In this document: positions 1-36,813 of the stretch, piece by piece
Layout: each line of letters begins with the position of its first letter
Position numbering within the stretch: the stretch's first letter is position 1
Virus record (IMG/VR): IMGVR_UViG_3300007609_001032
Location: 1 to 36,813 of that record
Source: a virus
Length of the DNA stretch: 36,813 nt
Direction: 5' to 3' (one strand)
The notes under the pieces: generated by a model
What the model was told of the DNA's origin: nothing
Seen by the model: the letters and a program-made list of their open reading frames with translations, nothing else
Database searches by the model: none
Program-made: the position numbers and the translations under genes

Positions 1-1
1 T

Positions 2-310
2 ATTAGAGGTAGCGACACTGACATACGACTTGCACATGACGTAAACGAAGGATTCTTGACAGACGAAACTAAGTATTTCACAGCTAAAGATGGAAACTTT
101 GGTTTTGGTACTTATACTCCAGAAGCAAAGGTAGACGTTCGTGGTCCGATATTACCAGGACGCTATGCAGATGCAGCAGCTAGAGACGCTGCAATTCCTA
201 CTCCAGTTGCAGGTATGACAATATTTGTTACAGACGGCGACGGTGCAGGTAATCCTAAGTTCCAAGGTAATACCGATGGTACTACAAGTGGCTGGGTAGA
301 CTTAAACTAA
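2..310 (+). CDS. Tail-fibre-like virion structural protein, C-terminal end (partial)
   Basis: The reading frame is open to the left edge, so this is the last 102 residues of a longer protein; the TTG at 56 is an internal Leu codon, not a convincing start. Visible residues 33-48 carry a Phe-Gly-(Phe)-Gly-Thr-x-x-Pro-Glu-Ala-Lys-Val-x-Val-x-Gly element, typical of the distal repeats of phage tail fibres and other virion proteins. It is followed by an Ala-rich stretch and a Gly/Asp-rich tail ending in Trp-Val-x-Leu, a common terminus of such proteins. This is the only plus-strand gene, and its stop overlaps the stop of the convergent minus-strand gene by 4 nt. It is likely a receptor-binding or fibre component and a conceivable substrate of the neighbouring modification island, which is inference. 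The precise virion role is unknown. Confidence 0.7.
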   Translation: MRGSDTDIRLAHDVNEGFLTDETKYFTAKDGNFGFGTYTPEAKVDVRGPILPGRYADAAARDAAIPTPVAGMTIFVTDGDGAGNPKFQGNTDGTTSGWVDLN

Positions 311-861
311 TATAAATCAAATAATAAATGAAGCCGCAGCAACTTGTGATCAGCATTGAACGCAGTATGCGGCTTTGTTGTATCTGCTAGATACGCATGT
401 CCGTCAGCAGGCATATGATATATCTGACGTTCGATCATCATTAAACAATTTTCGTTAGTGACTAATGGTATGTGAATACGTTTACTAGTATCTGTATGTA
501 TACTCATAACTTTTTTATGCTGCATTGCCATAATGCGATATCTACCAATATTAAAATCTTTTGCTATTGTATTATAAACTTCAGCTAAGTATAAATCCTT
601 TATCTCTTTGTTTAATTCAGTAAAGTTAGATTGCTTTAGATCAGCCTCTATGCGCTCTTTTGGATTACTTTCTCCTGCAAAACTATACTTTAAACTTCCA
701 GTACCTTGATACCAGTTATCACCGTATCGAACATCTTTAGTATGTTTAAGACTGATTTGTTTATGATGTTCGTGTAAGCCAACACGGTCTATTATGTCAA
801 TTACCTCATTCACAAGCAAAGGTATATTAAAATTATAATTGTCTAAAGTTTTTATATGCAT
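307..861 (-). CDS. Aspartyl/asparaginyl beta-hydroxylase-like 2OG-Fe(II) oxygenase
   Basis: This 184-residue protein shows the facial triad of 2-oxoglutarate/Fe(II) oxygenases: His122-x-Asp124 and a distal His165, with Arg176 placed to bind the 2OG carboxylate. The Lys-Arg-Ile-His-Ile-Pro-Leu run at 127-133 just after HxD is characteristic of the Asp/Asn beta-hydroxylase branch, which hydroxylates protein side chains or free amino acids. The Arg-Tyr-Arg-Ile strand at 107-110 also fits. It is the last gene of the island. It starts one base into the stop of the upstream acetyltransferase (TAATG), so translation is probably coupled. Of the four oxygenases here it most suggests protein or amino-acid hydroxylation; the substrate is unknown. 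Confidence 0.75.
   Translation of the reverse strand: MHIKTLDNYNFNIPLLVNEVIDIIDRVGLHEHHKQISLKHTKDVRYGDNWYQGTGSLKYSFAGESNPKERIEADLKQSNFTELNKEIKDLYLAEVYNTIAKDFNIGRYRIMAMQHKKVMSIHTDTSKRIHIPLVTNENCLMMIERQIYHMPADGHAYLADTTKPHTAFNADHKLLRLHLLFDLY
331..375. terminator. Inverted repeat at the convergent gene junction, possible terminator
   Basis: AAGCCGCA at 331-338 is perfectly repeated in inverse as TGCGGCTT at 368-375, with a 29-nt loop. The GC-rich stem stands out in AT-rich surroundings. It begins 21 nt after the stop of the plus-strand structural gene and lies inside the last codons of the convergent minus-strand gene. Read rightward it is followed by TTTGTTGT, a weak T tract; read leftward it is followed by an AT-rich stretch. 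It could stop transcription entering from either side, but the long loop and weak T tract make this tentative. Confidence 0.35.
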
Positions 862-1298
862 TACATCACTCTTTCCATAGCAATATGATCATCTGTCCAT
901 TCTTTATCATATTTAACAAAATTGTGATTCTGTGCCCAGTTGTAGTGTGTATCTCTTATCCAGCCAAATAAGTTTCCATGCCCGACCCAGTCTTTTTCGT
1001 ATGCAGTAGACAATAACAACCATCCTAGTCCTTGTCCTCTATATTCTTCTCTTACGTTAAGTGTACGGTATCTTACATGTGTCTCGTTCCATTGTACTAG
1101 CTGCGTAGCACCTATAAGAACATCATTGCTGTACAGACCGTATGCAATCCGTCTAGGGTCACCGTAGGGCGTTGTATGCGGTCCTAGGTACTTAATTACT
1201 TCCACTATACGCTTATTAGGGTCCTTAAAGTGATCAACTTCGATCCAATAATTCTTTAGTGTTTCAAAATCTATTTGTTTTACGGTTTTGTGTGCCAT
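861..1298 (-). CDS. GNAT-family N-acetyltransferase
   Basis: This 145-residue, single-domain protein has the acetyl-CoA pyrophosphate-binding motif A of the GNAT fold: Arg87-Gly-Gln-Gly-Leu-Gly92 at the start of helix 3. It is preceded by the expected beta strand (Arg-Tyr-Arg-Thr-Leu-Asn-Val) and followed by a Leu-rich helix. The length is normal for a compact GNAT. Such enzymes acetylate amines on sugars, amino acids or proteins. The start overlaps the aminotransferase-like gene upstream by 19 nt, and no clear ribosome-binding site precedes it, so it may rely on translational coupling. Next to a PLP aminotransferase, a plausible but unproven role is N-acylation of a newly installed amino group. 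Confidence 0.85.
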   Translation of the reverse strand: MAHKTVKQIDFETLKNYWIEVDHFKDPNKRIVEVIKYLGPHTTPYGDPRRIAYGLYSNDVLIGATQLVQWNETHVRYRTLNVREEYRGQGLGWLLLSTAYEKDWVGHGNLFGWIRDTHYNWAQNHNFVKYDKEWTDDHIAMERVM

Positions 1299-2140
1299 TG
1301 TATATTTTCTACTTCAAAGTTGTTTTTAACTAATAGATCTGCTATTCCAATTCTATTTATATATCCTGCTCTACTAAACCCTTTAAATTTAGGATCATGT
1401 GTAGTACATAAGAATACTGTATTACTTGGGTCTATGTCTAATAAATTTGCAATATCAATTTGTTTATCTCTGTAAACATTATACATATAATCAGCTGTAA
1501 AATTTTCTATAATCGGAATATGTAAATTAATTGCAATATGATTTACATAATTGTATTCATTGAGTAATTGCATCGGCGTTACTGATATATCCCTATAATA
1601 GCACATACCTATTTTGCATTTTCCTGTACCAAACGTTTTGCTTAAACTGAACGCAACTATTTTAATACATTCGTAATCTATGTTTACTTCACCTAATTTA
1701 CATGCTCCAAAGTATGCCATATCTATAAACACAGGAATATTTAATTGCGTACATCGATCTAAAATTTCTTCATAATGATCAGGCATATTTCCAGTAGCAG
1801 CAAAAGGAACGCTTAATATTAGTTTTGTTCCAGGCTGTAAATTGTTTACGTTATCAATAACTGTTGCGCCGATGTCTCGATGATACGGATATTCACCTTT
1901 GAACACTACTAGTTCGTTGTTAGGATATGCATGAGTAAAGTCTGCGAAAGAACCTGTAACACCGTCTGTAAGCGCCGTAGCAAAGCGTTCTAAACCTAGT
2001 ATACTAGTATGCTGACTAGCGTGTATCCATGCGTTATACTGCGTTTTAAACGCCTGTATGTTTGCTTGTTCAAAGGGTACATGTGTTAAATAATGTTGCA
2101 CATGAGCGTCTTTAATAGGTAGAGGCTTATATGTAATCAT
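1280..2140 (-). CDS. PLP-dependent fold-type I aminotransferase-like protein
   Basis: This 286-residue protein has the signature of class I/II aminotransferases. Asp140-Met-Ala-Tyr143 corresponds to the Asp that pairs with the pyridine nitrogen and the Tyr that contacts the PLP oxygen. Ser-Leu-Ser-Lys168 supplies the Schiff-base lysine, and Lys176 sits where an Arg normally holds the phosphate. It is about 100 residues shorter than typical class I enzymes, so part of the small or N-terminal domain is missing or reduced. It is clearly paralogous to the gene at 13480-14367; both share Glu-Tyr-x-Tyr-His-Arg before the catalytic region. It overlaps the upstream kinase-like gene by 4 nt. It could transaminate a keto-sugar or keto acid, or be a decarboxylase or lyase. 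Confidence 0.75.
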   Translation of the reverse strand: MITYKPLPIKDAHVQHYLTHVPFEQANIQAFKTQYNAWIHASQHTSILGLERFATALTDGVTGSFADFTHAYPNNELVVFKGEYPYHRDIGATVIDNVNNLQPGTKLILSVPFAATGNMPDHYEEILDRCTQLNIPVFIDMAYFGACKLGEVNIDYECIKIVAFSLSKTFGTGKCKIGMCYYRDISVTPMQLLNEYNYVNHIAINLHIPIIENFTADYMYNVYRDKQIDIANLLDIDPSNTVFLCTTHDPKFKGFSRAGYINRIGIADLLVKNNFEVENIQWHTKP

Positions 2141-2676
2141 AATAGTTCTCTTAATTTTTCTGGAAGTGAATCGTCTATTTTAACAAGCCATTCGTCATAA
2201 CTTTTAATTTCCATTTCTTGTCCTTTAGGACGCTGTCTTGCCCATTTAAAATCAAACGCTACTAATTGATTGCCACGTAATGTTAGATTACTTAAACTAC
2301 CGTTACGCTTATATACATTTTTTGACTTAAAGAATTTATACATTTCTATAACTTGTTCTACTATATTAGGCACAACCTCTTTTAATTTAGGCTTTATATA
2401 CAACAGATCAGGATGTGTGTATTCTTGAATTATAATTCTATTGCTGTAATCGATGTCGACAGTTTTAGGTATCCACTTGCTTTCTAACTTTTCTAGCCAG
2501 TAAGTTTCATACATAAAGGAATCTTGAATTTCACTTTTTGACTTTTGAGTTTTAGTGCCGCTACAAGTTATAGCACCTTCTTTATAGTGCCTACGTATTA
2601 ATCCGTTTTCTTTGTCTATGTGTACTTCTAATGTTGTGCCTAGACCGTAGTGTGGTGTTTTATATAATTCATACAT
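2137..2676 (-). CDS. Kinase-fold protein, probable pseudokinase or atypical small-molecule kinase
   Basis: This 179-residue protein resembles the protein-kinase-like/aminoglycoside-phosphotransferase fold. A hinge-like strand (Ile-Ile-Ile-Gln-Glu-Tyr, 81-86) is followed by a catalytic-loop-like segment ending in Asn130 and a metal-binding-loop-like Phe-Asp142-Phe-Lys-Trp-Ala. The usual catalytic Asp, five residues before the loop Asn, appears to be Asn125, and no His-Gly-Asp or His-Arg-Asp is present. A Lys-rich N-terminus could hold a short nucleotide-binding lobe. It sits between a 2OG oxygenase (8-nt overlap) and an aminotransferase-like gene (4-nt overlap). It could be an inactive scaffold or an atypical sugar or amino-acid kinase. 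The fold assignment comes from motif spacing only. Confidence 0.5.
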   Translation of the reverse strand: MYELYKTPHYGLGTTLEVHIDKENGLIRRHYKEGAITCSGTKTQKSKSEIQDSFMYETYWLEKLESKWIPKTVDIDYSNRIIIQEYTHPDLLYIKPKLKEVVPNIVEQVIEMYKFFKSKNVYKRNGSLSNLTLRGNQLVAFDFKWARQRPKGQEMEIKSYDEWLVKIDDSLPEKLRELL

Positions 2677-3289
2677 CGCTTACTAATATTGTTAATCCTT
2701 TTTTTAATCCGCGGAAATGACTTCCACAATGTAATAAACTACTATCAAAAATTAATACTTCGCCTATGCGCCACGGAACTACTTGTTTAATACTTAGTCC
2801 CTGAACTGTTTCGTAAGGCAAATGTTTTAAATATGATTTATACTTTACAATATCAAAATTAAAATCTGTAATATTTTTTACACCATGATAACTACTTTTA
2901 CGCAAATTATATACCGGATCAGGCCAATACTTATATATACTGCCTACCATAAAATGACTTGCATCACCGTGCCATTGTTGGTCAAAAATAACGGTGTTAT
3001 GATCTTCTGCTTCTGTTAAGGGAATAACAATATTATATTTAGGAGTAAGATCGCCTAAATCTTCTTTTTTGCCTGTATCTGTATGTACATGAAATGGATT
3101 AGGAGTTTGAAAATAATTTCCGCCGGTTATTTTACCAGTGATATTTAAGTCTTCTAACAACCAATCGAAATCTTTTTTCGGAAATTTATGATTAATAATA
3201 CCATGAAGTTTTTCAACACGTTCACTATTATCTCTTATATCAAATATTTTTTTAATTTGATCTTTTTTTAAATTTCTAAGTTCCACCAT
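2669..3289 (-). CDS. 2-oxoglutarate/Fe(II)-dependent oxygenase
   Basis: This 206-residue protein has His69-Thr-Asp71 as the first two iron ligands, His187 as the third, and Lys197 ten residues later as the probable 2OG anchor. The double-stranded beta-helix core is otherwise recognisable, for example in the Tyr-Asn-Ile-Val-Ile-Pro-Leu strand at 85-91 and the Gly-Glu-Val-Leu-Ile-Phe-Asp strand before the distal His. It differs clearly from the other three oxygenases in the window. A strong AAGGAG ribosome-binding site precedes the ATG by 8 nt even though the start lies 22 nt inside the upstream rSAM gene, which supports this start. The substrate cannot be inferred. Confidence 0.75.
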   Translation of the reverse strand: MVELRNLKKDQIKKIFDIRDNSERVEKLHGIINHKFPKKDFDWLLEDLNITGKITGGNYFQTPNPFHVHTDTGKKEDLGDLTPKYNIVIPLTEAEDHNTVIFDQQWHGDASHFMVGSIYKYWPDPVYNLRKSSYHGVKNITDFNFDIVKYKSYLKHLPYETVQGLSIKQVVPWRIGEVLIFDSSLLHCGSHFRGLKKGLTILVSDV

Positions 3290-4440
3290 TTCTTAAACTC
3301 CTTGTATGTATTTAAAAAATTAGTGCTGTTTAACTTATCAATGTGACTTAGATAAACTTTTAAGTCATTCCAATGCACTTGATTACCTTTACTGCTGTTC
3401 ATAAAATCTAACACACGCTGAACTTCTTTTTGATTGTGAGAATTGAATTTAGTTATATCAATTTTGTTAATTGTTTGTTTTATCGGCTCTGGTAAATTTC
3501 TTATGTCTAGATGATGCGGGCGTTCTTGCACAAACATTACTTTAAAAAACATATTTCTGTCTTCGTGAAATTTTACAATATTTTCTAATCTAGTTATGTT
3601 TAGCATATTTATTGCACATACTCCGCTTATGCTAACATTATTATTGTAGCTTTGTATTCTAGTAATGTTTTCTTTTACTGTTTCTATGTCGCCGCCACTT
3701 CTAAAATAGCTGTATGTTTCTTCATCTGCATCAACACTTGCCCTTAGCTTAACTTCTTTGAACTTTTCAAAAAGTGACATTGCATCTTTTTCTTCATACT
3801 TTAGAGTACTAAGATTACTTACAATTAATAGTTCTATATTTTTTGCAACTTCTACAGGAACACTTTCTAAGAAATAATAAAACACAGGATCAGTTAGTGG
3901 TTCACCGCCTGTTATACGAATCTCGTCTACTGTAGAAAATAACGGAATCATACTATCTACTTCTGTTTGAGTAATTATTCTAGGATCACGGTTGTTAACA
4001 GACTGAAACTTTTCTAGTCCTTTATATTTCTTTAATTTGTTGTTCCACGATGTGCTGTGCTGTGAACCGCAATGCAAACAACTATAATTGCACAAATTGC
4101 TAAATCTTAGTTCAATACTTTTAAGTTGAGGATTTTCTATATTATCTGCATATTTGGCATAGTGTTCTAAATACCAGCTGCGAAGACTTAGGTTTTTAGT
4201 TTCGTTGTTTTCTTCTAGCTTCCAGCATCTTGCACATCCTTCTGGTTTTTCTCCTCGAAGAAACTTTTCACGTAATTCTTTATATGCTTCGCCGTTCCAA
4301 ATTTCTTCAAGAGTATTGTCGTCTAAGTTGCCGAGTATTTCATCGCTACGCCAACAGGGAGCAACTTGTCTATTTTTGTTTGCACGTATATTAGCATGTA
4401 CAAAAGGAAAGTAGCAAAAGAATTTATTTGTATTGCTCAT
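3268..4440 (-). CDS. Radical SAM protein with N-terminal twitch-like Fe-S domain
   Basis: This 390-residue protein belongs to the commonest family here: a cysteine cluster resembling a truncated SPASM ('twitch') domain lies before, not after, the rSAM core. N-terminal cysteines are Cys9, Cys29, Cys69 and Cys72. The rSAM [4Fe-4S] site is Cys117-x3-Cys121-x2-Cys124, and the SAM-contacting Gly-Gly-Glu-Pro is at 178-181. The core can cleave S-adenosylmethionine to a 5'-deoxyadenosyl radical, and the second cluster may bind substrate or relay electrons. The start has a GGAG site 5 nt upstream. It overlaps the upstream rSAM gene by 17 nt. The C-terminal Ile-Asp-Lys-Leu-Asn tail is a weakened form of the island-wide tail motif. 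Substrate unknown. Confidence 0.9.
   Translation of the reverse strand: MSNTNKFFCYFPFVHANIRANKNRQVAPCWRSDEILGNLDDNTLEEIWNGEAYKELREKFLRGEKPEGCARCWKLEENNETKNLSLRSWYLEHYAKYADNIENPQLKSIELRFSNLCNYSCLHCGSQHSTSWNNKLKKYKGLEKFQSVNNRDPRIITQTEVDSMIPLFSTVDEIRITGGEPLTDPVFYYFLESVPVEVAKNIELLIVSNLSTLKYEEKDAMSLFEKFKEVKLRASVDADEETYSYFRSGGDIETVKENITRIQSYNNNVSISGVCAINMLNITRLENIVKFHEDRNMFFKVMFVQERPHHLDIRNLPEPIKQTINKIDITKFNSHNQKEVQRVLDFMNSSKGNQVHWNDLKVYLSHIDKLNSTNFLNTYKEFKKWWNLEI
3298..3303 (-). promoter_or_regulatory. Ribosome-binding site of the oxygenase starting at 3289
   Basis: On the minus strand AAGGAG lies 8 nt upstream of the ATG at 3289, inside the final codons of the upstream rSAM gene. It is among the best Shine-Dalgarno matches in the window and fixes the start of the oxygenase. 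Confidence 0.7.
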
Positions 4441-5467
4441 TAATACTCCAAAAGCTGTTGTTCCTGTGCTGATCTACTTTTTCAATCCAATTGGTAAATT
4501 TTTCGTAGTCACCGTGTGGCAAAGTTTCTAGTGCAGTTATAATATGTTTTAATTCTTTATAGGGTTTTAATTTTTCTATAGTAAGGTTTCGTTGCCAAGG
4601 CAATAAGTTTTTAATACTCAAGTATTCTGGGTAGTCTAACAATCTAAACATAATAGGACTACGATTATTCCACCACTCAATAAGTTCAGGCATATGGTAT
4701 ACATTGAGAATACTTACAACGCAGTTAATGCTTACATCAATTCCTACTGCTATTGTTTTGTTAATATTGGTTTCTAGTTGTTCCCATTTGCTCAAATAGC
4801 GAACATAGTCACTAACTTCACCGATTCCGTCTACACTTAATATAAACTCTACTTTATCAAATTGAGAAAATAAATCTTTAAATTGTGTAGGATCCGTTGT
4901 GTTGTTAACAATATAAACTAGTGTAATATTTTTCGCAACATCAAAGTCTATTAGTTGTTGTAAAAACTTTTTGTGATCTGGCATGATTGTAACTTCACCG
5001 CCTGCAAGTTTAATACGCTTTAGGTCTTTAACTAAGTCCCAGGTTAACTCAATATCAATATCGTCTTGCGTGGTTTTTTGTGCAGTTCCAAAAATCTTTT
5101 GTTCTTCTGCAATCCATTTTGAACTATTATGACTACTACACGTGACACAGGCCAAGTTGCACAGATTTCCCATATAGATATCTAAGTCTGTTAGTTTAGC
5201 TACACCATCATCTACTTCTCTCTCATTCCATAAATGTCTATGGCTAGTGCCGCCTTTGTCTTCGTGCATTTGACATTTCCAGCATCCACTAGGTCGTGTG
5301 CTTGGATTATTTCGTATAGCTTCAAACTCTTTACTATAAAATACATCAACTATATCCGCTAGATTTTCTACTTTATTATCAAGTTCTCTTCTTTCATACC
5401 AACAGCACGGCCTTGCTTTACCGTTATTAATATATACATTTCTAAATGCTGCCATACAATATGCCAT
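4424..5467 (-). CDS. Radical SAM protein, N-terminal twitch type, GGEV variant
   Basis: At 347 residues this is the shortest of the N-twitch group. Twitch cysteines are Cys4, Cys21/22, Cys62 and Cys65; the rSAM motif is Cys103-x3-Cys107-x2-Cys110. The SAM-binding motif reads Gly-Gly-Glu-Val (156-159) instead of GGEP. A core strand carries Ser-Val-Asp-Gly-Ile-Gly and then Tyr-Val-Arg, as in most paralogs here. It follows the Gly-Trp-x-Cys rSAM at 5467-6429 with a single-base overlap, a pairing also seen at two other places in the island. An AAGGA site lies about 10 nt before the ATG. Either the missing Pro is tolerated or the enzyme has drifted in function. Confidence 0.88.
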   Translation of the reverse strand: MAYCMAAFRNVYINNGKARPCCWYERRELDNKVENLADIVDVFYSKEFEAIRNNPSTRPSGCWKCQMHEDKGGTSHRHLWNEREVDDGVAKLTDLDIYMGNLCNLACVTCSSHNSSKWIAEEQKIFGTAQKTTQDDIDIELTWDLVKDLKRIKLAGGEVTIMPDHKKFLQQLIDFDVAKNITLVYIVNNTTDPTQFKDLFSQFDKVEFILSVDGIGEVSDYVRYLSKWEQLETNINKTIAVGIDVSINCVVSILNVYHMPELIEWWNNRSPIMFRLLDYPEYLSIKNLLPWQRNLTIEKLKPYKELKHIITALETLPHGDYEKFTNWIEKVDQHRNNSFWSINEQYK

Positions 5468-6429
5468 TATATTTTTTCCTTAGGTATTTTTATATCGTCT
5501 ATACACCCACACCATATATCTTTACAAATTACTGGATCTTTTGAAATACTAGTTAAGTCTATATTATCATTGTTTATATTGCCAATTTTAAAATTTTTAG
5601 CAGTACTACATGTTGCACCTTTTATATCACCATTAATACCAATTGCTAGTCTATTTTTTATAATATTACACTTCCAACCCTTGAAGCAATTCAGCCGGTT
5701 ATTTACTAAATCCATAAAAGTGTTATTTGTTTTTTTATTATTAATATATAAAGAATTTCCCAGTGACGGAGAAGTTATATTATTATTTTTCTTCCAATAA
5801 TGCCATTCGTTCATAAATTTTAAAGTTTCTTTATCGTAAGTATACACAGATTTATCACTGATATTTCTATTAGGCATGACCGACTTTAAAAGAATTTTAC
5901 AATATAAATCTTTTTCTTTAAGATCAATTGCAAATTTTTTTGCTTCTGTAATTTTGAAAGGATTCATTACAACAAAAACTGCTACTCCAGTATTTTTACT
6001 CATAACATCAATTACTTGAGAAATATAATCTATATTAGCATATTCCATGTGTACACTTATAACTAAATGTTTTATTCTTTTTGTTTCAGATAATTTATTC
6101 CACCATCTAAGAGATCTACTACCGTTACTAACAATAGTAATGTTATAACTTTCATGTATATTTTCTAAAAAGTAAAATAATTCGGGCCAGAGAGTGGGCT
6201 CGCCGCCTGATAACGTTAACATTTTTTCATTATCGTTTAATTGATTATGAACTTTATCAAAAAAAGATAATGCAGAATTTATATTTGGCCAACCACTTGT
6301 ATTTCCATATAACATCGGATCACAATAATTACATGCATAGTTACAATGATTAGCTATCACCCAATCTATTGTTAAACCGTGATCGTTTTCAGTACCGATT
6401 TTAGATATTTCTGTATCTATTATATTCAT
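5467..6429 (-). CDS. Radical SAM protein with C-terminal Gly-Trp-x-Cys Fe-S domain
   Basis: This 320-residue protein starts almost directly with the rSAM core: Cys29-x3-Cys33-x2-Cys36 and Gly-Gly-Glu-Pro at 75-78. There is no N-terminal twitch. Instead the C-terminus has Cys248, Gly-Trp-Lys-Cys254, an Asn-Gly-Asp-Ile turn, Cys274, Gly-Asn-Ile, and a terminal Cys302/Cys307/Cys309 group followed by Ile-Pro-Lys. This should hold one auxiliary Fe-S cluster. The pattern is shared with the proteins at 12351-13463 and 22909-23901. AAAGGA precedes the ATG by 8 nt although the start lies 29 nt inside the upstream gene. Codons are noticeably Asn/Lys/Ile-rich, and its neighbour at 6401-7555 shows the same bias. 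Confidence 0.88.
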   Translation of the reverse strand: MNIIDTEISKIGTENDHGLTIDWVIANHCNYACNYCDPMLYGNTSGWPNINSALSFFDKVHNQLNDNEKMLTLSGGEPTLWPELFYFLENIHESYNITIVSNGSRSLRWWNKLSETKRIKHLVISVHMEYANIDYISQVIDVMSKNTGVAVFVVMNPFKITEAKKFAIDLKEKDLYCKILLKSVMPNRNISDKSVYTYDKETLKFMNEWHYWKKNNNITSPSLGNSLYINNKKTNNTFMDLVNNRLNCFKGWKCNIIKNRLAIGINGDIKGATCSTAKNFKIGNINNDNIDLTSISKDPVICKDIWCGCIDDIKIPKEKI

Positions 6430-7555
6430 TTAATGAATCCTTTGTAAATAGATGCGGAGCAATATTCGGTAAGTTCTTATTTCTAGATTTATCTAATAAA
6501 GCACTAAATTTTATAAATGTTTGATATTCTTCTTCATTGCAAGGGGTATCTATATTTTTTATTACAGATTTTATTTTGTGATATTTAGGATACGTTGTCG
6601 GAATAGTCTCAAGTTCTTGTTTTATAAAAGGTTTAGCTTCTTTTGGCATGTTCCATAATTGTAACCATTTTGGGTTTTGTAAAAATATTACGTTGACTAA
6701 TCTATCTTCGAATAAGTCTATACAAGGTTTTAAATGATGTATATTTGTATTTTGCACAACATAGTTAAAATTAATACCACTTAATGGAAGTTTTAAAAAT
6801 TTTTGAATATTTTTATAAAATAAATCGTATGAATAATTTTTCGATCCTCTTACATAGTCATATACTTCGTCTAATCCGTCGATACTTAGAGATATGTGTA
6901 TTTTTATTTTTTCACATATTTTAGGAAACCAGTCTGGAAAAAATGTACCGTTAGTAGTTAATACTACTTTTATGTTATTTTTTACAGAACTTAGTTTTTC
7001 AAACAAGTATTTAGAATTAGGAAGTGCTAATGGTTCGCCGCCTTTTAACTCAACTTCTACGTCAGTATCTTCTGCCTCTATCCAATTAATTATTTTATCT
7101 ATAGACTGATTTGTTATAGTTTTACTAAAAAACATCTCAGGAGGAATGTATATCGATTCTCCAATACCATTTTTTAGTAGCATTGCTTGATCGTTATTCC
7201 ATTGTGTACTATTAGTGCTGTTACACATAATACATTTTAAGTTACAAAAATTACCAATTGCAATGTCTGCAACTCGAGTTCCTTTTTTAAAATATTTTTC
7301 GTTATAAATCTGTCGACGACTGGCGATGTCTAACTCTTCATCTCTCTTACATCGTATGCACCCTAATGGCCAATTATCACTATCTAATTCATTTCTTACT
7401 TCTATAAATGTATCTGATTTTTTTATATCTATTATAGAGTCTGTAGTATCAATATTTTTTATATTATAATTATCTTTAGACGCAAATCTACAGCAAGGCA
7501 CAATGATTCCATTAGGATATATTGTTACAGCCCTGTCTGTAAAAAAACATTTCAT
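6401..7555 (-). CDS. Radical SAM protein, N-terminal twitch type
   Basis: This 384-residue protein has twitch cysteines Cys3, Cys21/22, Cys66 and Cys69; rSAM Cys104-x3-Cys108-x2-Cys111; and Gly-Gly-Glu-Pro at 172-175. A core strand contains Leu-Ser-Ile-Asp-Gly-Leu and then Tyr-Asp-Tyr-Val-Arg-Gly. It is closest to the protein at 11251-12351: both start Met-Lys-Cys-Phe, share Lys-Gly-Gly-Glu-Pro-Leu, Asn-Phe-Cys-Asn-Leu-Lys-Cys and Asn-Ser-Thr-Gln-Trp, and have the Leu-Asp-x-x-Arg tail. The two were probably produced by duplication and now sit in different neighbourhoods. A 4-nt overlap links it to the upstream oxygenase, and AGGA lies before the ATG. Confidence 0.9.
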   Translation of the reverse strand: MKCFFTDRAVTIYPNGIIVPCCRFASKDNYNIKNIDTTDSIIDIKKSDTFIEVRNELDSDNWPLGCIRCKRDEELDIASRRQIYNEKYFKKGTRVADIAIGNFCNLKCIMCNSTNSTQWNNDQAMLLKNGIGESIYIPPEMFFSKTITNQSIDKIINWIEAEDTDVEVELKGGEPLALPNSKYLFEKLSSVKNNIKVVLTTNGTFFPDWFPKICEKIKIHISLSIDGLDEVYDYVRGSKNYSYDLFYKNIQKFLKLPLSGINFNYVVQNTNIHHLKPCIDLFEDRLVNVIFLQNPKWLQLWNMPKEAKPFIKQELETIPTTYPKYHKIKSVIKNIDTPCNEEEYQTFIKFSALLDKSRNKNLPNIAPHLFTKDSLNEYNRYRNI

Positions 7556-8145
7556 TTAAAAAATCCTGTAAAACTTAAACGAACATTATTTCCAGCTGCT
7601 TGATCAACTCTCTCAACTTTATGAAATACTTTTTTAATAATAACTAATCTATTAGGTTTAGGAGCATACCAACTACCGTAACCTGGATTAGATACACTAG
7701 GATTATTATCGAATACCGTGCCATTGTTTCCTTGTGTGTCTATAGTCTCATTATAATCTGAAACTAATAAATTACCTCCCCATTGAGGCTTCCATTCATT
7801 GTGTAAGTAAAAACTATAACTAGCTAAACTGCTATAATCCATGTGCCAGTCTATTTCTGCGCCGGCTTTATACGCATGAGTCATTAAACTAAATTTTTCG
7901 CATGGCACAGGATTTAGATTTATTATTGATTCAAACCATTTTGTAAACTTGCCTTTAGGATCATCACTCCAATATTTACGTGTGGTTTTATAAATGTCGC
8001 CTGTGTTTAGTTTGTAGGCATTATCGTCACCATGCGGTACCAATACATAATCGTGTGTACGTGCTTCGTGTTGCAGTTCTTTAAATATTTCGTCTGATAA
8101 AAAATTATCGTACACTATTAGTTGTTCGTTTTCAAATTTTTTCAT
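7552..8145 (-). CDS. 2-oxoglutarate/Fe(II)-dependent oxygenase, prolyl 4-hydroxylase-like
   Basis: This 197-residue protein has the layout of the prolyl 4-hydroxylase-like superfamily. His101-Met-Asp103 gives the first two iron ligands, Trp-Gly-Gly at 122-124 is the conserved strand after HxD, His175 is the distal ligand, and Arg189 may bind 2OG. The Asn-Arg-Leu-Val-Ile strand preceding the distal His is typical. Members hydroxylate peptidyl proline, other side chains or small molecules. It overlaps the upstream B12-type rSAM and the downstream N-twitch rSAM by 4 nt each, so it is firmly embedded in the operon. A GGAAGA site lies about 9 nt before the start. Confidence 0.8.
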   Translation of the reverse strand: MKKFENEQLIVYDNFLSDEIFKELQHEARTHDYVLVPHGDDNAYKLNTGDIYKTTRKYWSDDPKGKFTKWFESIINLNPVPCEKFSLMTHAYKAGAEIDWHMDYSSLASYSFYLHNEWKPQWGGNLLVSDYNETIDTQGNNGTVFDNNPSVSNPGYGSWYAPKPNRLVIIKKVFHKVERVDQAAGNNVRLSFTGFFK

Positions 8146-9560
8146 TTTTTAGAATCTTCCATTGCAGTTTTACTTTCACTGAACACCATAATTTTTCCAC
8201 TAAAGTTTTCTTTTATAAAATTAATAGATTCAACAAGTCTTCTATTTCTTTCTTCAGCATCTAGTATTTCGCCATTTGGTAATTCTCTTGTCCAATTAGT
8301 ATGTGTTTCTGAATTCGTAATTTTAAGTTCTTCTATTTGTTTTGATAGTCCAGTATCGGTACTTATGTACAACTCGTTAACAACTGCTCGGTCAACTACA
8401 TCTGCATACCCGCGGTCTCTTATCATACGCAGCATGTCCATAGTTTTTTCAAAATCTGCTTTTGTTTCTGTAGGATATCCTACAATAATTAATAAATTTA
8501 CTTTTAATCCATACTTTTTACACATATCAAATGTGTACATAATTTCATCGTCAGTTTCAGTTTTCCCAATATGGGTACGCACTTCTTGGCTTCCTGATTC
8601 TACACCGATTTTTAATCTAAAGAAGCCGCTTTCTGCCATTAGTCTGAAGTCTTCTTCACGGGTTTGATTCATAGGACGTATTCTATAAAATGCTACAATT
8701 TTAGGCGTAGTATCAGGATCTTCTTTGTTGAGTCTAGAAAGTTCAGTAATCATCTTTCTATACTCTCTGAGACTGCCGTTTATTAAGCTATCCGCAAACT
8801 CAATCCACTCAGGATTATACTGCTTTTGTATATCCTTTACTTCGTTAGCAAATTTAGTGCCGTCTTTAAATCGATATTTCATAAGTGCGGGTACATTACA
8901 AAAACTACAATCAAATACACATCCTCGTGTACCAATTAGAAAAACTCTATTCTGTTTTGGATCTAAACTTCTATATCTTTCAAAATTAATGTCACTATAA
9001 TCGGGGCCAGGAAGTTCGGAAAATGTTGCATTGCTCACAGCATGAGGTTTGTTTGTATTAATACTAGGATGGTCAAATTTGCCTTCAAGAGCATTTAAAA
9101 ATGCTTCTTCGCCGTCGCCTACTACATGATAATCTACCCAACCTTCTTTTAAGGCACGATCGCCTAATTCGATTGTAGCAGGACCTCCCATAATAATTGG
9201 AATGTCTGTCTTACTGCGGAGAACTTTACAAATACGTCCTAGATAAAATTCACTAGCCCAAACATGCGTGCTTAACCCTATAAGTTTAGGATCATGGCTT
9301 AACCAATAATCGGCCCATTCTCCAATGATAGTGTCTAAGTCATATGTTTCATCAAAATCTTTAAAATCATTATACGGCCAATTTTTTTTATGCTCAGGTG
9401 TAAGAAGTTCTACCATATCTAATGTAGGATTAAAACAAGTGACTTTATATCCTTTTAAAGCTGCATATGATTTTAGAAGACTCGGTGCAATATGAGGACC
9501 GTTATAAAATAACGGAGGAACCGAGATCATTGCGCAATCAATCATTATACATAAACTCAT
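8142..9560 (-). CDS. Radical SAM protein of the B12-binding-domain architecture
   Basis: This 472-residue protein has a Rossmann-like N-terminal half with the pattern of cobalamin-binding rSAM enzymes: Gly-Gly-Pro at 125-127 after a hydrophobic strand and Gly-Asp-Gly-Glu-Glu-Ala-Phe at 148-154. The rSAM core has Cys214-x3-Cys218-x2-Cys221 and later Gly-Val-Glu-Ser-Gly-Ser. The Asp-x-His-x-x-Gly base-off cobalamin motif is not visible, so B12 use is uncertain. Known relatives carry out methylation, ring contraction or cyclisation at unactivated carbons. The start could also be the ATG at 9545, which gives the 8-nt overlap usual here; neither start has a good ribosome-binding site. A hairpin at 9566-9591 lies just upstream. 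Confidence 0.87.
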   Translation of the reverse strand: MSLCIMIDCAMISVPPLFYNGPHIAPSLLKSYAALKGYKVTCFNPTLDMVELLTPEHKKNWPYNDFKDFDETYDLDTIIGEWADYWLSHDPKLIGLSTHVWASEFYLGRICKVLRSKTDIPIIMGGPATIELGDRALKEGWVDYHVVGDGEEAFLNALEGKFDHPSINTNKPHAVSNATFSELPGPDYSDINFERYRSLDPKQNRVFLIGTRGCVFDCSFCNVPALMKYRFKDGTKFANEVKDIQKQYNPEWIEFADSLINGSLREYRKMITELSRLNKEDPDTTPKIVAFYRIRPMNQTREEDFRLMAESGFFRLKIGVESGSQEVRTHIGKTETDDEIMYTFDMCKKYGLKVNLLIIVGYPTETKADFEKTMDMLRMIRDRGYADVVDRAVVNELYISTDTGLSKQIEELKITNSETHTNWTRELPNGEILDAEERNRRLVESINFIKENFSGKIMVFSESKTAMEDSKK

Positions 9561-10698
9561 TTAGTGGAAATAAATCTAAAAATTTATTTCCTGCAACTGT
9601 ATCGTATTTATCAAGCCAAATCTTACCCTCATCTATTTTTTCTAAGTTTGGTTTCATTGTGCTCATACTTTTAGCTAATTCTAAAACGTGTGCTTTATAC
9701 TTGTCAAATCTTCTATAATCTTGCTGTTCGATTAACTCAATAGCACGGTTTAATCGTGTACCGTATGATTTTAAATAAAAATAGTCTGGCTTGTGAACAT
9801 AATTGTAATGGGGTTCTACGTTAGTATATCCTTTGTCATCGATAAATTGCATAATTTTATCTAGATAAACTAAGTTTGTAATATTTAATGCAATATTACA
9901 TCTCATTCGACCGATAGTAGGATGATCATGAAACTTTTCCATAAAGCTATCTAAGTTATCTTCAAACTTATTCCATTCCATTCCAGTTCTTAAATATTCT
10001 CCCTGTGTGTGCATACCGTCAATACTAAAGCGCATAAACAAATCATGACCTTTATCAAGGACTGATTCTATTCTGTCTTCAAAACGTTTTCTATGTGCTT
10101 CGCCATAGTACATATTTGTACTAAAACTTATTGTTTTCTTACCATCAGTGATAGGTTTGCTAAGAATAAGATCAAATAATTGTCCGAACTCTTTAACAAT
10201 AACCGGTTCGCCGCCGAACATCTGAAACATTTTGATTTCTTTATAATTTGTATCGGCAAATTCTAAAATCTTTTTAGCAACTTCTTCACCTCTATATTTT
10301 CCCAAACGAGAGGAATCAATCGGATTATCTCTTTCCCATAAACTGCTACAATTACTGCTACAAAAAATACATTTTAAATTGCAAAGATTACTAAACTTAA
10401 TTTCTAACAGCTCTGGAATTTTTACAAAATCTTGTTTAACGTGTTTATGTGCATAATCCATTTTTAAAACTTGACGATAACTTTTAGATTTATCTTTTTC
10501 TGCGTCCCAGCATCTCCAACAAGTAGGATGTTCAATATTGTCACGAAGACGTTGTCGTTGATCTACTAATTCATCATGATTAAAAAAGTTTAAGTCATTA
10601 AGAGGCTTATATTCAGCTCGCGGACAACTTCGCCACCAGCCGAAGCCAGTATCTATGCTATACATGTGCCATGGAAAAGCGCATAATTTATCTGTCAT
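9538..10698 (-). CDS. Radical SAM protein, N-terminal twitch type
   Basis: I place the start at the ATG at 10698 (386 residues); a GTG at 10716 in the same frame would add six residues but increase the overlap. Twitch cysteines are Cys6, Cys25 (single, not the usual Cys-Cys), Cys60 and Cys63. The rSAM motif is Cys106-x3-Cys110-x2-Cys113, followed by an extra Cys117, and Gly-Gly-Glu-Pro is at 162-165. A core strand has Phe-Ser-Ile-Asp-Gly-Met. The C-terminal Asn-Lys-Phe-Leu-Asp-Leu-Phe-Pro is the island-wide tail motif. The start overlaps the upstream SDR-like gene by 11 nt. Confidence 0.88.
   Translation of the reverse strand: MTDKLCAFPWHMYSIDTGFGWWRSCPRAEYKPLNDLNFFNHDELVDQRQRLRDNIEHPTCWRCWDAEKDKSKSYRQVLKMDYAHKHVKQDFVKIPELLEIKFSNLCNLKCIFCSSNCSSLWERDNPIDSSRLGKYRGEEVAKKILEFADTNYKEIKMFQMFGGEPVIVKEFGQLFDLILSKPITDGKKTISFSTNMYYGEAHRKRFEDRIESVLDKGHDLFMRFSIDGMHTQGEYLRTGMEWNKFEDNLDSFMEKFHDHPTIGRMRCNIALNITNLVYLDKIMQFIDDKGYTNVEPHYNYVHKPDYFYLKSYGTRLNRAIELIEQQDYRRFDKYKAHVLELAKSMSTMKPNLEKIDEGKIWLDKYDTVAGNKFLDLFPLNEFMYND
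9566..9591. repeat. Perfect 10-bp inverted repeat just upstream of the B12-type rSAM start
   Basis: GGAAATAAAT at 9566-9575 and ATTTATTTCC at 9582-9591 form a perfect 10-bp inverted repeat with a 6-nt loop. On the coding strand the hairpin would end 5 nt before the ATG at 9560 and lies in the last codons of the upstream rSAM gene. It could modulate initiation, stall translation at the junction or bind a dimeric regulator. AT-rich coding sequence can produce this by chance. Confidence 0.4.
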
Positions 10699-11254
10699 GT
10701 TGTATCGGATCCACACTTAAAAAATTGATGTTAATTTCCTTAGGTTGCTCTATTATCCATTCCACATAACTTGCAACTAAATCCATATCAAGACAAATTC
10801 TACCAGGATTATCATCTAATCTATTTTCCATAGTACCGATACTTAGGTGTGTTACTTTTGGTTCATTACTCCATACACCGGCTATAGAAAACCCGTTACT
10901 CCACTCTTTTAGAGCAAGTTTTTCATAATGATATCTATTTGTTTTTCCTCGGCGTACATTATCAGTGGTACTGCCAATATTTATAATACGCTTATGTCCT
11001 TCATTTTGTTCAGACCAATAATGCCATAAATTGTGTGCAATTAATGTTTGTCTAAAAAAGAAGTTAGCATATAAATTAATAAAAATATCTGCATCTTCTA
11101 CAAGTTCTACTATTTTCTTAATATTTCCGTCATCGTTGAAATCTACGCCAGTTTCTCTACTAAAGCATACGCATTCATGCCCCTTAGCTTCTAGCCTATC
11201 TACAATATATTTGCATAGGTCCTTGTTTCTGTTGCCGGTCATGGCTATTTTCAT
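10688..11254 (-). CDS. Short-chain dehydrogenase/epimerase-like Rossmann protein
   Basis: This 188-residue protein starts with a beta strand and a Thr-Gly-Asn-Arg-Asn turn (6-10) where SDR enzymes bind NAD(P), followed by Asp-Ala-Asp-Ile-Phe-Ile-Asn at 54-60. It then has Ile-Gly-Ser95-Thr-Thr and Tyr108-x3-Lys112, matching the SDR Ser-Tyr-Lys catalytic set. The canonical Gly-x3-Gly-x-Gly loop is not complete and the protein is short, so the C-terminal substrate lobe is reduced. It could oxidise or reduce a sugar or hydroxy intermediate, feeding the aminotransferase-like enzymes. AAAGGA precedes the ATG by 6 nt, and its start overlaps the upstream rSAM stop as ATGA. Confidence 0.72.
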   Translation of the reverse strand: MKIAMTGNRNKDLCKYIVDRLEAKGHECVCFSRETGVDFNDDGNIKKIVELVEDADIFINLYANFFFRQTLIAHNLWHYWSEQNEGHKRIINIGSTTDNVRRGKTNRYHYEKLALKEWSNGFSIAGVWSNEPKVTHLSIGTMENRLDDNPGRICLDMDLVASYVEWIIEQPKEININFLSVDPIQHDR

Positions 11255-12351
11255 AACATTTCCTTTGAAATTATATTTTCTATATTCTGTTGTCTAGCAT
11301 TATCAAGGTATTTAGTAATATTTATAAACTGGTTATACAAATCGTCAGATGTGTCTCGTAACATAAAATTATAAATATTATCTATTTTATCTAAATGTTT
11401 GCCAAATACACTTTTGTTTTCTAAATAAGTATTGTAAATTTTTTCTTTATATTCTTTTTTTAAATTATTCACACACAGATAGCTAGGTAACATAAGCGTG
11501 ATATAATTAATTTTATCAGAAGTTTTTATTAGTTCTTTATGTATTAAATGTAATTGATGTATATTTAAATTTTGAACCGTTACATTAAATCTTAAATTAA
11601 TGTTAGGTAATTTTGAAAACTTTTCTATATTAGTTACACACATTTCATAAGTAAAATCTTTACTACCTCTAATATAATCAAAAGTATCAGTTATACCGTC
11701 AATGCTAACAATAAGTTGTAAATCTGCTATTATGCTAGCTGCTGCAACTAACCAGTTAGGTACTATTGTTCCGTTTGTAACAATTAATAAAGTTATCCTA
11801 TTAGCATTAGGTAATTTTAAAAAGGAAGATACAAGTCGTTCAGTTTCTGGCATAATAAGAGGCTCACCGCCTTTTAACTCAATAAAAACGTTTCCCTTAA
11901 TTGTACTAATAAACTCTACTAATTTATCTATGTCAGCATTCTTAAGCTGGTATGCTTTATTATCATCTTTCTCTTCTATCAGATTTTCTGCAACTAAACC
12001 AGCATGATCTTTATACCATTGTGTGCTATTCCTAGGATTGCACATTCTGCATTTTAAATTACAAAAGTTACCCATACTAATGTCTATCATAAAGTCATCT
12101 GGTGCTACCATAGGAACAGCATCGTAATATTGGCGTTTACTTCTAATGCCTCTGTCTTCGTCTAATTTACACCTAAAGCAACTTTCAGGAAAGTTATTAT
12201 TTTCTAGTTCATTAGCAATGTCTGTAAATTTTATAGCATCAAAGTTTTTATATTCTGTAATATGCTTTTGTCTAACTTTGTTACGAGCGCACGGTCTAGT
12301 ATACCCCTGAGGGTCTATCCAAAATCCGTTTGTGCTTGCAAAGCATTTCAT
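11251..12351 (-). CDS. Radical SAM protein, N-terminal twitch type
   Basis: This 366-residue protein has Cys3, Cys21, Cys58 and Cys61 in the N-terminal cluster, with the second Cys of the usual Cys-Cys pair replaced by Ala22. The rSAM core is Cys97-x3-Cys101-x2-Cys104 with Gly-Gly-Glu-Pro at 161-164. Val-Ser-Ile-Asp-Gly-Ile and then Tyr-Ile-Arg-Gly mark the core strand. It is the near paralog of the protein at 6401-7555. It directly follows the Gly-Trp-x-Cys rSAM at 12351-13463, sharing one base, and has an AAAGGA site 7 nt before the ATG. The Leu-Asp-x-Ala-Arg tail is present but ends without Phe-Pro-Glu. Confidence 0.9.
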   Translation of the reverse strand: MKCFASTNGFWIDPQGYTRPCARNKVRQKHITEYKNFDAIKFTDIANELENNNFPESCFRCKLDEDRGIRSKRQYYDAVPMVAPDDFMIDISMGNFCNLKCRMCNPRNSTQWYKDHAGLVAENLIEEKDDNKAYQLKNADIDKLVEFISTIKGNVFIELKGGEPLIMPETERLVSSFLKLPNANRITLLIVTNGTIVPNWLVAAASIIADLQLIVSIDGITDTFDYIRGSKDFTYEMCVTNIEKFSKLPNINLRFNVTVQNLNIHQLHLIHKELIKTSDKINYITLMLPSYLCVNNLKKEYKEKIYNTYLENKSVFGKHLDKIDNIYNFMLRDTSDDLYNQFINITKYLDNARQQNIENIISKEML

Positions 12352-13463
12352 TACAATTTCCTTTTAGGAATTTTGCTATCGGCGCTACTTACACAATTAG
12401 GAGTTGAGCAAATCATAGGTTTATCAAATAGTTTAAATCCTGTTTCGATATTTCCAAGAGGCACATCGTGACAACTATAACTTCGTTTAATACTTCCGTC
12501 AGGTTCTCTAATAATAATACCTTGATATCCGCTATTACATTCCCAGCCGTTGAAGTTATTAAAGTTAAACGCATTAAATCGTTCAGCTTGGTCCATATAC
12601 CATTTTTTGCCGTCTTTATCTTCAAACTCAACTTGCATGTTCCACGGAACACTAGCATCATTTTTTCCGTGTATACCTTTTGGTACCTGAAAGCTAGGCT
12701 TTGGTCTTTCTGCCCATTTGCGTTTTACGTCAGTATATCCTCGTTGCGGCATACCATTCCATAACGTTTTAAGCATTTCGTCAGTATAGCCATCTACAAC
12801 TCGACTAGCTGTAGGGTCGCTTTGAGGCTTTAGTGTTACGTTTATGCCTTGCTCGTGAAAGAATAAGGCGTTCTCCCAGTCACGTTCAAACCAGTCTGGA
12901 ACCATGACCATGTTAATAGTAACTTGTATATCGTGTTCTTGACACAGAATTAATTTGTTTGCAAAATCTTGCATCTTTTCTTTTGTAGTTAGGTGCTCTG
13001 TGTGCAGGCTTGCTGTTATACTTGCTCTGTGAAACGGTTTAACTGCTTCTACATATTCTTCAAACCATTTCATATTGCGAGAGCAGTTTGATGTCATATG
13101 AACACTAGTGTAATTAGTATTACCAACATCATCAGCTAAATGCTCCAAAATATCCAAGTAACCGGGGTGAAAAGTAGGCTCACCGCCAGATAAGCTAAAA
13201 TGAAAGCTATTAAAACCGTTATCACGAGCTTGCCTCTTTATTTCGTCAATTGTTTTTAAACATAATTCTGTAGGTCTATGATCCTTACGATCGCTTCTTG
13301 CATAAGGCCAGCAGTAGCTACACTTGTAATTGCAGAAACGACCAAGTAACCAACTAACGGTGAATAAGTCTCTGTAAAGGAGTGTACGCTGGCCGACACG
13401 TACGATATCGTCAAACGGAATTTTAGTAAAATCGTAATTGGACCATTTTAAATCTTCAGACAT
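12351..13463 (-). CDS. Radical SAM protein with C-terminal Gly-Trp-x-Cys Fe-S domain
   Basis: This 370-residue protein has Cys44-x3-Cys48-x2-Cys51 and Gly-Gly-Glu-Pro at 93-96. The C-terminal cluster region has Gly-Trp-Glu-Cys309, Pro-Asp-Gly-Ser-Ile, Cys331, Leu-Gly-Asn-Ile, Cys352, Cys357 and a terminal Ala-Asp-Ser-Lys-Ile-Pro-Lys. The last Cys of the trio seen in its two relatives is replaced by Ser. It opens the third transcription unit: a promoter with TTGACA and TACAAT ends 5 nt before the ATG, no ribosome-binding site is present, and the mRNA should be leaderless or nearly so. It is followed at once by an N-twitch rSAM. Confidence 0.9.
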   Translation of the reverse strand: MSEDLKWSNYDFTKIPFDDIVRVGQRTLLYRDLFTVSWLLGRFCNYKCSYCWPYARSDRKDHRPTELCLKTIDEIKRQARDNGFNSFHFSLSGGEPTFHPGYLDILEHLADDVGNTNYTSVHMTSNCSRNMKWFEEYVEAVKPFHRASITASLHTEHLTTKEKMQDFANKLILCQEHDIQVTINMVMVPDWFERDWENALFFHEQGINVTLKPQSDPTASRVVDGYTDEMLKTLWNGMPQRGYTDVKRKWAERPKPSFQVPKGIHGKNDASVPWNMQVEFEDKDGKKWYMDQAERFNAFNFNNFNGWECNSGYQGIIIREPDGSIKRSYSCHDVPLGNIETGFKLFDKPMICSTPNCVSSADSKIPKRKL

Positions 13464-13468
13464 AATTT

Positions 13469-13496
13469 ATTGTAACACCTTACATATTTTTGTCAA
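13469..13496 (-). promoter_or_regulatory. Sigma70-type promoter of the unit starting at 13463
   Basis: On the minus strand, TTGACA (13496-13491) is followed after 16 nt by TACAAT (13474-13469), and the ATG at 13463 begins 5 nt later. It occupies one of only four gaps in the minus-strand gene chain and overlaps the last codons of the upstream aminotransferase-like gene. A start six or seven bases downstream of the -10 would fall on the ATG, giving a leaderless transcript, which agrees with the absence of a Shine-Dalgarno sequence. Confidence 0.6.
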
Positions 13497-14367
13497 GTTT
13501 ATAGAAATGTTTAACTAAATTTCTAACACCTAATAATTTTCTATTATACTTTGCTACATGTATACAAGAGGTTTGTTCAAGATCTAATAGTGTACACATT
13601 TTATCATATGCGCCTTTGTATTTGTTATTAATGTAATCAGGAGAAAATTTATTCATTTGCCATATGCCAATTTGCATATTAGATTTTACCAAATGCTGAT
13701 ATTCATTTTGCTGACGTATGTAACCGTCTTCATAATTTGAAAATCTAAGTCCAGTTCTCATGTTTCCTAGCCCTATACCTTTGCTTAAACTAAAAGCAAC
13801 TTCTTTTATAGCAGGACTTGAAAAATCAAAAGTTATATTATTACACGTTCCAAACCAAGCACAATCTAACAAAATAGGTATATTTTTTTCCTCTGCGTCC
13901 TTTATCATGGTATTATACATTTTTGAAATGCTTCCGTTTCCACTAAAGGGCAGGCTTACAATAACCCAGTCGTCTTGTTCTAACGGCACGTACTTATCAT
14001 TTTGATCTAATGGCATTATTTTGACAGATCTGCGATGATAACCGTATTCTTTAGAAAATACTCTTAATCTTTGTTTACTATATCTCAAATACGCTTCATC
14101 AAATGCCTGTGTTGTTCCAACAGTAACATCTTTAAAATTAAATCTTTCTAAATTTTTTATCGTATTGTTTTCAGTTGATAAAATCCAATTAGAAAATAAA
14201 TCAACGTATTCGTCGTAAACTTCAAAATAACCTGGCTGAGATAGCCATTCATTCCAGGGTGCTGCTGCTAAATTTATCTGAAATTGATAATCATAAAGGG
14301 CCGGGTGTTTTTCCGGTGTTATTAATTTCTGTTCTATATAATCATTTATTTGTAGAGTATAATTCAT
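13480..14367 (-). CDS. PLP-dependent fold-type I aminotransferase-like protein (paralog)
   Basis: This has 295 residues from the ATG at 14367; a TTG ten codons upstream is a less likely start. It has Asp168-Cys-Ala-Trp171, where the PLP-contacting Tyr of the family is Trp, the Schiff-base Ser-Leu-Ser-Lys196, and Arg204 in the phosphate-binding position. It shares Lys-Glu-Tyr-x-Tyr-His-Arg and the overall layout with the protein at 1280-2140, from which it differs at exactly two cofactor contacts (Tyr/Trp and Lys/Arg). It is short for a class I aminotransferase. It is the last gene of the second transcription unit and overlaps the upstream rSAM by 26 nt. The reaction cannot be assigned. Confidence 0.73.
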   Translation of the reverse strand: MNYTLQINDYIEQKLITPEKHPALYDYQFQINLAAAPWNEWLSQPGYFEVYDEYVDLFSNWILSTENNTIKNLERFNFKDVTVGTTQAFDEAYLRYSKQRLRVFSKEYGYHRRSVKIMPLDQNDKYVPLEQDDWVIVSLPFSGNGSISKMYNTMIKDAEEKNIPILLDCAWFGTCNNITFDFSSPAIKEVAFSLSKGIGLGNMRTGLRFSNYEDGYIRQQNEYQHLVKSNMQIGIWQMNKFSPDYINNKYKGAYDKMCTLLDLEQTSCIHVAKYNRKLLGVRNLVKHFYKLDKNM

Positions 14368-15565
14368 AAGGATATTTGTTACCTCTAATATTATCAAGTT
14401 CTGTTACATATCTTATAAGTTGATCATAATTACTGCTCCAGTCTTCGCTATTCATATATGTAAGCACATAGTTCATCTGTTCTTTATACTGAGTATTTTC
14501 TACTGTTTCTAAATGACTTTTTATCTTATGTGTAATTTTTTCTTTTGCGTATTTAGGCAAAACACGCATGTTGAGATGGTCAGGATCATATACTATATCA
14601 GGAGCAATATGAACTCCGTCATACCAAGATGCTTTGCCGATCTTTTTAAAATTTGAGTGCGCAATGTAATTATAAAATTCAGGTATATATTCTATGTTAA
14701 GAGCACTTACCGCAGTATTAACTCTTATGTTTATATGCTCAGTAGTGTTGTCTAAAATATTTAAAGAATCTACCATGTCTTGCCATTTACTAGGAAAGCG
14801 TATATAGTCATTAAGTTCATCCAGTCCGTCTAAACTACACCATAAATCTACTCGTTTAAATTCATTCCACAATTCAAAAACTTTATTAGGCAGTTTTGTT
14901 ATATTAGTATTATACTTTATAAAAATATTTTTACTGTATCCTTTTTCTACTAACTGCTCTAAAAGCCTATAATGTTTTTTGTGTAGTAGAGGTTCGCCTC
15001 CTGCGAATTGTAACATTCTTAACTTATTACCGTTCTCTTCTAGATAATTCCAAAGTTCATCTAACTCGGGCCATTTGAGATTAGGCAAACTATGATGAGA
15101 GAATCCTGTATTTTTATACTTGTCAAGTATTGCTGTGTCTTCTAACCACTTGCTAGAACTGTTTGGATTACACATTACACATTTTAAATTACATAAATTA
15201 CCTAGTCTTAGATCATAACTAACAATGTTATCTTCTACACTACCATCGGCGGCTGTGCTATTGATTAGTTCGTCGATATTAAAACGTTTTTGCCAATTTG
15301 CTAGTTCTCCAAGACGCTTACTATGCGTATCACCGTTTGCTTCTTTATCCCAGCAGGTAAAACAAATATCTGGTCGTTCTCCGTTTAGCATTGCCTGACG
15401 TAGTTTTCTGACGTGTTCGCTGTTCCAATATTCTTTTATGCCTTCTTTGTGTATTTTATATCTATGTTCAAACTCTTTCGAAACACAGCAAGGGCGCAAT
15501 GTTCCTGTAGTGCTAGCAAACAGGTGTATCCAAGGTAATATACAAAATGTATTTTTACTTGACAT
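14342..15565 (-). CDS. Radical SAM protein, N-terminal twitch type
   Basis: This 407-residue protein shows the family pattern in full. Phe-Cys8 and Leu-Pro-Trp-Ile-His open the protein, then Pro-Cys26-Cys27, Cys68 and Cys71 complete the twitch. The rSAM site is Cys125-x3-Cys129-x2-Cys132, with Gly-Gly-Glu-Pro at 189-192. The core strand reads Ser-Leu-Asp-Gly-Leu and then Asp-Tyr-Ile-Arg-Phe-Pro-Ser-Lys-Trp. Near the end Tyr-Met-Asn-Ser-Glu-Asp-Trp-Ser precedes the Leu-Asp-Asn-Ile-Arg tail. It belongs to a tandem set with 15555-16913 and 17403-18809 that shares these longer motifs. It overlaps the upstream rSAM by 11 nt. Confidence 0.92.
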   Translation of the reverse strand: MSSKNTFCILPWIHLFASTTGTLRPCCVSKEFEHRYKIHKEGIKEYWNSEHVRKLRQAMLNGERPDICFTCWDKEANGDTHSKRLGELANWQKRFNIDELINSTAADGSVEDNIVSYDLRLGNLCNLKCVMCNPNSSSKWLEDTAILDKYKNTGFSHHSLPNLKWPELDELWNYLEENGNKLRMLQFAGGEPLLHKKHYRLLEQLVEKGYSKNIFIKYNTNITKLPNKVFELWNEFKRVDLWCSLDGLDELNDYIRFPSKWQDMVDSLNILDNTTEHINIRVNTAVSALNIEYIPEFYNYIAHSNFKKIGKASWYDGVHIAPDIVYDPDHLNMRVLPKYAKEKITHKIKSHLETVENTQYKEQMNYVLTYMNSEDWSSNYDQLIRYVTELDNIRGNKYPYELYSTNK

Positions 15566-16913
15566 ATTCTTTTATGATCTCATATAATTCTGGAGCAACA
15601 TCTTTAAAATTCTCATTTCTTATATTATCCAAACGCATTGTATATTTCCAAAATTTGTCTAATTCGTCACTCCAATCTTCGGCTATCATCATATCATAAT
15701 AAGATTCTAGTATCTTTTTACTGGCTTTTTTATAAGCATCTTTCATAGTTTCGTCTAAATTAGCAGTCATTAGATAATTATCTAACCAAATATAATATTC
15801 ATTGTATTTTGTTTTTACAAAATCTTTTGCTTCTTTAGGTAATATTTTAGTATTAAGAAATCTAGGATTATGCAAAGGATGAGGATTGAGTATCGGCTTG
15901 CTTGTATTAACACCAATTTTTTTAAAATTTTGCTGTATAATCCATTTCATAAAGTCGGGCAAATAAGCAACATTATAAACTTGAATAGTGCAAGCTATCC
16001 AGGCTCTAATATCGCCAGGGGAGTTGTCTATTTTGTGTAAGTTTTCAGCGAGCTTTTGAAAATTACTAGGATTTCTGATATAGTCATTTAAATCTCCTAC
16101 TGCATCTATACTAATACCTAGTTGCACTCTTTTAAATTTAGGCCAAATATCCCATGCACGTTTTGGAACATTAACTAGATTAGTATTATATTCAACAATT
16201 ATATCTTTTGCATAACCTAGATCTATGCATCGTTCTAATAGATCATAATGTTTATCTATTAACAACGGCTCGCCACCTACTGTGTGTATTTGCCTAATAT
16301 TAGGAATATTTTTATCAATCTGTTGCCAAAATTCATCGCTATCAAACCAATTATAATCATCATATTTTACAATATATCGGTTTTTTTCGTTTTTTATTAG
16401 CTCTACTTTTCCATGGCTATCGTCAAAAGTCTCCTGTCCCCAAACTTTTACATGATCCTCATACCACTGATGGCTGTCTGTGGGTCCACACATTCTACAT
16501 TTGAGATTACAAAAATTTCCAAACCTCAAATCATAATACATAACCGGTACTTCTTCAGTATTAATTGATCCGTCAGATTTTGTTATTGCCTTTGCTTTGT
16601 CAAAATTAAATCTATTATTCCATAATTCATTTTCATATTGTCTACGAGAATTAACACCGCTTGCATCTTCTCTATCACATCGTATACAAGCTTCATGATC
16701 AGTGCCTTTTAGCATACTTAAACGTACTTGTTTAGCTAGATCTGAATTCCTAGCTTCGTCTAAATTATCGTATTTTGCGTTGTAAGCGGTGCCGTCTTTT
16801 TTACGATGTATACCTTTAGATATACTAGTGTTTGCTTGACAGCAAATTCTGATATCGCCATTATTGCGCACTGCTTCGAAAATCCAAGGTAACGGACAAA
16901 ATTTATTATTCAT
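15555..16913 (-). CDS. Radical SAM protein, N-terminal twitch type
   Basis: This 452-residue protein has Cys6, Cys24/25, Cys76 and Cys79 in the twitch; rSAM Cys135-x3-Cys139-x2-Cys142; and Gly-Gly-Glu-Pro at 213-216. It is longer than its tandem relatives because of an insert between the rSAM motif and GGEP (about 155-200). The core strand has Ser-Ile-Asp-Ala-Val-Gly and Asp-Tyr-Ile-Arg-Asn-Pro-Ser. The end has Ala-Glu-Asp-Trp-Ser and Leu-Asp-Asn-Ile-Arg-Asn-Glu-Asn-Phe-Lys-Asp-Val-Ala-Pro-Glu, a near-complete tail motif. It starts 8 nt inside the gene of unknown function upstream, with no clear ribosome-binding site. Confidence 0.92.
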   Translation of the reverse strand: MNNKFCPLPWIFEAVRNNGDIRICCQANTSISKGIHRKKDGTAYNAKYDNLDEARNSDLAKQVRLSMLKGTDHEACIRCDREDASGVNSRRQYENELWNNRFNFDKAKAITKSDGSINTEEVPVMYYDLRFGNFCNLKCRMCGPTDSHQWYEDHVKVWGQETFDDSHGKVELIKNEKNRYIVKYDDYNWFDSDEFWQQIDKNIPNIRQIHTVGGEPLLIDKHYDLLERCIDLGYAKDIIVEYNTNLVNVPKRAWDIWPKFKRVQLGISIDAVGDLNDYIRNPSNFQKLAENLHKIDNSPGDIRAWIACTIQVYNVAYLPDFMKWIIQQNFKKIGVNTSKPILNPHPLHNPRFLNTKILPKEAKDFVKTKYNEYYIWLDNYLMTANLDETMKDAYKKASKKILESYYDMMIAEDWSDELDKFWKYTMRLDNIRNENFKDVAPELYEIIKEYVK

Positions 16914-17406
16914 ATATATGCACCCATGGTCCTTTTAAATATTCACATTTTACATCTTTTATTGCAGATAATACTTTCTTTCGTTTACGTTTTTTTTCAA
17001 TATTAGAGTTTGGTAAGTTTAAAAATATGTGATCATAAGTAAATATATTTTCAAAAATTCTTGTTAAATTGTCAAAGTCTGACCCTACATCTATGACTAT
17101 TAAATTATAGTGCATCTTTTCATTACGATAAGACTGAAATGAATTCAATATCACATTTACATTTGAATTTAATTTCGAATATCTGCGTTTCCATTTATCA
17201 AAATATTTAAAGTCTGTTAAATAGTGCTCGTCAAAGTTATCATAGGTAGTAATTCTTGAATTAATAAAAGTATCTTGCAATACCAATGTATAATCAAAGC
17301 ATAAATGACCTATTTCTAATTTATCATGAAAATTAAAATATTTTTCATATTGCGAGTGTAGATAATCGTAATCTGCTCTCATACCGTTTAGTATATTGTA
17401 ACTCAT
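16906..17406 (-). CDS. Protein of unknown function
   Basis: I do not recognise this 166-residue protein. It is rich in Tyr, Asp and Asn in the first 75 residues and contains one Rossmann-like pair of strands (Asn-Leu-Ile-Val-Ile-Asp-Val at 101-107; His-Ile-Phe-Leu-Asn-Leu at 126-131). These are followed by a strongly basic helix (Lys138 to Lys144). The strand pattern would fit the second half of a reduced methyltransferase-like fold, but no SAM-binding glycine loop is visible. It has no cysteine cluster, signal peptide or membrane segment. It lies between two rSAM genes with 4- and 8-nt overlaps, so it is a real, co-translated member of the operon. Confidence 0.8.
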   Translation of the reverse strand: MSYNILNGMRADYDYLHSQYEKYFNFHDKLEIGHLCFDYTLVLQDTFINSRITTYDNFDEHYLTDFKYFDKWKRRYSKLNSNVNVILNSFQSYRNEKMHYNLIVIDVGSDFDNLTRIFENIFTYDHIFLNLPNSNIEKKRKRKKVLSAIKDVKCEYLKGPWVHIYE

Positions 17407-18809
17407 TTTAATATCTCATCAAATATTGGGAAGATATTTACAAATTTATCTTCCCAACCTCTTTGTTTATTAATTAAAGTCAGATACTCACGTGTTTCTG
17501 GTAGTCTAGCACTCCAGTCTTCTGCGTTCATAAAATTTATAATACCTTTAAATCTTTTTAAACCATAAGGTGCATTTAGGAATTCTTCTTTTGTAATGCC
17601 TGCTTCTTTAACTCCTGTAAATTTATCCCAATTATCTTCAATCCAAGGATAAAACTCATTTTCATACTTAGCTTGTATTTGCTGTTTGATGTGTGGCGGT
17701 AAAACTTTAACATTTAATTGAGGTGGCCAATATGCAAAGTGCATGTTAATTCCGCCGGCGCCAAATGGCCATTTGTTAATTTTTCGAAATCCCTGTTCTA
17801 CTTTCCATTTTGTAAATTCAGGTATATAAGGAACATTTAATGCCATAAGTGTTGTAGCTGTAGTTATTTCTACATTGTCTGTTGTTTCGTCTAGTTGCCA
17901 AAATACTTCTTCTTGATGTTTCCATTTAGAAGGATAACGTATATAGTCATTTTGTTCACCGTAAGCATCTATACTATAATGTAATCTTACTCGTTTAAAT
18001 TCAGCCCATATATCAAATAGATCATCGCGCCATTCTACAGCGTTTGAATTATATCTTAGTTCTATATTTTTTGCATATCCACGCTTAATACATTCTTCTA
18101 ATAGTTCATAATGTTCGTCAATAATTAAACTTTCGCCGCCTGCAAAGTAGAGCTGGTACATATTAGGCACTTGATCCATAAGTTCGTTCCAGAACCGAGA
18201 GTTATTTTTGTGCCAATTATAACTTGCACCGTGATTACGTCCTTTATTATCCCAGCCGCTTGTGCCTTTAAGGTTTTCATTTTCTATTTTGGGATAGATA
18301 TCTTTCCAATCCTTTATCCAACCACTGCTATCGTGCGGACTACACATAACACATGCAAGTTGACATTTTGTTCCCATTCGTAAGTCGATGTAGCGAATTT
18401 TAGTAGGTATACTCCCGTCTTCCTGTGTTTCAGAAATTAATTGCTCAAGGTCATATCTATTTCCCCAGTATTCAGTTTCCCAATTTCTTTTACTTAGGTG
18501 TCCAGATTCTTCTTCTTTATAGCATTTTAAACAACTAGGAGGCTTTTCTCCACGTAACATCATTTTCCTAACATTACGCATATACGAACTGTTCCAAGCT
18601 TCTTCTAAACTTGTGTGATTAAAATTTGCAGGAGTACCGTTGTCGTTTTTAACTACTCCTACTTCGCCGCCGCCGATCTTTTTAGAGCTGTTTGGATCTT
18701 GTACACTACTAGCATTACTAGTGCAACAGGTTCTCATTTTACCATCAGGTCTACTACTTAAATGAAGCCAAGGCAAAGCACAAAATGTTTTAGAAATATT
18801 ACTGGTCAT
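17403..18809 (-). CDS. Radical SAM protein, N-terminal twitch type, GGES variant
   Basis: At 468 residues this is the longest of the N-twitch group. Twitch cysteines are Cys10, Cys28/29, Cys93 and Cys96, with a Gly/Lys/Asn-rich loop (about 40-65) inserted between them. The rSAM motif is Cys149-x3-Cys153-x2-Cys156; the SAM motif is Gly-Gly-Glu-Ser at 224-227. The core strand reads Tyr-Ser-Ile-Asp-Ala-Tyr-Gly and then Asp-Tyr-Ile-Arg-Tyr-Pro-Ser-Lys-Trp. Phe-Met-Asn-Ala-Glu-Asp-Trp-Ser and a Phe-Val-Asn-Ile-Phe-Pro tail close it. It follows the widest gap in the window (71 nt) and lacks a visible Shine-Dalgarno sequence. Confidence 0.92.
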   Translation of the reverse strand: MTSNISKTFCALPWLHLSSRPDGKMRTCCTSNASSVQDPNSSKKIGGGEVGVVKNDNGTPANFNHTSLEEAWNSSYMRNVRKMMLRGEKPPSCLKCYKEEESGHLSKRNWETEYWGNRYDLEQLISETQEDGSIPTKIRYIDLRMGTKCQLACVMCSPHDSSGWIKDWKDIYPKIENENLKGTSGWDNKGRNHGASYNWHKNNSRFWNELMDQVPNMYQLYFAGGESLIIDEHYELLEECIKRGYAKNIELRYNSNAVEWRDDLFDIWAEFKRVRLHYSIDAYGEQNDYIRYPSKWKHQEEVFWQLDETTDNVEITTATTLMALNVPYIPEFTKWKVEQGFRKINKWPFGAGGINMHFAYWPPQLNVKVLPPHIKQQIQAKYENEFYPWIEDNWDKFTGVKEAGITKEEFLNAPYGLKRFKGIINFMNAEDWSARLPETREYLTLINKQRGWEDKFVNIFPIFDEILK

Positions 18810-18880
18810 ACAATTACTTATGTTATTAAAACAGATTTAATGGATAAATTGATTGCTATTCTTAAAGCCTCTAAATTTAT
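18810..18880 (-). other. 71-nt gap, the largest in the window, with a possible 15-codon reading frame
   Basis: This is the only break of more than 25 nt in the minus-strand gene chain. On that strand an ATG (18884-18882) overlaps the TGA of the upstream SPASM rSAM and opens a 15-codon frame (MNKFRGFKNSNQFIH) that ends at 18837. Its first residues resemble the Asp-Lys-Phe-Arg-Gly tails of N-twitch proteins, so it may be a remnant of a lost paralog. I found no sigma70-like promoter, terminator hairpin or structured RNA here. Confidence 0.35.
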
Positions 18881-19966
18881 TCATTTGTATTGTGATCCTA
18901 CTAAATCAAATTCTTGTGAACATTTCATTGCACACACTTTAAGTTTGCCATTTGAGCAACCTTTGGTTGACCAACTTTTTTCTATAGCTTCAAAAATACC
19001 TGTGTCAAAAACTTTTTCAAGTCCTACCTTTTTTGCATTAATAGAATCTTTACCGCCAGCCTTGTTTATAAATTTCCATATTTGTTCTACTTTAGGATCT
19101 TTGTGCCACCATTTATACATACGGCCGGCTGTCCAGCAACAGGGCAATGCTAGTCCTTCTGCACTTATATATAAACTACCTGTTGATTTAACCCTACAAG
19201 TAATTTCTGATACATCATAAAAATTGTCCATAGATCCGTATTTTTCTAATATTAAATCTCGTTTTTGTAATGCTTCGTTTTTTAAGCTTTCTTTTTTTGG
19301 TTCTTTTAAAAGTGTTGTTTTTTTACCTTTTCGATTAATTGCTTGATGTTCGTCTTTTTTCTCTGACGAGTGGCTAGTTATAAATCGAGCACTTTTCTTT
19401 ACAATAAATTTTTCAAAACCCCACTCGTTAGACATTTGACGGGCTTCTTCAATTTGATGTTCGTTATAATCAAACACAAGAAAATCCCAACGTGCCCTGC
19501 CGCCAGCACCTATAAAACTGTCAATGGCACGTTTTACTTTGTTCCATTGTACACCTTGTCTGTATAAATGATTAGTATCTTCTAACCCATCGACACTGAA
19601 GATAACTGTACCGTGTCTGCCAATAGTCTTAGCTAACTCTTGCCACCATTGTTCGTCTCTAGCGCCGGCGTTTGTATTCATACTAAGCCATATATTAGGA
19701 TTATGTTTTCTAAAATATTTAAAAGTTTCTAATAAATCTTCAGCAATAATCGGGTCGCCGTGGTTTCCGCACATCTGTATTGATTCTAATTGTAATATAA
19801 AATTAGGAGAAAACATATTTTTAATATCTTCGATTTTTAATTCATCAAGATTCAAATAAGGATTTAATTCTCCTCCATTCATATTTCTATCACACATACT
19901 ACAAGCTGCTTGACAACGCTGTGTGATCTCTAAATGTATTTGTCTGATATCTTCTAATTTATACAT
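18881..19966 (-). CDS. Radical SAM/SPASM-type protein
   Basis: This 361-residue protein is distinct from the others. The rSAM motif is near the N-terminus (Cys18-x3-Cys22-x2-Cys25), and in place of GGEP it has Gly-Asn-His-Gly-Asp-Pro at 67-72. The core strand Phe-Ser-Val-Asp-Gly-Leu is conserved. The C-terminal third carries a SPASM-like set: Cys257, Cys276/277, Cys337, Cys345 and Cys349, able to hold auxiliary Fe-S clusters. A charged Lys/Glu-rich insert (about 200-240) separates the two halves. SPASM enzymes often act on peptides. The small protein encoded immediately upstream (8-nt overlap) is therefore a possible partner, and the methyltransferase lies one gene further up. Confidence 0.9.
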   Translation of the reverse strand: MYKLEDIRQIHLEITQRCQAACSMCDRNMNGGELNPYLNLDELKIEDIKNMFSPNFILQLESIQMCGNHGDPIIAEDLLETFKYFRKHNPNIWLSMNTNAGARDEQWWQELAKTIGRHGTVIFSVDGLEDTNHLYRQGVQWNKVKRAIDSFIGAGGRARWDFLVFDYNEHQIEEARQMSNEWGFEKFIVKKSARFITSHSSEKKDEHQAINRKGKKTTLLKEPKKESLKNEALQKRDLILEKYGSMDNFYDVSEITCRVKSTGSLYISAEGLALPCCWTAGRMYKWWHKDPKVEQIWKFINKAGGKDSINAKKVGLEKVFDTGIFEAIEKSWSTKGCSNGKLKVCAMKCSQEFDLVGSQYK

Positions 19967-20192
19967 CGTGTACCAACTTTATATTCTTGCCAGGGCCAAC
20001 TTTACTTGGTAAGTTACCATATTCTTCTATATACCATTCTATTACAGCGCGATACCAATTTTGACTATCGTGATGTGCTTGTTTATTAAACTGCCAAATA
20101 TTGTTATTAGTTGCTTGTATTGTAGCTAAAGCACGAGCACTTTCTTTTTGCAATTCTCTAAGACTTAAATCTTTTATACTACTTTTTTCCAA
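19959..20192 (-). CDS. Small protein of unknown function upstream of the SPASM rSAM
   Basis: This 77-residue protein has no recognised family. It opens with a Ser/Leu/Arg/Glu-rich helix-like segment (about 8-27) and continues with an Asn/Gln/His-rich part and a Trp/Tyr-rich stretch (Trp-Tyr-Arg-Ala-Val-Ile-Glu-Trp-Tyr). It ends in a Gly/Pro/Lys-rich tail. It has no Cys, no signal peptide and no Gly-Gly leader site. The only available start is TTG at 20192, 14 nt inside the methyltransferase gene, with an AGG-type ribosome-binding site about 9 nt ahead; the weak start suggests coupled, low expression. Its overlap with the rSAM gene allows an adaptor, leader-binding or substrate role, but nothing proves it. 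Confidence 0.65.
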   Translation of the reverse strand: MEKSSIKDLSLRELQKESARALATIQATNNNIWQFNKQAHHDSQNWYRAVIEWYIEEYGNLPSKVGPGKNIKLVHDV

Positions 20193-20862
20193 TTAGCATG
20201 TACCTCGAATATTTTTCTAATTCTAATTCACCTGAATAAATTAATGTAGACATCGATGCCATTTCTTTGAAGCTATCTATACTATCTACACAATTTACAT
20301 GTTCTTCGACTTCATAAAAATTATTACTTTGTAGTACTACTAGCTTACCATCTGGAATTTTATCATACCATTCTGCAAAGTTTTTAATATGCTCACAACT
20401 AGTGTTAATAATAGTGTCAGGCATTTCTGTTAATTCTAAACTTGTGCCATTTGATCTGTATGTGGTGTGAGTTGTAGGGAAATCCATATCTAATATATCA
20501 AGTGTACTTGCTTTAAATTGCCAGCCATTCATTACCCAAGGACGATTCATTGTATCAGCAACAGATGCACAGCTTCTGTCAATATCAAAACTTCTAATTT
20601 TTTCAAATTTATCTATTGCCTTTTCAAACATTAACGCTGCTAGTGTTCCGTACCAGCCTGCACATATAAAAACCGTTCCTAAGTTATCTGGTAGATGTTC
20701 TATTAACCATAGTTTGCTTTTTAATTGACCCAAACTAAAAGCATCAACCATTGCTGTTTCACTTTGAGGGAATTTATTTAAAGTTCTTTTCATTTGAGAA
20801 ATAGCTTGATTGGTCGGATATAAAAATTCTAAACCGTTAAGTAAATTAACTGTATTGCTCAT
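20179..20862 (-). CDS. Class I SAM-dependent methyltransferase-like protein
   Basis: This 227-residue protein has a Rossmann-type SAM-binding loop, Val-Phe-Ile-Cys-Ala-Gly-Trp-Tyr-Gly-Thr-Leu (64-74). This is followed by Arg-Ser-Phe-Asp-Ile-Asp (90-95), whose acidic end should contact the SAM ribose. Later strands include Asp-Thr-Ile-Ile-Asn-Thr-Ser-Cys-Glu-His and Lys-Leu-Val-Val-Leu-Gln-Ser-Asn, in the order expected of class I methyltransferases. The acceptor cannot be read from the sequence. It overlaps the upstream glycosyltransferase-like gene by 17 nt and carries a GAGAG ribosome-binding site 7 nt before the ATG. Confidence 0.72.
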   Translation of the reverse strand: MSNTVNLLNGLEFLYPTNQAISQMKRTLNKFPQSETAMVDAFSLGQLKSKLWLIEHLPDNLGTVFICAGWYGTLAALMFEKAIDKFEKIRSFDIDRSCASVADTMNRPWVMNGWQFKASTLDILDMDFPTTHTTYRSNGTSLELTEMPDTIINTSCEHIKNFAEWYDKIPDGKLVVLQSNNFYEVEEHVNCVDSIDSFKEMASMSTLIYSGELELEKYSRYMLIGKK

Positions 20863-21529
20863 TAAATTGCTCTCTTAAAAATTCAAAGTCATTTATTCTA
20901 TGTAAATCGTTCGGAGATTCTCTATAAGTTTCTCCGTATTTTGTGCCAGCAAGCGAACCTTGGATAGCATACTCTCCAAAAGGACGATCTTTACCTATAG
21001 TTTGCCATATGTGTAATCTTTTATTAGTTTCATTGTCCTTTTGTCTATCAATTACTTTCGAACTTAATTTACAACATTCTCTAAATGCACTTTTCCATGT
21101 ATTAAACGGATCTGTATTAAACATTGTAATATTTGATATTTCATGTACAGGTTTAAACTTGTCTGAAATACTTGTAGTCATATCAGGTTTTGACGTATCC
21201 ATATTTTTAGTCATTCTAGTTGGAAATAGTTTTACACCACCATAGCCGTACACTAGATCATTAACAGGATTAATACTACGCCACACATGAACCGTATCTA
21301 GATTCCATGGGCCTGCGTCATACTCAAAGTTAAAATCATCAACTATCTGTGCATCGCCGTCAACGATCCAAAACATTTTAGTAAAACATTTTTTAGCAGC
21401 GGCGATGTGTGCTTGATGTATGCCTTTTACACCATGCACTCGTTTGGCCATAGGAAACTTTGCTTTTAATCTTTCAAAGTTTTCGTCAGCATTTGGTTCT
21501 TTATAACTAATAAATACTATATCATACAT
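20846..21529 (-). CDS. GT-A-type glycosyltransferase-like protein
   Basis: This 227-residue protein begins with the hydrophobic first strand Asp-Ile-Val-Phe-Ile-Ser-Tyr and has Trp-Ile-Val-Asp57-Gly-Asp59, matching the metal/nucleotide-sugar binding DxD of GT-A enzymes. It is paralogous to the 34117-35046 protein; shared landmarks include Glu-Pro-Asn-Ala, Ala-Lys-Arg-(Val/Ile)-His-Gly-Val, Tyr-Gly-x-Gly-Gly-(Val/Ile)-Lys and Trp-Gln. It opens the second transcription unit with a perfect sigma70 promoter ending 6 nt before the ATG and no ribosome-binding site, so the message is predicted to be leaderless. Sugar donor and acceptor are unknown; the family assignment rests on this motif. Confidence 0.6.
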   Translation of the reverse strand: MYDIVFISYKEPNADENFERLKAKFPMAKRVHGVKGIHQAHIAAAKKCFTKMFWIVDGDAQIVDDFNFEYDAGPWNLDTVHVWRSINPVNDLVYGYGGVKLFPTRMTKNMDTSKPDMTTSISDKFKPVHEISNITMFNTDPFNTWKSAFRECCKLSSKVIDRQKDNETNKRLHIWQTIGKDRPFGEYAIQGSLAGTKYGETYRESPNDLHRINDFEFLREQFNEQYS

Positions 21530-21535
21530 TATATT

Positions 21536-21564
21536 ATTATACTGCCGTTTAGATTATTTGTCAA
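21536..21564 (-). promoter_or_regulatory. Perfect-consensus sigma70 promoter, predicted leaderless transcript
   Basis: On the minus strand, TTGACA (21564-21559) and TATAAT (21541-21536) are separated by exactly 17 nt, a perfect match to the bacterial housekeeping promoter. The six bases after the -10 lead directly into the ATG at 21529, so the expected +1 is the A of the start codon. It lies in a 24-nt gap plus the last codons of the upstream rSAM. It should be read by host RNA polymerase without phage factors. Confidence 0.82.
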
Positions 21565-22912
21565 GATACTTTTGCATCCATGGAATGTAGTCTAATATGT
21601 CAACACCTCTAAACTTATCAGACCGTTTTGTATTTGTTAAAAATGCCTGCCATTGTTTTTCTTCTCGCGGCTGATTAACATAACTTTTTAAGTTTAAAAT
21701 ATCAATCACAGGATCTTTTGCCCAATCGGGTACTAAATCAGTATTAATATAAAACTCATACTGCTCATCTAGCATAGCATTTACTATTTCTTTTTCTTCT
21801 TCTGGCAAATGACATACATTTAAATAAGTAGGCTCAGTAACCATGTTAAAGCTAGGTGTTAATTTTTGAAAACCTATATTTGTGTGTAATTCACTGCTAT
21901 AAAAGTTTCGAGTTTTAAAGTTTTTCATGCTCCAATTTAGTAGTTGAGGCAAATCGTGGATATTTAATAAACTAATTGTAGTATGTAAGTGAACGGTTAA
22001 TTCGCCTCGGTGTTGTGCATAGTCTGCTAGTTTTTGACTATTACGTTCAATGTTTTTCCACTTACTGGGAAATCTTACATAATATGCCAAATCTCCGTAA
22101 GCATCAACACTAAGTCCTATATTAATACTTTTAAAGTTGTCCCATAAGTCTAACAATGTATCTGGAACGGTTGTTCCGTTAGTATTATAAGTTAGACGAA
22201 TATTTTTAGCATACCCAGACTCTACTATTTTTTCTAACCAATCATAATGTTCTTTTACAACTAATGGTTCACCGCCTATAAAGTTAATACCTTTAAGATT
22301 AGGCAGTATACTTGCAAAGTAGTCATTTTCAAAGCTATACTTATACCAGGGCTCGCTAGCAGTTTTTTCAATATGTTTGTAACTGAATAAATCCCATTTA
22401 GTTTCTTCAAATTCTACATTTTTTGATTCTTCGATCCAACTATGACTACAATAAGGGTTACAACTACGGCATTTAAGATTACACTGATTTCCTAGTGTTA
22501 TATCTAGATATTCAATAGCGTCTTCTGTAATAGATCCATCTTCGTTCATTTTTTCAAAATTAAAATCAATGCGATCTTGATTTAATTCGTTATGACTTTG
22601 TCTATAACTTTTTATACCAGATTCTTCCATTTTTTGGCATGCACTACAAATGTCAGGCCATTCACCGTTTCGTAATTGTTGGCGTACTTTTTTTAACGCA
22701 GCAGTATTAACAAAGTCATTAACGGTGTGTGCTATTTCATATTTTCTATGTGGCGGTCCTAGATTTTTGTTTCTTTCTTCATCGTATTTGGTTGTGTAAG
22801 TGTCTATGTCAAACAGAGCTGGTGCTGCACAACATGGGCGAGATCGACCATCAGAAGTAATACTTACTCCTTGCATAGATTGATAACAATATAACGGTTT
22901 CTTTTTACTCAT
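21554..22912 (-). CDS. Radical SAM protein, N-terminal twitch type
   Basis: This 452-residue protein has Cys9, Cys27/28, Cys89 and Cys92 in the twitch, rSAM Cys144-x3-Cys148-x2-Cys151 with an extra Cys155, and Gly-Gly-Glu-Pro at 213-216. The core strand has Leu-Ser-Val-Asp-Ala-Tyr-Gly and then Tyr-Tyr-Val-Arg-Phe-Pro-Ser-Lys-Trp. The Ser-Asp-Lys-Phe-Arg-Gly tail replaces the commoner Leu-Asp-x-x-Arg. It follows the Gly-Trp-x-Cys rSAM with an ATGA overlap and is the last gene of the first transcription unit. Its final Leu-Asp-Lys codons also form the -35 box of the next promoter. Confidence 0.92.
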   Translation of the reverse strand: MSKKKPLYCYQSMQGVSITSDGRSRPCCAAPALFDIDTYTTKYDEERNKNLGPPHRKYEIAHTVNDFVNTAALKKVRQQLRNGEWPDICSACQKMEESGIKSYRQSHNELNQDRIDFNFEKMNEDGSITEDAIEYLDITLGNQCNLKCRSCNPYCSHSWIEESKNVEFEETKWDLFSYKHIEKTASEPWYKYSFENDYFASILPNLKGINFIGGEPLVVKEHYDWLEKIVESGYAKNIRLTYNTNGTTVPDTLLDLWDNFKSINIGLSVDAYGDLAYYVRFPSKWKNIERNSQKLADYAQHRGELTVHLHTTISLLNIHDLPQLLNWSMKNFKTRNFYSSELHTNIGFQKLTPSFNMVTEPTYLNVCHLPEEEKEIVNAMLDEQYEFYINTDLVPDWAKDPVIDILNLKSYVNQPREEKQWQAFLTNTKRSDKFRGVDILDYIPWMQKYLDK

Positions 22913-23901
22913 GAAATAAGACCTTCGTATCCGGGTTTAGCTTTTGCTATATTAAAATCTGCTGCACAATGGCAATGTCCTTTAGGGCATATGATAGATT
23001 TAGTACTAGCCTCGTCAAATTTACCTTGTACTATGTTTCCTACAATAGGGCCGACACCACAACTTGCCTGTTGTATTTTACCATTTGGGTGTATATGTAA
23101 ACTTTCGTGTATATTACATGTCCATCCTTTAAAAAAATTCTTGCGATCAACAATTATTTCATTTGTATCTATATCGCCAATTGTATCATCTTCATAATGA
23201 ATTCGTGCCCAGGCATAGTTAGACATTTTTTCTACAGGTATAGTTTGTTGTGCATCAGTTGTATGTGTTTCAAAGAACTTGATATGCTCTGGATCATCGT
23301 AATGATACGGTTCAGTACTGGGTCGTAATTCGTCATATACAGGCGCATATTCAATGCGATAGTTGTCGCACTCTGTTTTTAATCTTTCTGCAATATCTAT
23401 GCACTGCTGAAAATAGTCTTTGTGCATCATAATACGACTGCATAGATAATTCTTTTTGTCTTGTAAAAACTTATAAGTGTCTACGTACTTGTCGTCTTTG
23501 GACCATTCAGCATGGTAACTTGCAACTACATCATCAAACAAATGATGATTTTCTTCCCACCAACTCAAAGGTTTTGAAAAGTTTGTGTTAATGCCTACAC
23601 AACTGCCTGGAAACTCTACTAGTTCTCTAAAACGTGTTACAACAGGAATAAGACCTTTCCAAAACGTAGGTTCGCCGCCACTAAGGAATAGTTTAAAATA
23701 TTTAAAGCCCCGTGATTGATAGTGTACAATAATGCGTTCTAGTGTTTCTACAATTAGGTCAACGTCTTGTTCATTTTTATTACGACCTGCCCAATTCCAT
23801 TCACTGCAATATGTGCAACGAAAATTACACCAGTCGTTAACTTGCCAAACTAGGTTGACCCACTTTTCTTTTGCATGCACAATTGCTTTAAAATCTTTCA
23901 T
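22909..23901 (-). CDS. Radical SAM protein with C-terminal Gly-Trp-x-Cys Fe-S domain
   Basis: This 330-residue protein has Cys25-x3-Cys29-x2-Cys32 and Gly-Gly-Glu-Pro at 75-78. Its C-terminal cluster region has Phe-Lys-Gly-Trp-Thr-Cys262, Pro-Asn-Gly-Lys-Ile, Cys281, Val-Gly-Asn-Ile, Cys305, Cys310 and Cys312 followed by Ala-Ala-Asp. It matches the 5467-6429 protein cysteine for cysteine in the terminal trio. Trp-rich segments near the core (Glu-Trp-Asn-Trp-Ala) may shape the substrate pocket. It overlaps the upstream gene by one base and the downstream N-twitch rSAM by 4 nt. Confidence 0.9.
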   Translation of the reverse strand: MKDFKAIVHAKEKWVNLVWQVNDWCNFRCTYCSEWNWAGRNKNEQDVDLIVETLERIIVHYQSRGFKYFKLFLSGGEPTFWKGLIPVVTRFRELVEFPGSCVGINTNFSKPLSWWEENHHLFDDVVASYHAEWSKDDKYVDTYKFLQDKKNYLCSRIMMHKDYFQQCIDIAERLKTECDNYRIEYAPVYDELRPSTEPYHYDDPEHIKFFETHTTDAQQTIPVEKMSNYAWARIHYEDDTIGDIDTNEIIVDRKNFFKGWTCNIHESLHIHPNGKIQQASCGVGPIVGNIVQGKFDEASTKSIICPKGHCHCAADFNIAKAKPGYEGLIS

Positions 23902-25109
23902 TATAAATCCAATACGTCCTTAAACTCTGGGAATATATCGTTAAATTTAAACTTTCTATATTTGTCATTTATAGATATAAACTGCTTCATTTTTGTTAAA
24001 TGTTCTTCAGAGTATTTATCGGTATTAAGTGTGTAGTTAATTATTCTCTGTACAGCATCTTTATGACGCAATGTGTTTAGCTCTTGTAGCTGTCTAACGG
24101 TCTCGTCTCTAATTTCTTTGGGCCACACACAGCTATGTATCTGATCCGGATGCTCTAAAAATAAAGGAACAAAATCTATACGTCTAGTTTGTTGAGACTC
24201 AACCCATTGAATTAAGCGAGCAACATCAAAAACATTCCATGCTTGATATACAAAATATATTTTAAGCTGTACTTTACTAGGAAGTTTCTGTGCTAGTGCA
24301 AAGCTCTGTTCTACTTTTTTCCAGTCTGTCGGATAACGAATATAGCTATTTCGCATACCGTAACCGTCAATACTCATCTGTATTTCGCTTTGGTTAAAGA
24401 ATTCCAATTTATCATAAAACTCACTAGGCCATGTGGTCATATTAGTTGTCCAACAAACATAACAATCTTTGTTGCCAACTTCTACTAATTTATCTATAAC
24501 ATATCTATTAGCATCAATAAGTGTAGGTTCTCCGCCTGTAAGATATAAACGCTTTAGTGTAGGTGCAACAGCATCAATAAAGTCTCTAAATTCTTGTGTT
24601 TCAAACCATTTCCAATCAAATGCTTCTACACTTTTAATTTCATGATTCCATTGATTAGCAAGCCACTCAGGTACTTGCTCTTTACTCATAATCTTTTTGC
24701 GTTCTTTATAAATGTTATCGCTACTGACACTCCAACAACTATTACATTTTAAATTACAATGATTGCCAAGACGTAACTCTAAATGTGTAGGATTATAAAC
24801 TTCTGTATTAGTAAGAGGATAAGTTTTGTTTGCCCACTGGCGACTGCTTTCTAGGCCTTTTTGTTCGTGTTCATAGCAACGATTACATTCTTTAAGAGGC
24901 AAGCCTTTTAACATACGATCACGAACTTCTTGCATATGCGTACCGTACCAAATTTCTTTCCAGCTGTCTTTACCTAGTACAGCAGGTTTGTCATCTACTT
25001 CGATATAATCTTCGCTATAGATGTGACAACATAACTTACATCTACCATCTGTATTAGTATGTAAGTTTATCCACGGATATACACAGAATGTGTCTTTTAT
25101 CTCGTCCAT
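23901..25109 (-). CDS. Radical SAM protein, N-terminal twitch type
   Basis: This 402-residue protein has twitch cysteines Cys9, Cys27/28, Cys75 and Cys78, with an additional Cys24. The rSAM motif is Cys118-x3-Cys122-x2-Cys125, with Gly-Gly-Glu-Pro at 192-195. The core strand has Met-Ser-Ile-Asp-Gly-Tyr-Gly and then Ser-Tyr-Ile-Arg-Tyr-Pro-Thr-Asp-Trp. The C-terminal Asn-Asp-Lys-Tyr-Arg and Phe-Asn-Asp-Ile-Phe-Pro-Glu is a clear copy of the shared tail. It overlaps the 729-residue rSAM upstream by 13 nt. Confidence 0.92.
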   Translation of the reverse strand: MDEIKDTFCVYPWINLHTNTDGRCKLCCHIYSEDYIEVDDKPAVLGKDSWKEIWYGTHMQEVRDRMLKGLPLKECNRCYEHEQKGLESSRQWANKTYPLTNTEVYNPTHLELRLGNHCNLKCNSCWSVSSDNIYKERKKIMSKEQVPEWLANQWNHEIKSVEAFDWKWFETQEFRDFIDAVAPTLKRLYLTGGEPTLIDANRYVIDKLVEVGNKDCYVCWTTNMTTWPSEFYDKLEFFNQSEIQMSIDGYGMRNSYIRYPTDWKKVEQSFALAQKLPSKVQLKIYFVYQAWNVFDVARLIQWVESQQTRRIDFVPLFLEHPDQIHSCVWPKEIRDETVRQLQELNTLRHKDAVQRIINYTLNTDKYSEEHLTKMKQFISINDKYRKFKFNDIFPEFKDVLDL

Positions 25110-27286
25110 TTACCAGAACCCTGCCAATCATATGTGAAACTAAAATCTAATTGTCTAGTTTTAATAAAGTCTTCACTAATATTCCAAAATGCTTCTTCGC
25201 TCCACGCATTGTGCGGATCTAGACCTTTTTTATTAGGATCGCCCTTCCACGCAAGTTTTCTTGCTCTAACAGCACTATTACTAGTATCTTTAGTAAAAAT
25301 TGTAATTTGCCAAACTGGGCCTTCAGGATCAGCAGATACATATTCTTTACCTTCATGATCAGTCCAGCGTATGTCGTTATACTCCTCTTCTGGCTTTACT
25401 TCTTGTTGAAAATCCCATTTAAAGTCTGCATTCCAATTACCATTGTCGTCTATTTCAAATAAGTACTCTGCATCTAAAGGTATACTGCCGCGTTTACCCC
25501 ATTCTTCTACATCAAGTTCCTTATCAAATATTAGTTGAAGTTTATATCCGCCACGGGTTCTCCAAAGAGCTCTTAAGAAAGGCCATATTTCATTTACTAA
25601 ACTATCAGCAAAATTACTAATATTAGGTTTTATAATATCATAGTCAAAATCTTCATAATCGTATTCTATATCATACAATCTGTCAGGGTCATTAAATTCT
25701 ATTCGATAGTGGTCTCTAGCAAGATTAGGTCTAGTAGGTTTACTACATGTAAGATCAGTTTGTAAAAAATCAGTATAGATACTAAAACATTTATTTTTAA
25801 TCATTTTATGAGCAATACTTGCTTTAAAATCTTTAGTAATCCAATGATTATAATAATAGTACGGAAGGAGATTAAACTTCTCAAAGTTCTGTCCTACAAT
25901 AGTATCAACACCTACTATGAACCCTGTTCCTTGACTAATTGATATCAGCCCTTGATTTCTAATACGATACATAAATGTTAAACTATCTTCAAACTCTTTC
26001 GGACCTTCATTTGGAAAACCTACAATCCAATTAGTCATTGCTTGTACACCGGCAGCATGTCCATCACGGAAGTTGGCTTCCATTTCTTCTATCTTAACAC
26101 GCTTGTCCATTAAATCTAAAACTTTTTGACTGCCGCTTTCGATTCCATAGTTAAGTACTTCACAGCCTCCTGCTTTTAAGTCTCTAAAATACTCGGCGTC
26201 CATACGTCCGTCACATCGAGAATAGCCAGTCCAATGAATATCTAGACCTTTTTCTGCAACACCTTTTACAAATGCACGCAATTCATGGAGATTACCATTT
26301 ACAAGGCTATCGATAAACCAAAACACATTTGTACCATGTTCGTAATACATATATTCTACTTCTTTTAAAGTGCTTAATGCATTACGCTGTCTATATTTCC
26401 AAAAATGTGTTTCTTCACAAAATGTACATTTAGCTGTACATCCTCTAGAAATTTCGCAAAGTGCGCCATTAGGAAACTTGTATTGATTAAAATCAAAATC
26501 GCTGTAGTCAGGCAACGGCAAAGTGCTTAGATTATAACGTTGATTTTCAGGCTGACGAACAAACTTGCTGTTTTCATTCTGATCGTTGTATTCAATATCT
26601 TTTTTATCTTCTATTGATTGTAGTATATCTAAGAATGCCTTTTCGCCTTCACCGTTCACAACATAATCAAAAGTTTCATGTCCTTTAAAAAAACTATGAT
26701 GTGTTGCACTTCCGCCTACTACAATAATTAAATTAGGTTTACGTTTTTTTAATTCTTTTGCAACGTAAACCGAAGGTTCAAAATTACAATAATATAAACT
26801 CATTCCAACAACATCAGGATTTTTTTCTAGTATTTTATCAATCATACTATCAAAATATGGTTGTAGTATGGGATGCAAATCTTGGTAGTACAAATCGCCA
26901 GTCCAATGAAAATCACGCAATGGATCCCATGGAAAGAAATCTATTTTATCTTGGCAATTATCTAAGAAGTAATTATATGCTCCAGCATTTAAGTCATAAC
27001 TTTTACACGAATAGCCTGCATTTTTTGCAGCAGCGGCCAACTTTGCTATGTTATATGGCGGGAAGTTAGGGTCCCATTCAGGCAACATAGTAAGTGCAAC
27101 TTTTGTATGCCGATTAATATCATATTCTATTTTTAGCTCGTCTAATCCTTTTTGTACAGGGCGACTATATTTTTCAATTACTTTAAGTGTAGCAACATGC
27201 TTATCTTCTTCAACAATAGGAGAAGATTTAACAGGCTTTTGTCTATTTTTATCACTTAAATCAAAGAATGTTTTTGTTTTTGTCAT
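25097..27286 (-). CDS. Large radical SAM protein of B12-domain architecture with a C-terminal extension
   Basis: This is the largest gene in the window (729 residues). A Rossmann-like domain with Gly-Gly-Ser at 191-193 and Gly-Glu-Gly-Glu-Lys-Ala-Phe at 212-218 resembles cobalamin-binding rSAM enzymes, but Asp-x-His-x-x-Gly is absent. The rSAM site is Cys283-x3-Cys287-x2-Cys290, followed by Gly-Ile-Glu-Ser-Gly-Ser and Ile-Val-Gly-Phe-Pro. About 230 residues from roughly 500 onward form an unrecognised acidic, Trp-rich extension. It shares Pro-Asp-Tyr-Ser-Asp before the core with the protein at 8142-9560. It has an N-terminal Lys/Thr-rich leader of about 60 residues and an AAGG site 6 nt before the ATG. 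Confidence 0.9.
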   Translation of the reverse strand: MTKTKTFFDLSDKNRQKPVKSSPIVEEDKHVATLKVIEKYSRPVQKGLDELKIEYDINRHTKVALTMLPEWDPNFPPYNIAKLAAAAKNAGYSCKSYDLNAGAYNYFLDNCQDKIDFFPWDPLRDFHWTGDLYYQDLHPILQPYFDSMIDKILEKNPDVVGMSLYYCNFEPSVYVAKELKKRKPNLIIVVGGSATHHSFFKGHETFDYVVNGEGEKAFLDILQSIEDKKDIEYNDQNENSKFVRQPENQRYNLSTLPLPDYSDFDFNQYKFPNGALCEISRGCTAKCTFCEETHFWKYRQRNALSTLKEVEYMYYEHGTNVFWFIDSLVNGNLHELRAFVKGVAEKGLDIHWTGYSRCDGRMDAEYFRDLKAGGCEVLNYGIESGSQKVLDLMDKRVKIEEMEANFRDGHAAGVQAMTNWIVGFPNEGPKEFEDSLTFMYRIRNQGLISISQGTGFIVGVDTIVGQNFEKFNLLPYYYYNHWITKDFKASIAHKMIKNKCFSIYTDFLQTDLTCSKPTRPNLARDHYRIEFNDPDRLYDIEYDYEDFDYDIIKPNISNFADSLVNEIWPFLRALWRTRGGYKLQLIFDKELDVEEWGKRGSIPLDAEYLFEIDDNGNWNADFKWDFQQEVKPEEEYNDIRWTDHEGKEYVSADPEGPVWQITIFTKDTSNSAVRARKLAWKGDPNKKGLDPHNAWSEEAFWNISEDFIKTRQLDFSFTYDWQGSGKWTR

Positions 27287-28485
27287 TGTAAACCTTGTAG
27301 TTCTGGAAATATATCAAATACATCTTCATTGCGAAGCTTGTCTAATCGTTGTGTTTTAAAACGCCACATAGGAATTTCTTTAGTTCTGTCTGTTTCAAGA
27401 TATTGTAAAATATTTTTATAGTCTTGTTTTACACTATCTATATTTTCAAATTGATCTAGATAGATTAAATGTTCGTCATATCTTTTGCGTATCACATCCT
27501 TTTCTGCTTCAGGAAGAATTTGTAAACGCATGTATGTAGGGTCGAGTAAAATATTAATACGTATGTTTTGAGGTTCTAATAATCCTTCTTCAATCCATTC
27601 TTTGTGGAAGTCAGGTAAATTAAGAACATTATACACGCTTACCGTAGGCGTTAATTCAAAGTATACATGGGGACATTGTTCTAACATATCTTTTCGATTT
27701 TGAACAACTTGTGACCAATCCATGTTTTTGCGTAAATATTCTGCTCTGGCATGATTTGCATCTAAACTTGCTGCAACTCTTATATGCTCAAAACTATTCC
27801 AATATTCAAATGCTGTTTTGCGTTTGTAGAACATTTGTGTAAAATTAGTAGTATAGTCCATACGAACATCACGATTGCCCATTTCAATCCATTTGTCTAG
27901 GATTTGATAATGTTCTTTTGTAATTAACGGTTCGCCGCCTGCCCAATAAACACGTTCTACACTTTCGAGAAGTGGATCTAACTCGTCCATAAAGCTTTTC
28001 ATTTCGTCGCGAACTTGTAGAATCTTAGGATGTCCCGGGTCGCCATGAGTAGCTTTATGATCTTCAAACCAACTACTACTAAACTGCGGGCCGCAACTGC
28101 GACATTTTAGATTACACAAGTTACTGAATCGTATATCCATGTAGTTTAAACTTACATCGCCTGCACTACCGTCAGGTCCTGTCTGCATTACTTTATCCCA
28201 ATGATGTTTAAAATTTTCATTAGAGCTTAATCGCAATGTATTCATATTGTTTTCTTCAAGTTCATAACAACGTCTACACTCGGGAGAGGCTGCACCGTTT
28301 AGCATATTAAGTCGAAGCTGACGCATTTTGTCACCGTTCCAAATATCTTGCAACGATTCTTTTTGTGTATCTCCTACAGGTAAGTCTGGATCAGCTAAAC
28401 AACAGGGATATGTTGTTCCAGCAGGCCAAAGATGCATATGCACCCACGGTAACATGCAAAATACCTTATCCTCTTTTTTAATCAT
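27283..28485 (-). CDS. Radical SAM protein, N-terminal twitch type
   Basis: This 400-residue protein has Cys10, Cys28/29, Cys70 and Cys73 in the twitch; rSAM Cys124-x3-Cys128-x2-Cys131; and Gly-Gly-Glu-Pro at 183-186. It is the nearest relative of the next protein upstream (28478-29677), with every cysteine of the two sites at the same residue number, indicating tandem duplication. Its tail Leu-Asp-Lys-Leu-Arg-Asn-Glu and Phe-Asp-Ile-Phe-Pro-Glu is the clearest example of the shared C-terminal motif. A GAGAG site lies 4 nt before the ATG. Confidence 0.93.
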   Translation of the reverse strand: MIKKEDKVFCMLPWVHMHLWPAGTTYPCCLADPDLPVGDTQKESLQDIWNGDKMRQLRLNMLNGAASPECRRCYELEENNMNTLRLSSNENFKHHWDKVMQTGPDGSAGDVSLNYMDIRFSNLCNLKCRSCGPQFSSSWFEDHKATHGDPGHPKILQVRDEMKSFMDELDPLLESVERVYWAGGEPLITKEHYQILDKWIEMGNRDVRMDYTTNFTQMFYKRKTAFEYWNSFEHIRVAASLDANHARAEYLRKNMDWSQVVQNRKDMLEQCPHVYFELTPTVSVYNVLNLPDFHKEWIEEGLLEPQNIRINILLDPTYMRLQILPEAEKDVIRKRYDEHLIYLDQFENIDSVKQDYKNILQYLETDRTKEIPMWRFKTQRLDKLRNEDVFDIFPELQGLQ

Positions 28486-29677
28486 ATAACTCTCTCATTT
28501 CTGGAAACACATCTACAAAATTTTCTTTTCTTTTCTCGTCAATACGTTGCATTTCTCGTTTAAATTCAGGAATTCTATCACTATTATCATTTGCCCACAT
28601 AAAATCAATAACTTTTTGTAGACTATCACGCATATGGTCTTGAGAACCTTGATCCATTTGTTCGTATTTAGAAAAGTCTTCTATTAAGTTTATTATACGC
28701 TCTTCTGCAATATTTTTCAAGTGTTTTGGTAAAATTGTGCAACTTAAATATTCAGGAGTAATTAATAAGTTGTTAATATTCATTTGAAAGTTATAAACAA
28801 AATTATTATCAAAGCAGTATCTAATGATATCAGCTAAGTCCATTATATTTAAAACACTAATAGTAGGATTAGGTTTGAGTTTTAAGTTAGGAACATTGTC
28901 ACGCATCCACAATAAGTTATCGTAAATTTTTTGCCAAGGCTGACCATGTCGTGTGTATTCTGCTTTTAGACCGATTTGATCAAAACTTACATAATAATCT
29001 ATTTTATCAAAATGTTTCCAATAGTCTTTAATATGTTTATTTTTAAGACCTAGTCTACTAGCATTACTATTATAAGTTAATCTAGGTTTATGTCCCCGTT
29101 CGATTAACATTTCTAAAAGTCGGTAATGCTGTTCCATGAACATACTTTCGCCGCCTGTAAAATAGACCTCTTCGATATTAGGAAGTAGTTCTTCTATTTC
29201 TTCCCAAAGATTAGGATGGTTAATTTCAACAATATGCGGTTTACCATACTCGTCTTCGCCCCATTTACTACTAAAATGAGTGCCGCAACTGCGACATTTC
29301 ATATTGCATAAATTCGAAAATCTTACATCAAAGTAACTAATGTTAAGTTTATCTACTGTACCGTCTGCCTGAGTGGTATCAACAAGGTCTTTATGATGTG
29401 CATAGTCTTTATTCATTTTGTGGCGATAGGACAATATTCCCTGTTCTTCGTACATAAAACATTTACGGCATCCTTCAGTAGGTGTATTCTCTAACATTTT
29501 AAGACGAAGTTCTTTCATCTTTTTACTATTCCACACACCTTTTAAACCGCCTTCGTTAATATTTCCAATAGGCGTTTGCCAATCATATATACAGCAAGGA
29601 TAAGCATCCCCTGTTTGCCAGACACTCATATGCACCCAAGGAGCCATGCAAAAGTGTTTTTCAAATTTATTCTTCAT
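28478..29677 (-). CDS. Radical SAM protein, N-terminal twitch type, GGES variant
   Basis: This 399-residue protein has Cys10, Cys28/29, Cys70 and Cys73; Cys124-x3-Cys128-x2-Cys131; and Gly-Gly-Glu-Ser at 175-178. The core strand carries Val-Ser-Phe-Asp-Gln in place of Ser-Ile-Asp-Ala, a further departure from its tandem sister at 27283-28485. The shared Ile-Asp-Glu-Lys-Arg and Phe-Val-Asp-Val-Phe-Pro-Glu tail is intact. AGGTGG, one of the best ribosome-binding sites here, precedes the ATG by 4 nt. It overlaps the upstream rSAM by 11 nt and the downstream one by 8 nt. Confidence 0.92.
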   Translation of the reverse strand: MKNKFEKHFCMAPWVHMSVWQTGDAYPCCIYDWQTPIGNINEGGLKGVWNSKKMKELRLKMLENTPTEGCRKCFMYEEQGILSYRHKMNKDYAHHKDLVDTTQADGTVDKLNISYFDVRFSNLCNMKCRSCGTHFSSKWGEDEYGKPHIVEINHPNLWEEIEELLPNIEEVYFTGGESMFMEQHYRLLEMLIERGHKPRLTYNSNASRLGLKNKHIKDYWKHFDKIDYYVSFDQIGLKAEYTRHGQPWQKIYDNLLWMRDNVPNLKLKPNPTISVLNIMDLADIIRYCFDNNFVYNFQMNINNLLITPEYLSCTILPKHLKNIAEERIINLIEDFSKYEQMDQGSQDHMRDSLQKVIDFMWANDNSDRIPEFKREMQRIDEKRKENFVDVFPEMRELYD

Positions 29678-30986
29678 TTAGCCACCTTTGTTTATGTTCT
29701 TTAGACACATATGTCTCATAGATATATTTAAAATGTGGTATTTCCTTCCATTTATCTGTATACCATAACTTATAGCTGATTTCTATAGCAAAATATTTTG
29801 GATCAAATGTATCCTTTTCATTCATAAAGTTAATTAAGTTATACATTTTACTAGAAATATCATCAATTGCGTAATGGCTTACATTATTATGCATGTCGCG
29901 TGTTTTGATTTGTTCAGCCCAACGAGAAAGACGTTCGGACATATCTTTCTTAACTTCAGGAGGTAAACTAGTAATACTAAACGGAGTAGGAGTATATGCT
30001 ATGTTTGTTGTAAACCAAGTGTCTTCTTTTACGAGATTATGTTCTAGTATATAATCGTACATAGTAGTAATATGATCTATATTTAATATAGAAATTGTAC
30101 TATCATAATTTAGTCTTATGTTTTCATAAGGTAATAGAGTTTTAATATTTTCTTCTAGTATGTTCCAGTTAGTTCCGTGCCTAATTAAATTTGCACGTTC
30201 ACCTACAGCATCGATACTCATGCCTAGCTCTATATTATTAAAATTTTTCCAGTATTCGTAAATTGGTTTCTTTTTATAATATAGATTACTTAAATTAGTG
30301 TTATAGCGAAGTTTAGTGTCAGTAACCTTTTTTTCTTCTAGCAGTTCAAGTAACTTATAATGATCGTCCATTATTAATGGTTCGCCGCCTGCAAAGTAAA
30401 TCTGATGACTATCTTTTAAGTGCGGTTCTAATTGCTTAATAATATCTACTTTTGAATGATTGTTAATTTTGCTATATTTGTGTTGAGAGTTAAATGTTCT
30501 TCCGTTTGCTTCGGCATTTTCTTTTGCCATTTGTACCCATTTTGTACTAAACACTGGGCCACAACTAGCACACGCAAAGTTACATTGATTACTAAATCTA
30601 ACATCTATATATTTTAATTTAAATTTATCAACAGAACCGTCATCATTCGTTTCATCAATAATATCAACATATTGTCCAAAATCTCCGTTTGCAAAAGTTC
30701 GATAGCTAGGAGATCCAGATTCTTCTACTCCATGACATCGTCTACAAATAGGGTTTTTTATTCCATTCAGCATATCCAAACGAAGTTTATTCCAGTCATC
30801 GCTATTGAATATTTCTTCAAGAGTCTTATCTTTTGTATTTTCGTTAATAGTATCTTGTTCAACGGTACAACACGGAAAGGTTCTGCCGTCGGGTTCAGTA
30901 TACATATGAATCCAAGGAAAGATGCAGAAACTGCCGTCTTTCACTGCATCAAGAAAGTCAGCTTTTTGTTCGTCACTATATTTCAT
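29667..30986 (-). CDS. Radical SAM protein, N-terminal twitch type
   Basis: This 439-residue protein has about eleven extra residues before the twitch. Cysteines are Cys21, Cys39/40, Cys81 and Cys84; rSAM Cys135-x3-Cys139-x2-Cys142; and Gly-Gly-Glu-Pro at 200-203. The core strand reads Met-Ser-Ile-Asp-Ala-Val-Gly and then Ala-Asn-Leu-Ile-Arg-His. The tail diverges (Trp-Lys-Glu-Ile-Pro-His-Phe) and lacks Phe-Pro-Glu. It is the third member of the tandem run 27283-30986. The ATG overlaps the stop of the upstream glycosyltransferase-like gene as ATGA, with AAGAG ahead of it. Confidence 0.92.
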   Translation of the reverse strand: MKYSDEQKADFLDAVKDGSFCIFPWIHMYTEPDGRTFPCCTVEQDTINENTKDKTLEEIFNSDDWNKLRLDMLNGIKNPICRRCHGVEESGSPSYRTFANGDFGQYVDIIDETNDDGSVDKFKLKYIDVRFSNQCNFACASCGPVFSTKWVQMAKENAEANGRTFNSQHKYSKINNHSKVDIIKQLEPHLKDSHQIYFAGGEPLIMDDHYKLLELLEEKKVTDTKLRYNTNLSNLYYKKKPIYEYWKNFNNIELGMSIDAVGERANLIRHGTNWNILEENIKTLLPYENIRLNYDSTISILNIDHITTMYDYILEHNLVKEDTWFTTNIAYTPTPFSITSLPPEVKKDMSERLSRWAEQIKTRDMHNNVSHYAIDDISSKMYNLINFMNEKDTFDPKYFAIEISYKLWYTDKWKEIPHFKYIYETYVSKEHKQRWLNEE

Positions 30987-32188
30987 GACGTAGCTCTTAA
31001 CAATTTTTCTTCAATCGGCTTCCAACTAATTTTGCGTGTCATAAAATTATTCCAATTATGTTCTATACATTCCCAGTACTTATTTTTAATTAGATACTTA
31101 AAATTATCTAATGGTCTTTTTTCTAAAGTTCTAATTAACGTTACAGCATCTTCGTATGTTTGAATTGTTTCCATGCCAAAAAAACTTTCAAATGTTTTAT
31201 ATCCTCTAGCTCTTAACGTTTCATTCATTGCCGGATTACCAACAAGTATAAACGGGTGACAATGTACTATTGCCTTAAAAGTTTTTTCAGTAAGAAAGTT
31301 TTCTACATCTAGACTTTCTGTAATAATACTTATTAAGCTGTTGTGATAATACGGTAAAACTGAATCACTATGCCATATTACTTGGTCTGAAGGTTCATCT
31401 AGTTTTCTATCTTGGTAGATTCTTGGTTCATTTACAATTTTTTCTGTTAAATTACTAGGCATTTTTTTGCATTCGTTTCTAATCCATGCTACTAAACTAT
31501 CTTTGGTATAATTTTCAGATTTGGCAATAGACGGAATATGATAGCTGACATAGCTGTCATCTATTAATTTAGTATCTAATAAACTTTGATACCACCACAG
31601 ACGATGACCTTTTAAATTCCTATTTAAAGTTAGCGCCTTTTTATTAGCAGTATCAATTGTTTTAAGCTTTTCCTCTGGAGTTATAAACGAAACGTCAGAA
31701 AAGTGTTTTAAGTGGTGTCTGTATTGTGCTTCCCACCATTCCGGGACACTTACAAATTTTAATCCATTAACAATTTTGTTATTATATTCTTCACTACTAC
31801 AAGTAAAAATAATTTTTTCTTTTTTTATTCCAGACTGATCAATAATTTCATACAATTCATCTGGCCTAAATGTAGCTTCGTGTGGACTATACATCCACAG
31901 ATAACTATTGCTATCATTATTAATTGTATCAATAGTTTTTTTGTCGTTAATCCATATATTAGGACTAGCGTCAGGAAAATAGCATAAATTAAAATAAAGT
32001 TTTAAGTCAGTTGCTGGAAGTAAAGGTAATAAATCTTTTTTTACTAAGCAATTATAATCAAAATCAGTATAAAAGCCTAGCACGGTTTCTATACTCATCA
32101 CAGCCCAATCGGGAACTTTTACACTAGACGAACTATAAATGTCATTGTGTACATTTTCAACTATAATATATAGCTGTCTTTTATTCAT
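30983..32188 (-). CDS. Probable GT-B-type glycosyltransferase-like protein
   Basis: This 401-residue protein has two recognisable regions. One is Leu-Thr-Leu-Asn-Arg-x4-His-Arg (186-196), like the central strand of exostosin/fucosyltransferase-type enzymes. The other is Ile-Ile-Thr-Glu-Ser followed by Phe-Leu-Thr-Glu-Lys-Thr-Phe-Lys-Ala-Ile and Pro-Phe-Ile-Leu-Val-Gly (288-317). The Glu-Lys-Thr-Phe-Lys plus Pro-Phe-Ile-x-x-Gly combination is typical of the nucleotide-sugar-binding half of GT10/GT47-like proteins. No membrane segment is visible, so it is probably cytoplasmic. It overlaps its neighbours by 8 and 4 nt. The exact family and sugar are uncertain. Confidence 0.58.
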   Translation of the reverse strand: MNKRQLYIIVENVHNDIYSSSSVKVPDWAVMSIETVLGFYTDFDYNCLVKKDLLPLLPATDLKLYFNLCYFPDASPNIWINDKKTIDTINNDSNSYLWMYSPHEATFRPDELYEIIDQSGIKKEKIIFTCSSEEYNNKIVNGLKFVSVPEWWEAQYRHHLKHFSDVSFITPEEKLKTIDTANKKALTLNRNLKGHRLWWYQSLLDTKLIDDSYVSYHIPSIAKSENYTKDSLVAWIRNECKKMPSNLTEKIVNEPRIYQDRKLDEPSDQVIWHSDSVLPYYHNSLISIITESLDVENFLTEKTFKAIVHCHPFILVGNPAMNETLRARGYKTFESFFGMETIQTYEDAVTLIRTLEKRPLDNFKYLIKNKYWECIEHNWNNFMTRKISWKPIEEKLLRATS

Positions 32189-32723
32189 TAAGGAAGCCGC
32201 TAATTTGTAGAGTTATTTTTGGTTGTAACCCTATATTGCCGCTTACATGAAGAATACCACTATCCCAAAGCCAACCTTCTCCTTGTTTCCAATGAGTATG
32301 ACTCTGCCAGTCTTTGTTTGTGTCTTGATATTGTATTACATGCCCGACTTTCCAGTCTTCTAAATACATATTAGCACGTACTTTAGTACGAGTATCATCA
32401 GGATACATATTATTAATTTTAAAGAATGTATCTCTGTGTACCGTAATTACATTTCCAGGAGGTTGCAGTATACTACTCACGGTTACAACTTCCATATTCA
32501 TTTGACGGCCTAGTTCTTCGTAATCAACTTGATCTTTATCCCACCATAGTTGTTGAATACGTGTGTTGTCTTCATGATAGCTTTTTGGAAAGCCACCAGC
32601 AGACTCGTGTATATCTTCTTGTTCTCTTACTTGATACGAAATACAACTTCCGTAATGTTGATCATAATCTGCATTTAAAAATACATCAAAATCGTAATCT
32701 AAATTAACTGCTCTAAGTAACAT
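32181..32723 (-). CDS. 2-oxoglutarate/Fe(II)-dependent oxygenase-like protein
   Basis: This 180-residue protein has His96-Arg-Asp98, distal His159 and Lys169 ten residues on, the spacing of 2OG/Fe(II) oxygenases. A strand ending Pro-Pro-Gly-Asn-Val-Ile-Thr-Val precedes HxD, and Gly-Trp-Leu-Trp-Asp-Ser-Gly-Ile-Leu precedes the distal His, as in the double-stranded beta-helix fold. Its relation to the other three oxygenases is distant. A strong ribosome-binding site (AGGAG, 6 nt before ATG) sits in a 20-nt gap, so this gene is probably translated more independently than its neighbours. Substrate unknown. Confidence 0.7.
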   Translation of the reverse strand: MLLRAVNLDYDFDVFLNADYDQHYGSCISYQVREQEDIHESAGGFPKSYHEDNTRIQQLWWDKDQVDYEELGRQMNMEVVTVSSILQPPGNVITVHRDTFFKINNMYPDDTRTKVRANMYLEDWKVGHVIQYQDTNKDWQSHTHWKQGEGWLWDSGILHVSGNIGLQPKITLQISGFLNE

Positions 32724-32729
32724 GCTTAT

Positions 32730-32734
32730 CTCCT
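32730..32734 (-). promoter_or_regulatory. Strong ribosome-binding site of the oxygenase starting at 32723
   Basis: AGGAG on the minus strand, 6 nt before the ATG at 32723, lies within the 20-nt gap between the upstream rSAM stop and this gene. It is an optimal Shine-Dalgarno in one of the few non-overlapping junctions. Confidence 0.75.
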
Positions 32735-32743
32735 GAATATTAG

Positions 32744-34117
32744 TTATTTATTTGCTGCTTTCTTACACTGATGGAAAAATTTAGCCATTTCAGGAAATGT
32801 ATCTTGATAGTTGATATTTCGACGACGGTCTTGTTCTTGGAAAAAGTTATGAAAGTCTTTTCTGCCTTCTTGAATACGTTCTTCTGGGTACTCTGCTGTA
32901 CGCATGTAGTCAACTACACGGCGAAACTTTTCATATTCTAGGGTACTAAATGCATGTTTGCTGTCATCATCTAAATTGTCTTTAATAAATTGTAAATGAC
33001 TTTCCATATAAGGCATGTAATCTTCTTTAGGAAGAATATTCATATCATATTGTAGAGGTTCTTTGAGATAGGGTGTATCGAAATGAATACGTTGCCAGCG
33101 ATGTGTTTCAATATTATTATATTTTTTACGCCATTCTAAAATCTTTTCTAGCAGGCTTTGGAATGTTGTAACACTAAAAATATTAAATGTAATCATAAAT
33201 GTTAAAGGAGCAGTAGTATTTTCTAAGAAGTAATCCATGTTACGTTCAAATACTTCAATATCTAAACCATCTCGAATGTATTCTGCACGTTCTCCCCATG
33301 TGTCAACACTAGTAAACAACTTAAATTGTTTAATTTTATCTTGACTTAATAAGCTGTTTACACTATCAGTAAATTTTTCTAGTTGTTTGGGCTTGCCGCC
33401 TAGGTTAGTATTAACATTAAGTTCTAGATGCGGCTTGGGATCTTTTTCTAGTAGATCAAACAATTTGTAAGTACTGGTTTGAATAGTTGCTTCGCCGCCT
33501 GTAATACGCAAAATGTTTAGTGTTTTACTAACTTCAGGCCACCATTTCCACCATGCATCTAGATAAGGGTTTGATTCTTCCTCATAAATGTTGAACCAAT
33601 CAATATCACAGCGGTGATTATTGACCATATCATACGGACCAAACTTTTTTATTTCATTATAAAATCGACTACTTGCTTTTGGATGGCAATATCCGCATCG
33701 GAAGTTACACTCGTTACCGAAACTAACTTCTAAATATTCTGGATTAACATTAAAATCTGGTTCTTTAGTAGCAACTTCGTTTAGCCTGTCGTTGCTATAA
33801 ATGCTACTACTGCGTATATGTCTATCACTAACATAGTCTTTGCCCATGTTTTCAACGTTCCAGCAGTATTGACAACCACTAGTCTGAACACCGTTGAGCA
33901 TTTCCATGCGTTCTTGTTTTTTAATCATAGTGTTGTGTAATGCACTAGGATTTTCTTTGATTTCATCAACATCAATTGCATGTGGTGCAGGATGATAGCA
34001 GCTATGTGTTTCGCCTGTTTGAAAATAGATATTGGCATGATACCATTTGGCAAAACAAAACGTTTTACTAAAATGTTTATCAGTTAACTCTCGAACTTTT
34101 TTTAATTTTTCGTCCAT
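32744..34117 (-). CDS. Radical SAM protein, N-terminal twitch type, GGEA variant
   Basis: This 457-residue protein is the first rSAM of the island in transcription order. Twitch cysteines are Cys21, Cys40 (single), Cys82 and Cys85; rSAM Cys137-x3-Cys141-x2-Cys144; and Gly-Gly-Glu-Ala at 207-210. The core strand has Thr-Ser-Val-Asp-Thr-Trp-Gly and then Glu-Tyr-Ile-Arg. It is the most divergent N-twitch member in the core, yet it keeps the tail Gln-Asp-Arg-Arg-Arg and Tyr-Gln-Asp-Thr-Phe-Pro-Glu. It shares one base with the stop of the glycosyltransferase-like gene upstream. GAGAG precedes the ATG. Confidence 0.9.
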   Translation of the reverse strand: MDEKLKKVRELTDKHFSKTFCFAKWYHANIYFQTGETHSCYHPAPHAIDVDEIKENPSALHNTMIKKQERMEMLNGVQTSGCQYCWNVENMGKDYVSDRHIRSSSIYSNDRLNEVATKEPDFNVNPEYLEVSFGNECNFRCGYCHPKASSRFYNEIKKFGPYDMVNNHRCDIDWFNIYEEESNPYLDAWWKWWPEVSKTLNILRITGGEATIQTSTYKLFDLLEKDPKPHLELNVNTNLGGKPKQLEKFTDSVNSLLSQDKIKQFKLFTSVDTWGERAEYIRDGLDIEVFERNMDYFLENTTAPLTFMITFNIFSVTTFQSLLEKILEWRKKYNNIETHRWQRIHFDTPYLKEPLQYDMNILPKEDYMPYMESHLQFIKDNLDDDSKHAFSTLEYEKFRRVVDYMRTAEYPEERIQEGRKDFHNFFQEQDRRRNINYQDTFPEMAKFFHQCKKAANK

Positions 34118-35046
34118 TAATTCTCTCGATCAACTATGCCATTGGCATTTCTTGCTGGGTTTTGGTACACAATTTTAAAAAACTTACTTTCAGCCTTGCC
34201 TAGTGGCTGCGGACTAATCGGAATACCTAGATCATTAATTAAAACTCTACCCATGTCTTCAGTTTTAGACATTAATTCTTCTTCACCGATCTTCGATACT
34301 TCGTCGTCCCATAGACTATTTAGATATTTAAAGTCTCTAACTTGTATATAGTCCCAGTCAGTCAACATAGTCATGTACAGACCTTGACGTGCGCCGTATA
34401 ATGCCCATAATCCGTTTGTTGCGTCTGCACCTACCATTTGCCAAATATACAATCTATGCAGATTCTTCCAATGAGTATCATGGAATGCTTGAATACTGCT
34501 AGGTTTAATTCCTCGATCTAGTGCCATTTTGCAGCCTTCACGGAACCCAGCACGCCATGCTTGTTGTGGCGTAGCGTTATTTTGAATAGTACTATAACAA
34601 CTATTCATTTGAATGTATTTGACGTCCCAACAAAAGTCAACTTGTGCATGTTTATTTTTTGGATCAGCATTTTCATGTGTACGCATGTTTAGTACATATT
34701 CTTTGGGCCAGCATTTGATGCCGCCATTGCCGTACATAAGTCCGTTAATACTATTTTCAGCAGCCCAACTAATAACACAACGGTCCAAATCTTCATGTTT
34801 AGAAAAATCAATTTCTTGGTTTAAAAATCGTTCGTCAATTGTATTGTCGCCGTCGATTGTAATAAATCGATCTGTTTCACTTAGATTAGCACATGCTTTG
34901 TGTGCTGCATCACTACCTTCTACACCGTGTATACGTTTAGCCCATGGAACTTTGCTACACAAATCTGCATAGTTTTTTTCTGCGTTAGGTTCATCATATG
35001 AAAGATAGATGATATCATAGTCTACTGGTTTAAATTTATTAGTCAT
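34117..35046 (-). CDS. GT-A-type glycosyltransferase-like protein (paralog)
   Basis: This 309-residue protein is the longer paralog of the 20846-21529 protein. The first strand Asp-Ile-Ile-Tyr-Leu-Ser-Tyr leads to Ile-Thr-Ile-Asp65-Gly-Asp67, the presumed DxD. Gly-Asn-Gly-Gly-Ile-Lys-Cys-Trp-Pro and Trp-Arg-Ala-Gly-Phe-Arg-Glu further on match the other copy. About 60 C-terminal residues are absent from the paralog. It begins the island, overlapping the probable virion protein gene by 8 nt, and each copy stands at or near the start of a transcription unit. The GT-A assignment rests on the DxD-like motif and strand pattern. Confidence 0.6.
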   Translation of the reverse strand: MTNKFKPVDYDIIYLSYDEPNAEKNYADLCSKVPWAKRIHGVEGSDAAHKACANLSETDRFITIDGDNTIDERFLNQEIDFSKHEDLDRCVISWAAENSINGLMYGNGGIKCWPKEYVLNMRTHENADPKNKHAQVDFCWDVKYIQMNSCYSTIQNNATPQQAWRAGFREGCKMALDRGIKPSSIQAFHDTHWKNLHRLYIWQMVGADATNGLWALYGARQGLYMTMLTDWDYIQVRDFKYLNSLWDDEVSKIGEEELMSKTEDMGRVLINDLGIPISPQPLGKAESKFFKIVYQNPARNANGIVDREN

Positions 35047-36409
35047 TTACAATCTCGTGTGCATAGTTGTTAAAGTATTTGGGTGTAAACAAGCTCAGTT
35101 CTACACCTTCTCGTTCAACGTCGTATTTAAAAGGAACAATCTGTTTGTTATCTTCTATTAGATCGCCTAGCTTAAACTCAAATGTTCTATATAGTATATG
35201 AGGATCATATTTATTTGTCAAGCTAAAATGTACGTAGTCTTTGGGATAGAATCCAGAACTCTTTAGATACTTTCTAGTTCTAGGATTTAACTCAATTTCC
35301 CAATAACCTTGTTTTAAGTTTTGCACAATAATTAAATCATATGAATGGTCTATTTTTGCAAGATACATGCCTTTGCCTATTATAACTTTTTGTCCTGACA
35401 TAAAGTCATCAGGTTGAGCTATTTTAATATCATCTTTGATCCAAAATTCTTCTTGTGTATTAAGATTAATGCCCTTCCAAGTTTTTGCGTCTTCGTTATA
35501 CGATACTATAGTTGTTTCATTTGCATAAAATAAATTATCTTGTATCTCACGAGGAGTTGGTGTTTCTATTTTTTCTAACACAACACGCTCTATTCTGTTG
35601 TTGTTTAAAATTAAATCTCCGACAGAAACCGACTTTGCAAATTCTAAATCTTTGTTTGCATCTGAAAACAATTTTACATTGCTGACAATCAATTCAGAAT
35701 TTTCGTAATCAAAGAGACTATTTGCAGTATAGTTCTTAGTGAGTCTATATACATTGTTGTTTAACCAAACATGTTGGTCTTTAACATGTGATAGTTCTTT
35801 ATACCAAATATCTATTTTTGGAATACCTTCAAACTCATGTTTGTACTCAATATAATCAAAATTAATATTCGCTTGCGGTTTATCTACAAGCACAACATCT
35901 TCTTGATATATTTCAAAATAATCTAGATCAAACTCTTCTAGCACAGGACAATCTTTGACGGTTTTATATATATTATGCTGATAATATACTAGCATGCCTT
36001 GGACATAAGAAAATCCTGGAACATATATGTAAAATTTTGCGCCATCGAAAACAGGAATAAAGTGTATATGTTTATAAAAATCTTGTTTGTAACCGCCTCG
36101 TTTTACTATCGGTATCTGGTGGATGATATCTAATTCACTACTATAATTATCTTCCCATGTTTGTTCTTTGACTATTAGATTTTTTAATGCACTATCATAA
36201 TTAACTCTAAAGTCGCTAAGTTTGCGCTCTCCATTAATAATAGTTTGTACATGAGCAGTTGGAACTTCTAAAATATCTAAAGTTGGTTCTTCAATGTTTT
36301 TATTAGATACTTTGGTAATTTTGCCGGTACTATCATAATACACAAATGACGTTGCATCTTTAGTGTTTTCAACTTTTAAATTTTTAATTAGATCTAATAA
36401 TTCACTCAT
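35039..36409 (-). CDS. Probable virion structural protein
   Basis: This 456-residue protein has no enzyme motif. It is rich in beta-strand-like segments with aromatic residues, and several stretches repeat the idea 'strand, Asn/His-rich turn, (Asn/His)-(Ile/Val)-Tyr-(Lys/Arg)-(Thr/Leu)', for example around residues 125-150 and 214-225. Such short beta modules recur in carbohydrate-contacting and baseplate or fibre proteins of tailed phages. Its size and overlaps (8 nt on each side) fit a structural gene cluster. The function is inferred from composition and position, not from a recognised family. A soluble accessory protein cannot be excluded. Confidence 0.5.
   Translation of the reverse strand: MSELLDLIKNLKVENTKDATSFVYYDSTGKITKVSNKNIEEPTLDILEVPTAHVQTIINGERKLSDFRVNYDSALKNLIVKEQTWEDNYSSELDIIHQIPIVKRGGYKQDFYKHIHFIPVFDGAKFYIYVPGFSYVQGMLVYYQHNIYKTVKDCPVLEEFDLDYFEIYQEDVVLVDKPQANINFDYIEYKHEFEGIPKIDIWYKELSHVKDQHVWLNNNVYRLTKNYTANSLFDYENSELIVSNVKLFSDANKDLEFAKSVSVGDLILNNNRIERVVLEKIETPTPREIQDNLFYANETTIVSYNEDAKTWKGINLNTQEEFWIKDDIKIAQPDDFMSGQKVIIGKGMYLAKIDHSYDLIIVQNLKQGYWEIELNPRTRKYLKSSGFYPKDYVHFSLTNKYDPHILYRTFEFKLGDLIEDNKQIVPFKYDVEREGVELSLFTPKYFNNYAHEIVND
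35193..35221 (-). promoter_or_regulatory. Possible sigma70-type promoter upstream of the island
   Basis: On the minus strand TTGACA (35221-35216) and TATACT (35198-35193) are 17 nt apart, 11 of 12 consensus bases. It lies inside the coding region of the probable virion protein, about 145 nt before the first island gene at 35046. One such match could arise by chance in AT-rich DNA of this length. Confidence 0.3.
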
Positions 36410-36809
36410 TAACTAATGCCTTATATCTTTCTACTACAGGAGTTTTATCTACAAAGTCATTTTCTGTATAATGCAATATGCCTTTTTGTAGATAGTTTCC
36501 GATCTTGATTTCACACGACGGAGAAATATATGTTCCGACTAATTGTTGCCATGCCTGTGGTGATTTTTTCCAACCTTGAGAATGTGCTTTGAGATGTGTA
36601 AAACGAGCAATTTCTTGTTTTGAATTTGTTATTGCGTCTTCACAATCCATTATTAGTGTAACTATTGCTGCACATATGTCAATGCTCGGACGCGGAGGTC
36701 GAGTATCTGCACGTAAAAATATTTCATAAAAGCTTTTCCAGTTTTGTACTACAATTTCTAACCATTTATAAAATTCTTGTGCAAAGTCACTTTTTTCAAA
36801 ATAGTGCAT
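36402..36809 (-). CDS. Protein of unknown function, possibly extending past the edge
   Basis: This has 135 residues from the ATG at 36809, but the frame remains open to the right edge, so the true start may be outside the window. It is mostly helix-like, with Trp-rich segments (Trp-Lys-Ser-Phe-Tyr-Glu; Gly-Trp-Lys-Lys-Ser-Pro-Gln-Ala-Trp-Gln-Gln) and no cysteine cluster. It overlaps the probable virion protein gene by 8 nt and is transcribed with it. It is perhaps a small phage structural or assembly protein. I do not recognise it. Confidence 0.55.
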   Translation of the reverse strand: MHYFEKSDFAQEFYKWLEIVVQNWKSFYEIFLRADTRPPRPSIDICAAIVTLIMDCEDAITNSKQEIARFTHLKAHSQGWKKSPQAWQQLVGTYISPSCEIKIGNYLQKGILHYTENDFVDKTPVVERYKALVNE

Positions 36810-36813
36810 TCCA

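Follow-up and report, generated by a model that had tools for sequence, protein, structure and literature searches.

Twenty radical SAM genes in a viral island adjoining tail-fiber and glycosyltransferase-like genes

Gene content of the island

We analyzed the whole of IMG/VR record IMGVR_UViG_3300007609_001032, a stretch of 36,813 nucleotides referred to here as the window. An open reading frame (ORF) motif scan found 20 minus-strand ORFs with a CxxxCxxC motif in the interval 3268 to 34117 (Table 1). All 20 proteins matched the radical SAM (rSAM) family PF04055 (E ≤ 1.8e-6), 17 of them over the Pfam cut-off, and these family matches exclude a chance origin of the motifs. The three below it, r11, r17, and r20, have the scores given in Table 1 against NF033640 (N_Twi_rSAM, NCBIfam), whose curated cut-off is 170 bits. 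The original prediction, made from the letters alone, had counted 20 intact rSAM proteins on one strand and split them into 14 N-twitch, 3 GWxC, 1 SPASM-like, and 2 B12-type proteins; both the count and the split hold. The N-twitch model search that it proposed was run and was passed by 14 of 14 (189.5 to 417.6 bits), and r03, r08, and r14 share GWxC together with further invariant C-terminal Cys. Its "unbroken run" calls for one amendment, as nine of the interval's 29 genes encode something other than rSAM proteins. No capsid gene was listed in the window.

Table 1. Features of the window, with the basis of each assignment
Feature	Coordinates	Strand	Basis
ORF, 3' part of convergent gene closing the island's left side	2..310	+	structural-type by reading only
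g01 Asp/Asn beta-hydroxylase-like	307..861	-	PF05118, 37.1 bits, over cut-off
g02 GNAT acetyltransferase	861..1298	-	PF00583 over cut-off
g03 PLP aminotransferase-like	1280..2140	-	PF00155 over cut-off
g04 kinase-like (reading only)	2137..2676	-	Pfam, PHROG: no match
g05 2OG-oxygenase-like (motif reading only)	2669..3289	-	Pfam, PHROG: no match
r01 N-twitch rSAM	3268..4440	-	NF033640, 277.7 bits
r02 N-twitch rSAM	4424..5467	-	NF033640, 250.6 bits
r03 rSAM, GWxC type	5467..6429	-	PF04055, shared C-terminal Cys
r04 N-twitch rSAM	6401..7555	-	NF033640, 189.5 bits
g10 2OG-Fe(II) oxygenase	7552..8145	-	PF13640 over cut-off; phrog_19810 (PHROG label: DNA endonuclease V)
r05 rSAM, B12-domain type	8142..9560	-	B12/rSAM families, all below cut-offs
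r06 N-twitch rSAM, GTG start	9538..10716	-	NF033640, 209.6 bits
g13 SDR-like small protein (SDR by motif reading)	10688..11254	-	homologues in related islands
r07 N-twitch rSAM	11251..12351	-	NF033640, 212.4 bits
r08 rSAM, GWxC type, backbone gene	12351..13463	-	viral and MAG relatives
g16 PLP aminotransferase-like, g03 paralogue	13480..14397	-	29% to g03; no Pfam match
r09 N-twitch rSAM	14342..15565	-	NF033640, 387.3 bits
r10 N-twitch rSAM, backbone gene	15555..16913	-	NF033640, 377.1 bits; ≥40% in 46 other loci
g19, no family	16906..17406	-	Pfam, PHROG: no match
r11 N-twitch rSAM, backbone gene	17403..18809	-	NF033640, 417.6 bits; ≥50% in 123 other loci
r12 rSAM, SPASM-like, backbone gene	18881..19966	-	PF04055 over cut-off; ≥50% in 91 other loci
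g22 small protein, 77 aa	19959..20192	-	homologues in 64 loci
g23 backbone protein, no named function	20179..20862	-	conserved in related loci
g24 g35 paralogue, GT-A-type by that kinship	20846..21529	-	alignment; fold predicted for g35 only
r13 N-twitch rSAM	21554..22912	-	NF033640, 317.4 bits
r14 rSAM, GWxC type	22909..23901	-	PF04055, shared C-terminal Cys
r15 N-twitch rSAM	23901..25109	-	NF033640, 297.2 bits
r16 B12-binding rSAM	25097..27286	-	PF02310, 47.8 bits; PF04055, 58.2 bits
r17 N-twitch rSAM	27283..28485	-	NF033640, 398.5 bits
r18 N-twitch rSAM	28478..29677	-	NF033640, 378.4 bits
r19 N-twitch rSAM	29667..30986	-	NF033640, 344 bits
g32 glycosyltransferase-like (reading only)	30983..32188	-	Pfam, PHROG: no match
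g33 2OG-oxygenase-like (reading only)	32181..32723	-	Pfam, PHROG: no match
r20 N-twitch rSAM	32744..34117	-	NF033640, 302.3 bits
g35 GT-A-fold protein, probable glycosyltransferase	34117..35046	-	AlphaFold2 model and PDB fold matches
g36, constant-block member, no family	35039..36409	-	synteny; Pfam, PHROG: no match
GT8b, 3' part of GT8-like gene	36402..36812	-	PF01501, E 0.0018, below cut-off; complete in related locus L089, 3759-4913

Re-reading the key cysteines in an alignment of the 14 window N-twitch proteins found seven that are invariant (C8, C26, C68, C71, C125, C129, and C132), as a set of four and a set of three. All seven are kept in 440 of 442 other full-length viral N-twitch proteins from the loci fetched, and, once the set had been thinned at 70%, in 218 of 219, against a median column identity of 31%; this retention bears out the earlier argument that the conserved Fe-S sites speak for function. 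By sequence comparison, the N-terminal Cys4 domain matches the auxiliary (twitch) domain of BtrN (E = 2.6e-6; PDB 4m7s/4m7t), an enzyme that oxidizes an aminocyclitol (PMC9012708). The matched domain is C-terminal in BtrN (residues 163 to 238 of 269 in the chain), whereas it lies N-terminal of the rSAM core in the island proteins. We predict that SAM would be cleaved at the core cluster and that an electron would pass to the N-terminal auxiliary cluster, as probably happens in BtrN. Judged by their scores, the 14 proteins belong to the known N_Twi_rSAM family, whose model description names no function, and we claim no new class for them.

The six remaining rSAM proteins had their best NCBIfam matches to viperin, lipid, RiPP, cofactor-maturase, STM4011, and N_Twi models, all below cut-off. 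r12 is SPASM-like by our reading of its C-terminal cysteines only, with no NCBIfam family over cut-off, and r16 is B12-type by PF02310, which is over cut-off. r16 also aligned, at 118.9 bits, to a model of RiPP C-methyltransferases whose cut-off is 281.85, and among the NCBIfam matches listed none of the 20 rSAM proteins reached the cut-off of a RiPP maturase family. Prokaryotic viperin (NF038283) was rejected, the best score being 43.6 bits (r03) against a cut-off of 180. QueE was likewise rejected, with 34.7 bits for r03 and 21.0 bits for r14 against equivalog cut-offs of 206.1 and 260.1; r08 had no QueE match among the best 25 of its 28 NCBIfam matches and weakly matched a QueE-like PHROG (E = 1.1e-6).

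A second contig, IMGVR_UViG_3300026097_000684, matches positions 10342 to 36813 of the window without gaps at 99.94 to 99.99% identity, although it may share reads with the window assembly. Artificial joining, which had been named as a possible flaw, is therefore unlikely across that span. Among the loci fetched, no second assembly of positions 1 to 10341 was found. Homologues of g02 to g05 and g07 occur together in one related locus (L243), on the strand opposite r11. The plus-strand ORF at the left end has 53% identity over 83 amino acids to ORF 10289-11587 of another related virus, L111, where this ORF and the island run on opposite strands; the sole match of its protein is phrog_16452 (unknown function; E = 0.00093).

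A near-constant fiber block and a colinear backbone

Contig G001 extends the window into a block of fiber (FIB) and GYG genes and places the island next to tail-fiber genes. This upstream block is near-constant and comprises a fiber gene, a gene for a GYG beta-sandwich protein, p119, two GT8-like genes (GT8a and GT8b), g36, and g35. We fetched 80 g35 loci, which are not independent, as they include near-duplicate contigs, repeat fetches, and the window's own second contig; in this set, the order p119-GT8a-GT8b-g36-g35 was intact in 74 of the 75 loci with room for it, and GYG lay ahead of p119 in 74 of 74. CxxxCxxC genes followed g35 in 61 of the 70 loci with more than 3 kb downstream. The remaining nine have a second g35-type gene and then genes on the opposite strand; thus, the fiber and glycosyltransferase (GT) block also exists without rSAM genes.

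The FIB relative in L122 matches a tail-fiber PHROG (E = 3.1e-18), and proteins farther upstream in one relative match, among others, tail-fiber PHROGs and a Collar domain. The FIB fragment of L089 has weak matches to head-scaffold and head-decoration PHROGs, and a few of the matches farther upstream are to "virion structural" head PHROGs. The GT8 label comes from one below-cut-off Pfam match, that of GT8b; GT8a, lacking any family match, takes its name from its resemblance to GT8b. When the AlphaFold2 model of g35 (pLDDT, 91.7) was compared with PDB structures, GT-A folds matched with Z up to 10.5 and an rmsd of 3.1 over 142 residues, and the best Foldseek match has an E value of 2e-4 with low TM-scores (query TM at most 0.36). 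Nucleotidyltransferases also have this fold, and MobA and IspD are among the structure matches; g35 is probably a glycosyltransferase.

Inside the island, a colinear backbone is formed by the second GT-A-type gene (g24), g22, g23, and four rSAM genes (r12, r11, r10, and r08). Across 180 loci, 1,191 of 1,220 backbone gene pairs were in window order and none lay on opposite strands. The other 16 rSAM genes have few close counterparts, and most of them differ from one related virus to the next. The enzymes that vary between the backbone genes include further rSAM proteins and 2OG-oxygenase, PLP, acyl-, and sugar-nucleotide-type proteins. Other islands carry a Trp halogenase, AMP-binding proteins, QueC-like proteins (PP-loop proteins with weak QueC matches), and an arginine-deiminase-like protein just below cut-off; UDP-glucose dehydrogenase and NAD-epimerase genes occur in viral islands, and a UDPGP gene occurs in a bacterial array. 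Among 49 r11 loci at least 15 kb long, the median rSAM density was 4.2 per 10 kb. The original prediction had offered two alternatives, many C-H activations on a single scaffold or one reaction applied to many substrates. The window paralogues share at most 35% identity, and this divergence, together with the four constant and 16 mostly variable rSAM genes, suggests that the enzymes differ in substrate or site and are not recent duplicates of each other. The small backbone gene g22 has homologues in 64 loci, none from MAGs; 47 of the 64 lack cysteine, and conservation extends over the whole protein, with no variable core.

Related viral and cellular loci

The phage origin proposed for the window is borne out through its relatives, by the tail-fiber PHROGs upstream in one of them and by T4 gp23, found in 10 of 50 related contigs (once as a partial match). 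The same 50 contigs, picked for carrying relatives of window genes, had at least 10 PF04055 matches in 39 cases and at least 20 in 4. The uniqueness implied by the original prediction was thus overstated, the more so as TARA_ERS488813_N000010, a marine T4-like virus whose 183-kb genome has 12 radical SAM genes, was published in 2017 (Nishimura et al., PMC5332604). Overall, the interpretation given in that prediction is partly supported. The 2017 virus, compared here by description only, resembles ours in its many radical SAM genes; unlike here, they were treated as part of Fe-S metabolism with an A-type carrier gene, and the portions of that account available to us do not describe a fiber link, gene order, or the N-twitch class (PMC5332604). 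IscU and A-type carrier genes are rare in the 50 related contigs (1 and 4, respectively). The host-recognition clusters of pelagimyophages likewise combine hypervariability with tail fibers, radical SAM cassettes, and glycosyltransferases (Zaragoza-Solas et al. 2020, PMC7029224); in contrast, the island here has 20 rSAM genes and a defined colinear backbone, and for two related contigs the closest gp23 counterparts (70 to 75%) come from Sinorhizobium phage Phosso, Vibrio phage 2.275.O, and PA5oct-like Pseudomonas phages. Hypervariable fiber/rSAM clusters are already known, and what is new here is the coupling of the island to a near-constant block, its colinear backbone, and the presence of a related rSAM/GT core in Bdellovibrionota-type genomes.

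At least 595 IMG/VR stretches carry r08 relatives, the best 80 at 83 to 100% identity (the 100% match being this virus), and tblastn found no match in 50,697 phage records; r08 is therefore a common gene of uncultured viruses that is missing from the isolate collection. Homologues of r08 also occur at 60 to 68% identity in Bdellovibrionota-type MAGs. In 11 of the 12 such genomes with r08, an r11-like N-twitch gene (E ≤ 1.1e-122) lies within 2.4 kb, and several arrays have r12-, g24-, and g35-like neighbors. These arrays, for which we found no published description, share a related rSAM/GT core with the viruses; unlike the viral loci, 190 of 191 genomes of the phylum lack GYG.

Possible roles of the island

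We tentatively favor the reading, at a probability of roughly 0.45, that the adjacent fiber proteins carry a glycan made or altered by these enzymes, or side chains that the enzymes modify. The island would be a hypervariable set of tailoring genes joined to the host-recognition (tail-fiber) module of a large, probably T4-like phage. Its products may build or alter a chemically unusual glycan, or side chains, on the neighboring fiber and GYG proteins, and enzyme swapping would change the adhesive surface. Beyond the gene content, conserved cluster ligands, synteny, and predicted g35 fold described above, we infer glycosyl transfer, its substrate, and an effect on adsorption; synteny ties the island to fibers, a link short of fiber modification itself. 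Because only 1 of 191 genomes of the Bdellovibrionota-type phylum has GYG, the cellular rSAM/GT versions must act on something else, and a fiber-specific substrate is therefore weakened. It is doubtful, if conceivable, that in large aquatic phages a constant GT/rSAM core places a base decoration on tail fibers while a rapidly exchanged N-twitch/B12/GWxC set writes virus-specific chemistry onto it, so that host recognition evolves through enzymes and not fiber residues, with Bdellovibrionota using a related core on their own surface.

The main rival, which we consider rather unlikely, is that the GTs and rSAM enzymes alter the LPS or capsule of the infected cell and block superinfection, the adjacency to fibers reflecting common host-range selection. 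Host-surface remodeling was proposed for pelagimyophage GT8 genes by the authors of PMC7029224, sugar-nucleotide enzymes are present in the islands, and the core occurs in bacterial contigs nearly always without GYG; however, the GT8-like and GT-A genes are near-constant companions of GYG genes (74/75), and 9 of 70 loci retain this block while having no rSAM genes. The islands might instead be collections of horizontally moving genes of unrelated functions, with rSAM number reflecting gene supply and not one pathway. The 16 rSAM genes with few close counterparts, the g02-g05 and g07 cassette inverted in L243, and the chemically mixed cargo would suit such a hotspot, but it is improbable given four rSAM genes constant in order, cluster ligands kept in 440 of 442 proteins, and the dominance of rSAM genes in the cargo (median, 4.2 per 10 kb).

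RiPP pathways typically feature SPASM/twitch and B12 rSAM enzymes, and synthesis of such a ribosomal peptide, or of some other small-molecule natural product, in the course of infection, perhaps aimed at competitors or at the host, would accommodate the alignment of r16 to a RiPP model, albeit below cut-off. The mixed cargo of other islands (Trp halogenase, AMP-binding, and QueC-like proteins) fits a small-molecule pathway equally, as does the arginine-deiminase-like protein. However, no precursor gene was found in the intergenic gaps (the largest is 71 bp, and genes overlap almost everywhere), the sole small gene, g22, is without a variable core, and no maturase cut-off was reached among the matches listed; we regard this explanation as unlikely. 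T4-like phages glycosylate DNA, and hypermodified phage bases directed against restriction would account for the weak QueC matches of island PP-loop proteins and the weak QueE-like match of r08. This is very improbable, as the QueE scores of r03 and r14 are far under the cut-offs, fiber genes adjoin the island, and most of the 16 rSAM genes outside the backbone differ between related viruses.

If the fiber reading is true, the island would represent an undescribed phage route to receptor-binding diversity. The viral N-twitch proteins, nearly all with both cluster sites, are a large stock of uncharacterized rSAM enzymes, and the Bdellovibrionota-type link offers a cellular system for testing the core. 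The similar, variable rSAM sets of dozens of related viral contigs suggest that phages may chemically decorate the parts that contact their hosts.

Radical SAM content and integrity of the island

The island comprises 29 minus-strand genes, most of them overlapping by a few bases, with no intergenic gap larger than 71 bp. The window is an entire IMG/VR record (36,813 bases), and its genes, with each overlap entering the sum twice, account for 99.8% of it. Rfam and tRNA searches of the window returned no match. A CxxxCxxC motif is present in 20 of the 29 genes, and all 20 radical SAM (rSAM) candidates matched PF04055 (Pfam) at E ≤ 1.8e-6. Seventeen of these matches were above the cut-off, and the remaining three proteins are strong matches to N_Twi_rSAM. 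The cut-off of the latter model (NF033640) was exceeded by 14 proteins, referred to here as N-twitch. The original prediction of 20 intact rSAM proteins, 14 of them N-twitch, was thus borne out by the profile searches. Since the closest pair shares only 34.7% identity, the rSAM genes of the window are old paralogues.

A second contig of the same virus aligned without gaps to the right-hand part of the window and extended 4.5 kb beyond its right end (see the table). Artificial joining of several genomes, the hazard raised by the original prediction, is unlikely for that part given the ungapped alignment; the loci we fetched contained no second assembly of the left-hand part.

Coordinates of the features discussed in the text
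Feature	Record	Positions	Remark
rSAM island, minus strand	window	3268-34117	
r08 (Gly-Trp-x-Cys rSAM)	window	12351-13463	
Part matched by second contig	window	10342-36813	IMGVR_UViG_3300026097_000684; 99.94-99.99% identity
Part without second assembly in the fetched loci	window	1-10341	
g02-g05 and g07 homologues	L243	13120-17171	52-68% identity; window counterpart 307-5467
Tryptophan-halogenase protein	L123 (G046)	18147-19514	252.9 bits
AMP-binding protein	L124 (G046)	548-1246	49.1 bits
IscU-like gene	G046:C1 (L124)	158109-158480	
N-twitch gene with in-frame TGA	G010:C1	25124-26287	
N-twitch gene with in-frame TGA	G011:C1	24651-25814	
Dense N-twitch array	G053:C1 (L106, L107)	738-778 kb	917-kb contig

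Conserved cysteines and a colinear backbone

The seven cysteines of the two cluster sites are invariant across the 14 N-twitch proteins of the window. We compared them with full-length N-twitch proteins in the fetched loci (n = 493), gathered with a profile that was built from the same 14 proteins and itself favours cysteine, so very divergent or cysteine-less relatives could be missed. All seven residues were kept in 440 of 442 proteins from other viruses (218 of 219 when the viral set was thinned at 70% identity), in 9 of 9 copies from the virus itself and in 40 of 42 proteins from bacterial metagenome-assembled genomes (MAGs); median column identity of the alignment is 31%. Three of the four exceptions carry D in place of C26, and the fourth contains an unread base. 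This conservation upholds the earlier claim that the paralogues keep both Fe-S sites, and on its strength we rejected decay of the paralogues. A profile of the N-terminal part alone matched the C-terminal auxiliary domain of BtrN, its only solved match, with the cysteines aligned (E 2.6e-6). Because of this match, the N-twitch proteins look, at the sequence level, like a twitch domain set ahead of an rSAM core; in BtrN the matched domain is C-terminal, whereas in the window proteins it lies N-terminal of the core. One N-twitch gene in G010 and G011, contigs that look near-identical, contains a single in-frame TGA; either the gene is broken or the codon is recoded.

Using identity thresholds, we located eight backbone genes (g35, g24, g23, g22, r12, r11, r10 and r08) across 180 viral loci, some of these loci overlapping as the same contig was fetched repeatedly. 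Every backbone pair shared its strand (1220/1220), and the window order was held in 1191 of the 1220. Of the 29 discordant pairs, 26 fall within g35, g24 and g23, where paralogy can be the source of label mix-up. Among the loci fetched, a counterpart with at least 40% identity was found for r20 in 20 loci and for r02, r03, r16 and r17 in one locus each; the 11 other rSAM genes had none. In one locus, L243, homologues of g02-g05 and g07 are clustered on the strand opposite r11, and a g01 homologue (39%) lies on the same strand as r11. The former group is perhaps a movable cassette. In the relative G046, a tryptophan-halogenase protein and an AMP-binding protein are encoded in or beside the island. 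We also considered g22, a 77-aa protein, as a RiPP precursor and judged it an unlikely one, as it is without a variable core; no MAG is represented among the 64 loci that carry it.

Relatives among viruses and bacteria

Scanning IMG/VR with r08 returned at least 595 relatives, of which the best 80 (83-100% identity) were kept. PF04055 was surveyed in 50 contigs: 48 of the 80, chosen mainly by length, and the contigs of L090 and L091. In this sample, biased to rSAM islands by choice and including the virus's second contig and near-duplicates, matches ranged from 0 to 24 per contig, with 10 or more in 39 contigs and 20 or more in four. Of the conservation of copy number and order put forward for checking in the original prediction, order therefore stood for the backbone and copy number did not. 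Across the r11 loci that reach 15 kb or more (n = 49, own virus included), the median density was 4.2 rSAM genes per 10 kb, compared to 5.4 in the window. One 146-kb contig (G040) carries r08 and a g22-like gene, yet has a single PF04055 match and no gp23 match. Phage Fe-S assembly genes were not supported as a constant partner (IscU in 1 and A-type carriers in 4 of the 50 contigs, many of them fragments); the sole IscU-like scaffold gene lies some kilobases from the island of G046.

The T4 gp23 capsid gene was detected in 10 of the 50 related contigs, once partially. Two of these proteins are nearest (70-75%) to those of Phosso, 2.275.O and PA5oct-like phages, which we take to be large T4-like phages, so the virus of the window, judged from its relatives alone, is probably T4-like. 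Megablast with window positions 1-25000 revealed no close isolate relative. In tblastn searches of the 'phages' set, no match was returned for r08, for g35 or for the second GYG protein, r11 matched 3 records, and the N-twitch protein r09 weakly matched 20 (about 24%), 19 of which are Vibrio phages, including KVP40.

The r08 scan of bacterial genomes yielded 14 loci. By title, ten are of Bdellovibrionota type (Bdellovibrionia, Bdellovibrionales, Halobacteriovoraceae, Oligoflexia), and an eleventh, titled only 'bacterium' (L093), belongs to a genome placed in the same phylum; the other three are Rickettsiales, Gammaproteobacteria and Acidimicrobiaceae MAGs. In the 11 loci r08 shares 60-68% identity, and in several it lies beside r11-, r12-, g24- and g35-like genes. 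Among 191 genomes of the phylum, N-twitch proteins exceeded the cut-off in 55 and r08 was present in 12 (E ≤ 1e-40), with an N-twitch match (E ≤ 1.1e-122) within 2.4 kb of r08 in 11 of the 12. Mis-binning of single contigs into MAGs is possible. A Bdellovibrionia MAG also holds a dense N-twitch array with Asp/Asn hydroxylase-like and UDPGP genes. Our search for literature on Bdellovibrio with radical SAM and predation found no paper.

A T4-like virus carrying 12 rSAM genes (PMC5332604) and rSAM cassettes within the pelagimyophage host-recognition cluster (PMC7029224) are already known. Our searches of open-licence PMC papers turned up no description of the colinear backbone, the N-twitch dominance, the fibre/glycosyltransferase block or the Bdellovibrionota parallel. 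Nothing decisive came from PMC10783043, PMC9301287, PMC7150976, PMC12619734 or PMC12028318.

The fibre block and the putative target of the island

The 4.5-kb extension to the right of the window (L089) encodes the final portion of a fibre-type protein, a pair of GYG proteins, p119 (119 aa) and two GT8-like proteins, followed by the last genes of the window. The GT8 label derives from a match of GT8b under the Pfam cut-off; GT8a resembles GT8b. The fibre fragment itself gave weak head-PHROG matches. Further upstream in the relative L122, three proteins match tail-fibre or virion-structural PHROGs, one of them also a Collar domain. We examined block order in the best 80 of 185 loci from a g35 search, own virus included. 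Where the locus had room for it, p119-GT8a-GT8b-g36-g35 stood in unbroken order in 74 of 75 cases, with an unlabelled ORF at the position of g36 in the remaining one, and GYG preceded p119 in 74 of 74. Of the 70 loci whose sequence continues for over 3 kb downstream, 61 have CxxxCxxC genes after the block; the other nine show only a second g35-type gene and then a strand change, with g35 at 61-62% identity in all nine. This form, without visible rSAM genes and with the same g35 identity, occurs in L197-L207 (L198 and L200 have little downstream sequence) and is possibly ancestral or reduced. PMC7029224 reports a lack of rSAM genes for its freshwater group.

Structure prediction gave g35 a GT-A fold (pLDDT 91.7; Z up to 10.5, with low Foldseek TM-scores), a fold shared with nucleotidyltransferases too. 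GYG is predicted to be a beta-sandwich (pLDDT 87.9) with no confident relative among solved structures (none at E ≤ 0.001 in Foldseek; best Z 6.6). Its Z scores against lectin-like entries are middling, and we claim no relationship. Three BFVD proteins, unnamed or uncharacterised, match GYG at E ≤ 4.1e-19.

We infer that the island may tailor the fibre/GYG proteins that its own block encodes. Remodelling of the host surface, proposed for pelagimyophage GT8 genes in PMC7029224, would explain the data nearly as well. Bacteria carrying the core almost always lack GYG, which speaks against a substrate confined to fibres. GYG was found in 1 of the 191 genomes, and its role as a universal substrate, bacteria included, is not supported. 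In that one genome (L098), r08 is followed by GYG-p119-GT8a-GT8b-g36-like-g35 on a contig that also carries what we read as a PheT-like gene. For tailoring of the fibre/GYG products, glycans would be favoured over direct residue changes as the target, because probable glycosyltransferases are part of the constant block, because sugar-nucleotide enzymes occur in viral islands and one bacterial array, and because BtrN, the sole solved match of the N-twitch part, oxidises an aminocyclitol, according to PMC9012708.
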